From Pyrenula massariospora (lineage: Eukaryota; Ascomycota; Eurotiomycetes; Pyrenulales; Pyrenulaceae), in the NCBI GenBank assembly GCA_021030905.1, contig JAGFMI010000007.1:310001-374000 (forward strand): 64,000 nucleotides of DNA, in the 5' to 3' direction. Made by a program: the position numbers and the translations under genes. Shown piece after piece: positions 1 through 64,000 of the stretch (positions within the stretch are counted from its first letter, which is position 1; every line of letters begins with the position of its first letter). Below the pieces are notes generated by a model, which worked only from the letters and a program-made list of their open reading frames with translations, ran no database searches and was not told the origin of the DNA.

Positions 1-313
1 TCGGCGGAACATCAAAGCCCAGCGCTCTCGCCAGCGCGTCTTGTTCAGCTTCTTTGACTTTTTTGATTTCTTCTTTGCGTTCTCTTGCTGCTCTATCTTC
101 TGCCGTCTCTCCATCATTATCGCCTGCATCTTTTGAATCATCGCCACGAGCGTACCAGTTCAGATCGCGGCCTTTCTGCCATCGTCCAACCGGGGCCATC
201 AAAGAGTGGCCAAGGTAATTTTCTCGATGCGTAGACGTCTGGACATCGGACCACTGAAAATCACCGCGTCCACCGCGAGAGCCCTCTTTGCGAACTGTTG
301 ATACGAGATCCAT
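1..313 (-). CDS. MMTAG2-like protein (kinase phosphorylation domain), 5' part only
   Basis: The gene begins with ATG at 313-311 and runs off the left edge, so only about 104 residues are visible. The N-terminus reads [19 protein letters not shown], followed by [18 protein letters not shown] and a DLNWYAR motif. This is the conserved start of the family named after human multiple myeloma tumour-associated protein 2. A charged, Lys/Glu-rich helical stretch with many RKEE/KKVKEAE motifs follows, as is usual in the family. The biochemical role is poorly known; members are nuclear, basic and phosphorylated. The start is secure because the conserved block begins at the Met itself. It is divergent to the CRT10 homologue, with about 750 bp between the two starts. 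Confidence 0.85.
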
Positions 314-1066
314 GCTGAAAGCGGCCGTTTATTCGCGGCTGCAAAGAGACGGTGACAGGACTGCAGGTTTGTTTGGGCGACACGATGGGCGGTGGCTTGC
401 AGCGCAGCGTCTGTGGGTTACAGTCTAGGTGAAGGTGATGAGATGTTAATCGGGGCCAATGCTGGTTTGAAGTACTGGATGCGTGCGACTGTCTTTCAAT
501 GCATATGTGGGAAGCGGTAAAGTAGTCTCTAATGCTGGATGCTGGGTCGATAGAGTGGACGATATGGAGCCAGTCTCGAGCGTTGGAGGGCGGTGTAGGA
601 ATAAGGTATCACGCAGGTAGAAGTGTGGTTGTACAATTAAGCAGTCATCCACGAGGTAGACCTTTTGTGGATGGAGGTTCTGGTTCAAATGGAAACGCAG
701 GGGATGTTTCTGCACGCCGCCCTTTCACATGGTTGGCGGGGTGGAGAAGAAAAGTAGTTGATGGATTTCGGATCTCCTCCCGCGGGGGAGATTCTAATGA
801 CGCTCCTGCACTCCGCTACTTTGGGGGATGCAAGAAAGTCAATTGTATCTTCTCTGTCTGCAATACTCTTATCGTTGACCAAGAACTACTAGATTATCGG
901 TAGGCGTCCGTCATGCAAATAAGATCCTGGTCTCTGGACCTGGGATCTCTCGCCATGACGGTTCCGTCCTTCCTCGCTCGATCGATTCCCCAATTTTAAA
1001 TACCGTGTTTCTACTTAACTTTACCACCCCAGATCAAGCTCGTAGACCACTTACTTATAGTTTCCT
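314..1066. other. divergent intergenic region
   Basis: This is the shared upstream region of the MMTAG2-like gene and the CRT10 homologue. Short open frames exist on both strands but none has family features or coherent splice sites. I see no RNA gene and no clear repeat. Confidence 0.6.
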
Positions 1067-3708
1067 ATGGCGTCGACGAGGGGCTACGATCCTATTGCCC
1101 TCGACCTGATGGGCGTTGAGAAGAATGGAGCCAAAGATTCATTTACGCAACAACGGCTTTCATATTGGCGCAATAACTTGGTATGCTACTTTTCACACTG
1201 ATATAAGACTCAACCTGAAGTTCGTCATCATTCTCACAGCTTCTGTCTCTGCTGACAGGTTCCATAGACGGCTCTATCTCAATATCATAATCTCTACTTC
1301 GTGGCTGTCGAAGACAAAGTCCTCGTTTACCAACCCCGATTCCCATTCCAACGTCTGGGCAGTGGACCACAACTCAGGCTTACGCCTCCCTTGGCAAACC
1401 CGCATGCGCCAGGTTATCTTTCAAGAAGCCATCCACACGTCATCAACAGATTGATGGTCGGCGACCTTGGTGACGAAGAAATCCTACTTCTCTGCACAGA
1501 TTCGGGCAATGTTGTTGCCTACCAAACCTCTTCAATCCAAAGAGCTCTCGATACCAACCAATCAAGATTCAATCGAGCTGGTGTCATTGACGATGGTGAT
1601 ACGCGGGCGTTTTTCAGTCAAGTTGTGCAACGAAGCGCATGGGGTCTAGCTATCCATAAGGCTGCTCGGATGATCGCTGTCAGCTCAAATGCTTTCCGTC
1701 ATGACGATTCCTTTTTGGATTGGGAGTCCTCGGCTAAGGTTACAGTCTTCGCATTCGCTCTCAGTGGAAGAAGGTTTGCATCCTCAAATGACTCGGAATT
1801 CGAGGGTGTTCCGGGCAATGCTTACTCTGAATGGGTAGCTTCACGCCACAGCTTCGATTCAATACGCCGTACAAGCAATTACAAAATCGTCCTTGGTACT
1901 CATCAGCATAACGTGCCAAACATTTCATTCCTCAATACAGATCAAGACCTGTATGGCAACTGGCTTTTCAGCACAGATATAACGTGTCGCCTGTACGCAT
2001 GGCGTGTTTGGGATCAGACTCTACATCATCAAGGCTGGATGATGAGGGAAGACGCAGCGAACGGCGAGGATGAATATACCGAGTAGGCGCTCCCATCCCA
2101 TATACATAATCGCGTCCCATGCGTATCAGAAAACGTGAAGCATCCGACTTTTGACCCGGCGGGCGCCAATGCTAGCAAAGGCTTCTGATACCCATGGGAC
2201 GCCCCTCTGGCACCACCTTTTCAGGCTGAGGCTAAGCTATTTTATTTCATAGACCTTCAACTGCTTCTATATCCTGCTAATGAGCTTTTTGCAGGTCTAT
2301 GGGCTGGACTGTATTAGCTCTCGATCTTGCATCTTTTCGAAGATTCTCTTCAATTCGAGAGTTCTGCGGCTCTGAACACGCCAGTTTTAAGAAAGACTTC
2401 GTCAATATAACAGGAATAAGACCTCCGGATCTGAAACCCAAAGGGCTCTTAAACTCTCTAAGACGACAAAACAGAGATGACGCAACTGATGCTATCAGCT
2501 GGAATGAGTCTGTTGTTGAGACTATGGACGACCTTGAGGACCTTGGAGGTGTTTCGCTGCTCCATGATTCTGAGGGCAGTCCTATTCTGGATTTGTCCGC
2601 CCAAGATGGTCCATCGATAGGGGTGGAAGGATCCCAATACGAGCTAGACGAAGGTGCGCTTATCGAAGCATCTGATCCTGTCCAAGAAACACTTCCCGGA
2701 ACTGGAAACATTGGCTTGAGTCCTCTGGAGCCTATCTCTGATGAGGTGGACCGCTTTGCTTCACAGTCTTTGAGCGACCCTGGCGTAACCTCTGACGACG
2801 ATGCGGGAGACTCAGACTCTGCTGAGAGCTCCGCCGTTGCGAATGAGGACGTGAACATGGGTGACGAGAACATCACAAGCATCGCAAACGTCACAGACAC
2901 TCAGAACGATGTCGACATGGACGATTGGAGTAGTGCGGAAGACCGAGCCGAATATCGGAGTAAAGTCAAGCCATCAATTTCTAATGAAATCGAAGCTTCG
3001 CGAAACGTTCAGGCATTGGGAAGGAAAGACTATGACGTTCCTTCAATACCAATGTTGTATGCATCGAATACTTCAGTACGGCTGGCCATAATGTCGTCTT
3101 CGGGCGTGCAAGAATACGTTCAGTGCGACAATCCACTTTTTATTGATCACAGTCAGCTATATGTCCATGGCATGGACAGAATCAATATGACAGAATATAT
3201 CCGTGAGCTGGGAGTTGTGGTCATCGCTACCCAAGTTGGTCGAGTCGGCATTCTATCTCTTACTAGTCACCCGAGCGCCAATATGCCTGGCTTTCGAATA
3301 GATTGGATTCTACCTCAAAGTGGGGACGACGATCTGGAAACACCCTTATCGGCTCTGCATGGCATAGCGGTCTCTCCGATCCAAGGACATATGCTCAGAT
3401 CAGACACCGTAACCTCGTCCGAGGGAAGCTCTTTAGACTCCGACAAATCCGATATTGGTGTTGATATCGTGGATGGTGTTCGGAGAACTTTTGACTCTCA
3501 AATGGTTTTGCTACCCGATTCCTCATCATCACCTAAGGATCGACCTCGGGTTGTGACAAAGCGGGACTATGCAAAAGCAATGCGTGGCGAAGGAAACTCG
3601 ACGGATGAGGATGTTTCTGGTCGTAGGTATAGGCTCATGCTCTATTACCACGATCACACAGTCTTGACTTACGAAATCGGGTGCCCTGGATCTGCGGTGG
3701 CGATATAA
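1067..3708 (+). CDS. CRT10: CRT10 family protein (ribonucleotide reductase regulator homologue)
   Basis: Exons are 1067-1180, 1268-2082 and 2295-3708, giving 780 residues. Introns are 87 nt (GTATGC...ATAG) and 212 nt (GTAGGC...GCAG), and the phases match. The protein has the family blocks: a YFVAVEDKVLVYQP strand near residue 50, NRLMVGDLGDEEILLL, SAWGLAIHKAARMIAVSSNA, LFSTDITCRLYAWRVW, then GWTVLALDLASFR directly after the second splice. A long acidic, Ser/Asp-rich segment precedes the last block, YRLMLYYHDHTVLTYEIG. In yeast, Crt10 represses transcription of RNR2/RNR3. In filamentous fungi the family has a WD-like propeller and is largely uncharacterised, so the regulatory role here is by homology only. 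The second intron is longer than most in the window but restores the conserved GWTVLALD block in frame. Confidence 0.88.
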
Positions 3709-5187
3709 TTGGGCCTTGGCGCATTACGCTGGATTTATCAGTAATTGCTTAATAAATATAATGATACCATGAGATTATCCTTAAAAGGAGCCCGTCGCAT
3801 GCGCTTTTCACAAGGCCGACCATTACATTCTACGAACTCGATTGTTAGGGAAGGCCAAGTGCTGGCAGAAGGAATATCTCGAAGAAGCGAGCCTCTCCAA
3901 TCCCAATGAGATGAGTTCAAGCTCTTCTGAGGCCCCGATTTCGAGCTTGATGAAGGCTCATAAGCACACATACAGGAAATGCATTTCCTAAATATGGATT
4001 CGCGTGCCTCAAAGACGCTCGGCTTGATCTCTGCGTATATCATTCTTCGTCCGAGTCTCCATCACACTTCCTTAACAAGATCCATATCGAACAGCAACAC
4101 TATCCTCGCTCTATCCTCGTTCATCTCAGAAGCGCTCAAAGATTCTGACCTCCAAGCCTGCCTTGCCTCAAAAGCCTCCGAGTCTCTCACAAATAGCCCA
4201 GCCGATCTTTCCAAGCTCTCACACCAGCCGCTGCTTTCGTCAACCTACGCCGGGATCCTTCGCCAACGCGGTCCCGCGCATGAGCAACGCCGTGGATTTC
4301 CACGTGGAAGACTACAGCAGCGCGAAGAAGCCCCGCGTGGTCCTCGGAAGCTAGATGGTTGCTTTCAGCAGGGAGGTATGCCTGCTGGCTTGCCTTACAG
4401 CGGAGGGCAGCGTATGTGCCCCGACCGCTGCTTTGCAAAGCGTTAGATTCTCGGCGCGTTTGTGCTGCTCTTTAGGAAGTTTGGTTGCTGGGGGGGGGGA
4501 TCAAACAGGATCGACAGTGTGTTCCCACGAGGACCTTGTTGCCGTTGGGCAAGCTCGCGGTGCGCGTACGTAAGAGGTAGGATCTTGGCGAGGTGTCTGC
4601 GTCAGATGTGTTTTTCATAGCTTTCTAACCCGAACCCCTTGGGGTTTGGGGGGGTTGAGGGTAGGATCTAGGCTCCAACTTGGTTAGAATTAGATCTATC
4701 GGCCCGCTGAGATTCGCCAAGAGAATCTATCTTATTAGATCTCTGTATCGGAATGAAAGTGGATCAGGTCTTACCACAATCGTCCGCTGTAAGACGTCGC
4801 AAGCTTCTTGAGATCCTCAAAATTAGCGAAATGCCAATTACCACCGTGTTCCGAAAGCTCATGGGTCCAGAGGTTCAAGGACCAGAAACCCATCGTACCA
4901 TCTGATTTTTGTCCATGCGAAAGGACGGTCTTGACGGGTCAAAGGTTTGAGCAAGTCCTCCAGCTCTGGTCGCTTGAATCAAAGCTCGTGGAAATTCGTC
5001 AGAGCTGTATTTGAGCATACCTGTAGAGAAGAATCCGAGAGTTGCGGCTCAAAATGGGCCTAGGTGGACCGACGATCTGTCTTGAAGGATGCTGAGAGGT
5101 CCGCTACTGTGGTGAAATTTGGATAACACTCGTCATAGTACACCGTAAGCTACTTCATGGTCCATCAGTACAATAGCTTACCAGCGT
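3709..5187. other. intergenic region with possible small unassigned gene
   Basis: No gene can be assigned with confidence. A plus-strand open stretch at 3979-4446 begins MHFLNMDSRASKTLGLISAY and is Ser/Leu-rich. A second frame ending at 4354 (NAVDFHVEDYSSAKKPRVVL) looks protein-like, and a spliced gene using both frames is possible but unproven. Around 4490 there is a run of ten G, and at 4630-4665 an inverted repeat (AACCCC-TT-GGGGTT) runs into further G tracts that could form a G-quadruplex. Confidence 0.45.
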
Positions 5188-6081
5188 TCACTCAGAGTTT
5201 GCGTCAAGGCTGTAGTACAACGCCTTTAGCTTTGTATCAGTTGCCCTCCACAACTTCGAATCAATCTCAGCGCGCATCGCGTCAGTGAAGTCAAACTTCT
5301 TCCCGTGCGCTTTTAGGAGTTTCGGAAACTTCTTTGTGCTGTTAGTGTGTTTGAACATGTCCAAAAACAGCTCATTAGGGATGACGAAGTCGGGGTCGTG
5401 TTTGAGGATGCTTTCCCATGTGTCGATATCTTTGCATGACATTGCTTTGAGAGCGATGTCGTGCGGGACCTTGACATCAGGATTGTACCTGAGTAGAGCA
5501 CCGAAAACATTTTCTCGATAATGTGTCGACTCTGCCGCTGCGTTCAAGACGTCTCTCGAGATACCCGCATCGCGTTTCTCATGCCTGAGCAGGAACTCCA
5601 TGTCCTCAGCGAACTTGACAGCTTTGAGCATCTCGTCGGTAACAGTAATGTTAGGGCCGCGCTGCAAAAGCTGGCGTAAAGTCTTCCTAGTCGTCCCGAA
5701 AGATGACGCCTTCCGCAATCTCAACAGGGCATTCACAGAGGACTCGGTTGATGTGAGTTCGGAATCGCCTTCCAGCAATGCTATCATGTGGTCTTCACTT
5801 CTCATAGATGCGAGCGTTTCAGGCGTTATCCTATCTCTTGGCAGATGCTGCAGTAGCAAGCGCACCACGTAGGCTGATTCGGTGAGCAGTAGCATCCTCT
5901 CGGTCATTCTAACGCCTACCGCTCGCTGCACAACAAGCGCACTGAAGCCATCATAACCATTCCGATTCTGTAAGGCCTCAAGCAGCATTTCTTCGGAGAC
6001 TCTCGCATCTTGATCATACTTAAGCAGCCTGTCCAAGTACACGTGATCTTTCGCGGCAGCAAGAAGGTCGGCCTGCGAAAC
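5188..6081 (-). repeat. non-ankyrin ~30-residue repeats at the NLR C-terminus
   Basis: The last 297 codons of the NACHT-ankyrin gene encode about nine or ten units of 29-31 residues. Each unit has the form x-I/V-T/S-x-E-x-L-xxA followed by a short helix ending LLxxxPD or similar. Examples are RITPETLASM, NITVTDEMLKAV, GISRDVLNAAA, VKVPHDIALKAM and FVIPNELFLDMF. They lack the ankyrin TPLHxAA turn. Similar I-T-E-x-V-L-x-A-A units occur in other fungal NACHT proteins, but I cannot name a domain with certainty. Confidence 0.7.
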
Positions 6082-9000
6082 GACTAAGCCATTTGCATAC
6101 TGAAGTAGGACCTCTACAAGTGTGTGAGCCACGTCACATGGCTGAATGCCCCGGCGTCGTGGCTCTTGTAACGCTAATGACAGTGGACTAATTCCAGCAG
6201 CCCCTCCTTTGTTAGGATCGGCATTATACCGCAGCAAGAGCTTCACAAAACTTCTCCGTCGCCGAGCACAAGCGTACTGCAAGGGCGTACCGTGCTCAAG
6301 AGAATCGTGTTCAATATCAATGCCATTCTTAATCAGCGTTTCTCCGATATACTGGTGATCACCTTCAATAGTCGCAAAAAGTGCGGTGGCAAAAAAGCCT
6401 TGAGATTTATTTATATCCGCACCATTTTCCAGAATCTTCTTCGTTAGCCTCTCGCTTCCAATGAAAGCTGCGAGATGCAGAGCGCCACCAAATTCTCCAC
6501 AGCCAACGTCGATAGCTAGGCCGTGCTTGATGAGAGATTCTACAGTGTCTTCGGTATCTACAAGAAGCTTGGAACGTTTTTCGTCACACCAAGACCCTTC
6601 ATTAAGCACTATTTCAACTCGGTCTTGCGGAGGAAGTGGTGGTAGCGATCTAGCTGTGAAATGACAAGCACGATATTCTCGCATCTTCTGTCGTAGCTCA
6701 AATGATGCATGTTCTTCGAGAACGGCTAAAACAAGGGGCTTGTCGTAGGCTTTGCTCTCACGAGAAATCTTAGCTCCGTTAGATAAAAGAAGCCGCACAA
6801 TTGCAGAATGTGAGTGGCATGCCGCAACCTGTAAGGCATATCTTCCTTGACCGTCTTTTTCGTCAATATTTATGTCAGCCCGCATCAGGCTATCAACAAC
6901 AGATAGCGACCCGGTTATACAAGCTTGTATTAGATGGTCCACATTAGCCGTTGTGTATTTGAGCAGTAATTGGAGGACTTGCTCATCATGCTGGTCAAAT
7001 GACATCTTTCTGGCTAGGGCTGAGACGCGCGGTAGCCCCGATGTGCTACATATCTGGTCAAATAGTCTTGCAATAACCTCCAATTTCCGACCTCGGCATG
7101 CGAATCCTAGGGCTTGAGACTCTTCAGAAGATTCGAACACTTCGGCTCCTCGTGAAAGCAGTTCTTCAACGATACCTTTGCGTCCATAATAGCAAGCTTG
7201 CGACAGAGCCGTAATGTTCGAGCGGGAATCAACGTTCGCCCCCATGTCAAGTAACATGCGTACTAGGCTTAAAGAACCAAGTTTTGACGATAGAACAAGA
7301 GGCGTTTCCATGTTGACGACCTTTTTGTCAACTTGAGCTCCGTGATTAACTAGTAAGCGAGCCATATCTTCATTACCCTTCGCGCATGCCATGTGCAAGG
7401 GACTTGCTTCTTCTTGGTTCATAGCAGGCCAACTTCTTTGCCTTGCTTTCCCAGAGACATTGACATTTGCTCCGGCCTCGAGTAGAAGTCTGACTAGTGA
7501 AATGTCATTGGTTTGGCATGCTTGGATCAAGATTGGTTGAGATTCGGCAGCCGTTTCATCGACATCTGCGCCAGCGCCGATCAATATCCTCGCGATTGTA
7601 GTTTTGCCGCTGGCCACGGCGATTTCTAGTGCGCTTGGAGACCCAGAAGCATTTACGTGCGTTCCTTGGCTGATCAAAAATTCCACAATCTCACGACTAC
7701 CGCCTATGACCGCTGCTTTTAGAGCAGTGTCATGCTGTCCTTGGTGAATATGAACATCTGCGCCTGCTTTAATAAGGATTTGAACGATTCTCCGGTGCCC
7801 AAAGCGACACGCAGCTTGCAAAGCTGTGCCGTAGTTATAGCCTACCGCATTGACGTCGATATGGCGCGCTATTAAAAGTTCAACGCATGGAACGTCGCCA
7901 ACTGCAGCCGCCATTTGTAATAATAGGATATATCGATGGTCTGTTGCATTTGCACTGGAAATCCGAGAAAGCAGAGTTTTGATTACAGCGCCTGGACCTT
8001 CCTCCATAATATAGTCTGGAGATGTGGTTTCAGGTAGTGAAGTAATAAGGGATGAGAACCTTTTGTGAAAGGCATCTAACGCTTTGTTCAAAGGTGCGTT
8101 CAAGTCGGTAGGATCGTCAAATAGCCTCGCTCCTGCTTGAATTAGTTGTTGGACGATCGCGTTTCCGGATAGATCTCGCGAGATGGCCATATTCAAGGGA
8201 TTGTCTTTGTCAACTTGCACATTGACATCTGCGCCACTTTCAATGATGAATTGAACAACATTTTCCGAGCACGATGCTGCAGCAATAATTATCGGGTGCC
8301 TAATATTCCCAGAAAGGGTGTCAGTGTTGGCTCCGCGCTGGAGAAGGAGCATGAGGGTCTCTTCTCTGGCCTTCCAGTCTGCCTCATCCCACTTGCCTCG
8401 GGAGAAAAGCTCGCGGTTCCAGCTATCCATAGCCGGCCTTTTGAAGTTGCTCAAACATTCACCGAGAGCGTTGGTCTTCTGCGGCGTACGTTGTTCGTAT
8501 ATGCGACAGAACCAAGCTGTATCGGCATAGAAAGGTGATCGAACTTCGTCCACTATAGCATTGATGTCTGCACCTTCGTTCAATAATAATTGTACGACCT
8601 TCTTGTGCCCATTGAAGGCCGATATGGTCAACGCACGCGTCATTGAATTTTTGAAATCTTCAGTCCGACTATTATTGGTCAGGAGTAGACGAATGATGTC
8701 TTCATGGCCATTTCCAGCAGCAAGTATTACAATGTCACCCGCTATTGGCGCTCCTGGCCTAGTATCTGTGCTAGCCATTAAAAGCTTCAAAAGTCCAAGA
8801 TGGCCGTTGAAAGCAGCTTTCTTGAAGAGCAAGTCTGAAAGATCAGACCGAAGCAGGCTGTGAGGATCGTTCTCGATCAGTATCTTGATTGTCGAAATAT
8901 TGCCTTCCTCGCAGGCAACTATATAGGCCCTCGACACATCTTGCTTGCTGACAGAAATTTGACTAGCCACATACAGTCTAATCATATTCACAGCACCGTA

Positions 9001-12000
9001 TCTCGCGGCTGTCTCCAATGCCGTTGATATTTTGTCTTTATAGTGAGCTGCAAATTCTAGGTCATTCAAAATATCACGAGCCTGCAAAAGAAGCTTGGGG
9101 TCCTGGGACTCGGCTAACGATAGATTCTGGATGAAGACGAGGCTTGAAGCATGGACTGCTGAATATTCCATTAGGATATCGGAAACGTCGGTACGTCTTC
9201 CCTTAATTGCTTCCTCGATTGCTGCTTGAACATGCTCGATCAGAGTTCGCTTGCCTTCAAGGAGAGTTTTCACAACTTCAAAATGACCATTTTGGGCGGC
9301 CTTTCGAAGCGCAAAGCCAAGCTCTAAATCGCCTATCTTTAGTGCCTGACTCTCTGAGAGAAGGACTTTGACCACGGAGCTATAGCCCGCCGATGCTGCT
9401 GCTTGCAGTGCGTAATTGTTCCGATTTTCTGCAGAGCCTTTCAAAGAGAAAACCTGGGGCACATACGGTTCAAGAACTACATCAGCGGTGGGAGCATGGG
9501 GTTGACTCGTTGATGGGATGACCAGTGAGTCAATTACGACCAAGTTCGTATTTTGCAGAGCGCACTTATCACTGTCACTTTTCTTGTCTCGAAATTTATT
9601 TCCTCTCTCCCGTGTGGGCTTATAATCTCGGAGGATATCCTTTTGTAGACCCATACAGCTAAACGACTGCTGTAGCCCTCTCGGCTCGTAAATTTCGAAA
9701 CCCTCCGCAAGGAATAGTCGGATGGTGGCTGGATGTCCGCCCTCCGCTGCGGCGTGAAGTGCATCTCGAGATAAACCTCGATCATGTACCCGGGCACCAG
9801 CGTTGAGCAGAATTTTAATGACATCATTTTGACCGTGAAACGCTGCAGCCTGTAGCGCAGTTCCGTAGAAGCCCCCTTGTTTGTTGACATCCGCACCTTC
9901 GTGAATGAGAAGCTTCGACAGTGGCACGTTGCCTTTCATAGATGCGGCTTGGAGTGCCGTGCCCATAGTGCCGCAAGCATTAGCATCAGCACCACGATCC
10001 AAAAGTAGACGGACAACTATGCTGTAAGACATGAGACTCGCAGCCCTCAGTGGTGAGCCGCATGGGCCCTCATACTCAATGTCCAAGCCTTTTTGGAGTA
10101 GCGAAGAGACCATGTCCTGATGCCCATACAAAGCTGCCAGAGCAACACCGTTGTCCGGTAAGATATCTCTTGGCTCTGGCATAGCTCTCAGAAAGTGTTC
10201 GAGTATTCTTACTTGGCCGTTTCGGATAGCCTCTTTCGCTAATGTCCTTTTTTTATTGACGTCAGGCAGTTCCTGTGGCGCATTGGAAGTTTGGTTCAGC
10301 AGGTGCTCAATGACTCTGAGAAATCCAGCTGTCGAAGCTCCTTCCATGGCAATATCGTACGTGTCTTGTTCCAAACGGGTTGATCTGCGATTGAGAAGCA
10401 GCATTACGATGTCTTCCTGATCACCGAGAAATGAGGCCCTAAGAGCTTCGTGGAAATGATCCAATGAGTCTGTTCCAGCTGCATGGTCAAGGAGTGCTTG
10501 TACAGCGCGTAAGTGACCGCCAATGGAGGCCGCTCGCAACGGGCTTTTGTGCCTTCCGCAACTAGCATTTACGTCTCCTCCATGTTTAGCCATGATTCGA
10601 ACAATCTCATCATGGCCATTAGCAGCTGCAAGATACAGCCCAGTGTGTCCAAGATCATTCTTGAGCTCCGGTGCGACGGAATCAAATGCGATAATGTGCA
10701 TAATAATTCCATCGAGGCCAAAAATGCAAGCAGTAAAGATTGGTGAACAGGATTGGCTCGAGACTGCTTCCAAAGCCATCTTCCGAGGGTGATCTCTGGA
10801 TAAAGTCTTTGAGAGCTGCTGCACGTTATCCAGCCAGCTAATAAATGGTAGGCTGGGACCTCCTAAGCTATCAAACATGAATCGAGCGAGTTTACCGCGC
10901 GAATTAAAGCCAAAATTGTCGGAATCCATACTGCAATAGCAATGATCTGCCCAGTAGATAGCGCTATACCGATATAGATCGCTCTTTGGAGATGGACCAG
11001 GCTCACTTTCATCTTCCGGGCCTTGCGTAAGGACGTATAAGCAGGTGGCAGCAAGGACACCATGCCCATCTCCGTTGGCAATAATCGCTTGGATTTTGAT
11101 AAACTCCTGAACAGAGTGATGATAGAACCGAACAAGGTTCGACTTTGCGTCGAGAATGATCAAGTCGCAGCAGATTCCGACAATCTGATCAAAGTTCAAT
11201 TCCTCTAGCTCCCCAGTTGCTGATGAATTGACAGCAGCCAGCAAAGTCGACTTAGATAACGGCTCTTTCACGTTCAGTATCCATTGGAAAGTTCGTAATG
11301 CAGTACTTTTGGCCACGTCTTCGGCTTCAAGGATACTATTAAAAGCGTCGGCAAATAGGCTGTCCAGCCTAGTCAGCTGAAATGATTGAATGGCATGGAT
11401 GATATCTCGTTCATGCCTCATGTGACGGACTCGATTCATTTGAAACTGAACCCAGACGAACCTGTCCAGTAGTCAGTACAATAGATGGTAAAGCTTGGTG
11501 GATATCATACATCTCATCTGCTCCATCTATAAGCTTCTCTATGAGCTCTGTCTCCAAGGCTTGTGAGAGACATTGGGAAAAAAGCTTTTCTTCCATCTTT
11601 ACGTTCAAGACAGTTTTGCGGACAAAGAGGGATAGATCGTCGTGGCTGACCTTACTATCGACCTGAATCTTTTCGACATCATTGAGCAACGCGAAAGTAC
11701 GGCTATCGTTTCGACTTGTGAGGAGAATTTTGACAACATTTGTCGAACGTGTGACAATATCTTTGAGGGCGGTGAGCAACTGAAATCGTGTATTGAACAG
11801 ATCATGTTGTGTACCATCTTGTACTTCATCGAGAGCATCAATGACGATAGTCGCTGGGTTCGTCCCCAGGATCTCCAAAATGAGCTGCACGCATTCACGC
11901 AATTTCAACTTTGCGATTTTGAAACCGTCGACTTTCTGTCGCGCTATCCTTCTTTCGTATTCTGTCTGGACGATGTCATTGACCATCGATCCGTGACCAC

Positions 12001-13075
12001 TCACAATTGATAACTGTCTAACGATACTTCGCATAATTTCTTGTGGAGAAGCTCTTTCTGGTTCCGACCTTGAATCCATGCAGTAAAAGTACGCTATCGG
12101 CGCGGTGGAAGTTTGATCGGAAGAGTCCGCAAGAAATGCATCTATGACAACTGAACATAATTTGGTTTTGCCGCAGCCAGGAATCCCGTGAAGCATCAGT
12201 ATGCCAGAGGTACTCGACCAATTCCAGTTCTTGAATGTCTCATGGTTTAGTAGCCACTGTCCAGAGCCTGGAATTCTGTCTTCTGAGTGATACGCATGAT
12301 GTCGGAAATATGGAATGGTGGATAACCAGCCAGCAAATTCGTCAAACTGTTTCTCCTGGAATCGGCTCTCAGAAATCGTCGCCTGCTCTGAAAGACGTAT
12401 CAAAAATCCCTCCATGGTGTGAAGTATGTCCATGTTGGCAAAGTCGACGAGTTTGAAGAGTTCCTCTTCGCGCGCGGCTATTTCTCGAATGTGTTGACTT
12501 TGTACAGTTCGGAAGACAGATTTTGCCATGCGAACGGCAGTGCGATCTTTGAAATATCCCACCGATCTGCCCAAGAAAGTCAGAATTTCAGCGTAGAGGA
12601 TAGTCAAAGCTTCTTCTAATCTGGCCTTCACTGATGATGGTCGCTCGAGATAAAGCTTTTCAAATTCTCGGTAGTGTGCAATCAGACGGGTAACAGTCTC
12701 GAGATCCGACATCATTTCTCCGAAAAGCTGGACGTCGTTGATGCTGGACTGAAGAAGGAATCGTATAGCAGCCCAAGGGAGCGACGCATGGCCAACATCA
12801 AATTGGACGGCTACATCGCCAACCTGTTTGAATTTGTGGACCCATAGAGCAATTTTCTCAAGGACATCACGGATGACTATTTCGCCTTTCGGAGTCTTGA
12901 TCCTCCAGCGCTTGATCAAGCTATCCTGTCTTCTTTTCTCTGCTGATTCAAGTACTAAATTCAAGACATCGGTTTTCTTCATCTGAGCAAGACTAAGCCT
13001 GTTTCTAGCTTCAGGATCCAGTGACTGCAGGGCCTCTTGCCAACGGTCGTCTGGTGACCGAACAGATAACGCCAT
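5188..13075 (-). CDS. giant NACHT-ankyrin NLR-like (STAND) protein
   Basis: Exon 1 is 13075-11511 and exon 2 is 11461-5188, separated by a 49-nt intron (GTATGA...ACAG); the product is 2,612 residues. Residues 60-230 form the helical domain that usually precedes NACHT in fungal STAND proteins (VGDVAVQFDVGHASLPWAA, FGEMMSDLETV; probably DUF7708). The NACHT domain has Walker A GIPGCGKTKL near residue 297 and Walker B IVIDALDE near 410, followed by LLTSRND. After the splice comes the winged-helix-like region (FVWVQFQMNRVRHM), then a long ankyrin array from about 770 to 2300, with many units of the GTALQAAAFHGQ...LLLNAGA type. The last ~297 residues are a different repeat. Family members are cytosolic sensors linked to heterokaryon incompatibility and defence; what this one detects cannot be read from sequence. 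Both catalytic motifs are intact and the frame is open throughout, so the gene looks functional. Confidence 0.92.
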
Positions 13076-14086
13076 AGTTAGGGAGATTAAAGACAGAGGG
13101 TGAATACTCCTTTCTTTGGTAAATCAATTAAGAAGTCCTCTAGCAGTCCCACAATATGAAATCAGTGTCGATCGAAAATGGTCTATACGCTTCTTTGCGG
13201 GAGTCAACAGGTATCAGTAAGACTCGGCGGCATCAGCAGAGCCGCACAAGGGGCCATGGTAGTTAATACTTGATGCAGGGCTGCGATATGTCTCTAGCCC
13301 CCACCGGCGTGGCCGACACAGGGGCATTGTCCGGGAGCCTAACAATCAAAGATGATGGTTGGGCGCACTCCTGCCATGTCTTACATACTATTTATGAACA
13401 CTCAACCCACGCTTCTGGACCATGACACTGGTATTAAGTGTGCACCCTAGAGGCATATTCTCGCAATACACCATGCTGTCAAGGTCCAAAAATGACAACA
13501 GAGTGTAGCTCCTATGGCCTCAAGTTGGAAGAATCATCAGGGCAATTGGCCACGCCGCTGTCTCCGATGCATAGGGCAAAAGTACTGAAGAGGGGATTAA
13601 GGTTGTCATCAGACTCCGGCTTTAGAATAAATAATAAGCCCAGACTAATTGCTCGTCAAAACCATGGTCTTTAGCCCCTTTTTGTTGTCGAATGGCGGTA
13701 AACATTTCGAGTAAACTATTTCACAGAGGGCCGATCTGAGGAAGCTACGAGCCCGAGTGCGAGCCCGAGTGCTGGGGGCGCGACCGCCTAAAAGTTTGCT
13801 CAGTTTGCTCCCCGCCTCCAGCAATTTTCGCTCCAGCGCCTTACGCCCTCTACCCTACCGGTCTCACTATGACGGAACAGGAGCCGTGGCGCCAACGGGC
13901 AATCAGCAAAAAAGCCTTCCTTCCCCACAAGATAAGATAAGATGATAGCCCCTCATTAACTTAGCATCACCGCGAGCTCTTAGCGGCGCAAATTTCTATC
14001 AAGAGCATGTGTATCTGCACATTAGGTTGTGCTGAGTCTTTCCCCACTCATGTAGCAAAATTAGTTTCGTACTTGTGGTGTTCAAC
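13076..14086. other. divergent intergenic region
   Basis: This is upstream of both the NLR gene and the TDA3-like gene. The open frames here are short and have no recognisable features. A small direct repeat (GCCCGAGTGC twice) lies near 13752-13772. GATA-type sites near 13931 are listed separately. Confidence 0.6.
13931..13941 (+). promoter_or_regulatory. overlapping GATAAG sites (candidate AreA/NIT2 sites)
   Basis: The sequence GATAAGATAAG holds two overlapping GATAAG motifs, with a further GATGATAG directly downstream. It lies about 150 bp upstream of the TDA3-like oxidoreductase start. Paired GATA motifs are the usual binding target of fungal nitrogen-regulatory GATA factors. The site is seen directly; its use is inferred. 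Confidence 0.4.
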
Positions 14087-15417
14087 ATGTCCACAGAAGA
14101 GAGCAGGAACATTGTCGTAATAGGTCAGTCATCCTGCCCTTGAAGCGCGCTATGATGTTGATATTAAAGTCAAGCTTAGGAGGTGGTATCATTGGGTGTA
14201 CTACCGCCTATTTTCTTACACGACACCCATCCTTCAGCCCTTCGAAGCATAGTGTCACTCTGATCGAAGCAACAAAGATAGCGGGCGGCGCGTCTGGAAA
14301 GGCTGGAGGTCTGCTTGGGTTATGGGCCTACCCAAGCTCCATTGTCCCGCTCAGCTATCGTCTCCACGCAGAGCTTGCGAAAGAACACAATGGAGACAAG
14401 AGATGGGGCTATCGACAGATATTCGTGGGCCAGATATCCGCAAAAGGTAGACATCTGAAGCAGAAATCCACAGACAAAAATAGCACCGCACACTCCAACG
14501 GTACTGCTGCCGGCGAACATGTGTCCCTAGAGAAAAGAGGCAAGGAATCCCTCGGCCGACTGCGCGCGGCTGGCATCCCGAAAGATCTTGACTGGCTCGA
14601 CCCGTCTACCCTCGAATCCTACGATAGCATGGGCAACCCCAGCAACACCGCCCAAGTCCATCCCTACCAATTCACCACCTCCATGGCAGACCTCGCCACA
14701 GAAAAGGGCGCCAAAATAGTCTTCGGCACCGTGACCGCCATTGACCGCCCCTCTAACCGTGTCAAATCCGTGACATATACCGACAAAGAAACCTCCCAAG
14801 CAGTCACCCTCCCCGCCACCGACATCGTCATCTGCGCCGGCCCCTGGTCCCAACACATCTTTCCCCCCGCCCCAATCTCCGCCCTCCGCGCCCACAGCGT
14901 CACGATCCGCCCCACCCGCCCAGTCTCCCCCTACGCAATATTCACCGACATCCAACTGCCCCCCGGCTTCGGCCGCCGCACCGACGAAGTCCTCTCCTCC
15001 TCCCGCTCCAAACGCGGCGAACACGTCACCCCCGAAATCTACGCCCGCCCCAATCAAGAAGTCTACGCCTGTGGCGAAGGCGATACACTCGTCCCCCTAC
15101 CCCCGACAACCGCGGGCGTCGAGACGGTCGGCTCGCGCTGTCAGGACATCGTGGACTACTGCGCGAGCATCTCGGACGAGCTGGGGGACGGGGAGGTGAC
15201 GGCGCGGCAGGCGTGTTATCTGCCGCGGGTGAGTGATGGGGGTGGGGGGCCGCTGGTGGGGAAGACGGGGGTGGAGGGGTTGTTTTTGGCGGCGGGGCAT
15301 TGGTGCTGGGGAATCCAGAATGGGCCGGGGACGGGGAAGGTGATGAGTGAGTTTGTGTTTGAGGGGGAGGCGAAGAGTGCGAAAATTGGGGGCTTGGATC
15401 CGAGGAGGTTTCTGTGA
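14087..15417 (+). CDS. TDA3: FAD-dependent oxidoreductase, TDA3-like (DAO family)
   Basis: Exons are 14087-14123 and 14180-15417 with a 56-nt intron; the product is 424 residues. Splicing creates the Rossmann nucleotide-binding motif VVIGGGIIGCTTAYFL at residues 10-25, interrupted exactly within the GxGxxG codons. Later blocks are GGASGKAGGLL, a central DIVICAGPWSQ strand, EIYARPNQEVYACGEGD, and a C-terminal GLFLAAGHWCWGIQNGPGTG followed by VMSEFVFEG. These match yeast Tda3, a putative D-amino-acid-oxidase-type flavoprotein implicated in late endosome to Golgi trafficking; its substrate is unknown. The FAD fold is clear, the trafficking role is by homology. Base composition changes sharply inside the gene: C-rich until about 15110, then G-rich to the stop. 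Confidence 0.88.
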
Positions 15418-15919
15418 GAGGTGGATTGTTCGGAGTGCTGCTGAGGGTTTTGTGTCTGAGAAAACGTATGAGGAAATGCGAGACATGTGTGATGCTGTAA
15501 GTTAGGATATCAGAGTGTTCACAGACTGTACAATATCTGAGTAATGGATGGTCGAGATAAGAATTAAATTTTTATCACGCTTCCTGCCTTCACTGACGTG
15601 CGATCCGAAAGAAAGCATATCCCAATCGGCGATCATGCGTCTAAACTTGGCAAGGCCATTAGCCGTAGCCAGACCTCTTCAAGTAAGGCCGAAGGTATAT
15701 CATTGAACTTGAGCAAACTCCACGGCCACCTGGTATCTACTTCAGCTACCCGTCTACCTATCCTCCCACTACCATTCAGCGCTGTGTGCACCCTTGGTCT
15801 GCACTGAACGTACATACTCTGACCAGCCCTAACTTAACCATCACCCTCTACCGTTTATCGTAAGAAACAGTGCAATCCCCCTCAACTGCACTAACACTTC
15901 ATATCTCAGAGCCATGGAC
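15418..15919. other. intergenic region between the TDA3-like gene and the 22-bp repeat array
   Basis: Short open frames near 15598-15815 exist on both strands but are not convincing as genes. I see no other structure before the tandem array begins at 15920. Confidence 0.55.
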
Positions 15920-16183
15920 AAGGTCGTAGGGGGTTATAAATAAGGTCGTAGGGGTATACAAATAAGATCATAAGGGAGCATGGATGTGGTCATAGAGGGA
16001 TGTAAAAAAGATTGTAAAGAGCTTTAGAGGAAGTTATTGAGGAATATAGATGAGATCATAGAAGAATATAGACACTGTTATATAAAGGTATAGATGAGGT
16101 TATAGAGAGATATAAATAACATTGTAAGGGAACATAGACGAGGTTATAGGGTAATTAATGAGGTCGTCGGGAAAGATAGGCAA
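15920..16183 (+). repeat. degenerate 22-bp tandem repeat, about 12 copies
   Basis: Units of exactly 22 bp follow each other from 15920 to about 16139, followed by a 20-bp unit and a partial one. The first unit reads AAGGTCGTAGGGGGTTATAA plus AT; later ones keep a pattern GAGGTxATAGAGGxATATAGAT. Adjacent units differ at several positions, so the array is old or has lost G:C pairs by mutation. It leads directly into the dispersed repeat at 16160-16336. Confidence 0.85.
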
Positions 16184-16336
16184 CTAGTGTAGTAATCGTA
16201 TTAATGGTATGATTGGTTCTATGATGATTCTAAATGATTAATCAATAATACAATTATCTAGGAAGAAGGGAAGTAGTACTGTAAGTCTAGGCGTTGCCAG
16301 TGTGCCTTCCCCATGCACCTAATTTGATCCTGCCTA
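16160..16336 (+). repeat. dispersed repeat, copy A
   Basis: About 175 bp matches a segment near 46080-46258. Shared landmarks in the same order are GTCGGG, ATTGGTyCTATGATGA, GAAGTA, TAGGCGTTGCCA, GTGTyTTCCC and CCTGCCTAAC. No coding capacity or terminal repeats are evident, so the class of element is unknown. Its right end touches the stop of the neighbouring minus-strand gene. Confidence 0.7.
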
Positions 16337-17485
16337 ACCCCATATGAGTCCTCGCCAAACATTCGCACCCATGAACGTCCACCCCTCCTCCTCCCCATCC
16401 GTATCTAGCACCTTTAAAACCTTCCGCATGTGTCGGTTGTCCAGAGCCTCCTCGCTGTCCCGCACGGTGCGCACTTCGCGCTTTTCGGCCTCCAGCGCGC
16501 GTTCTAGGTCCTTGAAATTTATTTCTGTCCAAGTGGATGGGATTTTGGGGGGAAGGCGGTCGCGGGTGAGAAGTATTGACGACGGCGACCTGTTCTTGGT
16601 GTGTTGCACGAAGGCCCGGGTGGGGAGTAGATTTGGAGAAAGGGGCTCGTATTCTGGGTTCATCAGCTGGGCTAGGCAGAGGGTGGTGAAGTTGAGGGTG
16701 TTGGAGTTTGACAGGCCGGTAAATAGGATGCGGCAGATTGCTTTGTCCTGTGCCGACAGATCTGAGTCACTAATGTGTTGTGCGATACGGAGTTCTCTTT
16801 CCTTGTGAAATCTGTCCGTCGTGCTGAACTTACTAGCGAGCTTGGCTAGGAGTTTTAAGCTTTGTTTAAATTCGGGATAAATAGATAGGATGCGCCAGGG
16901 GGATTGGGGTTTGACCCGGGAATCAACATGCAGGATCTTGATGGATCGCAGCTGTGGTGCGAACGTGTCATCTGCCCGGTGAAGAAAGTTGGCTGTGCGG
17001 TGCAGGTCAGTGAACAGTTCTTGGACGGATGAATGTTCGAGCAGAAGCCATTTCGCAGCAGGGGTCATAAATAGACTCAGGGCCTCACGCTCTATGATAT
17101 CAATGTGGCGGACATGAGAAAAGTTGTAAAGACCGATAGCATATCTCAAGCCGTCCGTCTCACCAGGATTGAAGGAGGGAATTGGCCAGTCAACGTCAAT
17201 AAGACTAAAGACGGTTCGGCCGTACAGGATTGGAGCTCCTTCTAGATAAAGAATCCGACATGCATGTAGAATCTGGGTATGACAGTTCTGGTGTATTGGG
17301 GTCAAAAGAATGAAACTGCTGTCAGACGAGTCGAATAGGATTCCGTTGCGGGATTCTGTAACTCCGTTAAAATTATCTTCCATGTACCGGTAAAAATAAG
17401 GTGCAAGCAACTCTTCCAAAATAAAATGACGAACTTCTCTGGGAAGATTTAGAAGCGCCGACGTAGGCTTCGAAGAAACTTCCAT
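16334..17485 (-). CDS. F-box-like/DUF7730-like paralogue 1
   Basis: This is a single-exon frame of 383 residues. Near the N-terminus is LLNLPREVRHFILEELLAP, an F-box-like or 2EXR-like entry motif. It is followed by HTQILHACRILYLEGAPILYGRTVF, a block shared by all five members of the array. A middle SHVRHIDIIEREALSLF...LLLEHSS block and a C-terminal DRLPPKIPSTWTEINFKDLE...EGWTFMGANVW block are also shared. The ending W plus RGLIWG extends a few residues beyond the usual final GxxIW. The motifs suggest a substrate-adaptor or protein-binding role, but no function is established. The last 200 bp of coding are C-rich then G-rich on the plus strand. Confidence 0.75.
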   Translation of the reverse strand: MEVSSKPTSALLNLPREVRHFILEELLAPYFYRYMEDNFNGVTESRNGILFDSSDSSFILLTPIHQNCHTQILHACRILYLEGAPILYGRTVFSLIDVDWPIPSFNPGETDGLRYAIGLYNFSHVRHIDIIEREALSLFMTPAAKWLLLEHSSVQELFTDLHRTANFLHRADDTFAPQLRSIKILHVDSRVKPQSPWRILSIYPEFKQSLKLLAKLASKFSTTDRFHKERELRIAQHISDSDLSAQDKAICRILFTGLSNSNTLNFTTLCLAQLMNPEYEPLSPNLLPTRAFVQHTKNRSPSSILLTRDRLPPKIPSTWTEINFKDLERALEAEKREVRTVRDSEEALDNRHMRKVLKVLDTDGEEEGWTFMGANVWRGLIWG

Positions 17486-18799
17486 GACGGCCAGGGTACG
17501 AAGTTAGCCTTGTTCGAACACTTGGTGGGATAAAATATCTTGATTGCTGGTACAGCCTAATGAAGAAGTGGACTTTGCTTTCAAAGTCCCAGATCCGTTG
17601 GGGGATATTGATAGTAACTTATAGTCTCGGCCTGGCTCAATGAAGTGACCCTTCGAAAAGGCGGTTGGTGAAACGGCACCGTGAAGTTGGTGGCGACTAT
17701 GAGGCTTGCCATGATCCTGGAAACTGCGGTGAAAAGTCCATTACAATTGCATTCAGATGAGACGTTCTCTTTGAGAAAGCTGATGAATGTATAATAAAAT
17801 TCTTTGTGGGGAACTAGCGCTTCAGCGCTTGCACCATCATATGGTGTCAATCGATAGGGGTAGGCTAGAAGACCGTATATCACTATTAGTTAAATCCTAT
17901 ATTGAGGGTTCGCGTCGAATTGAAAGGAGCCATCATCAATAATATAATAGTACGATTATCCTTGACAAAGCCATTGAGTACTCGACATAAGCGAGTATCC
18001 AAGAGATGATTATCTTTTTCACTTTGGAGCATATCACAAGCAGCATCTCGTCGCTGTTGATCTACTTCAGGTACGACGTTAGCAGCCGCTCTTCACAGAG
18101 CCTACGGCTACGTCGTTGCGAGAAGGAGTCTCGAGGCAATACGCAGGGCTATTCTTGATTTTCGTTTTGAAAATTTGGCGTGTATGTCTACTACCCAAAC
18201 AAGTATAGTCAGCAGCGATATGGCTACATTTGTCTATTTCCTGTACTAATTTGAACTGTCGGGCTATAGCGGCCGATAAAACTCTAAGTAATAATGGTAC
18301 TCTACGCTCAAAAGATCTAGTATCCGAATGATCGTCGTCGCTTACTTTATGAGTAGAAAGTCTCGTTTGGTCAAAATCTGTAGGGATAAACTCTAGATCA
18401 TGATATCCGGTGCTACGACGGGTTTCATATTTTCAATCAAGTTCGCAGAAGCTTAGCACTGGATATATCATCTACATTCTTAATTACAAGGGATATTGTC
18501 CTTTTAATAGGCTCACGCTTCCATGTCACAAGACTTACAGGGCTCTCTCACTAGATCTACCGTTCCCTTTCACCGGATTCACAATTCCTTTTCACCAAGT
18601 TCCGAAAAAGACGTCTCTGTTGTAAATTACCAATCAAAGGCTGTACAACGCTATAAATACCCTTTGCGGAATATGACCGCTCTAAATTCATTCTTCCAAT
18701 TGATCTGCAAAGGCGACCGGGTTAATTCACCTCTTATTGTAGTTGCCGGGGTTACCCAGAACACACTGAGCTGCTACATGCTCCTTATTGCTTACCATC
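17486..18799. other. AT-rich spacer between paralogues 1 and 2
   Basis: This 1.3-kb stretch separates the diverging paralogues 1 and 2. A minus-strand frame at 17581-17883 contains IYGLLAYPYRLTPYDG, faintly like the EELLMPYRL segment of paralogue 2, and could be a decayed fragment, but the match is too short to call. Nothing else is supported. Confidence 0.5.
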
Positions 18800-19885
18800 A
18801 TGACAGTCTCCTCGTAATCGCTGTCGAATCTCATGCGCCTCCCAATCGAAGTTCGTGAAATTATCTTGGAAGAGCTACTCATGCCTTATCGTTTGCATTT
18901 GAAGAACAGAGGTATTGTCGACATCGGCAGGACTGTCCCCGCAGGTGTCTGTTATGATTTCTGTAGGGACGTTTTTCTAGGTACGATGTATTTCCGCTCC
19001 TGCTGTCATATCGATATACTTCGAGTATGTCGAACGCTCTATAAAGAGGGTTCACCGATTCTCTACGGAAGAACCGTGTTCATGCTGAATTTTCTTCCCG
19101 CTCCAACATCAACAATGATACCCATCAATCGTGTGCTCAGAAAATATGGACCTACATCGGACATAACACTCAAGGACAAGATCGGCCCGAATAATTGGTC
19201 TCACATCAAGCACATTCAACTCGCAGAAATAGACGCAAAAGGTCTGTTCCCTCTTATCGCCTTGACCTGGCTCCTCCGTCCAAACCACTCAATCCCATCC
19301 TTTTTCGCCCGCCTCCGCAACTCACACACCCAAGGCAGTTCGTTGCTACCACAACTCCACTCCGTCCAAATCCAACACGACCTTCCATCAAACCCGCCAC
19401 AGTTGTTCCCGCTCGAACAACTCGCTCGGTATACTCTCTCCGAAGAAGATCGGCACACGCTGGTCTTCCTCGCGCGAAAGAGGGTATGGAAAGCCATCAA
19501 ATGTGATCAAGATAGGAAGGGCTTGTCTCGTGTTCTCTCCACCGGCATATCTGACACCCGTACGTTCACGATCCTCTGCATCTTGCACCTTATTATCCAG
19601 AAACGTGACCTCACAAACTTACGCACGAAAGTATTCGAGCTGCCCGCGAAGAGTGGCTTTCAAGGTTCTACCCTGATCACCAAGGAACGCCAGCCGTTGC
19701 AGACGAGAAATGACTGGGTGGAGGTCGATGTGTTGGAATTGCAGCGGTCGATTGAGGATGAGAAGATCAAGATAAGTGAAATGATGGCTGGGGAAAGCCT
19801 GGGCAAGAAGAGGAAGATTGAACAATTTCTGAGGCAGCTGGGTGAGGGACACGGGTGGACTTTTATGGGTGGCAGGATTTGGTGA
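18800..19885 (+). CDS. F-box-like/DUF7730-like paralogue 2, with in-frame stop near ancestral start
   Basis: The longest intact frame begins at ATG 18833 (350 residues; MRLPIEVREIILEELLMPYR). It has the shared blocks CHIDILRVCRTLYKEGSPILYGRTVF, WSHIKHIQLAEIDAKGLF and a C-terminal GHGWTFMGGRIW. An in-frame ATG at 18800 begins MTVSS, then TAA at 18815-18817, then SLSNLMRLP. This aligns codon by codon with MEVSSKPTSALLNLP of paralogue 1, so the ancestral start was probably 18800 and codon 6 has become a stop. The gene may now start at 18833, losing 11 residues ahead of the LP-EVR motif, or it may be an early pseudogene. It is the only plus-strand member of the array. Confidence 0.7.
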
Positions 19886-20252
19886 ACGTGCAGTAGTGGT
19901 GATACAATTTGGCCTCATGTGATTAGTAGGTAGAAATTTCCGCAGTGGGTGAATCTCAATTGGAGCAATCGATGCTTGTTCAATTGTACCCATTTATATA
20001 GGCCAATTAGCCTAAGCTTCCGGTAGAGAGAGAGAATGTAGTATCTGGAGGGATTTTAAATCAGGAATTAGGTGATCTCTTATGAACCGAATCTTTCCTA
20101 GAGATGGAATGGTTGCTGGCAGCAACAAATTGAACAACGAGGTTAATTAAAAGGATACTGGATGGCTGGTGACTATTGCAAGGCTATCATGAAGCCATCT
20201 TCAATTTCGAAATCTCGACTAACTGCCTTGGCTAGGTAAATTGCCTTAAGCA
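19886..20252. other. convergent spacer
   Basis: This 367-bp region lies between the 3' ends of paralogues 2 and 3. I see no gene, and nothing beyond a short GA run near 20028. Confidence 0.55.
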
Positions 20253-21368
20253 TTACCATATCTGAGCGCCCATGAAGTACCATCCCCCGACACGTTCGAG
20301 CAACTTGAAAAATATACCATCTGGGCGTTGCGCGTCTCTCCAGGCAATTTCGTTCTGTCTGTGTTGCGCCGGATAAAACTGTCTTTTCACGTGCTCGAGA
20401 GACTCCTGCAGCTTCTGTACATCAATATCAATCCATGATTGCGGTAGATTCGAAGGGAGTCTGTCCTTGGTAACAAGCGTCGATGCGGCACATTTGTTCG
20501 TCTTTGGTATCAGAAAGACTCGGTGAGGATTCTTCCTTCCGCTCTGATTGTTGAAGCCCATAAGTCCTAGTAGACAGATGGTGATGAAGCCAGGTCTATC
20601 TGATATACCGTTTTCCAGTAGTTGATGCACCTTATTAGCTTTCGACCCCACGTATATGAGACGACAAGGCTCTCGTCCAAAGAGATGTTGGAGGCGATCT
20701 TTGTCTCTCTGAGTTAAGACTTGGCCAAGGTAAAATAGCGGAAATATGCCGGAAGCCACCATGGGACTGTGGTCGAACTTTATGGATTGCAGTTGCGGCA
20801 GTGAATATGGTTTTATCCCTCGCTTCAAGCCGAAGGTGTCGTAGTCCGCAGTGGAAAGCTCGTCAAATACTTCCAAAATCGACGGACCATCAAGCAGAAG
20901 CCATTTCAGTGCCACAATCGTGAGTAGTTCGAGAACATCATCTCCAAGAAGATCAACATGTCTGATGCTAGTCCAATTGTGTCTACCCATGTACCGTTCA
21001 AAGCTTCTAATTTTTGCCATTACCGGTGTGAAGTGTGAGCTTCTTAGTGCAAGGGGAGAATCTCTGGCAAAAGAGCTCAGGTTGATCACATTCTGTCCGT
21101 ACAAAATGCGGATACCATCTCGATAAAGCGTTTGACAGGTTCGGAGTATCTGAACAGTGCAGCCCATTTTTCTAGAACTCTGGTAACTAGTACTGTTGTA
21201 TCCTTCTTGCTCCCGGAAAGGCGGCGCATGGAGGGCCGCTCTTCTGGTACTGCCAGTGTCCTCATTGTAGAGGCGAGGTGCAGGAAGAAGCAAAAGCTTC
21301 AACGTCATCTGGCGGATTTCTGAAGGAAGCCTAAGGAGTGCAGATATAGGCTGTGAATCGTGTTTCAT
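20253..21368 (-). CDS. F-box-like/DUF7730-like paralogue 3
   Basis: This is a single-exon frame of 371 residues starting MKHDSQPISALLRLPSEIRQ. The start is supported because the distance from Met to the LPSEIR motif equals that in paralogue 1 to within a residue or two. Shared blocks are CTVQILRTCQTLYRDGIRILYGQNV, WTSIRHVDLLGDDVLELL, LLLDGPS and a C-terminal DRLPSNLPQSWIDIDVQKLQ leading to GGWYFMGAQIW at the very end. It keeps the canonical C-terminus. It is head-to-tail with paralogues 4 and 5. Function unknown; protein-interaction role inferred from the F-box-like start. Confidence 0.75.
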   Translation of the reverse strand: MKHDSQPISALLRLPSEIRQMTLKLLLLPAPRLYNEDTGSTRRAALHAPPFREQEGYNSTSYQSSRKMGCTVQILRTCQTLYRDGIRILYGQNVINLSSFARDSPLALRSSHFTPVMAKIRSFERYMGRHNWTSIRHVDLLGDDVLELLTIVALKWLLLDGPSILEVFDELSTADYDTFGLKRGIKPYSLPQLQSIKFDHSPMVASGIFPLFYLGQVLTQRDKDRLQHLFGREPCRLIYVGSKANKVHQLLENGISDRPGFITICLLGLMGFNNQSGRKNPHRVFLIPKTNKCAASTLVTKDRLPSNLPQSWIDIDVQKLQESLEHVKRQFYPAQHRQNEIAWRDAQRPDGIFFKLLERVGGWYFMGAQIW

Positions 21369-21874
21369 GATTGCAGTGGCTGAATGGTAGTAGAAAGACC
21401 GTCTATAGACCGAAAAGAGTCATTTAGTAGGCTGTGATCTCAATTTCGGGCGTTGTTCAATTTGGAAGTATCGTGGCAGAAAAGTACGAGCTTTGAAGCC
21501 GCGGATCTTGTGCGATTACCTGGGGTGTTTGGTCAACTTAATTCGATATCATATTGTGAGCTAAATCACCGTTGATAATGAAGATGAAATATAAATATTT
21601 CGAACAGTGATGTAGCTGGCATTAGGTGATGTGCATTTATGAACTAGTTCAACCAACGCATTTTAGGTGCAAATTGTGAACAAATTTGTAATTATTGGGT
21701 TTAATGAAATGAGCATGGTATCTAGTGAGATAATGCAATCGATCACAATGCGGCTGTTGAGTGAATGACTTGATGTTGCATCGTCAGATTGGGTGATAGG
21801 CCTTTACCTTCAGTGACACGCACGAGGGTTCGAAAATCCGGCATGGGCCAGATCCCATCCACCAACATTGTGAT
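21369..21874. other. AT-rich spacer between paralogues 3 and 4
   Basis: There is no gene here. A segment near 21830 (GAGGGTTCGAAAATCC) resembles a tRNA B box, but no tRNA fold can be completed around it. Confidence 0.55.
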
Positions 21875-23050
21875 TCAACCGAGTGGCTGACCCCAGCCCT
21901 TGTCCGTGCACTCCAGCTTCTCCACAATTTTCTTGATACCCTGTTCCTTGAGACTCAATTCCCCTTCTTCAGCCTGCAATGTCCGCAGCGAATGCTTGTC
22001 TTCTTCAAGCGTCTCTCGCAAGTCTTGCATATCAATTTCACGCCAGCCGCTTAACGCATTGGCTGGTATTCTATCCTGTGTTATTAGCAGCAAGTTTTCT
22101 TCACAGGTAGCACCAATGCTTTGGTTTTTCTGGAAAATTTTCGGCTTTCTTCGCTGACTTGACTGATCTTTCCACATCATGTAATCAAATAGGCAGAGTA
22201 TGATGAAATTATCCCCGCCGTCTTCCATGCCTGTACGTAGAATTCTGGAGAATGAGGAGGTCTCGTTCTTATCAATAATCTTGTTCCACTCGGAACAGTC
22301 TCTGCCCATAGCTGTCATGATGGCGCTTCTGTCGTTCTTCGAAATATAGTGCTGCAGATGACTGAATGGGTAAGGATCTCTATGCACAACTTTGCTCGCC
22401 AAATAGAAGAGACTGATTGATTGTAATTGAGGAAGCGAGCATATCCATGTCTTGCGACAAAAGTTTGAAGAAGAATGATCCGATCCACAATGAAGTGAAG
22501 AAAATTTGGTGGTCGACGGGTAATCTAGAAGTAGCCATTTCAAAGCGACCCAAGCAAAGTAAGAGTGAGCTTGAGATACATCGTATCCCAAAAGATCAAT
22601 ATGTCGAACAGTAGCCCAATTTGACGGTCCGATCGTCTTCCTGAAGTCAACCGTAGGCGTGTCCTCGATTCCGTGTCCATCTCTCTCAGATTTATAAATG
22701 TAGTTTGCTTGAAGATCTAGCCGATAGACATTGCCACCGTAAAGTAACGGAATGCCTTCCTGGTATAGTTTCCGGCATACCCGCAAGATTTGGGCAGAAA
22801 AGGTCGGCTCGTCAGAGTACCAGGACTTGAACCCTTTGCTTGTTTTAACGTACTCGGAGGTGTCGACCGCATCCAGTAGCCTTGGGTACGGATCATATCC
22901 GGAATATACCCGTACTGCAATTCTGCCGTCAACCGAGCAGCGAGGGACGGGAACAAGTAGCTCTTGCAGAATCAATCCACGGACATCATCTGGCAGGTTC
23001 ATGAATCTTGAGGTATTGGAGGCCGAGTCTACCACTGTGTCAAAGCTCAT
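21875..23050 (-). CDS. F-box-like/DUF7730-like paralogue 4
   Basis: This is a single-exon frame. I prefer the Met at 23050 (391 residues; MSFDTVVDSASNTSRFMNLP) over the upstream in-frame Met at 23083, because it gives an N-terminal leader close in length to the other members. Shared blocks are FMNLPDDVRGLILQELLVP, SAQILRVCRKLYQEGIPLLYGGNV, WATVRHIDLLGYDVSQ and a C-terminal DRIPANALSGWREIDMQDLRETL. The final GWTFMGxxIW of the family is replaced by GWGQPLG and a stop, so the last few conserved residues are lost or altered. The insertion of a DPYPRLLDAVD-containing loop after the entry motif is specific to this copy. Confidence 0.72.
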   Translation of the reverse strand: MSFDTVVDSASNTSRFMNLPDDVRGLILQELLVPVPRCSVDGRIAVRVYSGYDPYPRLLDAVDTSEYVKTSKGFKSWYSDEPTFSAQILRVCRKLYQEGIPLLYGGNVYRLDLQANYIYKSERDGHGIEDTPTVDFRKTIGPSNWATVRHIDLLGYDVSQAHSYFAWVALKWLLLDYPSTTKFSSLHCGSDHSSSNFCRKTWICSLPQLQSISLFYLASKVVHRDPYPFSHLQHYISKNDRSAIMTAMGRDCSEWNKIIDKNETSSFSRILRTGMEDGGDNFIILCLFDYMMWKDQSSQRRKPKIFQKNQSIGATCEENLLLITQDRIPANALSGWREIDMQDLRETLEEDKHSLRTLQAEEGELSLKEQGIKKIVEKLECTDKGWGQPLG

Positions 23051-23676
23051 AAGTAGTCGTAATCGATGTATGAACGACCTCATGGTTACAGAGTATAGCA
23101 GGTAGGGAATGCCGGAATTTTCAAGGTAGAATGTTTGAAATAGAAGAGAGAAGAACGAAGCTACTTCTCAGTGGCTTTAGCGTGGCTGGATTAACAATAG
23201 GATGTTACTTCGTGACCGTCACCACGTTGTTATTCGAATATGTGGTGAATCATTTACAGGCACTGTTCACCGACCAAGTTCCCTCCATAAAGACTTTTTT
23301 TGTTTTCCTCAAGTTTCAAGAGACTATCCTCGCGGTCAAACTCCACCAATAAATTGGAGCGGTTAGATTCGGATGCCCTTTCGTAATTAGTATTTTGAGG
23401 CGCCCCTTGAGGCATGCACACATTGTCTTGGGGAGATGCATGATTCAAATGTAAGCAATCCGTCATTAACAAGAGTCTAGCCCTAATATCGAGGCTTCTG
23501 AGATGGGTGTATCCATATTCATACTAAAAGAGGAGGTCTTCGTGTCCTATAAAACGGCAACGTACTCGCAAAATTCCGGCCCGATATTTAGATTTTCTGG
23601 GTCATGATTCTAGGTCTACGTCTTTGAGAATGTTCATCTTAAAGCGCATCTCAATGCATCTGCTTGCGCACCATCA
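23051..23676. other. spacer between paralogues 4 and 5
   Basis: The region is AT-rich and has no supported gene. Open frames at 23131-23472 are short and mutually overlapping on both strands. Confidence 0.5.
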
Positions 23677-24867
23677 TCAAATTCCTGACTTTCTTCCGGG
23701 TTCTAGCTCTGACTCTCCCGTCAGGGCTGCGAGACAGTCTTGGGATCGTCCCCAACTGTCGCTTTTGCTCGTTAGATCACATAGAAGATTCTTGATCCGA
23801 TCTTGATCTAGGGGAGCTTCATTACTGCGTAACACGTGAAGCGCATCCTTTTCATCTTGAAGTGTTCGCTGCAGCTCCATACTGTCAATCTCGCGCCACA
23901 TTGTAGGAACACCGGATGGAAGTCTATCTTTAGTGACAAGGATTGAGGCAGACCATGGCAGGTTGCTCTCTAACTCGGAGACTCTTGGTAAACCCTCTGA
24001 TGAAGTTTTGGACGGTTCGGACATATCAGACCCGCGAGTCAAGAACCCAATGAGACATAGAGTAATAAAGCGGACGTTGTCAGACAGACCTGCCCCTAAG
24101 AGTCGAGCCACCATTGTGTTAGGAATATCTATGTATTTGATTGCGGTCTGCGTGGCTAACCCGGTCAGCTTATACAGACGGTCATGACCACCGGAACTAT
24201 TTACAACATGATGTAGACAAGCGAAAGGAAATGGCTGTTCTCGGTTGATGTGGATTCTGTCGACGAAAATTGATTGCAGGGGAGGTAGTGAGCAAGCCCA
24301 AAACCGATGACTCGGACCAGGTGGTTGATGCCCGCGACAGCCCCCACAAGGTGATGCTGAAAGCTCCAAGATCGATTGTTTCTCTAATAGAATCCAATTG
24401 AGCGCAACTATTGCGAAGAGTTGAAGAGCACCGTGGCTATCCAAGTGAATATGGCGGAGGCGCGACCAGTTCCGACTTCCGATCGTATACCCAAGGCCTC
24501 GTCCAATTACATGCTGATGCTTTGTAAAGTGTTGACTTCGTCGCTTGGTAGGTAAGCTAGAGCTGGCAAAGCTGACACTGCCAGGATCAAACACATTTTG
24601 ACCGTAGAAAATTGGAACGCTCTCCTCGTAGAATAGCCGACACACGGAGAGAATTTGGGTGGTACAGCGCAGTGGACGGTAGCCATTCATCGCTATGGGA
24701 TGGCACACACTTCCATCCGGAGTTGTGTCTAGTGTGTCCTCTGGATAGGATCGTGGAGCAGGAACAAGTAGGATCTCAAAAATTATTTCGCGGATCTCGG
24801 AGGGAAGTTTCATGAATGGGAAAGGAGTAGGATCTGGGATAGGAGACATTGTAAATGTATCAGGCAA
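23677..24867 (-). CDS. F-box-like/DUF7730-like paralogue 5
   Basis: This is a single-exon frame of 396 residues; a second in-frame Met six codons in (24849) is an equally possible start. Shared blocks are FMKLPSEIREIIFEILLVP, TTQILSVCRLFYEESVPIFYGQNVF, WSRLRHIHLDSHGALQLF, ILLEKQS and a C-terminal DRLPSGVPTMWREIDSMELQRTL. The ending diverges: after SDSWG the protein continues RSQDCLAALTGESELEPG instead of the family's TFMGxxIW. So both paralogues 4 and 5 have lost the canonical C-terminus while 1-3 keep it. Function unknown. Confidence 0.72.
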   Translation of the reverse strand: MPDTFTMSPIPDPTPFPFMKLPSEIREIIFEILLVPAPRSYPEDTLDTTPDGSVCHPIAMNGYRPLRCTTQILSVCRLFYEESVPIFYGQNVFDPGSVSFASSSLPTKRRSQHFTKHQHVIGRGLGYTIGSRNWSRLRHIHLDSHGALQLFAIVALNWILLEKQSILELSASPCGGCRGHQPPGPSHRFWACSLPPLQSIFVDRIHINREQPFPFACLHHVVNSSGGHDRLYKLTGLATQTAIKYIDIPNTMVARLLGAGLSDNVRFITLCLIGFLTRGSDMSEPSKTSSEGLPRVSELESNLPWSASILVTKDRLPSGVPTMWREIDSMELQRTLQDEKDALHVLRSNEAPLDQDRIKNLLCDLTSKSDSWGRSQDCLAALTGESELEPGRKSGI

Positions 24868-25773
24868 TCTTCGACGTTCATTAAGCCTAATGGCGAGTCG
24901 CGATCAAGAATGTAATATGCGCGTGGACGATACTTAGGAGCTGTTGAATAAGTTCTGTGTTTTTTGAGCTTGCAGTAGCTCTGGTGAAGGCCGAGGTGCA
25001 AGTAGTCGCCAACAAAGGTGCAGGTTTAAAAGGCTATTGAGCTTAGGAAATGATATGTTGAAGCCGTGACCAGTGACTAAAGTCATCTTCACTTGTTGAG
25101 ATGGATAGAGACGTGGCTGGATTTGTGTTCACCACCCTGCTCCAGTGATAGCCGCCCGAGCACGGCTGCTGTCATGCTGCTCAAAGTAAAATGAATCTAA
25201 TTATGTTTGTACCTGAGAAAACCAGGTGAGTAATATAAGACGCTCAGATGGACGAGCAGCACGAAAAACACATATTCAATGGCCTAGAGAGCCAGAGCAA
25301 CCTATTCTGGCAATATGTGAGAAGCTTGTCTGCTTTATCTTTTCCGTGACTCACGGCACAGCCCGCCACATCGCGTTGTAAAACTGTCTGGAATAGCTTT
25401 GCTTGCGATTCGAATAATATACGTTATTAAGGAGAAACTTATCGTTGCGCAGACAATTGAATATAGTGGACATGGCCTTGGTGGTACATGTTCGACAAGG
25501 CGGTGTTGGGAGCCGAAACAAGATGAGAATGTGTCTCATTCATACGAACGAGACATCCAATTTTATGCGGTACGCAGCTGAATTCTTCTCCTACATGCGA
25601 GTACAGTCTCAATACAACTCGGGTAATCTCTTGCGCTCTCTATTCTCGCTCCTTCTCAATCCACAATGGGACTGCATCGTATGAGAGATATGTCCTTTCC
25701 ACAACATCCAAACATCACTGCACATCCTTCTCAAATAGCACACATTAAAACCTGCACTCTTGACTCCAACTCT
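24868..25773. other. intergenic region
   Basis: No gene is supported here. Short frames on both strands at 25351-25684 lack any recognisable feature. From about 25750 the plus strand becomes strongly C-rich, the left arm of a composition island that continues through the next gene. Confidence 0.55.
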
Positions 25774-26526
25774 CTACGCCTTCCTCCCTGCTCCCTCTCC
25801 CTCTCGCACACCCACCTCCTGACCTCTTCCCCTCCCCCAATCCATCTCAAGCACCTCACCCCCAACCTCCTCCGCCAATCCATGGCCCCCCTCAACCACC
25901 CTCCTCTTCCTGATCCTTCCAACCCATACCGCACCCCCAAAAACGCCCACCACATGTCCCAGCGTCGCAAGCACCCCAAACACGCACCCTGCAACCTCCA
26001 GCGCCGCCACCCGCCCAAAAGCCGGCAGGCAGTAGTATTCTAGCGTCTTGTGCTGGTCATCGATGTAGGCCGGGCATCGGAATGTGCGATCCCTGGCTAT
26101 GTAAACTTCTACAGCGTTACTCTCCACGGCGCAGAAGGCGATTAGGGCGCCGACTAGTACTGTAAGGAGTACATCGCACGCTAGGATCTTGGCTGCGATG
26201 CGGAGGCCGGTGCGGGGTTTTGCAGGAAGTGTGGGACTAGGACGGATCTTGAGGAGAGGGACGAGGCGGGCGAGGGAGTGTAGGATGGACATGAGGAGGG
26301 AGCAGAGGGGGTAGATGTCGGTGAGCATGGGGAGGTCGAGTTCGGAGCCGGAGGAGTCGGTGATATTGTTGGAGTAGAGGATGGTGGCGGAGAGGAGAAG
26401 GAGGAGGGAGAGGAGGGAGGATATTAGGAGAGTGGTGCGGTGGAGGAGGGTGAGGTAGGGGTGGGGATATCGGGGCGAGGATTGCAGATGAGAAGGGATT
26501 GGGAGGTGGGGATTGAGGGAACGCAT
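25774..26526 (-). CDS. predicted four-TM membrane protein, unknown function
   Basis: The frame encodes 250 residues in one exon. After a Pro/His-rich leader there are four hydrophobic segments: about 33-55 (LISSLLSLLLLLSATIL), 72-92 (LCSLLMSILHSLARLV), 112-132 (ILACDVLLTVLVGALIAF) and 172-200 (AALEVAGCVFGVLATLGHVVGV). The loop between the last two has two cysteines (FRCPAYIDD, EYYCLPAF). The tail is Gly/Glu-rich. The layout resembles small fungal MARVEL-like proteins, but I do not recognise a specific family. Coding sequence is C-rich at the 5' end and G-rich at the 3' end, and the low-complexity tail may partly reflect that bias. The start is the first Met; no upstream alternative was evident. 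Confidence 0.65.
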   Translation of the reverse strand: MRSLNPHLPIPSHLQSSPRYPHPYLTLLHRTTLLISSLLSLLLLLSATILYSNNITDSSGSELDLPMLTDIYPLCSLLMSILHSLARLVPLLKIRPSPTLPAKPRTGLRIAAKILACDVLLTVLVGALIAFCAVESNAVEVYIARDRTFRCPAYIDDQHKTLEYYCLPAFGRVAALEVAGCVFGVLATLGHVVGVFGGAVWVGRIRKRRVVEGGHGLAEEVGGEVLEMDWGRGRGQEVGVREGEGAGRKA

Positions 26527-27855
26527 TGTAAGGGAGGGAGGAGGACGAGTGACGATGGCGGACGTAAGGGAGGGATGGTGGCTAGTAAGAAGATGGTGAA
26601 TCTAATGCTTGAGAGAAATTTGGTTAAGCGTTGTGTCAGAGTGGGCTTATTAACAGTGGAGGTAGAGCTTCTTCAGCTCTTTGCCTCGTGGTCCGGGCAT
26701 CGAACTTTAAGATCAAAAGCACCACATCCCCTCAAACACGTGAGTGACCAAACGTGAGAGATTCTGAAGAACGATGCACTAAGGAAACGGTGTACAGCCT
26801 AATTAAGAACAACAATATTGGGCTCAACCACATCAAAAGCGAGCATTAGATAGGCGAGGAAAACGAGCATTTAGAAAGAGGAAGACACGAAGCGTGCTCG
26901 ATGTCTCAGGCACAGCCTCCGCCATTTTCCTAGGAAATCACCCAGTCTACTGAGAGATTCTTTTGACACGGGCTGTAACTAGCACAAGGCTCCATTCGGC
27001 GGAACACCGCAGCCAACTTTTAGGAAGACCAACATTGACAGACGCTACAATATGGCACCTGCTTGTCACTGCTCCGCCACCCGCTCCGGGAGCAGACGAA
27101 TTGGGAAGTCCGGGGCGGGAGGACTCTGCATGGGTCGGATTGAGGACGTTAGATGAGTCTCTGATGAGGTCACTGAAAGCGGACTGATGATTTTCTTTGC
27201 GGTGGGTACGTTGCGTGCTGGATGAGAGCGGAGAGTAAATGTTTATACTACTATGGTCCGCAGGGGCATAAATTTTAGCGGCCTCCACCCCCGCCGCTTT
27301 TTACATACACATATATCATTCGAGTGAGACTATTTGGACTGTCTCTGTATTATATACACTCCTTTACCAACGTTACTAAGAATTCACTGAAATTCAAACC
27401 CCCACCGACCATACTACCATGCCAAGGCGGCACTATCTCCGCTCGCGTCGAGCTTTATCTCCGGCACAGTAAACATTCCTTCTATGACCCTCCGAGGTAG
27501 CTGTCAAGCTTCAACTCATTACTATGATATGCAACAGCTCCTTTGTACGAAGTGAGCGGCAGTGCTCTTTGACCTCACAATTCCCAGCTCTCTAATTGTC
27601 ACTCGTTTCCTATTAACGCTTCGCCTGTAGTCGACCTGACTTCCTAAGCGCCAGAAACGATTCCTCGGTCTCGCGCACCTCCAATTTCCTTGTCTCACGG
27701 AGTATAAGTCCTTCGAACCTCTCGGAGTCGCGTACCTGAAGCTCTCTCGACACCCTCAAAACAAGCTTCAAAACTCCGCCTTCACACCCTCACAACCCAC
27801 TACCGCATCCACCCTAGCCCACACCAAACCCCCTACCCTATCCAACCTAGCAACA
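26527..27855. other. divergent intergenic region
   Basis: This 1.3-kb region separates two divergent genes. A minus-strand frame at 26947-27288 (113 codons) has no recognisable features. I see no RNA gene and no repeat. The right end, from about 27780, is already C-rich. Confidence 0.5.
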
Positions 27856-28593
27856 ATGCCCTCAACCGCCACAAACCCACCCCCTCCTCCTCCCGCCGCC
27901 CCGGCCCCACCTCCAACAACAACGACATCCCACTCCCACCTCCGCCGCACGCTCCTCCAACCCACCCTCTCCCGCCGCCCCACCTCCTCATCAACCTCCC
28001 GCCCCGCCTCCTCAACCAGCACCACAACCACAACCGCCACCTCCCGCCCCACCTCCCGCTCCAGCACCACCCGCCGCACAAACCCCCAAACAACCATCAC
28101 CAAGCCCCTCACCACCATATTATCAACCACAGAAAAACCACCACCGCCACCAGTCAGTACGGAAATCATCCCCCGCGACCCCCTCGGCCGCTTCCCCCTC
28201 CCCGCCGTCCTCACCCTCTCCCTCCCAAACCCCTCATCCTCCCCATCCCCCACCGCTTCCCCCACGCCCCCCTTCTCCTCCCGCGACCGCGACCTCGAAG
28301 ACCGCGCCCGCATCGACGCCGTGATGCGCACACGGCTGAAAGCGACGGGGTCGCGGTACGGCGGGCGGCGAGGCATCGAGCTACGCGGGGTTGGGGGAGA
28401 AGACGAGGCGGAGGAGACGGAGGAGGTGGTGGGGATTGTGTGGGAGAGGTTAAGGGCTAGAGTGGAAGAGGCGGGGAGGGAGGGGTGGATGTTTGGCGGT
28501 GGTGCGAGCGGGGGGTTGGGGGAGGAGAGCTGTGGGGAGGGGGAAGGGGTGGGGGAGAACTTTGGGGGTGGGGGGAATTTTGGGGGAGGTTGA
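27856..28593 (+). CDS. low-complexity protein with a short conserved-looking core
   Basis: The frame encodes 245 residues. The first half is Pro/Ser/Thr-rich (PPPPPPAAPAPPPTTTTS). The middle has a more structured part: PRDPLGRFPLPAVLTLSLP, then DRDLEDRARIDAVMRTRLKATG and SRYGGRRGIELR. A further helical segment follows (EEVVGIVWERLRARVEEAGREGWMFGG), and the tail is Gly-rich. The helical blocks look genuinely coding, while the flanks follow the base-composition switch (C-rich before about 28325, G-rich after). No function can be given. The start is the only Met before the Pro-rich tract. Confidence 0.55.
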   Translation: MPSTATNPPPPPPAAPAPPPTTTTSHSHLRRTLLQPTLSRRPTSSSTSRPASSTSTTTTTATSRPTSRSSTTRRTNPQTTITKPLTTILSTTEKPPPPPVSTEIIPRDPLGRFPLPAVLTLSLPNPSSSPSPTASPTPPFSSRDRDLEDRARIDAVMRTRLKATGSRYGGRRGIELRGVGGEDEAEETEEVVGIVWERLRARVEEAGREGWMFGGGASGGLGEESCGEGEGVGENFGGGGNFGGG

Positions 28594-28823
28594 GTGGGTT
28601 GGGTTGGGGATGGAGATGTGGGAGAATGGCATTACACGGGCTGGGATTGATATTCAAGGGGTTTCGGTTGGACGGCGAGGAAATTCGGGGATAGCAAAAG
28701 TTGATTTCTAGTTTTAATAATACGCAATATCACATCCTCAATCATTGTCACTTCAACCGATCTATATATCTGTTCTTCACACTACACGTAGCGCTACCGT
28801 TCTCAAACACACCCTGGCCCTTT

Positions 28824-30096
28824 CTAGTCTAGATCCATAGCCTGCGGCGCCTCCACCGTCTTCGTCTCCCCCTTCCCACCACCACCACCCTTCTTCCCCT
28901 CCTTCCCCCCCTGCTGCTGCCCCTGCCCGCTCGGCGTCCCAGGCCTCCCCCCACCACCCCCACCCCCACCGCCAAAAAACATACTCCCCATCATATCAAA
29001 CAGCGGATTCCCCTGCCTGGGGATCTTGATCCCAAACCACGCCTCCCCAATCTGCGCCAGCGCGTCCCCCCAGCCCCAGACCTCCTCGACCTCCTTGACA
29101 TTCACCGCGTAGTGCTTCATCAGGTCGCGGAACAGCTTCGCGTCGGCCTTCTGGCACGCAAGAAGTAAAAGGCCGAGGTAGTTGAGGAGGGGCAGGGAGG
29201 GGAAGACGCGCAGCTCGGAGCGGGTGGTGGAGACGGATTGGGTGAAGAGGTGGGGGTTGGCGGAGGTGAGGGCGGCGCAGAAGGTGGTGTAGGCGAGGTT
29301 GGCGGAGGAGAGGTTGCCGAGGAGGAGGTAGGGGAAGATGGCGCGGGAGAGGTAGAGGGGGGCGAGGTGTGGGGCGTCGGTGGTGTACCAGGTGTAGAGG
29401 AGGGAGGAGAGGGTGGGTGCGGAGGCGGGGTGGCCGAGGGGGAGGTGTTGTTCTGTGGCGTAGGGGTCGGATTCTGCGTTTGGGGTTGGTTTAGTGGGGA
29501 AGAGATTGAGGGGAGGTGGAATGTGTACCTTCTGCGTAAAGCTTTCCGACTGCGTCTTGGAGGTCTGGATCGCCTCGCTCGATAGCGCCGTGCTTGCCGG
29601 ACCAGTTGAGCATTTCTGTTATGAAGCGTTTGCGGGTTGGTTCTATTGGAGGGAAGGATTTGAGGACTTCAAGAAGACGATCTATAGACAGCGTCGTAAG
29701 CTTCAGAGATTTTCAAAAGACAATTTTTCGCGTCTCACCTTTGTGTGCATCATTACACTCCCAATCACCTTTCTCATAGACCTCGTTTAACAGCATGATT
29801 GAGAGATCCCCACCACTGCCGCCATGGCCAGCTTGTAGCAAAGCTTTCGCACCACCGGAGAGGACTTCTGCGGCGGCATCATAATTCTTTGACTTGATAT
29901 ATCGAGATGCTATAACACGGAGCTGCTGGTGTGCTTCGTAGAAGTCGCCATTTGCGATTCTGAACAGTCAGTTAGATTTTGCCAATCTTTGGAAGGCCTC
30001 ATGAGTCTGCGCAGTCACAGGGAGAAAATGAATTTGTCTCACGTACCTTTCTTTCTGACGAGCTATTGTCTTTTCTATCTTGGCTGTGGAAGACAT
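28824..30096 (-). CDS. GET4: Get4, GET pathway component
   Basis: Four exons are 30096-30047, 29959-29739, 29681-29529 and 29473-28824, with introns of 87, 57 and 55 nt; all phases agree and the product is 357 residues. The N-terminus is MSSTAKIEKTIARQKERIA. The alpha-solenoid repeats include ANGDFYEAHQQLRVIASRY, YDAAAEVLSGGAKALLQAG, LSIMLLNEVYEK and RFITEMLNWSG. The C-terminal block contains YLGLLLLACQKADAKLF and AQIGEAWFGIKIPRQGNPL. Get4 pairs with Get5 to hand tail-anchored proteins from Sgt2 to Get3 in the cytosol. The protein ends in a Gly-rich tail (GGGGGGGGGRPG) coinciding with a strong C-to-G composition switch at about 29150. It is convergent with the low-complexity gene on its right-hand side of the map at 28593. 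Confidence 0.93.
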
Positions 30097-30740
30097 TGAG
30101 ACAGGGCGTTACAGGCTGGATATTGCATGACCACAAGCTTCTGGAATGCCCAGAGGCTGAGCTTTGGCCAGCTGTGGCTGCAAATCACTCGTGCGAGGCT
30201 ACGTCATTTGCGGCTGTTTGAACGACGACCGCCAAGGGAATGTGAACATTTGCAATCTCTTTAAATTCCAAAGCAACTTGTTGATTTTGAACGTGCAGGC
30301 TTGGTGTGAGTTGCATCTTCAAGCACATTACATCCCTGACGAAACACTCTACTACGGTTCGGAAGACTGTTTAGAGGTCTACAAGAAAAACGGAGCAGTA
30401 TCACGCAATCTATGGTTCCATCTTAGCTGTCAAAATGAGGCTTGCTTTAAAGGAACTCATGATCTTCAAACAAGTACACTACATTGAGAAGTAATCTATA
30501 TGTTGGTAGTGTACAGCGGTCGCCTGACACATTTTGCTCGTACAATGATTCTCCAAAGCGGTCGTAGAAACATAGTGTGGTATTCTCATCAATCGCTCAA
30601 ATGCAACAATTCACCAGTCAAACCACGCTATGCAATCAGAAGCCCTAGAAATATCCAACAGAAGAGAGCGAAAAGCATAAAGGGGTATCTCTGGCAGAAG
30701 AAGACTTTCAAAGACGTAAGAAACATATCAAAACACCTTT
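30097..30740. other. intergenic region
   Basis: This is the 5' region of GET4 and the 3' flank of the GH43 gene. Small plus-strand frames at 29979-30778 show no family features. I see nothing else here. Confidence 0.55.
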
Positions 30741-32147
30741 TTAGATGTGAACAGTATGTCCATCCCACCTTGGCTTAGCAGTATACATGCTTCTGATCAG
30801 ACCCGGTCGATGTCCTTGCGTGGGTGTGTCGGGCTGGACATTCTCCGGCGGGTCGTCCTTACCTCCGCTTCTCCGATTGCTTCCCCGGTTGTTGAAATCG
30901 CCCATCCATTTACCGTTCCCGTCATTAGTGTACTGATTCTTCATGCTGCCATGGAAGACGAGATAAGATCCGTCAGCAGCTATATCTGTTCCACCGGGTG
31001 CAAGCAAATGTTGACCGTCACCAGTTACGAATAGTGGACGGGCGCTCTTTTCGTAAGGGCCGAAAATCGACGTTGACGTTGCATAGTTGGTGTCGTATAG
31101 TGGTCCGGCAAAACAATTCGAACTGAAGAAGAGGAAATAGACGCCATTCGCTTTGTACATCGAGGGCGCTTCTATAAGTGGTCCATCCCGGTCGTCCCGA
31201 TCGAGTATTTGTACCGGCGCACCAATTTTGGTTATGCCATCTGTTACGCTGACTTCTTGCAACATGATGGGTGTTGGTACAACCGGGTCTCCATTCAACG
31301 GCCAGTTACCGCAAGTCCCTCCATGACCGATACTATTACCATCGACTTTGTAGGTGACATATCGCTTGTTGCTATCTTTATCAAAAAATCCATCTGGATC
31401 TATTGCGCCACCTTGATTCGTTTCTGTATCGCCACCTAATGCTTTTCCTATTGGGCAAGCGAACATGGAGGGCTGAGGTGTGTAAGGCCCTAATATCGAG
31501 GAGGAGGTCGCGGTTCCCACACAATGGAACTTGGGGTGGCCCTTGACATCGGCGGTGTAGTACATGACGAAACTACCGTCACCCTGTGAAACAAACAGTC
31601 AGCAAACGATAATCAAAGATGGGTCCCGCTGGCAAGAAAAATGCGAGCTAAGACTCCTTGGGATCGGGACCTTACGTACCATTTGTACAACATCGGGAGC
31701 CCAGACTCTGTTTCCGGAACTCCAGTCTCCTGCTACTGGCATAGCGTCGTGCTGTCTAGATCCATCCATTACAAAGCTCCATGTGCTGCCTTGATCGAGA
31801 CTTTGCGCGACTTGGACCTTAATTGGAGGAGTCTGCCCTCGATTGTTCGTGGCAAAGGCATAGCGAACATTGTCAACTTCTATATATGCTGGGTCGGCAA
31901 AATTTGATTGTACGGGCAGGACAGGGCCAGCCACTGTCGCGAAATCTTCATGATCAAAGTCTGCAGGCGTCCACGCGGCATCCGGAATTGACTGCTGCGG
32001 AGGGTCACCTTTGTTCTTCGCTCCCTGAGGACCACGGTTTCTGAAAGCGTTGACGGCTGCGGTAAGTGGATTCGTGGGAGGGCCGACTTGTGTCAGTACA
32101 GATGCTATATTCGTCGATGCCAGCAGCGCAGCTGGTATGGCAACCAT
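30741..32147 (-). CDS. secreted glycoside hydrolase family 43 (arabinanase/xylosidase type)
   Basis: Exons are 32147-31680 and 31583-30741, with a 96-nt intron (GTACGT...ACAG, phase 0); the product is 436 residues. A weak signal peptide is likely (MVAIPAALLASTNIASVLTQ). The five-bladed propeller shows the three GH43 acidic residues: Asp85 in SNFADPAYIE (base), an Asp in GGAIDPDGFF near 218 (pKa modulator), and Glu295 in GPLIEAPSMYK (acid). The start was chosen because the hydrophobic leader begins there; upstream in-frame Mets lead into a hydrophilic, unlike-signal sequence. The enzyme would act on arabinan, arabinoxylan or similar plant polysaccharide outside the cell; the precise substrate cannot be inferred. 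No other carbohydrate-active gene is nearby. Confidence 0.88.
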
Positions 32148-33753
32148 TGCAATGATAGACTTGGTGCGTATGGACAAAGAGGACGGGAAGAGGAATGTGC
32201 TATGCTGCGAACGGTTGTTGGAGGATTTATGACATCGCGAACATGGCTGGTTTCGATGCAACAAAGGAGAGCCATCCGCCTTGTTTGGTGGACAATGTGA
32301 TGTATACATAGTGGGCGTGAAAGGCGGGCGGTGCTCGCCCATTGAATAAAGCGCCGCTTTGTCACCCATGGCACCTGGTGCAGGGACCCAGTGATCAGAA
32401 GTTCCAAAATACGATGTCGACTTGCGGAGAAGGGCGCGCATGGGTCTGACTCAGGGTCCTGGGGTGAATCAGAAGCGCAAGGGATGGTCAAGTCAGCCCA
32501 CGAAAGGATCCACATGCATGCCAGTGAGTGGAAGCGCGAACGGCGAGTGGCTCCAGCGGATGGGTCGAGCTCGTGTTAGACCCTGACAAGATATTCAGGG
32601 GCGTATGTGTTTGGTGTGCGGCGCACCGCGAATGTGCTTCTTTTTCGAAAGGGCGAAGAGTTGTTTCAGGAGCGGTTGCTGAAACCGTCTTGAGGGGCAT
32701 CTGTGTGTGGCGCTTCGGCAGAACCCTTTACGTAGGGTGCTTGGCAGGACGTTTGTAGTCTTTCCGTTGGAGGCGACGCCCAAGACTTTCCCGCCGAAGG
32801 AGTTCCTCACGGACCAACCGCCGGCTTCGAGAAAAGGAAAACCGTCATGTTGCATCATCCCCAGGCGTTCGATTGGCTGCGCCCCCAGAATATCCGCATT
32901 CTACCTGGCCTCCGAGATCCGACTCCCGATTACGCCGTAGCTAAGCTTTCGCTTACAACATCCGCTATACGATAGTGCCACCCTTAACCCTGCGCCCCCA
33001 ACGTGCACACCACCTTCTTCCAGACAGATTTTCCGAGCCTCATCCTAACACCTGGAATTTATATTGCTTCAGCCCCCAGCTCATTGACATCACCAACAGA
33101 CTAGATATGCAAGGCACTTCCTTCCAGAAGTACGCCATTCTGGCGATGGATGCGCTATGCTACGCAATCTGACTCCCGCTGACTGACACTGACAGCCGTA
33201 CCCTTTCGCCTACTATAGTTATCGCACTGCTTACGGCCCTAGCAAAAGCAATGTGACAGGGGCAGCGCGTAAAAGGCACCGCCGCATGATAAAAATGCTC
33301 GACCGCCTTTTGCCTGGTTGGTGACCGCACTATGCGCCTCGTACTATAGGCTACCATGTACTCACCACAGCCTCGTGTCTTTAAGGTGAGACAGCCCCAA
33401 GCTAATCTGGACTTTTTGCCGATAATTGCATGTTCTGCAAGATCAACCTGCGGGGCCAGTGCAATGTGCAATGCTTGATTCTTCGTGGTGTCTGTAGGGG
33501 CCGTTGTCTCATGATCCTCGACCTGAGCAGAATTCGCTCTTCTACAGTAAGGACCGAGCAGTACGTTCTCAGGGCCGTTTAGGGTGCTCGTCCTTGGTCT
33601 TGTCGACAACATTGTTGGTCAAGACTTCAGCGAGGTGTGGAATCTTTAATCCTCGCGTTCGGAGGAATCCTTGGCAAATGGTCAGAGCTTCGACCGCTCC
33701 GCCGCTTCAAAATTAACGGCGTGGAAGAGCCGAACCCGACCCCAGGGCGGATT
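32148..33753. other. long intergenic region between GH43 and LYS4
   Basis: This 1.6-kb region is relatively GC-rich and contains overlapping open frames on both strands (for example 33160-33612 minus, 150 codons). None shows a domain, signal peptide or consistent splicing. I see no RNA gene or repeat. A TATA-like TGTATACATA at about 32290-32300 could serve the GH43 promoter. Confidence 0.5.
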
Positions 33754-36150
33754 TCAGGCTGATTCGATCTCCTTCTTAACCCACTTCTCAAGGCCGCCTT
33801 TCGCAATAATCTCCTGGACATTTGGAGGAAGCTCACCGACCTTCTCTGTCCATTTCCGTCCGCCTGTGCCTTCTTCAATTTCGATTTGGCTGTGCTTCAC
33901 ATCCCAGACTAATCTCCAGCCAGTTCTTCTTGTCAAAATCTTTTCTTGAGGTATAGGAGGATTTGGAGGGGGCGAATCGAGCGACTGTCTATTCTCCGCT
34001 GGTTCTGTAATTTCCTTCGCGGCGGAAGATAAGTTCTCATCCGCGAATTTCTCACGTAGTCTTCGGATTAGACGAGGCACTTCGAGGCCCATGAGTGCGT
34101 TGTTGATGCTGTTGCGGGAGAAGATATTGCCGAAGCTTCCGGCGACAACCAGAGGGATCTTCCTGGCAAGGATGGCCGTCGCTGCTTGCTCTCTGGAGCT
34201 GCCGCATCCAAAGTTGAAACCCGAAACTAGGATGTCCCCAGCTCTCGCAATAGAAGAGAAAGTAGGATCGTAATTTTCCATACACACCTCTGCCATCTTC
34301 TCCACAGGTACATTGTCCTGATACGTATACTTTCCAGGATAGATGCCATCAGTATTGATATTATCAGCATCACAAAAGACGATCTCTCCCTCAACTTTCT
34401 CTGGGAAGCCGGGATACACCTCTGTAAGACTACTCGTGGTTGCAGTCTGAGAGGTTTCAGCTCCAAGGTTCCTTTGGCCTTCGTCAATCATGCTATCGAG
34501 TTGTCCGATGATTTTCTCGAGGGCTTGTTCGGCATTGATCATCCTGTCTTCTTCCTTCGTGCCATCGCCCTCGCCTCTCACAACACCAGACCACTCTTCA
34601 GGCTTCTCGTACCAACCTGGACTACTGATTCTCCCGCTCAGAGCACTGGCAGCAACAACCTCAGGACTTGCCAAGTACGCTTTGGCATCCGTACTACCCA
34701 TTCTTCCCTTAAAATTGCGATTCGTGGCGCTAATGCCGACTTCCCCTGGTTCGAGAAGACCTACTCCCAGGCCGATACAAGGCCCGCAACCAGCTGGCAG
34801 CGGATGGGCACCAGCTTCAATCAGTGCCTGCCAGTCGCCTTGTTCTTCGGCTGCTTGCTGCTCAGGGAGTGACGCTGCTGCGATATAAAATTTAACACCA
34901 TCCGCAATAGGTGGTATATGTCCGCCATTATCTTTGGCGGCCTCCTTAAAAACCTTGGCCGCAGCCCCAAGATCAGACGCGCGAGAATTCGTGCATGATA
35001 CCAAGTATGCTTTATCAATTCGAATGTTTTGCGGTTCAAGCTCACTTAGGGGGGTGGCAACCTTGACCGAATTGGGTCCTGACACGTATGGAGAGAGTGT
35101 TGATAGGTCGAGATGTAGGTATTTAGCATATGTTGCCCCTTGATCAGCCACCAATCGAGTTTCAAAAAGCTGATCGAGTTTAGCGTGCGTTAAACGTTTA
35201 TGTGTCGTCGAGTCTGGCGTCTTATGCATGGCAGCATCCGTTGCCTTAGATCTTAGCCAGCCTTGTAGAATCATATCCATTGGAAAGAGACCTGTCAAGG
35301 CTCCCCACTCAGTGGTCATGTTTGCGATCGTCAGACGGTCATCAACCGGAATGCTACGGAGCGTCTCTTCGGACCCTGTGAATTCAAGGGCATGGTTGAG
35401 CACTTCGTCCTTGCTAAAAAGACCACAGAGCGCCACAATCACGTCTTTGCCGGTGACGCCTTTCGGAAGTGTGCCAGTAAAAGTAATTTTTGCCACGGGT
35501 GGGATCTGCCACCATGTGCGTCCTGTAGCCCAAATACTGGCTGCATCCGTCCTCACAACAGGCGTGCCTAGACAGCCTATGCCGCCGTACATGTTTGTAT
35601 GACTGTCGGAGGCCACAACCAGAGCTCCTGGCCACGCGTAGCCTTCTTCAACCATTATCTGATGGCCAATTCCTCTCCCCGCTGGATAGAAATCCACACC
35701 TTGTTGTTTGGCAAACTCCTCTATCTGCCTATATTTTTGCAAATTCTTTTTACTTTTATTCTGCACATCGTGATCCAGAGTCATGACTATCTGCCTTGAG
35801 TCCTTCAATTCTGAAGCGCCTATTGACAAAAATTTGGATATGACTGGCATTGAATTGTCGTGCGTCATGCAATGATATGGTGCAATGGTCACATAGTCTC
35901 CCGCCTTCACAAATTTGCCTTTGGCCAGGCCGACAGCATATTGTTGGACGATCTTCTCTGTCAAGGTTTGCGGAAACTTCGCTGGGGTCTTGAGGGTTGC
36001 TAGTATAGAAGAGGATTTTGGATCTTCAAGCTGCGCGTGAAAAACGTCTTGCCTCTGACGAACCGAGGCAGAAAATGGGCGGGCTACATTGGTCAATTGG
36101 CGCACTCGAACACACGAGAGGGAGGGGCGAGAAATAAAAGCAAGATTCAT
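33754..36150 (-). CDS. LYS4: homoaconitase, mitochondrial (lysine biosynthesis)
   Basis: A single exon encodes 798 residues. The Arg/Ser-rich N-terminus ([19 protein letters not shown]...[11 protein letters not shown]) looks like a mitochondrial targeting sequence. The aconitase superfamily body includes [54 protein letters not shown] and [18 protein letters not shown]. The iron-sulfur Cys are in [14 protein letters not shown] and [12 protein letters not shown], and the swivel domain has [18 protein letters not shown]. The enzyme converts homocitrate/homoaconitate to homoisocitrate in the fungal alpha-aminoadipate pathway. The length suits the family; a Pro/Asn-rich insertion (around [17 protein letters not shown]) sits before the last beta region. 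Divergent to SER1 across 542 bp that hold a Gcn4-type site. Confidence 0.95.
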
Positions 36151-36692
36151 ATTGAAGCTTTTTGTATCATTTCAGAATCTATAACCACCAAAACTTCGCT
36201 GAAATGAAGAAACAGCGGCGAGGTCAACTCGTCTCTCGCTTTGCGAAAACTGTAGAAATGGAGCTCCAAAAATTATGAGATTCCCAAAAGCGCCAAGATT
36301 TGTCTGGCCGTGGGGCCGCGGGAAAACTGCGGCACGACAAAGGCACGACATCCATGCCACGAATGGATGCAAAGGATCGGGGGTCTGTGAGAATGCTTCA
36401 ACGGACCGAAGAATGCAAATGGATGAGTCATATCATTTTCTTCGAAAGAATCTTCCAAGAAGTAGACTCAAAATCCGCTTGAAGGCGTCGAGTATTTAAC
36501 TTTTTACAAGAGTCCGGCTAGTTTGTTGCAAAAATTTAAGTTCCGCAAAGTTATTTGGGGGAAATTCAGAGTAGTATCAACCGCCGCAGGTCCCGGTTTG
36601 TGAACCCTGTAAGCAGAAATTCGCGCCTCTAGACTCGTCTTCATACCAAGGTGACTGGCCAGCTTCGAGGACTGTACAAATAGTCTGATCAA
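36151..36692. promoter_or_regulatory. shared divergent promoter of LYS4 and SER1
   Basis: This 542-bp region separates the two start codons. It contains the palindromic Gcn4/CpcA site listed separately. I see no gene in it. Confidence 0.6.
36423..36431. promoter_or_regulatory. palindromic Gcn4/CpcA site ATGAGTCAT
   Basis: ATGAGTCAT is the optimal 9-bp palindrome for yeast Gcn4 and its filamentous homologues (CPC1/CpcA). It sits about 270 bp from both start codons, in the middle of the LYS4-SER1 promoter. Both genes are amino-acid biosynthetic, the standard target class. The match is exact; occupancy is inferred. Confidence 0.7.
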
Positions 36693-38066
36693 ATGCCGTC
36701 GAGGAAGGAAGTTGCATATTTTGGTGCTGGCCCGGCACCATTACCGACGCACATCATTGAAGCTGGTGCAAAAGCCTTTGTCAATTTCAATGATAGCGGC
36801 CTCGGGCTGGCAGAAATTTCGCACCGTTCACCAACTGCAAATGCTGTCCTGGCAGAAGCAAAAGGAGCTTTAGTCGATCTTCTTGACATACCAGACAGTT
36901 ATGAGATTCTGTTCATGCAAGCAGGAGGCAGTGGTGAATTTAGTGCGGTAGTGCAGAATTTAGTCCCTGCTTGGATTGAGAGGAGGCGCGCCAAGATCGA
37001 AAAAGAGCTCGAGGCGGAAGGCAGGAACAATGAAGCTACCCTAGTGGAGAATTTGAAGGCATGCATTGAAAATGAACTTCGTGTCGATTATCTTGTGACT
37101 GGATCGTGGTCACTGAAAGCCTCCCAGGAGGCTGCGAGGCTCATTGGATCACAATATGTCAATGTCGCTCTTGACGCGCGAAAGGCCAAGGACGGAAAGT
37201 TTGGCAAGATTCCAGATGAATCAACATGGACTCTAACCAAGACAAAGAAAGAAGGCGGAAAAGCGGCACCCGCCTTCGTCTATTACTGTGACAACGAGAC
37301 TGTGGATGGCGTCGAATTTCAGGGTTTTCCAAAATGCCTCGACTCTCAAGGCGCAGCAGACGAGGGTGACGACAGGCTAGTGGTCGCTGATATGTCCTCG
37401 AATTTTCTCAGCAGAAAGGTGGATGTCGGAAAATTTGCCGTTATTTTCGTATGACAGCTTTATATTTTACTAGCCTGCTGCTGATTAGACCCCTAGGGTG
37501 GAGCCCAGAAGAATATCGGTATCACTGGCATAACGATTGTCATCGTCCGCAAATCACTTCTTCCACCTCAGACCGCGACGCCGAAAGCTTCCCTTTTGCA
37601 CCAGCTTCCAGTTGGCGGCTTGCCAGCCCCTGTCGTCCTCGATTATGCAACAATCGCAAAGAATAATTCGCTGTACAATACGCTGCCAATTTTCAACCTT
37701 TGGATTGCCGGACAGGTCATGACTGACCTTGTCAAATCGTTTGGTGCAAAGAAAGTTGGAGGGCAGGAAGTAATAGCCAACAAAAAGGCCGAGATTCTAT
37801 ATGAGGTCCTGGACAGATTTTCCGACGTGTACACAATAGTGCCGGATAAGTCGTGTCGAAGCCGTATGAATATCTGTTTCAGGGTTTATGGTGGCAATGC
37901 AGAGGAAGAGAAGCGGTTTTTGAGTGGAGCAGAGCAGAGGCTACTACAGGGAATCAAGGGCCATCGTTCAGTGGGTGGTATTCGCATATCAAACTACAAT
38001 GCTGTTCCTCTGGAGAACGTTCTGACATTGAAGACATATCTGGAACACTTTCCAACCACGAAATAG
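36693..38066 (+). CDS. SER1: phosphoserine aminotransferase
   Basis: Exons are 36693-37448 and 37497-38066, with a 48-nt intron (GTATGA...CTAG, phase 0); the product is 441 residues. The N-terminus YFGAGPAPLPTHIIEAG and GLGLAEISHRSPTANAVL are the SerC start. FMQAGGSGEFSAVVQNL is the cofactor-phosphate region. Splicing rebuilds GGAQKNIGITGITIVIV with the PLP Lys at about 257. PDKSCRSRMNICFRV and HRSVGGIRISNYNAVPL are C-terminal substrate-binding blocks. The enzyme makes phosphoserine from 3-phosphohydroxypyruvate in serine synthesis, in the cytosol. The protein is longer than bacterial SerC because of a fungal insertion around residues 100-130 (KIEKELEAEGRNNEATLVEN). Confidence 0.94.
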
Positions 38067-38460
38067 AGCAAAGTCTGGCTTTAGTAGGATATCCTGGTCA
38101 ACTAGATCTTCAACAGTCTAGACGTTTTGATATATTAAAATGGAACTGCCTTGCTAAATTATGGAAACAAAATAATGGCCGAGAGTGAAGGTTATAGATG
38201 CGCGACTTCACAGATCAGGAGTCTAAGATTGAAAATAGGGCTAGTGAGGAGGAAAGGGGGAGACGTTTTTTGACGGAATCCTTGTAAGCACAAGCCAGCG
38301 CTTAATCAAATTAGGCGTAAATCTTTACCGACACCCCGGGTCAGAGTGCGGGAGCATTCCGGATAAGGACAAACAACGGCTTTCTACTCGAGCTAACAAA
38401 TACAAGAGCCACACTCGTTCTGAGACTCTAGGTCTCCACAGCAAGCTTGGGACAGCCGAG
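38067..38460. other. spacer between SER1 and SEC22
   Basis: This region holds the 3' flank of SER1 and the 5' flank of SEC22. I see no gene or repeat. Confidence 0.55.
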
Positions 38461-39386
38461 ATGGCGATACTATCCACTCAAATAGCCCGACTAGACGGTT
38501 TGAATCTCTTTCTTAAGGTATCAGCTAGATACTGACCGGTTTGCAGGGCTGATGCTAGCGGCATCAGTAGACTCGGAGCAGGTTCGTTGTCACTGACCCT
38601 GCAAAGACCTGGCAGCGTGGGATCTTGAACTTAATGAAGTCCCCGGCAAATCACTGTCAACATGTACGGGAAACTTTTCTGACTCAACTGCTATGTACAG
38701 GCCGAATCAGATATCTCCGAGATCAAAACACAGGCCAAAATGATCTTCCGCAGACTGAACCGCAACAGCGAGCAACAAGCGAGTATCGAATCCGAACAAT
38801 ACACTCTCCAGTATGCGACCCTTTCATCCACCTGCTAGTTGCGCTGGCTAACAGTGTCCCAGCTACCTAATCCGAGATTCTGTCTGCTTCCTCTGCATAT
38901 GCGAACGTTCGTACCCTCGAAAGCTTGCCTTCACATACCTTTCCGATATTGCAACCGAGTTCACCACCAACTATCCTTCCCAACAATATCTTGCTCCTAC
39001 CACGAAGCCATACGCTTTCGTTGCGTTTGACACTTTTATCCAACGGACGAAGAAGACGTACCAAGATTCCCGGGCATCTCAAAATCTAGACAAGTTGAAT
39101 GATGAGCTGAGAGATGTGACGAAGGTCATGACGAAGAATATTGAAGATTTACTCTACCGAGGGGATAGTTTGGAGCGGATGGGGGAGATGAGTGGCAGAT
39201 TACGAGAAGATAGTAGGAAGTACAGGAAGGCAGCTGTGAGGATCAATTGGGAGCTGCTGCTGAAGCAGGTAAGCTCCATCACCAACTCTCGGAAGGTTCC
39301 AGCAGAAGTGACAAATATGACAGTATGGACCCTTTGCGGCTCTCGGTTTCATCATGCTTTTCTTCATATGGTGGCGATTTCTCTAG
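38461..39386 (+). CDS. SEC22: SNARE Sec22
   Basis: Five exons are 38461-38497, 38547-38581, 38701-38810, 38863-39268 and 39324-39386; introns are 49, 119, 52 and 55 nt and all phases agree. The product is 216 residues, the usual Sec22 length. The longin domain begins MAILSTQIARLDG, then LMLAASVDSEQAESDISEIK, and includes CFLCICERSYPRKLAFTYLSD. The SNARE helix is LNDELRDVTKVMTKNIEDLL with the central Arg in YRGDSLERM. The C-terminal anchor follows YGPFAALGFIMLFFIWW. Sec22 is an R-SNARE for ER-Golgi traffic. As a tail-anchored protein it is a GET-pathway client in principle. The last exon encodes only the membrane anchor. Confidence 0.95.
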
Positions 39387-39545
39387 ACCCTTTTCGCCCA
39401 TTTTTCCTCTCCATCGCCAGCATTTTTGCATGTATATGATACCCCTTGGCATTGTACATATATAGATCTTTCACATCACGCCAGCACGATTGTCGGCGAA
39501 TGCGCATGTCTTTTTCGAAAGCAACGACTTCATCTACCCATCGTC

Positions 39546-40738
39546 TCAGATCTCATCCTCCTCCTCATCAAAATCATCCTCAACCCCCATATCATACAAA
39601 ATCCTCCCACCCTCCCCCCCACCATCACCCTTCTGCGCATCAAAATACGGCAACACAACCCCCTCCCTCTCCCTCCTCTGCCGCTCCGTCAACCCCAACT
39701 CAAACGTCAACCCGCCCAACCCCTCCCCTCCCCCACCCTTCTCAACCTCCCTCCGAAACGCCGGGTGGTCGTCCAGCAGCACAACATGCTCCCTCTGGTC
39801 CCGCGCCGTCCACCGCCTCTGGCTTTTAGCAGTGGGCAAGACGTACCACTCCCGCACCTCTCGTCCGGATTTGCGCCGGTGCTCCATCTCGATCACCACG
39901 CCGCGCCATTCGGGGGGGAGGAGGTGGTCGTGCTGGCCGATCACGACGCCTTCTTTTTCTTCGCGGAGGCCGAAGGCGGGGGTTGGGAGGCTGCGGTCGC
40001 GCGCGGATTTTTCGGCGAGGAGGGCGGGGAGGGAGTGGAGGGTGAGGAGGGTGGTTGAGAGGTAGGTTAGGGTTGTTAAAGGGGTGGGGACGTAGGGGGA
40101 GGGGGGAGCGGGGAGGGGGACGTCGGTGTGATAGACAGCTACGAGGGAGATGGAGGTGTTTGGGCAGGCTGGGGGTGGAGTGAGGAGGGAAGAGAGGTAG
40201 GTTGTTAGAGAGAAGTTGGGGGATGGGTGGGAGCTTAGAGGGGTGAGGGAGTCGAGGATTAGGGTGAAGCCTTGCGGAAGGTGGAGAGTTAGCCCGTGCT
40301 GGGATCATGGGGAAAGTTGAAGGAGCAGAACCGGGTCTTACGTTTTGTTGTGGACGAGGTGTACGACTTGGATATCAGGGCGGATATTTGACGGGCAGTC
40401 TCCTTTTCATCATGTCGCCAAGCTTCGACGAAGGTTTCTGTTTCCGGAGGCCGGCGAATGGATTCAAAAGCAACAAAGATCGTCGTAACTTTTGCTTCCT
40501 ATCACGTGTACGATTAGAACTGGGCCGGACAAGACTTTACTGTGGAAGCTGGTGATAGTGAAATTACATCACAACCTACGTTCGCTCTTCGTATGTATTC
40601 TTGAATTAAAGGTCTAGATGGTTGTCCTAGGGAATCTAAAATCAGAGTGAATGGAGAAGCTGTATCTCCTTGGCTCAAAAGCTTTGAGATGAGGAGTAGA
40701 TTATGGGTCCGGCGATTTGCGAGGCTCGGGTGACTCAT
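39546..40738 (-). CDS. ELP5: Elongator complex protein 5
   Basis: Exons are 40738-40580, 40498-40342 and 40270-39546, with introns of 81 and 71 nt; the product is 346 residues. The start at 40738 matches the family N-terminus: MSHPSLANRRTHNLLLISKL. Splicing gives YIRRANEAKVTTIFVAFES, a middle TLILDSLTPL strand, LVAVYHTDVPLP, and LLAEKSARDRSLPTPAFGLR. The C-terminus reads GLTERQRREREGVVLPYFDA and then GGRILYDMGVEDDFDEEEDE. These are the signature blocks of Elp5/Iki1. With Elp4 and Elp6 it forms the RecA-like ring of Elongator, which modifies wobble uridine in tRNA. The third exon is strongly C-rich at its 5' end and G-rich at its 3' end. Its 3' end converges on SEC22 with 159 bp between stops, and its start is divergent to SNRNP27. 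Confidence 0.92.
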
Positions 40739-41035
40739 CCTTCGTCCGAACGTGAACTCATGCAAGCAGGACTGAGAATTCTAAATCAGATATTCTAACG
40801 ATCAGGCTATTCCTACATACAAAAATCTCAAGCCCGCGGCGGTGCATTTGGTCTTTCACATGGTTTTCCTCTAGCGGCGGTTAGGGAAGCCACCCCCGTA
40901 AGGTCACGTGTAGCCAAGGCCCCCGCCGGAACTCTCTAAGCGGGAACTTTGTATTTTGTCCGCGAAAAGAATTCGACCAAGGCTATAAATTCAAACTCAC
41001 GAAGAGCGGGCGACTAATCACGACACCTATATTCG

Positions 41036-41920
41036 ATGGCCCCTCTCTCGCCGTCGTCAGTTCTTGCGAAGAGAAAGAGAGATCTCGACAATTCACGAGA
41101 AGGAAGCGTCGGCGTCGAAGAAAAACGGAGTAAACATAGGGACTTCGGCCGAGAGGAGAGGAGACACAGGTCGCGCTCGAGATCACGAGAAAGACGCAGA
41201 CACTCGCGAGATGGTGTGAGATACTCTGAGAAAGATAGAGGTTCTACGCGCGATCGTGAGCGAGACGATGACCGTCGAGAACGCCAAAGAGATAGGGACA
41301 GAGACAGAGACAGGGACAGGCGAAGAGACGACAGGGATGGAGTGAGGGATCGCGAACGTGATCGAGGTGATCGAAGAGATCGTGAGCGGGATAGGCACAG
41401 GAGCAGAAGTAGGAGCAAAGACAAATACAGCTCTCGACGAGGTATGCGGTCATCGGAATTTATTTTGCGAACTCTTACTCATGAACTACCCACAGATGAC
41501 TACTCTCGAACGGAAAGAGACCGCCGGCGTTCTCGCTCTCGCTCTCCGGTGCGCAACGGGACGAAAACTTCTACACGCACCCGCTCTCCTCCTAAGGGCC
41601 CCCGAGTAGATCGAGAGAAGACCCGTGAACCTCACAACCACGTTACTGCAAAATCCGATACCAGGTCAGACTTAAGAGGCCCAAGCAAGAAGGACAGCAT
41701 GCAGGTGGACACAAACGGCGTCAGGCCGATGGATGAAGACGAAGATGACGATGATGCCATTTTAAAGAGAGTTATGGGCTTCTCAAACTTCAGAACCACA
41801 CAGAATACAAAAGTCCCCGGCAATAATATCTATGGGGTGAGGAAGGAGAAAACGGCAAAGTATCGTCAGTACATGAATCGCAGTGGAGGCTTCAACAGAC
41901 CTTTGAGTCCGACGAGATGA
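41036..41920 (+). CDS. SNRNP27: U4/U6.U5 tri-snRNP protein, SNRNP27 family
   Basis: Spliced exons are 41036-41441 and 41496-41920, giving 276 residues. The N-terminal half is an RS-like domain of Arg-Asp, Arg-Glu and Arg-Ser dipeptides. The C-terminus carries the family block: DDAILKRVMGFSNFRTTQ, VPGNNIYGVRKEKTAKYRQY and MNRSGGFNRPLSPTR. The human homologue is a tri-snRNP subunit affecting 5' splice-site choice. The intron is 54 nt with GTATGC and CACAG ends, is a multiple of three and has no stop, so an unspliced transcript would encode a 294-residue form with 18 extra residues inside the RS region. The start lies in good context and is the first Met. Confidence 0.9.
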   Translation: MAPLSPSSVLAKRKRDLDNSREGSVGVEEKRSKHRDFGREERRHRSRSRSRERRRHSRDGVRYSEKDRGSTRDRERDDDRRERQRDRDRDRDRDRRRDDRDGVRDRERDRGDRRDRERDRHRSRSRSKDKYSSRRGMRSSEFILRTLTHELPTDDYSRTERDRRRSRSRSPVRNGTKTSTRTRSPPKGPRVDREKTREPHNHVTAKSDTRSDLRGPSKKDSMQVDTNGVRPMDEDEDDDDAILKRVMGFSNFRTTQNTKVPGNNIYGVRKEKTAKYRQYMNRSGGFNRPLSPTR

Positions 41921-42413
41921 GATATTTGGTGAATGGGAGGAAATACTTACAATCGACTTTCTCTGGGGGTCGTAATGCAAGCTGTTATATGAATCACAGC
42001 AGGATTTGCGAGCTCGCATCTAGAAAACGACGATCCAGAAGGCTGGCGTACGCATTACAACTGTTTGAGCCCCTAACCTCAAATAAGTAGCGCCAGTGTC
42101 TTGCAAATGCAATTACGAATTGCGCTTCTGGTTCAAGTGGCATCGTTCGAAGACAGCATTTGCGAATGGTCCATGCACATCTCTTTCTTTGTTTATGACT
42201 CGCTTCTTATGTAGCGAGGAGTTCAAGAAATCTCTGACTTAATCCCGATGTTGACTCGTCATGGTTTTTGTGACACATCAACAAAGAGAACCGTCCTTTG
42301 TTCATTCCGAACCAAAAATGCGCTGTCTCCTCGAGTCCCCTTCACATTTCTTGGACCTCAACCCAATTTCATTAACGAGGTTCCATTATAAAAAACATTC
42401 TGAGAAAACGCCA
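41921..42413. other. spacer with a TATA-like element
   Basis: No gene is seen apart from a possible N-terminal extension of the next frame from 42261. A TATA-like ATTATAAAAAAC lies near 42385, only about 28 bp ahead of the preferred ATG. Confidence 0.5.
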
Positions 42414-42980
42414 ATGCCTCCTGTTACAAGATCCCAAACCGGATCCGCCGTCCACACCAAACACGATTCCTTGGCGCAAAGTGATCTCTCCCGCGATGCC
42501 CTCCAGTCCACAGCAAAACATAATAGCAAGCCTCGAAACGCATCCAATTCAGAATTCTCGGATCAGCCGCTAGATCCAGATTCACCCGCTGCGCCGATAA
42601 GCCACCCAGACCCAACATTCTACAGCAGAAATATCACACCAGCCGCTCCAACCCCCACAACCCAAGTCTTCGATACAAACAAATTCTCAAACTACGACCC
42701 ATCAACCGGCGTCGGCGAAGCCGTCTTCTGCAAGTCTTCCGACATAGCAACAGTCAGCCCATCCAAGCCCTCACCACCCCCGAACACGCCTCCAATCTAC
42801 TACGGACCGTCCCCATCCGCAGCAGTAGCGGCTCTAGGCGAACGTAAACGAAAGAGATCTCTGCATGGCTGGGACGGATGGATATGCCACCGGTGCGATA
42901 TGGACAACACGTCGGCGAAGTTGTGGTGCGTGATCTGCGAGCATTATACGATTGGGTGTATGGAGTGCTTTAGCTATTGA
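42414..42980 (+). CDS. hypothetical protein with C-terminal Cys-rich zinc-ribbon-like motif
   Basis: From ATG 42414 the frame encodes 188 residues (MPPVTRSQTGSAVHTKHD). The frame is open further upstream to 42261, but the leader there (FVTHQQREPSFV...) looks non-coding. Most of the protein is disordered, rich in Ser, Pro and Asn. The C-terminus reads GWDGWICHRCDMDN followed by KLWCVICEHYTIGCMECFSY. That gives three CxxC/CxxxC pairs and a leading Trp, similar to RanBP2-type or other small zinc ribbons, though spacing does not match any family I can name. Nuclear or protein-binding role is guesswork. Confidence 0.6.
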   Translation: MPPVTRSQTGSAVHTKHDSLAQSDLSRDALQSTAKHNSKPRNASNSEFSDQPLDPDSPAAPISHPDPTFYSRNITPAAPTPTTQVFDTNKFSNYDPSTGVGEAVFCKSSDIATVSPSKPSPPPNTPPIYYGPSPSAAVAALGERKRKRSLHGWDGWICHRCDMDNTSAKLWCVICEHYTIGCMECFSY

Positions 42981-43155
42981 GTTGAATTGAATTGAATGAA
43001 GTGGTTTTTAATAGGATGGTGGAATGTGAGCTGAGCGAGTACCCACCCTCCATTATCCCTCCCCTATTTAAACTCCCTTCTCAGCGTGCAACCCCACGAG
43101 CCTAAAGCGTCCAGCGCCCTCCAGCACACCACAGTATTTACCTCCTTCCCCCCTG

Positions 43156-43602
43156 TCAACCTCTCTTCCCCTTCCCCTTCCTCTTCCCAACCCTCCTCCT
43201 CTTCCTCCCCACACCCATCCCCACACCCCTCGCCAAACACATCCCCCGATAATCCCTCCTCACCCCATCTCCCCCCCTTAACCCCGCCCTCCCTCTCCCG
43301 CCCCTCGCCCGATCCTCCCGTGCCCGCGCCCGCGCTTCTAGATCCGCTGCCCGCCCCCGCCGCCGGCGGGCTTGTTTGTTCGGTTCCTCGGTCTCGGGAG
43401 CGGTGGGGGATGATAGTAGAGTCCGAGACTGATAAGCTTGTGTTTCCGGCGGGACGGGGCTCGGGGTCGGGGTCGGGGTCGGGGTGGGGGTGGGTTGCTC
43501 GCGGGCGCGGCGGAGGGCGCGGCGCTTGTCGGGGAAGTCGTCGATTAGGAGGAGGGGGTGGCGGCGTGGGGGGGAGGTGGAGCGGCTGGGCCGCTGTGGC
43601 AT
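43156..43602 (-). CDS. possible Arg-rich low-complexity protein
   Basis: The frame encodes 148 residues starting MPQRPSRSTSPPRRHPLLLIDDFPDKRRALRRARE, which looks like a genuine protein start. A TPTPTPTPTPSP tract follows, then a long Arg/Gly-rich tail. The tail may be an artefact of the G-rich composition and the true gene may be spliced or end differently. The opposite strand (43086-43721) is also open, Ser/Pro then Gly-rich, which is expected from C-rich followed by G-rich DNA. Treat this as a weak candidate. Confidence 0.3.
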   Translation of the reverse strand: MPQRPSRSTSPPRRHPLLLIDDFPDKRRALRRAREQPTPTPTPTPTPSPVPPETQAYQSRTLLSSPTAPETEEPNKQARRRRGRAADLEARARAREDRARGGRGRAGLRGGDGVRRDYRGMCLARGVGMGVGRKRRRVGKRKGKGKRG

Positions 43603-43936
43603 TGGGCGCTGTAGTGGGTTGGTTAGTGAAGTGGGTGGGGAGGGCGGAGGCTTACTTGCTGATTTGTAGGGGAGGTTTGGGGAGAGTGGGTAGGTTAGGG
43701 TTTGGGTTTTCTTGTGCGTGAGTTAGTGAAGGTATTTGGCGATTTTAGTGAGTGTATACCGGAGGTGCCGGCTCTGATGAGAGCTATGGAATATTGGGGT
43801 GGGTAGGTGGGGGAGTAGTGGAATAGAATTTGATGGACGCTGCTTTCTAACAAGTCTGGAATTGCGAAGATTTGGATAAGAAGGAGGCGAAGGAGCTTGT
43901 AGGAAAGAGACCGGCTCTCAAAGAAAAGGACAAAAG

Positions 43937-44311
43937 TTGTCTGGACAAATGTATGGAATCTTAAGCAGCGGTGGTGGCGTACTGGTACTTTTTGGAAACG
44001 CATTTCTACCTCTGGAAAGCGGCTTCAAGCTGAAAAGAGCATTGAATGGAGATGAAACACTACAAGAGATCGAGAATCTTCTGGACTGCCAGGAGGAAGA
44101 GGGACACGTGGAAAGCGAATATAGTCATCGCTCTCACAGTGACGAAGAAGAGCGTAACAAGAGTGACGAAGGCGGCATGCAGGGTGTAGAAGAAGAACCA
44201 TCTGAGATCTTCGAATATGGATTCGATTGGGAGGAATACTACAAAGACAGAAATGACAGCGGTGGTCATAAGAGTTCTGAAGACAAGCTGGACGAATCTA
44301 TGGTCGAATAA
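43937..44311 (+). CDS. possible small acidic protein
   Basis: The frame encodes 124 residues: MSGQMYGILSSGGGVLVLF then a segment rich in Glu and Asp (HSDEEERNKSDEGG, EYGFDWEEYYKDRND). There is no domain I recognise and no clear neighbour relationship. The even acidic composition makes it more protein-like than random frames in the region, but it may be the 3' part of a spliced gene or not expressed. Confidence 0.3.
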   Translation: MSGQMYGILSSGGGVLVLFGNAFLPLESGFKLKRALNGDETLQEIENLLDCQEEEGHVESEYSHRSHSDEEERNKSDEGGMQGVEEEPSEIFEYGFDWEEYYKDRNDSGGHKSSEDKLDESMVE

Positions 44312-46079
44312 TACCGACGTGTAGCGATTCAGCATTTCAAGCTGTTGACTAGCTAGTAGCAAGAGCCCGAGGGCACACCTAGTGCCGCGCCGTCCCGTGC
44401 TTCACATATAAGAGATCTGAAATGTTCCTGAAGATATTGAGCAAGACCCTTAATAGCATACAAGCATCTTATTAAGGATATAAATTTCAGGGAAAACTAA
44501 GGCAGGTCTTTAGGTGAGGCAGTGCGTAGCTAAAAATGAACTAACTATCGATAATACCTGATCCTATAGGCGCGACCAAGATTTGAATTTTCGCTTGCTC
44601 CTTTCCTTAAAGGAAAAAAAGTAGGAACTAAATCTATAGACAGAGCTATGATTATGCAAATTTCTAACTCTATGATGGCCATCTTTAGAATACTACGCTG
44701 ATGTTTTTAGCGTTTTTGGAGTAGAGTTGTGAAGGCTCTACTCCCTGCTGATTTTGAGTATAACAGGTCATGGGATAAATGTACTAACCTGTGAGAATGG
44801 CTGCAATATAGGTCTGTGAGGTACTCGATTTGTAAACGGAAGAAGGATCGTCGCGGTAAGAATATGCGCAGTGCCTACAGAGACAGGAACACTAGAAACG
44901 CAGAGCAATTCTTAGTAGGCGACGAATTAAGTGATGATTTTAGTCTGAGGCGCGCAATATGTCAGCGCTCACTATAAAATATCGAAAAATTTACAGCATC
45001 ACTCGAATACGCTTATTACCTTAACCTTTACGGGGCTAATTTGTGCAGATTTTTAGGGCTACTGCTGCCCGACTATTTAGTTCCAACACCAAGATATCGA
45101 CCGTATTTTCCAATGTAAAGACACTGAAACATGACTTCTATAGCTGCTGGATCGTACCGTGAAGCTCGACCACTCGGTCTTTTACTTCCTAATACGTTGT
45201 CAGGATTCATTGGTATGGGAAACTTTGGAAAACACCTTCCTTCTAAGGGCTATTGCACGCTGTATTGAAGAAGCTGGATTTCGGACATACAATAGCTCGG
45301 CGAGCTGCAAATTATTTGTCTCCAATCTTGATGGTCAAATCTGAATATTTGGTATTGTTGAGAAGGCTGATGAAGTATCTTAGTAGAAGCGGAAGCTTGT
45401 GGGGAAAGGAACCACCTGCCAAAGTTGCCTCATGTGTCAACTCCAGCGTAAGGAGCTTAAGCCATGTCTAAGTGTCAGAAAGCGTCATATAACGTAGTAG
45501 AGGAATTTGATAGTGTCGAGCAGAGTAGGTATGTCGAGCAGGGGATGAAAACTCTGTCTGCTCGCATACCTCTATATAGACTAGATAGGCAGTAATCCTA
45601 TGCTCATTTAAGCCTGCCCCATCCATCGTTCGACAGATAGCGAGATGCCAACTTGGTTTTTCGGTAACACCGTTGGATGCCAGCTATTAATCTACCCTGA
45701 CTACGCGATCTATGATACTAAGGAGTGGTATGACCTAGACTGTACAACAGAGGTCGTAACTCTTCGAAAATTATGAAATGATAAGGCTTTGACGTGAGAG
45801 ATAGTAACCTTACAAAGGTTTGAGTTTGGGTGAAGGTATGACAAGCCTCAGCAATGCCATCACCAGCCTAGTCACTAAGTAATCGAAAGTTTCACAGGTG
45901 ACATAGATGACCGAATTCACCTCGCCTGTACGAAAGCACTGTGTTCGGCCTACCATCCAATCTTCGATGCCTGAGAAACTTGCACGTGAGTCCGTGAATA
46001 TGAGTACTAGGTGAAAGTGACTCAATCTTATCAGGATCTTTTCTTAATTTCTTCGGCAAGTATCAGGGCCACGGAAGAT
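44312..46079. other. AT-rich gene-poor stretch
   Basis: About 1.8 kb with many stops in all frames and AT-rich sequence. I see no intact gene. A phrase near 45410-45450 reads TCQSCLMCQLQRKELKPCL in one frame, a Cys-pattern that could be a remnant of a mobile-element or zinc-knuckle protein, but it is too short to classify. No terminal repeats were found. Confidence 0.5.
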
Positions 46080-46258
46080 GCTGTCGGGGGATATAGGGGA
46101 TTAGAGCAGCGATTGCATGGGTATCATCATTGGTCCTATGATGACGTGGATGATTCGTTGGTTGCAGAGATATCCAGGGAAAAAAGGTGAAGTACAGTCG
46201 GTTTAGGCGTTGCCACTGTGTCTTCCCTAGGTATATGGGTGTGAGCCTGCCTAACAGT
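46080..46258 (+). repeat. dispersed repeat, copy B
   Basis: This segment aligns with copy A at 16160-16336 over its whole length, with frequent substitutions and small indels. The best conserved core is TAGGCGTTGCCACTGTGTCT versus the A version with one or two changes. The flanks beyond 46258 show no match to the flank of copy A, so the ends are real. Both copies are in the same orientation. Confidence 0.7.
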
Positions 46259-46476
46259 TGGTGATGGCGCTTTCCCGATGCTCCCGGGTATTGCGGGAAA
46301 GAGCGACGCCGATGCATTGGGAAATCGCTCCCGGCTAGACGCGCCTGCCTTTACAACACTGAGTGACTACCTGTGAGCGCCAAGACGAGCACTACAATTG
46401 CCACTGTTACGGTCTTTCAAAATCTCAAAATCTCCTTTTTCAAAAGTTTCCACATTACACATTTTTGATTCCAATT

Positions 46477-48027
46477 ATGAGTTCAAAGTCTGCACACAGT
46501 TTTTATTCACCCTCATACGGGGCTCGTCAGTCCTACCCACTTCAACAGCCGGGATTTGATAAACCTGCTTCCACCAGTCGGACTTCTGGCCGATGTCCAG
46601 CGCCACCACGCGACTGTTCGTCTGGTGGTGTTGAAAGAGAGCATGCTGAATGGACACATGCTCATCACAAACCCCAGCTCTCCGTTCGTCCAAGGAGAAG
46701 GGGAGATGGAAATGACAGTGCTGTAGTGAGACATCCTGTCCGCATTTCACCTCCTGCTGAATTGCGACATTGCGCCATGCCAATGACAACGAGACATGGA
46801 CGCGTTAGTCCTGAGCATGTATATCGCACGCGGTCTCCCCTTCAATCACAGCGAAGGCGAACTGAACCCGAGCTGGTGTGTCTTGACCATAGATATGATA
46901 AAACTCGGCCTTTGTCATACTCATCACATCAGCAGACCAATAGCGCTGAGAGGCCTCATACTCGGCATGGCGACCTCAGAGCAACGCTACACAGAGGACG
47001 ATCACGGTCTCCGGTTGGGTCTCCAGTCGAGTCCCGGTACCCCACTCTCACGCTGAGAGAGGCTATCTTGCCAACTCGGAGAGACCGGGCGCGGGATGAA
47101 CGTGACCAGATCCTTGGTATGTTGAACCAGATTCTGAAAGAGCGAGACCAGGCTCTGGAGGTAAGAGACCGAGCTTTAGATAAAAGGGACCAGGCGCGGA
47201 AGCAACAAGACCAGATTGGGATTGAACTGCATCTGACTCTGGAAGAACGAGACGAGGCTCGAACTGAGCGAGACTACCTTCGAAGAGACCTAAATACAAC
47301 TCTGGAAGAAAGAGATCAGGCTCGGTTTGACAGAGACCATATTCGAGATCAGCTAGATCAGACCCTGGAAAGGCGAGATCCAGCAGTCAAAAAAGCCGAC
47401 AAATTTGAGAATAAGCTAAGAGAAAAAAATAAATTGTTTACTGCCAAAATCAACAAGAACATCGAGCTTAGAAGGGAACTCAAAGAGGCGAAAGCTGAAA
47501 TGGGCGAGCTTCGCAGAGCTACCAAATCAAAAGACTACGCTTTGGACGAGCTTAATGCGAGAATGCGCGCTCTTCAGGGCCGCATTGGAAACATGAAAAA
47601 AGAGCTCAAGGATAGACTTAACCCAGAGAAGGCTTCTCGCGGACAAACTGAACGTTTAACCCAGGCGCTCGGCTTTAAGGACGCAGTGCTCAACCTCCGT
47701 GATGAAAGTCCGTGGCTGAATCGAGAATCCGGCGGGGGCATGACGCCCGATGACCAGAGCGAAAATCATCGGTCGAGGCGAGAGCTTAGTGAGCAAGTCA
47801 CAGCGCTCATTGCTGAGGAGGCCAACGCTCGCTCGAAGACCGCAGAAAGCAACGAAGCAACTTCATCTGACGTCAACCTTGAAGGGGCTGACCAGGTCGT
47901 CAACCGTAGCGACAATGGATCTAACCGGGTAGTTAAACCTGATGATAATGACCGAGTAGTCAGTCTGAATATCGACGCCGCACAAGTGAATCTAAACGAT
48001 GACGACCGAGAGGTCAATCCCGAATAG
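46477..48027 (+). CDS. orphan coiled-coil protein with internal repeats
   Basis: From ATG 46477 the frame encodes 516 residues; an in-frame Met at 46363 would add 38 residues of less likely leader. The first 190 residues are basic and disordered (SAHSFYSPSYGARQSYPLQ). The middle is a long coiled coil with a recurring ~11-residue unit ERDQA-L-E/x-RD: LKERDQALEVRDRALDKRDQ, LEERDEARTERDYLRRDLN and LEERDQARFDRDHIRDQLDQ. A second coil follows (ELRRELKEAKAEMGELRRAT). The C-terminus has repeats of the form D-x-V-V-N/K/S (DQVVNRSD, NRVVKPDD, DRVVSLN). I do not recognise a family. The repeats suggest growth by local duplication. The dispersed repeat copy B lies 220 bp upstream. Confidence 0.65.
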   Translation: MSSKSAHSFYSPSYGARQSYPLQQPGFDKPASTSRTSGRCPAPPRDCSSGGVEREHAEWTHAHHKPQLSVRPRRRGDGNDSAVVRHPVRISPPAELRHCAMPMTTRHGRVSPEHVYRTRSPLQSQRRRTEPELVCLDHRYDKTRPLSYSSHQQTNSAERPHTRHGDLRATLHRGRSRSPVGSPVESRYPTLTLREAILPTRRDRARDERDQILGMLNQILKERDQALEVRDRALDKRDQARKQQDQIGIELHLTLEERDEARTERDYLRRDLNTTLEERDQARFDRDHIRDQLDQTLERRDPAVKKADKFENKLREKNKLFTAKINKNIELRRELKEAKAEMGELRRATKSKDYALDELNARMRALQGRIGNMKKELKDRLNPEKASRGQTERLTQALGFKDAVLNLRDESPWLNRESGGGMTPDDQSENHRSRRELSEQVTALIAEEANARSKTAESNEATSSDVNLEGADQVVNRSDNGSNRVVKPDDNDRVVSLNIDAAQVNLNDDDREVNPE

Positions 48028-48944
48028 AATCGAGGCGTCGAGCCAGGTGAGTAGTCACAGTCACTCTTCCGTAGGGAATAATTGTAAGTCTGGGACTGCA
48101 ATTCTCTTGGAGAGACGGTATCTGACGATTTCAATAGACCTTAATCATAGGAACGTTTTATGACTACGAAAGCAAGAGGATCAGTAGTACCAAATGATGG
48201 AAGCGAACGAGAGTGCAACATCGGATAGCTTCACTGAGCCTTGGACGTGGAAAGGTTTGAAGAGTGTACCGTCCTGGCACCTGGCCGGGTTTCGAAAAGA
48301 AGGTGGTTAACGGCTGAGATGCTCTTCAATAATGGTGGAAATATCTCGATACTGCAGTAACTTATGGCTCTTGCTTACCTCAATGACAAAGATTAATTTG
48401 AGAGTGTGGTGTCAAGTACCCTGTTTTAAATAGCTGTGTCCTGGACAATGGCATTCGCGGCTCTGTACTTAGCAAGGCTCCTTACAGGCAGACCATTAAC
48501 TCTATAAAGCGTAATCCAGTTAGAAACGTTCATTATATTCCTGCAATATAGATGATTTGAGCGTAACGTGAATAGGAATTAATCCCAAAGTTGTGTATGT
48601 GCTGTGAGTTGCGGGGCTTTCAGTCTCCGATGACATCCGCGCATCTCTAGGATAGCCACCGGGCCACCACGTTTTTACATTAAACCTACAGTCAGTACCT
48701 TTGTGAACGAGAGTAGTATAAACCTTGCTAGTACAGAACATGTTACGCTTATGGCCTGTCCAAAGACATTGAAGCACATGGGCTAGCGGCGGCAATCTCG
48801 CCGAGGTCTGGCGTACCCAGATCCACCCTTGCATCTTCCCATAATTGAAAATATCGAGCACCAAATATGGCAAACAGATCGCTAGTCAAGAGACTGAGTC
48901 CATATTGGTGATTGAGAGTAAAACTCTGGAGTACTTAGTAAAGG
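48028..48944. other. intergenic region
   Basis: No gene is assigned. A minus-strand frame at 48520-48873 (117 codons) has no family features. I see no repeat or RNA gene. Confidence 0.5.
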
Positions 48945-50940
48945 ATGGTGGATGAGTCTCGCGCACAGCCAGACATGCAAGCAGCAAGTGCGCAACGAAC
49001 ACCGCGTTACGAAGGCGAGGACACCCGGCCGTTGAGCAGAGCCGAACTCTGGGGATGGTATGCGTATGGAATTGGTGCTGAAGTTTTCGCTGTGTGTGGT
49101 GTAGGTGTGTAAGACGAGTCTCTCAGTAACGTCCTGACTACGGTTGATGGACCACATACGACGGACTTGGAGGGCTAATGTCGCCGATAGGCTCTTTTCT
49201 CCCTCTGACGTTGGAACAGCTGGCGCGTGAAAGAGGGTTCCTCCTCTCAGACAAGACAATATCCTGCATAGCGAAGGATTCTAACTCTACATCGAGTCAC
49301 GCGAGAGCAGCTGCCGAAGATGGCAAAGGTCAATGCGCAATTTCCTTCTTCGGACTACAGATGAATACCGCTAGTTTTGCAATGTATACATTTTCTTTGG
49401 CAGTTCTCGTGCAGGCGCTGTCACTTATCTCCTTTAGCTCCTTTGCAGATCATGGTAAGTTGAGAACGCCCACAATTAACTCCCGATGACTGCTTCAAGA
49501 CTGACTTTACGAGGCAAAAACCGCAAAGCTCTCCTTCTCGGCTTCGGCTTCGCCGGCGCCGTTGCGTCTATGCTCTTCATCCTAGTAACGCCTCGGATTT
49601 ATCCAGTTGCTTCGGTTTTGGTTATTATCTCGGTCACCTGCCTTGGATCGTCATTTGTCATTCTCAACTCGTTTCTACCAGTCTTAGTGGCTAATGACAC
49701 CTCCATTTTAGCTGCCGAGGCGGATCGAACGCCAGATGTTGGCCTTGAGAGCTTCCATCTTTCCGACTTTCAGAGTCAAGAGGACCATGTTCATTCCACA
49801 CAGTCTTTTGATTCTAGAAATATCGACACAGCACGTGATCATGCCGGCCGAATGTCTCCGGAGCTACAACGCTCCACTCAAATCTCTTCGAAGGGCGTGG
49901 GACTCGGTTATGCTGCCGCGGTATTTGTACAGATCATTAGCATCCTGATCCTCTTTATCATTTCGAAAACGTCCGTATCTACATCATCCAAAACAATTCC
50001 GCCTCGCATTGTTCTCTTTGTGGTGGGTGTATGGTGGTTCGGCTTCACCATGGTCACCCGTCGCTGGCTCCGCAACAGACCCGGGCCGCCACTGAAGGGG
50101 CTCAAGCTTCGACATGAAGGCAAATGGCGCTCAACAGCCGCCCATGTCGTATTTGCGTGGTCTTCGTTGTGGAAGACTGCCAAGACAGCTGCACGGCTCA
50201 AGCAAGTCAGCATATTCCTCGGAGCATGGTTCCTCCTCTCAGATGCTGTCGCTACCGTATCTGGCACGGCAATTCTCTTCGCCAAGACAGAGCTAAATAT
50301 GAGAATGGAACTCATCGCTCTGATGTCGGTGGTGGCAACGACCTCCGGAATTGCTGGTGCATTTGCTTGGCCGAGGATTTCTGGGAGACCTGGGCTGACT
50401 CCGAAGCACACTATCATTGCTTGCATTGCCTTATTCGAAATTATCCCGCTTTACGGACTGCTTGAATACATCCCTTTTATTAGAAATATGGGAGTCATTG
50501 GTCTTCAACAGCCGTGGGAGATATATCCTCTTGCATTTATTCACGGATTCGTGTCTGGCGGGCTGTCATCATACTGTCGATCTTTCTATGCTATGCTCAT
50601 TCCTCCGGGACAGGAAGCTGCCTTCTACGCTTTGTATGCAGTCACAGACAAGGGAAGCTCTGTGATTGGACCGGCAATCGTGGGGATGATGGTCGATGCC
50701 ACAGGCTCAGTCCGTATGGGCTTCACATTTCTAGCAGTCTTGATCGTCCTTCCAATACCCCTCGTCTGGCTTGTGGATGTGGACCGAGGGCGACAAGATG
50801 GTTTGAGTATGAGTAAGTTGATGACCAAGTCAAAGTTCAACATCCGGGGCTCAGGTTCGGTGTCCAGGGAGGAAAGTCTAGGACTTTTAGCAGGGAGTAG
50901 TCATGACGAAGAGCGGCATGGTGAGAGGGTTCTCTCATGA
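48945..50940 (+). CDS. ATG22: autophagy-related protein 22, vacuolar amino-acid exporter
   Basis: Exons are 48945-49104, 49191-49454 and 49514-50940, with introns of 86 and 59 nt; the product is 616 residues. The N-terminus has [20 protein letters not shown] and [20 protein letters not shown], an exact family block created by the first splice. The second splice gives [20 protein letters not shown]. About 10-12 hydrophobic segments follow, with a hydrophilic loop at about 215-275. Late blocks are [40 protein letters not shown] and the tail [19 protein letters not shown]. Atg22 is an MFS-type protein of the vacuolar membrane that returns amino acids to the cytosol after autophagic breakdown. 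A short acidic, Ser-rich C-terminus ends the protein. Confidence 0.93.
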
Positions 50941-52002
50941 TCAACCTTGAACTTGACAAGTGATGGCATTCGATGCTTCAGACCAATGGAGTTGCCCAAT
51001 CCAACATCATCTCCCTAACCTAGCATAGTAAAGAAAACATTAGAAAGCTCCACAATTTTTCGTTCATTCTGTTCGATGCTCCCAATGATGGATGAAAGCG
51101 GCTGAATATAAATTGGGCTGAGAATGGTTCCCGCCATTCCACGACCAATCGCCATCGCGCAACTTTCCGACCTCCTTTGAAAAGCCTTCATTATCAGTAT
51201 GAGTCTGAAATACAGCGTCACCAAAGTCTCTCAGGCAATAAGTAGATTCGTGTCAAGCATTTCCAGTACTGCAGATTCGCATGTTATGAAGTTCTGCACT
51301 TCGAACTTGCAACGCGCTTTGATGCCGTTAAGGCAGCCCAAGGATTCATGGTATAGGCTTCTTCCACCACCATACATTTCAGGCACACTAGACCTAATCT
51401 CCACGACTAACCACAGCTGATGCGGCTGTGTTCTGGCCATTAGGCAATTGGCCCCCAGATCTGTGGTGCTGTCGATCGCCTATCTAGTGATAGCATTACA
51501 AAAGCCACATGATTCCTTTTCCCCCATCTTTGCTCTCTTCCTGTCTTCCAACACCCGCATCTTGCAAGCAACATATTCTTATCTCTGGGAGCTCTCTCTC
51601 TCGGTTGAGGATGCGGCAGTTGGCTATTCGGGGTGCTCAGCCTTGCCTGAGTCACTGAGCGAATGGACGACTGGCTGCTTTCATCCGTGACTGGGGCGGA
51701 CATATTAAGCGTCTTCACGATTATGCGGAGAAAACTTAGACGGAGAAAAGGTTCATCATTTTTGCGTTTCCTTGATCAATAAGATTACGAGAAATACTAA
51801 AGGACAGAATTTGAGATTTCGAATCATGTACAAAGAGCGAGTTTGCAGGTCCCTGACAATGGAACTATGCCAATTGTGCATGATGTGTATGAGCTTGCGA
51901 AAGCTCTGCGGTCGCGGCTGTGCAGCCAGCCCACTACACCGATTCCGCATTGAGGCGTGAGCAGCTCGACGTTGTCCTGTCTTCGACGACTACTCGAAAG
52001 CT
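50941..52002. other. intergenic region with possible decayed or spliced minus-strand gene
   Basis: On the minus strand, 51015-51718 has several adjacent protein-like pieces. They are MSAPVTDESSQSSIRSVTQA near 51700, SLGCLNGIKARCKFEVQNFI near 51300, and THTDNEGFSKEVGKLRDGDW near 51200-51020 ending HHWEHRTERKIVELSNVFF. The last piece begins after a plausible acceptor (TATTTCAG). I could not join them with consistent splicing, so no gene is called. Confidence 0.35.
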
Positions 52003-54564
52003 TCACTCTTCAAGTCTCGTTGGTGACGTCGTAGACGAAGTACTCGAGATTTTACCGCCGGAAATGCGAGGCTCTTCCGGCTGCCGCTCCAAAGGCTGTG
52101 TATGCACTGCTGCCTGACTTTTTGCAGGGCTGAGCAAGATTCTTTCAGATCCTCCATTTTCAAGCGGGCTAACGACAGTACTTTGAAGCTCAATGTTACC
52201 CTGGGTTTCGGTAGGTTTAGCGTTCGGGCTGGTCTGAGTGTCATCCTGCGAGGTACGGTTGAGCGTCTCGTTAGCATCTGTCTCTTCATCTTCCATGCTG
52301 CCCTCTCGATTTTCAGCATCCGTCTCGCCGTTTCCGGTGTTGTTTTCGTGGCCGTTGGGGTAATCTGATGCTGCGGTGCTTCCACCGGCATTTATCTCCT
52401 CTTTCTCTCGGGTTTTAAGCCTCGGGTGTTTTGGATCCTCCGTATCTAGGATTCCAAGTAGCTGCCCCTTCTTTGTAACTGGAATGGCCCTTGGTCCGGT
52501 ACAGCCCTCCCAGTCGCCAAGTCCGAGCTCTTCGTGCGCCATGCGCTGTATCTGAAATGTCTCGTTGTTGAACCATTCTTGACTTGAGGTCTTTATGATG
52601 CCGTGACGTTCGAACCATACAATAATTGATTCAAGCGATGACTGGATGAGCACTATGGAGGTTCCAAGTATGAGGACAATAGTAAGCCACATCAACGAGA
52701 AGTTTGTGTAAGCCGTAGAAATAATTTTCTGTGCAGAAGTCAGTCACGAAGCGCGCAGACCGAACAGCTGATCATGATTCCTTGAGAAAATTTCACATTG
52801 CGCACTAATTGTCTCGCTATATAGACCATAGTATGAGGAGTATTCGTGGAAGAAATATCACCTACCTGGTTTTTGCAGAGGTACTTCTCCACGTCGTTCC
52901 CCGGTTTTGTCCAAAAATACTTCAGCATGTTCGGATCGTTTGGGCCGATAGCGTCATCCACAGCATTACCTTGCATAGCTGCTAGAGCAATATTGTGCCA
53001 ATTTTCGACTTCGATCTGCCACTGATTGGCCGGTAAAGGTCCCTGTAAGCCCGATCCCAGATTAAATCTGGACGTCAAAGAGAAAGACTGAAGAAAAAGT
53101 ACCACCCCCCACACGGGCCATACATTAAGGCCCCAATAGAGTGCCAAATCCTTCCTTGTAGTAGGCTTTTGTACATCGAAGCTTATGGTTTCAAGACCAC
53201 CGAGTGGGGAGCAGCTTTGTTTAGAGAGCGTAGTTGTATTACATCTTTGAAACTGAGTCTTGCAGCCCAATACCGAGGCAGGCTCGTCTGAAAGGTAGAG
53301 AGGGTAATCGCCCACCCAAGAATTGTGAGCACTATAATTTAGGGCTTGATGTGCACCATACCAAGGGTCATCCACAGGCTGCGTATAGAATATACCGTTA
53401 GCCGAGAGGAAATGTAAGGATACGTCGCCGTCATTTAGCATGAGTTCCTTAATCGGATGGAAGGTAGACAAAGCTGAGTTGTTAAGTGTGTAGACCACGA
53501 CGCTAGCAAAGATTAGACCTAATGACTTTCTACTTGTTTCTGGTTTTCCGAGGGGGTACTAACGATGTTGTATACTCTGCATTGGAGCTAGTCAATTTCT
53601 GCCAACGTAGTTCTTCAGCGAATTGCTGTGGAACTTCATAGGTATAATTGATTTGTGTCGGACGGGCAGATGTTAAATTAGACTGGGACCCATAGGAATA
53701 TCGCATGTAGGGTTTGTTGGGAGCATAAAAAACTATCTTTTGATAACCTTCGCTCTGCAGAGGGGCGCAATGTGTGACCATCCTAAAATTAAATTGAAGA
53801 TCAGTCCGTGTGTTTAGTCCGAGCTCTGTTTGAGAGTTCACAAGTCCCGTATCAAGTCTGATATTTCCACTCTGATTGCGGCAAATCCTCCCCGGGAAAG
53901 GACAGTCAGCGTTCCTGTCAACGAGGCTAGATATGCTCCTTTTGACAAATGGCCCGCAATCGTCTGTTACTCCAGAGCTCGAGTAACATCTTTGAGCGTA
54001 GTTTGAATAATACGTCATTCGCTCAGTTGTCCATGGTCTTAGATATTGCTCTTCTTCTGCTGCTGTCACATTCGGAGACGGTGGACCAAAGCTTACGCCG
54101 CAATTAGGACTCGAAATCAGGACCTCGTTTCCCATACTTGAGCTGATTCTTGATGAGAATATACTGCTAAGTGCCAATGCCGCTGCAAATAGTAAAGCTA
54201 AGCTCGCGATAGGTAACATTCGGTAGAAAGGTCGAGAGGCTCTTCGGCGCCATGCCCATAAAACTTGATTGAGCTTTAAAAATCCAGATTTCTCATCAAG
54301 AGCGTTGCGAAGAATAGCCTGCCGTTGATGATACAGTCCATCTTGAGCATCTTTAGTCAGGAAAAGTTGATGCATAGCAAAGCAGAACATGCGCCATAGT
54401 CTGGACCCAACAAAAGTAACAAAGACTGCAAGGAAAGCTGTTAAGAGAGAACCATTGCCGTGGGTCAGTGTGACTACCGATCCAGTGATTCGTCCTCCTA
54501 AGGACCAATTCGTCCAAACGCCAATATAGACCGGATAATTGACAGCAGCTTGCGAGTTAGACAT
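52003..54564 (-). CDS. fungal multi-pass membrane protein, unknown function
   Basis: Exons are 54564-53564, 53502-52866 and 52728-52003, with introns of 61 and 137 nt; the product is 787 residues. An in-frame Met at 54588 is an alternative start, but MSNSQAAVNYPVYIGVWTNW gives the short leader typical of the family. TM segments lie near residues 37-57 (LLTAFLAVFVTFVGSRLW), 118-137 (LPIASLALLFAAALALSS), about 480 (LNVWPVWGVVLFLQSF) and after the last splice (LMWLTIVLILGTSIVLIQ). Between them is a large Cys-rich extracytoplasmic region with many N-x-S/T sites (SPNCGVSFG, YAQRCYSSSG, CPFPGRICRNQSG). The cytosolic tail is Ser/Thr/Glu-rich and disordered. The family is common and expanded in filamentous ascomycetes but has no assigned function. 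Confidence 0.78.
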
Positions 54565-56367
54565 CTTTGCTCTGGGAATTTGTGTCAACGTAACTCAGGA
54601 GTACAGAGGACACTTCGAGCTCTGTAACACATGTTGAGTTTGGAGCCGCCGGATTCGAAGCCTTTATAACATATCCCGCACATCAATTGCCATCAAGAGT
54701 AACGCCTGTTGCAGACAACATACCGGGCTGAATATTACATCATGCATAGTTTGCGCTGGAAAGCCTTGCCTACTGTCCTCTTCAACTTAAGAGGGCATCA
54801 TAAAGCCCTCGTCTCATTCGTCAGATCCATAGTTTTAGTCTGCGGAACTTTCGCACCTTGCATCTGGGGCCGAAACCTGTTTCTGAGAAATTATCGTCAC
54901 GGGCGAGCGAGGCGGCTGATCCGATCAAAGTCAAGCATTTATTGTCATACTAAAGGTTCAGGCGCCACAAATACCCATAGATATCTCAATGGTGATGAGC
55001 GACAAAAGGAATAAGAGCCAGAGAATCTGCTACCCTAGCCAGATTAAAGCTAGTATTTACTGAACGGCACCCCACCGGGAAGACGATTGAGGCATAGTTT
55101 TGACAGCTGAAGCTATTAGAAGGCTGCCCGCATCATGCAGTCGCAAGTACCATGCAAGGATAATGCTACCAAAATTGTCGTCGTCTTCATAATCGGGTTC
55201 ACTGGGGATGCGAATTGCCAAATCATCCCTTCGCAATGATGCGTGCTACGGTACCGATAGGCTAGTGTCCATCGATTTGTGATTCGAACTTGGCTCGACA
55301 TGCACAAAGATGCGCACGGACGCGTGTGTCTAGAAAGATGCAAAATATTGACAGTGGGGTCCAAAGCAGCAATCATCGCAGCTATAAATTCACACCCTGT
55401 TACGAATTTGCCCAATATGGGATGCCGAAACATCTGAAAGATTGTTGTGACATGACTATCTTTCATTAGTCTCATCTTGTCTCTTGCAACATTTCCAGGT
55501 CCGTCTGCTGCCGAGCAGCCCTTACCAGTCACATTGCAGTAGCTGCGCAACGACAGGTAGCAGCCTAACAGTGTGCAACAAGGCTAATAGCTGCTACCGT
55601 GCCTGCGGCGCTAAAACCAGGCACCTGCAAGGCAAGAATTGGTCTTCAGGGTCGGAAAAGGGAATCTTGGAGTTCAAGTTCAGCTGCTTCTCTCGGGGGA
55701 AAGTTTACCCGGAAAGAGACAGTCCTGGCTGCGTCTAAGACTAGCTTGATTTCATGAAGACCTGGTCTTTGCGTTTAAGCATTGAGGGCTCTTAGAACAC
55801 TAAGTACTCTCAATGACAGAGACTTGGCTGCTTTGACTTCAAAGTCTACAATGATCTAGATCAGCTTAGCAAGCTTTACGTATTTTGTTCCGTAGATCAT
55901 AATATTAATCTTCGAATCGACAGGTTGTAGCCCTATTCCTTACCCCGTTGCGAACGAAGCAGTTGACTGACTAGCTTGCGTCGGCTCCACTTATCTGATC
56001 TTGCAGCAAGCATGTACATCTGCCTCCCTGTCCTGTAGTTAACATTCGTATCATTGTTTATTCCTTCTAGCTGTAGGTATGCATATTGTTTGCGGTAAGT
56101 GCATATCACGTAAAGCAGTGAGATGTCGCGAATGAAGGATCCTTTCCTCGATGGTAGACACACATTGACTGGTTGATGAGTCCACTGCAATCCCAGCAAT
56201 GGTAGTCTCTCGCCTACTATTGGGCATTAGAAACGAGCCAGTGATAACGAATGTGCGAGGGCCGCCCCTCTCAGCGCCGCTAACGGTATAGGTAGACTAT
56301 CAGCTCGCAAAAAGACGACAGAAGCAAAGTCCTAAGCTATGCAATAATTGTCCAAAAGGTTCTAGTT
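54565..56367. other. long intergenic region
   Basis: No gene is supported in these 1.8 kb. A plus-strand frame at 55484-55738 contains a Cys-rich stretch (HCSSCATTGSSLTVCNKANS) but lacks an ATG. A minus-strand frame at 55116-55550 ends with MKTTTILVALSLHGTCDCMM, signal-like but very short. A pol III-type T4 run for the tRNA lies at 56354-56357 (minus strand). Confidence 0.45.
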
Positions 56368-56473
56368 TGCGATGACCGCGACTCGAACGCGGGCCTCAAG
56401 CATGCTTCCTGTGATGAAATCAAAGGACCACGGGATATGGGAAGCTTGAATTCTACCCTTAAACTATCATCGC
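56368..56473 (-). tRNA. tRNA-Gly (CCC) with a 35-nt intron
   Basis: Reading the minus strand from 56473, the acceptor stem is GCGATGA pairing with TCATCGC, with discriminator A at 56368. The D arm is GTTT...GAAT. The anticodon stem is CAAGC/GCTTG with loop TT-CCC-A then T. The T arm is CCGCG-TTCGAGT-CGCGG. The intron is 56437-56403, placed one base 3' of the anticodon as is normal for nuclear tRNA introns. A TTTT terminator follows about 11 nt downstream. The mature tRNA is 71 nt before CCA addition. Confidence 0.93.
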
Positions 56474-57159
56474 ACATAATGAGAAGTTATTTGCTAGAAG
56501 TAGCGTTCAAGATAAGTATAATACTTTTTTATCTGATACATCAATCTATCAGCCAAATAATTGAGAACTCTTAGAGCCGGGCTTTCCGCGGTAATTTGTC
56601 ATTCTATTACTGGAAAGGCAAAGTTTGCCGCTTAAACTTAATGCTACCTTAAATGAACACCAATACGCTTTTTCCGGTAGAATTTGGTTGTGTCTGTCTA
56701 GATTCTTTGCAAAGGTCTTTGTCGAGGGTTGGAGGTAGACCCTCATACCAAGATCGTGGTAGCCGGCCCAGTGGACTAACCTTCTTATTCGGGAATGCAG
56801 CTCGTGTGAAGCCAGGGTATCATGTTTCATCGTCTCATCACACAATCGAACTCCAAATGCACAGTAAGCACCTCGCCAATTTCACACTTTTTCCTCTCCA
56901 ACCATTCACCCTCTCCCCGCAAACATCGCCTCTCTCATTCTCCTTCTTTCCCTAACCCCACCGCCTCCGTCTCTCGTTAAAGAATCCGCAATCGCTGCAA
57001 TTCCGACGCTGTCCCCTCCGAGCCTCCGGATCGCTGTCGCCGCCGCCTCGAGCGTCTCGGCTCGCGTGCCCGTATCCCATGGGTACGGGTCTGGAGCGTC
57101 GAGCACGGTCGCGCCGTTGATGCTTTGGGGGTCTGTGCTGGGTGAGACCCGTTTGCATA
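56474..57159. other. region downstream of the duplicated gene end
   Basis: A minus-strand frame (stop at 56906) is open from about 57305 down and reads FVITVESGLRNRDDVLSATK, then HPWYRLVTLRPLKVSL, then ETLEAAATAIRRLGGDSVG. It looks coding and may be a further exon of, or a duplicated end from, the gene at 57363-58120. Between 56474 and 56900 I see nothing else. Confidence 0.4.
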
Positions 57160-57640
57160 CTGCGGCTTCTTCTGTGGAGGAGTCAGTGAGGGAGACCTTG
57201 AGGGGGCGGAGGGTCACGAGCCTGTACCAGGGGTGTGAGAACTTTGTTGCGGAGAGGACATCGTCTCTATTCCTAAGCCCGGATTCGACGGTAATGACGA
57301 ATTAGGGAGCCGGTCTTCTTCCTTTTCCCTCCTTTTTGGCGGCCGCCTCGCAGACGGGCTTCTTACAAATCCGTCCAGCTGAGCCTCTCTTCCTGCAAGG
57401 GCTTCTTCGGAGGAGTTAGTAAGTTCGCATCTGAGGAGAAAATAGGGGGAACGGAATAGTACCGAAGGAGCTGAAAGTTTGCCGGGAGTATAACTCTGGC
57501 GTTCCCGTACTCGGATTAGATGGTAACGACGAATCTGGGCTCTTCGCCTCCACTTCGTCCTTCTCCCTTTGTTTCGGCGGTCGCCTTGCCGACGGACTCC
57601 TCAAGTAATCCCCCATCTGACCATCACTTCCTGCCGCAAC
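57160..57640 (-). repeat. imperfect ~238-bp tandem duplication at a gene 3' end
   Basis: Two copies lie at about 57403-57640 and 57160-57402. Matching landmarks (minus strand) are GCAGGAAG at 57634 and 57396, CCGTCxGCxAGGCGxCCGCC, GTCxTTACCxTCxAATCCG, and CTxACTCCTCC...GAAGAAGCC at the ends (57419 and 57186). In the same frame both copies encode RSPSARRPPK-Q/R-REK and SSLPSNP. Substitution is substantial, so the duplication is not recent. Confidence 0.75.
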
Positions 57641-58120
57641 ATTTTCGTACGTCGGCGGCGACGGCCACGGCGAAGTGGTGCCCTCTCCAGGTAACGCGTG
57701 CAGACAATTTAATGCAGTCCCCAAACTCTGATGGCATGTCGCCAGCCAACTCTGATGCGTAATAAAATGCTCCTTATTCTTGAGCACCCACGCGAATCTG
57801 TGCGGAAGCGTCATATGTCTCCCCTTATCCCCGTCCACGCGGCCATCCTCGACCAGCCTCCCGATCGTGACGAGCGCGCTCTCTGCGTCCGAGACCACTT
57901 CATCGACGTACGCCTGCTTGGAGGCATCGCGGCTGAGCGCGGCGGACTTGGTGTGGCGCTCGGATTTGAGGAGGCGGAGGTCCTTGCGCACGCGGTCAAT
58001 GAGGGTGGCGAAGACGTGGACGTCGTCTGGGGCGCTGGAGAGGCGGAGAAAGAAGTCCGCGAGCTTGAAGCTGGTGCCGATGCTAGAGGCGATGGCGGAG
58101 ACAGAGACTGGCTCGGCCAT
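57363..58120 (-). CDS. fungal STAND-type N-terminal domain protein, 3' end uncertain
   Basis: The start Met at 58120 gives MAEPVSVSAIASSIGTSFKL, a helical N-terminal domain common in fungal signalling and STAND-type proteins. It continues IDRVRKDLRLLKSER, DAESALVTIGRLVEDG and FAWVLKNKEHFITHQSWLAT. A disordered RSPSARRPPKQREK segment follows. Unspliced, the frame stops at 57416. I prefer exons 58120-57511 and 57430-57363 (80-nt intron, GTACGG...TCAG; 225 residues) because this ends ANLLTPPKKPLQEERLSWTD, a natural-looking tail. A third reading of the intervening DNA (ARVILPANFQLLRYYSVPPI, directly continuous with that tail) also looks coding, with TAA just upstream. So the acceptor may lie elsewhere or the gene may be damaged. 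There is no NACHT or repeat domain. Confidence 0.55.
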
Positions 58121-58475
58121 TTTGGTAAGCAGATCGAGGCTGTTGGAAGAAAAGTTGGGGTCGTCGCACATACTGTACTCAGAGTAGAGTAGATTGAACT
58201 GAAAGAGCTATGAAGTGGAAATTGACGAGATTTGGTTTGCGGCGATCGTCGGTTCTGATCTAGTACTCATTACCCCTTATGGCTTGGGGCGTTCGGTGGC
58301 GCAGCCTTTCCTCTACATACTTTCCACAAGAGCGCGGTTGATTGAATTGCCGTGGGATTTGGACCCCAATCGATCTGGAGAAGGATCTAGTGGGTGTGCA
58401 GTGCAAAGCGGGCGGAAAGCATAATAAAAGCCTAATACTACCACACGGTCGGGTCTAGCGCCATAGTGGGCGTCT
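58121..58475. other. spacer
   Basis: This 355-bp segment lies upstream of the preceding minus-strand gene and downstream of the next one. I see no gene; the last in-frame Met upstream (58171) is an alternative start for the gene at 57363-58120. Confidence 0.5.
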
Positions 58476-59806
58476 TTACCGAGATAGCTGTACCACCTGC
58501 GGCTCAGCGTAGCGAATGGGCGACTCGCGTGCGCGGCCCTGGTCGTCGCGAATTTGTATCAGGCTGGGAAACACTACCCAGTCACCTTGTCGATGCGTCC
58601 CAGATTGATCCCACACGAAGTCCCAGCTGCTCGGCTGTGTGAAGAGCAAGTATCCAACCCGAGCAGCCCTCTTTACCAATTCCTCCAAATTACGAGCTCG
58701 CTCTGCATCATCAGGTGTTATAGCACACGGCTCAAGCGCCTCCTTGAGCATGTTTGCTAGCTCGCCGATGTTTCGTTGCCTGTCATCCTTGGGTCTAAGA
58801 GCACCGTCGCCGTATCTGGGCTGCAACAAGGCCCCCGAAATTTGTCTCCATCGCCCAAGTAACTTTTGTCGATCAGTACCTGCAAGATTACTAAATTAGC
58901 GCCATGTTTGTGGGAATATTGCTCGAAAACGAACTTACTAGCATCTCTTGTTTCGACTGAGGATACATTTGCCAGGATAAGGGCAAGATCGGGTGGCAAT
59001 AAAGTGGTTTCAATGCGAGCGTCAGGCTGGATATTGCGAAGAACGGCCCAGGCTATGATAAATCGCACGGCGCTGATTGTACTGTTCGGCTTCAAGAGTA
59101 GGTCTTCGAGTTGACGCAAGGATACTGGAGAGCGTTCACCAAGCAATTCCCCGAGATACTCTGATGAACTGCTGTTGTACTTAGGCACTTCAGCGTCTTG
59201 TGCTACGCCGTAGTAGCTTCGAGCATGGTTCTTCACGGTTGATCCAAGTTTCGACATGCTGTCTCCGACATCCCGTTCAGGAATTGGAAGTGGAAGCATT
59301 GCAAGGAAGGATGAATCCAAGGCTCTCGCATGCGTCGAAACTTTCGATAAATCTGCAGTTTTTGTTGTGCTATTGTCGGAGTGTTCCCTCAGCGAAACCA
59401 TGCCGGCCCTCCCTTGGATCGGACGACCTCGAGAACGCTTTCGGAGAAAGAGTAAGGCGAGGAGAGTAGCTAATAAAGCGCCTGCAATGGCAGAACCAAT
59501 GCCAATTCCTGCGGCAGTACCAGGAGAGATCCGATGAGGCTTAGAAGAGTACGCCGTGGGTATTGCGCCATTATTGGTGTTTACAGAGACAGTCGGCGGT
59601 TGTTGGCCTTGTGCAGATGTTGTCCCACTCGATTGGCTCGACGAAATTGTATTCTGAGAGGAAGACGTAGTATCACTTGAGGTTGCTGTGGTTGAGGCGA
59701 GCTGTATAGCCGTTTGTCCCCCATAACTCCATAGAGGTCCAGAGGATTGACCAGGAGATATTATTACGGCAGTTGTCAGAGTAAGGCTTGCTGTTAAAGT
59801 TGACAT
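58476..59806 (-). CDS. single-pass membrane protein with Ser/Thr-rich ectodomain
   Basis: Exons are 59806-58939 and 58879-58476, with a 59-nt intron (GTAAGT...GCAG); the product is 423 residues. The start MSTLTASLTLTTAVIISPG is preferred over an in-frame Met 17 codons upstream. Residues 15-95 are Ser/Thr/Gln-rich and likely glycosylated (SSDTTSSSQNTISSSQSSG). One TM helix (GIGIGSAIAGALLATLLALL) is followed by basic LRKRSRGR, giving an outside-in topology. The cytosolic part has an alpha-helical region (YLGELLGERSPVSLRQLEDL, AVRFIIAWAVLRNIQPDARI) and ends with WDFVWDQSG and VVFPSLIQIRDDQG. Similar fungal proteins exist, but the cytosolic domain has no named function I can give. The layout is that of a surface sensor; this is inference. 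It lies next to the Hsp70-like gene, divergent. Confidence 0.78.
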
Positions 59807-60497
59807 TCTGCTCCTCGAGTTCAAAAAGTGCACATCCGTGGTGAAGCAAGTCGTCAAGGCGCGAAATCAGTCAGAAAATAATGTAGACCGTTGTTTAATG
59901 GAAGAATTCAGAATATTAGGAAAGAGATCAGTCAAAGGGCACGGCATTAATGTCTTACCCGCGGCTGTGGGATGAAACGACCAGGTTCCAGACTTACACG
60001 GAAGGACTCACTATCAGAAAAGGGCTGCAGCATCTCTTACTATGAAGGGGCGTTTTGCACTTACCGGCCAATGGGCAAAAGCTTTGGCGCCGGATCCCGA
60101 TCCCTGAAGTGACAGAAAAATCCCGCGGGCATATTCCACGATTGAGAACGGTAAGGCCCGTCAATATAGAGGAAGGAAGATTGGCTTTAAACTTAGCTTT
60201 CAAAGATGCACCGACAAGGGGCTTTGACACCCAGTGACACGGCAGCTTTCACTACGCCCCCAAAGCGGGCGAGACCCTAGGTGAAATAGAACCTGCAAGG
60301 CTTGCGCCATCACAGCCTCAGGGGCGGGAGCATTTGGCGAATTAAAACAGCGGCTAAGGTGCAATTTGAGTACTTGTACAATGTAGGTTCGATAACGATG
60401 CCTGAGTTGACACATCCATAGCTGCAATTTTCAGAAGTATTCTCCAGCATCTCGCCTTGGCAAATAATTTCTGAGCAGAGTAGAGTAGGGGAGCAAA
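59807..60497. other. divergent intergenic region
   Basis: This is the shared upstream region of the membrane protein and the Hsp70-like gene. There are only short frames. TTC/GAA triplets near 60429 resemble heat-shock element parts but the spacing is wrong. Confidence 0.55.
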
Positions 60498-62648
60498 ATG
60501 CCTGAAGATTCAAAACCGGATATAATACTTGGTGTAGATCTTGGACAGACATGTACAGGTCAGTGTGCGCTATCGGTAGAGAATAGCAAGGCAAATCCGA
60601 TCTGACTTAGCCCCATAGGTGTTGCATTTAATATTCTGTCACAAGGGAGTGATAACATACGGTGGATCCAGGAATGGCCAGGCCGGGCCCAGGCAAATGA
60701 GAATAAAGTACCGACAATTCTGGTGTACCCTCACGGCCATGATCGTCCATCATCATGGGGATTCAAAGCAGAATCTCAGGCTGAACAGAGCGTTTATCAC
60801 GGCGTTGTCCGCGAGTGGTTCAAAATTTACCTTGACCAGGCAGTCTTCGAGGAATACAAGGCACACACTCCAAACGAAACAGCAACTTACGAACAAGTGC
60901 GCCGTTGGTTCAGGGACTATCTCAGTCTGTTGTATGACCACATTAAATTCAAGCTGTCTGCTCAACTCGTTGATTCGCAGTGGCGCAATGCCAAAATCGA
61001 ATTTCTCTTCTCCTGTCCAACGACTTGGTCGCCCATGATTGTCGAGAAATTCAAGGAGATTGTCGGACAGGCCGGTTTTGGCGGTCCTGTAAATTCCTCT
61101 CATACTGTCACTATTAGCCTGACGGAGCCTGAAGCTGCTGCAGTATATACTTCAACAGCAGCTCCTGGAACATTCAAACCCAATGATATTCTGGTGGTTT
61201 GCGATGCAGGGGGAGGCACAACGGATTTATCAGCATTACGAGTGACGGACACAGCGATCGGAGCATTATCATTAAAGCAATTGAGTCAAATTGACGTCGT
61301 CAAAGGCCAGAACATAGGCTCGGCCGCGATAGATTATGATTTCCAGGAGTTATCGAGGTCCCGTCTCCGTGAAGCCGAGCGCATCATGCCTCTAGGTGTC
61401 GATATTGACGAAGCTGCTTGGGAAATGTCCAAGGGCAAGGACTATCAGAACAGCAAATGTGAATATGGGTCCTCAGATGGGACACCTAGTTTCTCGGTCA
61501 CCATTCCGCGGCTGGGCCAAGACTACACCAATCCGAGGGCTAGAATTGAGCATGGGGAGATCACTTTCAATCAAAATGACCTCAGAAGTCTGTTTGACAA
61601 GCAGTTAGACAAGCTCTTTGCATTAATTGACAACCAGCTTGTTTGCTTGAAGTCGAAGTTCCCCATGGAGGACGTGAACCATCTCGTGCTCTCAGGTGGT
61701 CTCGGCCGATCAGCTTATGTGCAGCAGAGACTTCGTGCCCGTTATGGAGATGGCTCCAGCACTTATTCCAACGCACAATTAATGCAAGTCCGCGTGGCCC
61801 CCGATCCTCAACTCGCGGTATGCAAAGGTCTCGTTGCAGATCGACAACGCAAATTGAAGGCAGGCGAAGGAGTCATGGGTTGGCGTTGCTGTCGTGCGTC
61901 ATATGGGCTGATATGTAGGGAGCTGTACGACAGTTCTAACATGAGGCATATTGGCCGAGCCACCGAGAGGGATAGTCGTGATGGCAAACAATACGTCAAT
62001 GATTGCGTGGATTGGTTCGTGATCCAAGGGCAGCCGGTGTCTGTAGATAAACCAATTTCGCACGCTTTTCGCCGCAAGATTGCACCGGGAGATCCGAGAC
62101 GAGTGTTTCCAACAAAGATCGTGGTTTCGTACAATCCACCAACAACGCTGCCTTACGAAGTTGGGCCAGGTAAGTCTCCTAACAGTGGGGTCTGGTATAT
62201 ATACTAACATACGTCAAGGCGTAGAAAAGCTCTGCGAAGTCGAATCCGACCTTTCTGGTGCAGATGAAACCAAGTTCAAAGAGAAGAACAAAAAGTTCTG
62301 GCAGCTTGGACCGCGATACTATGAAGTGAGATATAATATCAAAGTCATAATTGGACCAGCGGATTTGCGCTTCGAGCTCTGTAAGCACTATTTGAGAGGA
62401 TCCCCAGTTTGAATAGTACCTCTGCTGATACCTTGATGCTAGGGTTCAACGACCAAAAGCTCAGCAAAGACACTCCGATCAAAGTAGAGTGGGCGCCATC
62501 GACAGCGCCTTCAACTGCGGTGTTGGAAGCACCGCCTACTCCTTTATTGAATATTGAGGGTGAGAAGGTGCATAAGAAGAAGTCGAGAAGACTTCTGCGA
62601 ACGGCGAGTACAGATTTTCTCCGAAATGGTTTTGGAAAGTCGCCCTGA
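60498..62648 (+). CDS. Hsp70-like ATPase, HSPA12 type
   Basis: Exons are 60498-60558, 60619-62169, 62219-62380 and 62443-62648, with introns of 60, 49 and 62 nt; phases agree and the product is 659 residues. The actin/Hsp70 fold shows phosphate 1 (DIILGVDLGQTCTGVAFN, rebuilt by the first splice), EFLFSCPTTWSP, SLTEPEAAAVYT, phosphate 2 (VVCDAGGGTTDLSALRV, about 213-229) and the adenosine motif HLVLSGGLGRSAYVQQRL near 380. It lacks the canonical substrate-binding domain; the C-terminus is basic (HKKKSRRLLRTAS). This is the divergent HSPA12-like group, expanded in filamentous fungi, with unknown clients. The ATP-binding residues look intact. It is divergent to the membrane protein on its left. 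Confidence 0.88.
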
Positions 62649-62899
62649 ACTGGCTCCACAGACGAGTCGCAATGAGGGCGAAACTGGCGCAAAGAAGGAA
62701 ATGTAGTGTTGAATCCAAGTGGTTCGGTATGATTAGCCTAGATAGATATTTGATGCTAAAATAAACTCGGTCCTGTGGTCGTCTAATGGATAGAGCCGGC
62801 TGGGCCGGTGGGGCGGGTAAACCTATCTACCTTATCTAAGGTAGTTCGCTGTATTTAAGGTTGGAGTTTGCATCGCATTGTGGATTTGCCTGCTCTTGT

Positions 62900-64000
62900 A
62901 TGCCCCGTCTCCCACCCACGCTTTTGCGTCATGCGCAGTCTCTTTCTCCACGCCTTCCACTCCTCCTGCAAGAATGCCGCGACCTTCGATCCGCGCAGAA
63001 TGAGCTCCGCTGGCTGAAAGAATATGCTGTCGAGAAAGCTTTGCAAAGTCGAAAAAGCCGTCCCAACTCAGAACACAAGTCTGCAATAAAACAGGAGAGG
63101 TTAAAGCAGCGATATCCGCGACTGTACAGATCTCGATATGCAATTCAAAAAATAAGAGACGGTGCAAGAAGGCTAGGATGGCGTGCACTACTAGACCTCT
63201 ACGTGCGACAAAGATCGCGAGGAAAGCCTCTACAATACATCCTGGGAAGTCAGCCATTCGGCGACTTGGACATCCTCTGCCGGCCCGGTGTCCTTATCCC
63301 CAGGCCAGAGACGGAGGAGATTGTCACCAGAACCGCTGAGATCCTTCGCCGCCGAATCGACCAACTCATCAAAAACCCGAACAAACCCAACCATGAGCAG
63401 GAAGCCAGCATACAGGGAACAGCCTCCACGAAGAGCTCACCAACCTCCCCTAACACACCACCCCCACCGCTCATCCGAATCCTCGACCTCTGCACAGGAA
63501 CTGGCTGCATCCCCCTCCTCCTCACCTCCCTCCTCCACACCCACCACTCCACCCTCCAAATCCACACCCACGCCCTCGACATCTCCCCCGCCGCCCTCAC
63601 CCTCGCCCGCACCAACCTCGCCCGCGCCATCTCCTCCGCCCACCTCCCCCCAAGCGCCGCAGAACAAATCACCTTCCACCGCGCAGACATCCTCGACCCC
63701 ACCGCCCTCCCCCTCCCACCCCCTGTGCACACCGCCGACCTAGAACCAGACCTAGAACTCCTAATCTCAAACCCCCCCTATATCTCCCCCCACTCCTACG
63801 CCAACGGCCCCGTATCCCGCAGCGTGCGCCGCTACGAGCCCAAACTCGCTCTCGTTCCCCCTCAATCCTCACACTCCCCTCCCGTCCCACGCGGCGACGA
63901 ATTCTACACCGCGATCCTCCGCATCGCGAAAGCGCGGCGGCCGGGGCTGTTGGTGCTGGAGACGGGGGACCGGGCGCAGGCGGAGCGGGTGAGGAGGTTA
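62900..64000 (+). CDS. MTQ1: HemK/PrmC-type glutamine N5-methyltransferase, 5' part
   Basis: From ATG 62900 the frame is open to the right edge (367 codons), so the gene is truncated by the window. The N-terminal domain ends GKPLQYILGSQPFGDLDILC, leading into PGVLIPRPETEEIV, both signature blocks. The SAM-binding motif I is RILDLCTGTGCIPLLL. The catalytic NPPY is in LLISNPPYISPHSY near residue 290. The enzyme methylates the GGQ glutamine of a release factor; a mitochondrial Mtq1-like role is most likely, given the fungal eukaryotic context, although no clear targeting peptide is seen. Residues 50-85 (SRKSRPNSEHKSAIKQE) are unusual and could be an intron read through. Composition is C-rich from about 63440, then turns G-rich near 63930. 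Confidence 0.85.
   Translation, partial: MPRLPPTLLRHAQSLSPRLPLLLQECRDLRSAQNELRWLKEYAVEKALQSRKSRPNSEHKSAIKQERLKQRYPRLYRSRYAIQKIRDGARRLGWRALLDLYVRQRSRGKPLQYILGSQPFGDLDILCRPGVLIPRPETEEIVTRTAEILRRRIDQLIKNPNKPNHEQEASIQGTASTKSSPTSPNTPPPPLIRILDLCTGTGCIPLLLTSLLHTHHSTLQIHTHALDISPAALTLARTNLARAISSAHLPPSAAEQITFHRADILDPTALPLPPPVHTADLEPDLELLISNPPYISPHSYANGPVSRSVRRYEPKLALVPPQSSHSPPVPRGDEFYTAILRIAKARRPGLLVLETGDRAQAERVRRL

What the first reader, a model, noticed from the sequence alone, without database searches (positions are those of the whole stretch)
14570..64000. Recurrent C-to-G skew switches inside GC-rich islands, always in the same order
Seven or more islands of about 0.6-0.9 kb are C-rich and then abruptly G-rich on the plus strand. 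Approximate switch points are 15110 (TDA3-like), 26030-26190 (membrane protein), 28325 (low-complexity gene), 29150 (GET4), 39880 (ELP5), 43380 and 63930 (HemK-like); weaker cases lie near 16510 and 57930. The order is C then G regardless of gene strand; because this pattern is its own reverse complement, coding strands are always C-rich 5' and G-rich 3'. It changes codon use and even amino-acid content (Pro/Ser/Thr tracts give way to Gly/Glu tracts) within one exon. A negative-to-positive GC skew transition is what a replication origin would leave. Biased gene conversion around a recombination hotspot or transcription-linked strand damage are alternatives. None of the annotated features explains it.
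Basis: partly seen in the sequence, partly recalled or inferred. Interest (0 to 1): 0.8.

Follow-up and report, generated by a model that had tools for sequence, protein, structure and literature searches.

The report
C-to-G skew islands at gene ends
Near the ends of many genes in this fungal stretch the DNA flips from very C-rich to very G-rich, always in that order, which looks like a strong and sharply localised form of a weaker, known fungal base-composition trend whose cause is still unexplained.

Summary
A three-state segmentation of the 64 kb finds 24 skewed segments that form 12 islands, 12 of 12 C-rich then G-rich, no lone arm; looser settings add up to five lone segments, including one weak G-then-C pair at 32.8 kb. 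Average skew runs from about -0.7 to +0.8 and is gone within 0.6 kb. Third codon positions carry the strongest skew in 11 of 12 readable arms; non-coding flanks and amino-acid content are affected too.

This resembles, in focal and extreme form, the published average trend of fungal genes: C-biased 5', G-biased 3' (McLean & Tirosh 2011, PMC3315797).

Ordinary fork-direction skew does not fit amplitude or scale. Symmetric GC-biased conversion does not fit: G falls below background at purine sites of the C arms. I favour a transcription-linked, strand-asymmetric mutation or repair process acting outward from a point in the gene's 3' part; recombination initiation is the main rival. No relative or whole genome was available, so mechanism is inferred.

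The parts
14596..15506 (+).
   Evidence: HMM; Pfam DAO 5.7e-41; third-position skew -0.88/+0.57
16305..16733 (-). Island 2 (weaker): C arm 16305-16532, G arm 16533-16733, 3' part of a DUF7730-like gene (stop 16334), convergent with island 1
   Evidence: DUF7730 2e-4, below its curated cut-off
19249..19901 (+). Island 3 (weaker): C arm 19249-19441, G arm 19716-19901, 3' part of a DUF7730 gene (stop 19885); only its C arm remains in one of six settings
   Evidence: DUF7730 5.4e-8
25694..26667 (-).
   Evidence: no Pfam match
27742..28715 (+). Island 5: C arm 27742-28333, G arm 28334-28715, low-complexity ORF (stop 28593)
   Evidence: gene model is an open frame only
28716..29525 (-). Island 6: C arm 28716-29108, G arm 29109-29525, 3' part of GET4 (stop 28824), convergent with island 5
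   Evidence: Pfam GET4 5.2e-45; GET4 similarity continues across the switch
39522..40395 (-). Island 7: C arm 39522-39911, G arm 39912-40395, ELP5/IKI1 (stop 39546)
   Evidence: Pfam Elong_Iki1 5.8e-64
42433..43040 (+). Island 8 (weaker): C arm 42433-42824, G arm 42825-43040, ORF ending in a Cys-rich, zinc-finger-like stretch (stop 42980)
   Evidence: stretch seen by eye, no Pfam match
43041..43821 (-). Island 9: C arm 43041-43364, G arm 43365-43821, ORF 43156-43722 (-) of unknown function, convergent with island 8
   Evidence: no Pfam match
56834..57257 (.). Island 10 (weaker): C arm 56834-57079, G arm 57080-57257; no gene assigned
57819..58160 (-). Island 11 (weak): C arm 57819-57914, G arm 57915-58160, ORF 57416-58207 (-)
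   Evidence: no Pfam match
63343..64000 (+).
   Evidence: third-position skew -0.93/+0.83 (25 right-arm codons); only methyltransferase matches of 0.005-0.007, below cut-off
39044..39387 (+). Sub-threshold switch at 39044-39091 in a longin/synaptobrevin SNARE gene whose last exon appears to end at a stop near 39386, convergent with ELP5
4302..4446 (+). Sub-threshold C-to-G step at about 4302 in ORF 3964-4446 (possibly the last exon of the CRT10 gene)

Best explanation
Each island is the evolutionary scar of a strand-asymmetric substitution process that acts outward in both directions from a point in the 3' part of a gene, about 0.3 kb upstream of the stop codon. In coding arms, on the strand that runs 5' to 3' away from the centre, A and C are depleted and G is enriched (shown as composition; direction of change inferred). 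The islands look like an intense, focal form of the known C-5'/G-3' skew of fungal genes. Mechanism I consider most likely (inferred): transcription-linked exposure and error-prone repair of the non-template strand in the late part of transcription units. Sense transcription would mark the gene's last 0.3-0.4 kb as G-rich. Antisense or read-through transcription from the other side would mark the stretch further upstream as C-rich. Where the two overlap, GC is raised without skew. The confidence refers to this specific mechanism; for the wider class 'centre-out, strand-asymmetric mutation or repair footprint tied to gene 3' regions' I would say 0.8.
For: Anchoring: 9 of 11 switches lie 150-370 bp upstream of a stop (genic expectation 0.154, P 2e-6; interval chosen after seeing the data). 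SD of distance is 97 bp to the stop against 274 bp to the approximate start for 10 gene-assigned switches; P 3e-4 for uniform placement within genes. Aligned on stops, 10 island genes go from -0.49 through 0 at about -250 to +0.62 in the last 100 bp and +0.37 in the first 100 bp after the stop; the 16 others from -0.05 to +0.14. A stop-aligned index is positive at 24 of 27 stops: 10 of 10 island genes, 14 of 17 others. Same sign as PMC3315797, where four-fold sites, UTRs and amino acids are affected too. Non-coding arms: left C .39 G .10, right G .40 C .09. Not symmetric GC bias: at two-fold purine sites of the left arms A is 77%, G 23%, background G 46-50% (Fisher P 8e-5 on counts rebuilt from rounded percentages; 61 A to 23 G with refined centres). 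GC is highest at the skew-free centre (0.67), as expected if two opposite strand-specific GC-raising processes overlap. Stops facing a convergent neighbour score higher than tandem ones (mean 0.58, n=14, against 0.18, n=11, two ambiguous stops left out; P 0.059, 0.088 with Pfam-supported genes only; suggestive and post hoc).
Against: No RNA, recombination or replication data. As a fraction of gene length the switches are not significantly nearer the stop than chance (mean 0.36, P 0.063). In long genes the C arm does not begin at the 5' end (TDA3-like gene -0.08 at 800-1000 bp before the stop), so the published 'initiation phase' idea does not fit as it stands and antisense transcription has to be assumed. 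In the non-coding arms A and T are balanced (left .26/.25, right .25/.27) and GC is only about 0.49, so there the change looks like exchange of G and C rather than loss of A. At right-arm pyrimidine sites the T excess is not significant (61%, P 0.41), and the 26-kb ORF has 7 A to 8 G at left purine sites. The convergent-gene trend misses P 0.05, and one of the strongest islands (25.7-26.7 kb) has a tandem neighbour. Extreme strength in a minority of genes has no explanation here.
Confidence: 0.4

Rival explanations
1. Recombination hotspots: double-strand breaks recur in the 3' part of certain genes; error-prone repair synthesis, or strand-biased mismatch correction, extending about 0.4-0.5 kb each way leaves C before and G after the break, with GC-biased conversion raising GC at the centre.
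For: Focal, patchy, variable strength; transition of 20-90 bp logistic scale in 6 of 7 strong islands; arms of strong islands about 0.3-0.6 kb; GC-rich core. Human meiotic break repair leaves strand-asymmetric C>N and A>N flanks around a centre without asymmetry (PMC7615360, section 4). Zymoseptoria has many hotspots in exons (1435 of 2578 in Z. tritici; PMC5844332 passages).
Against: Polarity: read together, section 4 and the legend of Fig. 1 put the exposed, mutated strand on the forward strand left of the break, which would leave G before C. The opposite order here needs nascent-strand or displaced-strand damage instead. [quoted passage not shown] Nothing in the break model predicts anchoring to stop codons.
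Confidence: 0.3
2. Sites of replication initiation that leave a local footprint (breaks and error-prone synthesis near the origin), as described for human constitutive origins.
For: The negative-to-positive order is the classical origin polarity. Human constitutive origins show a local GC rise and skew jumps attributed to mutagenesis at origins (PMC9645720, abstract and passages). Yeast MCM sites show a small C-to-G rise within 400 bp (PMC10945306 passages).
Against: Skew jump of 1.0-1.4 in 300-bp halves against 9% at S. cerevisiae origins; baseline within 0.6 kb, whereas yeast skew decays over about 20 kb (PMC3459929 section 16). Complete islands have centres only 0.54-0.84 kb apart. 12 sites in 64 kb, 11 of 12 inside frames that I assigned to genes. 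That author finds the leading strand enriched in A and C in three yeasts, the opposite sign.
Confidence: 0.12
3. Selection at the RNA or protein level: a C-rich then G-rich message forms a long hairpin, tunes polymerase speed (the adaptive idea of McLean and Tirosh), or encodes low-complexity tails.
For: C-rich and G-rich arms can pair; Pro/Ser/Thr give way to Gly/Glu; two of six islands fold somewhat better than shuffles (z -2.4, -1.7).
Against: The other four do not (z 0.06, -0.5, -0.8, +1.4; 30 shuffles each). G4 count in arms equals the shuffled expectation, 20 against 21. Third positions and non-coding flanks are affected, and the conserved GET4 domain runs across the switch. The polymerase-speed idea was not tested.
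Confidence: 0.1
4. Symmetric GC-biased gene conversion or protein-driven composition alone.
For: GC rises to 0.67.
Against: Cannot produce opposite skew on the two sides, nor G below background at purine sites of the C arm.
Confidence: 0.03

Closest known systems
C-biased 5' / G-biased 3' GC skew of fungal genes (McLean & Tirosh 2011, PMC3315797; parts 1-3 of 4 of the text read)
   Same: Sign and order on the coding strand; four-fold sites, UTRs and amino-acid content affected; G bias often extends past the stop; filamentous ascomycetes such as Aspergillus, Botrytis and Neurospora are in its data set.
   Different: There an average over genes; here discrete islands with skew about -0.7/+0.8, GC-rich cores, both arms organised around one centre about 0.3 kb before the stop, with a near-neutral 5' part in the long TDA3-like gene. 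No such islands are described in the parts read.
Local mutational footprint and skew jumps at human constitutive replication origins (Murat 2022, PMC9645720; abstract and passages read)
   Same: Local GC rise with a skew switch, attributed to breaks and local error-prone synthesis near the origin.
   Different: No origin data here; amplitude and anchoring to stop codons.
Centromeric GC skew jumps in Candida albicans (discussed in Marsolier-Kergoat 2012, PMC3459929; section 16 and passages read)
   Same: Very large local jump (74%) that returns to baseline nearby (about 3 kb) and is argued not to be replication-related.
   Different: At centromeres, not in ordinary genes; longer arms.
Strand-asymmetric mutations flanking human meiotic breaks (PMC7615360; section 4, passages and legends read)
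   Same: Centre without asymmetry, opposite strand bias on the two sides; A and C are the bases lost.
   Different: Opposite polarity; 2 kb flanks.

Membership tests
Fungal C-5'/G-3' gene skew (McLean & Tirosh) | Coding strand changes from C bias to G bias towards the 3' end | tested here: met
   same sign at 14 of 17 non-island stops
Fungal C-5'/G-3' gene skew (McLean & Tirosh) | Four-fold sites, UTRs and amino acids affected | tested here: met
   four-fold left C .71, right G .78; non-coding arms; Gly 3.0 to 21.7%, Pro 12.7 to 2.8%
Fungal C-5'/G-3' gene skew (McLean & Tirosh) | C bias strongest at or before the 5' end of the gene | tested here: not met
   TDA3-like gene: coding skew -0.08 at 800-1000 bp before the stop; its C arm starts about 450 bp inside the (approximate) gene. 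In the two short ORFs at 26 and 28 kb the C arm does reach the 5' end
Fungal C-5'/G-3' gene skew (McLean & Tirosh) | AT skew flat and positive | tested here: inconclusive
   Folded AT skew -0.14 to +0.04; A excess at left purine sites
Replication-origin skew jump | Negative-to-positive GC skew at the switch | tested here: met
Replication-origin skew jump | Modest amplitude decaying over kilobases | tested here: not met
   Baseline within 0.6 kb; jump 1.0-1.4 in 300-bp halves
Replication-origin skew jump | Replication initiates there | not testable with these tools
   No replication data
GC-biased gene conversion hotspot | GC rise at the centre | tested here: met
   GC 0.63-0.67 within 300 bp of the centre, 0.47 at 700-900 bp
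GC-biased gene conversion hotspot | G and C favoured equally on both strands | tested here: not met
   Left arms: G 23% at purine sites, background 46-50%
GC-biased gene conversion hotspot | Elevated recombination | not testable with these tools
   No recombination map
Meiotic-break mutational footprint | Centre without asymmetry, asymmetric flanks | tested here: met
   Folded skew 0.24 at 0-50 bp, 0.59-0.74 at 100-400 bp; a gradual centre could also come from spread of switch positions
Meiotic-break mutational footprint | A and C lost on the forward strand left of the break | tested here: not met
   In coding arms C, and A relative to G, are enriched on the left and depleted on the right

The most novel reading that the evidence does not exclude
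The gene-averaged C-5'/G-3' skew reported for most fungi is largely the smeared sum of discrete bidirectional mutation hotspots set about 0.3 kb upstream of stop codons, a class of locus that I did not find in the papers I could search. They would be strong enough to rewrite codon and amino-acid content, and possibly mark 3'-end recombination or initiation sites with a polarity opposite to the human meiotic-break signature.
Probability: 0.35. Interest if true: 0.75.

Novelty: new variant of a known kind. Interest (0 to 1): 0.58.

Why it matters
If general, the islands turn an unexplained average trend into discrete, mappable sites, so its cause becomes testable: transcription, recombination or replication initiation each predict a different genome-wide map at the switch points. 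They also point to a force strong enough to override third-position and part of amino-acid choice in conserved genes. That matters for codon-usage studies, for tests of selection, and for low-complexity protein tails that may be by-products of mutation rather than function.

Tried and rejected
RNA hairpin or G-quadruplex selection: folding better than block shuffles in only 2 of 6 islands; G4 count equal to shuffles. Tandem repeats: 11 short arrays, 7 of them inside islands, none spanning an arm. tRNA or known RNA genes: none reported (ARAGORN ran with the bacterial code). Common motif at the switch: none seen by eye in the 11 stretches of about 150 bp printed; no formal motif search was run. 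CpG depletion: not seen, CpG ratio 1.06 in arms against 0.90 outside; CpA is depleted (0.81 against 1.11) but TpA, the product expected of RIP, is not raised (0.70 against 0.69). Break sites at island edges instead of centres: set aside, because most islands have neutral flanks on both sides.

Search for related DNA: three scans of viral contigs with window proteins gave two loci with a 21-residue match, phage-like by my reading; a conserved histone query gave two short contigs from bacterial MAGs and nothing in viral contigs; a protein search of plasmids gave 600 prokaryotic plasmid records, all below 60% identity, 5 listed. None was used as evidence. Ten literature searches found no description of such islands among the titles and abstracts listed; several lists were capped (for example 15 of 264, 15 of 109). 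The phrase search for the 2011 paper's title found 4 papers including itself. The library holds only open-licence papers. PMC9001825 (strand bias in mismatch resolution) was seen as abstract only and does not decide the question.

Weak points of my own tests: the 150-370 bp interval and the convergent/tandem comparison were chosen after seeing the data; four gene models (25.8, 27.9, 42.4, 43.2 kb) are open frames without family support; several gene starts are approximate; the eight background stretches were hand-picked from non-island genes; two ambiguous stops were left out of the convergent/tandem test; the HemK-like switch was left out of the stop-distance test because its stop is outside the window.
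Full report
What is there. The window carries genes of a fungus (matches to CRT10, NACHT/ankyrin, DUF7730, GET4, GH43, aconitase, Elong_Iki1, SNRNP27 and ATG22 families); calling it a filamentous ascomycete is my inference, since no genome or name is given. A three-state segmentation marks 12 C-rich and 12 G-rich segments (4280 and 3710 bp). They pair into 12 islands, each C-rich on the left and G-rich on the right, with gaps of at most 274 bp between arms. Shuffles of 30-, 90- and 150-bp blocks give about as many C-to-G as G-to-C adjacencies (1.4/1.2, 3.3/3.3, 2.7/2.0 on average over 15 shuffles each), against 10 and 2 here, the 2 being seams between islands; 90-bp-block shuffles contain more segments than the real window (44 against 24), so the order is what is unusual. 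Across six parameter sets 11-16 pairs are found; looser sets also report lone arms near 0.3-0.8, 27.1, 32.0-33.2 and 41.1 kb, including one weak G-then-C pair at 32773, and one strict set leaves the 19.2-kb C arm alone. The six strongest complete switches exceed every one of 60 shuffles of 90-bp blocks at 300-bp and 400-bp scale; at 150 bp only one does.

Anatomy. Averaged over the seven strong islands, GC skew reaches -0.77 at 150-200 bp left and +0.81 at 250-300 bp right of the switch. When the two arms are folded together the skew is 0.24 in the first 50 bp, 0.59-0.74 from 100 to 400 bp, 0.43 at 450-500 bp, 0.21 at 500-600 bp, and -0.06 to +0.06 beyond. GC content is 0.67 at the centre and 0.51 at 450-500 bp, so it fades sooner than the skew. 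A smooth transition (logistic scale 20-90 bp) fits 6 of 7 strong islands better than a step; the cut HemK-like island and four weaker ones do not discriminate. The centre is therefore a zone, not a base-exact site.

It is not driven by protein or codon choice alone. In the six strong islands with a readable frame the third position carries the largest skew in 11 of 12 arms. At four-fold sites the left arms are C 71%, A 17%, G 6%, T 6% and the right arms G 78%, T 11%, A 7%, C 4%, against a near-even background. Non-coding parts of the arms share the G/C imbalance (left C .39, G .10; right G .40, C .09), but there A and T stay balanced. The pressure reaches amino acids: from upstream to downstream of the switch in five genes Gly goes from 3.0 to 21.7%, Glu 3.2 to 11.3%, Pro 12.7 to 2.8%, Ser 11.4 to 2.6%, Thr 12.4 to 3.0% (693 and 503 residues). 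Yet GET4 aligns to a solved chain (3lpz_A, E 1.4e-47; other hits are named Get4) straight through the switch. The ELP5 and TDA3-like comparisons with solved chains were weaker and are not used.

It is not symmetric GC bias. At two-fold purine sites on the left, A is 77% and G 23%, while background G is 46-50% (Fisher P 8e-5, counts rebuilt from rounded percentages). Five of 6 genes show the A excess; the 26-kb ORF has 7 A and 8 G. At right-arm pyrimidine sites T is 61% against 54%, not significant (P 0.41). Taking composition as a guide to substitution, in coding arms the strand that runs outward from the centre loses A and C and gains G. If that strand is the exposed or newly made one, its 5' end lies at the centre. 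By established models that is the polarity of a lagging-strand template at an origin, of the non-template strand in divergent R-loops, or of the nascent or displaced strand in repair synthesis. It is opposite to the resected strand at a meiotic break, which lies on the forward strand to the left of the break (PMC7615360).

It is anchored to gene ends. Of 12 switches, 11 could be tested against a stop codon (the HemK-like gene ends outside the window). Nine of the 11 lie 150-370 bp upstream of a stop; the misses are 57079 (no gene assigned) and 57914 (498 bp). For ten gene-assigned switches the distance to the stop is 291 bp on average with SD 97, against SD 274 to the approximate start; uniform placement within genes gives an SD this small in 0.03% of 50,000 simulations. 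Expressed as a fraction of gene length the shift towards the stop is not significant (mean 0.36, P 0.063) (all). Five of five switches in genes with a DAO, GET4, ELP5 or DUF7730 match (one of these below its cut-off) fall in the interval. Aligned on stop codons, the skew of ten island genes crosses zero at about -250 bp and ends about 100 bp after the stop; at 16 other stops the same trend is present but small, -0.05 to +0.14. The stop-aligned index is positive at 24 of 27 stops. Three convergent gene pairs carry an island in both genes (14.6-16.7, 27.7-29.5 and 42.4-43.8 kb), but the trend for convergent over tandem neighbours is only suggestive (P 0.059; 0.088 with Pfam-supported genes alone).

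What is known. McLean and Tirosh (2011, PMC3315797; parts 1-3 of 4 read) reported that the coding strand of genes in most of the fungi they examined is C-biased at the 5' end and G-biased at the 3' end, at four-fold sites and in UTRs too, and offered transcription-phase mutation or CTP economy as causes. The islands share the sign and those features, but are focal, far stronger than an average trend, GC-rich, and organised around a centre rather than the two gene ends: in the TDA3-like gene the first 450 bp or so are near neutral. The simplest unification is that the published average contains such islands in diluted form; I could not test this. Marsolier-Kergoat (2012, PMC3459929) argued that a 74% local jump at Candida albicans centromeres is unlikely to be replication-related because it fades within about 3 kb, against a 9% jump over about 20 kb at yeast origins; by the same reasoning a fork-direction skew is unlikely here. 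A local initiation footprint such as Murat et al. describe for human origins (PMC9645720) is not excluded.

Mechanism. Shown: a centre-out, strand-antisymmetric composition with GC maximum at the centre, tied to the 3' part of genes, in coding and non-coding sequence. Inferred: that it is mutational or repair-driven, and that transcription is the trigger. The transcription model explains the anchor to the stop, the end of the outer arm just past the stop, the general weak trend, the hint of convergent-gene preference, and the GC-rich skew-free centre as an overlap of two opposite strand-specific processes. It needs antisense or read-through transcription in the upstream arm, which is untested. 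Recombination initiation explains patchiness, the GC core and the length scale, but not the anchor, and needs a polarity opposite to the human one. I put about 0.4 on transcription, 0.3 on recombination, 0.12 on local replication initiation.

Limits. One 64-kb window, no annotation, no relatives, no functional data. Several tests were designed after seeing the pattern and are marked so.

Noticed in passing
16334-24903: Run of five DUF7730-family frames (three with matches below cut-off) in mixed orientation, an apparent local gene-family expansion; two carry weak islands, three do not.
   Followed up: partly
5188-13123: Long minus-strand ankyrin-repeat frame (2094 aa) next to a NACHT/NPHP3_N frame, probably one spliced gene; no skew island although its 3' end faces a plus-strand ORF.
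   Followed up: no
15920-16114: Degenerate tandem arrays of 22-bp period, low in GC (33% at 16001-16200), between two convergent island genes; they produce a C-to-G step at 15915 (0.202) that the segmentation does not call an island.
   Followed up: no
32027-33239: Weak G-then-C transition (switch 32773) reported under four of six segmentation settings, around the 5' side of the GH43 frame.
   Followed up: partly
41001-41800: Strong A-over-T skew (+0.37 to +0.42 in three of four 200-bp bins) in the SNRNP27-domain gene, upstream of the conserved domain.
   Followed up: no
island arms: 20 predicted G-quadruplex motifs on the outward strand of the arms (inward strand not scanned) and none in 35.2 kb of background on both strands; the number equals that of shuffled arms.
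   Followed up: yes
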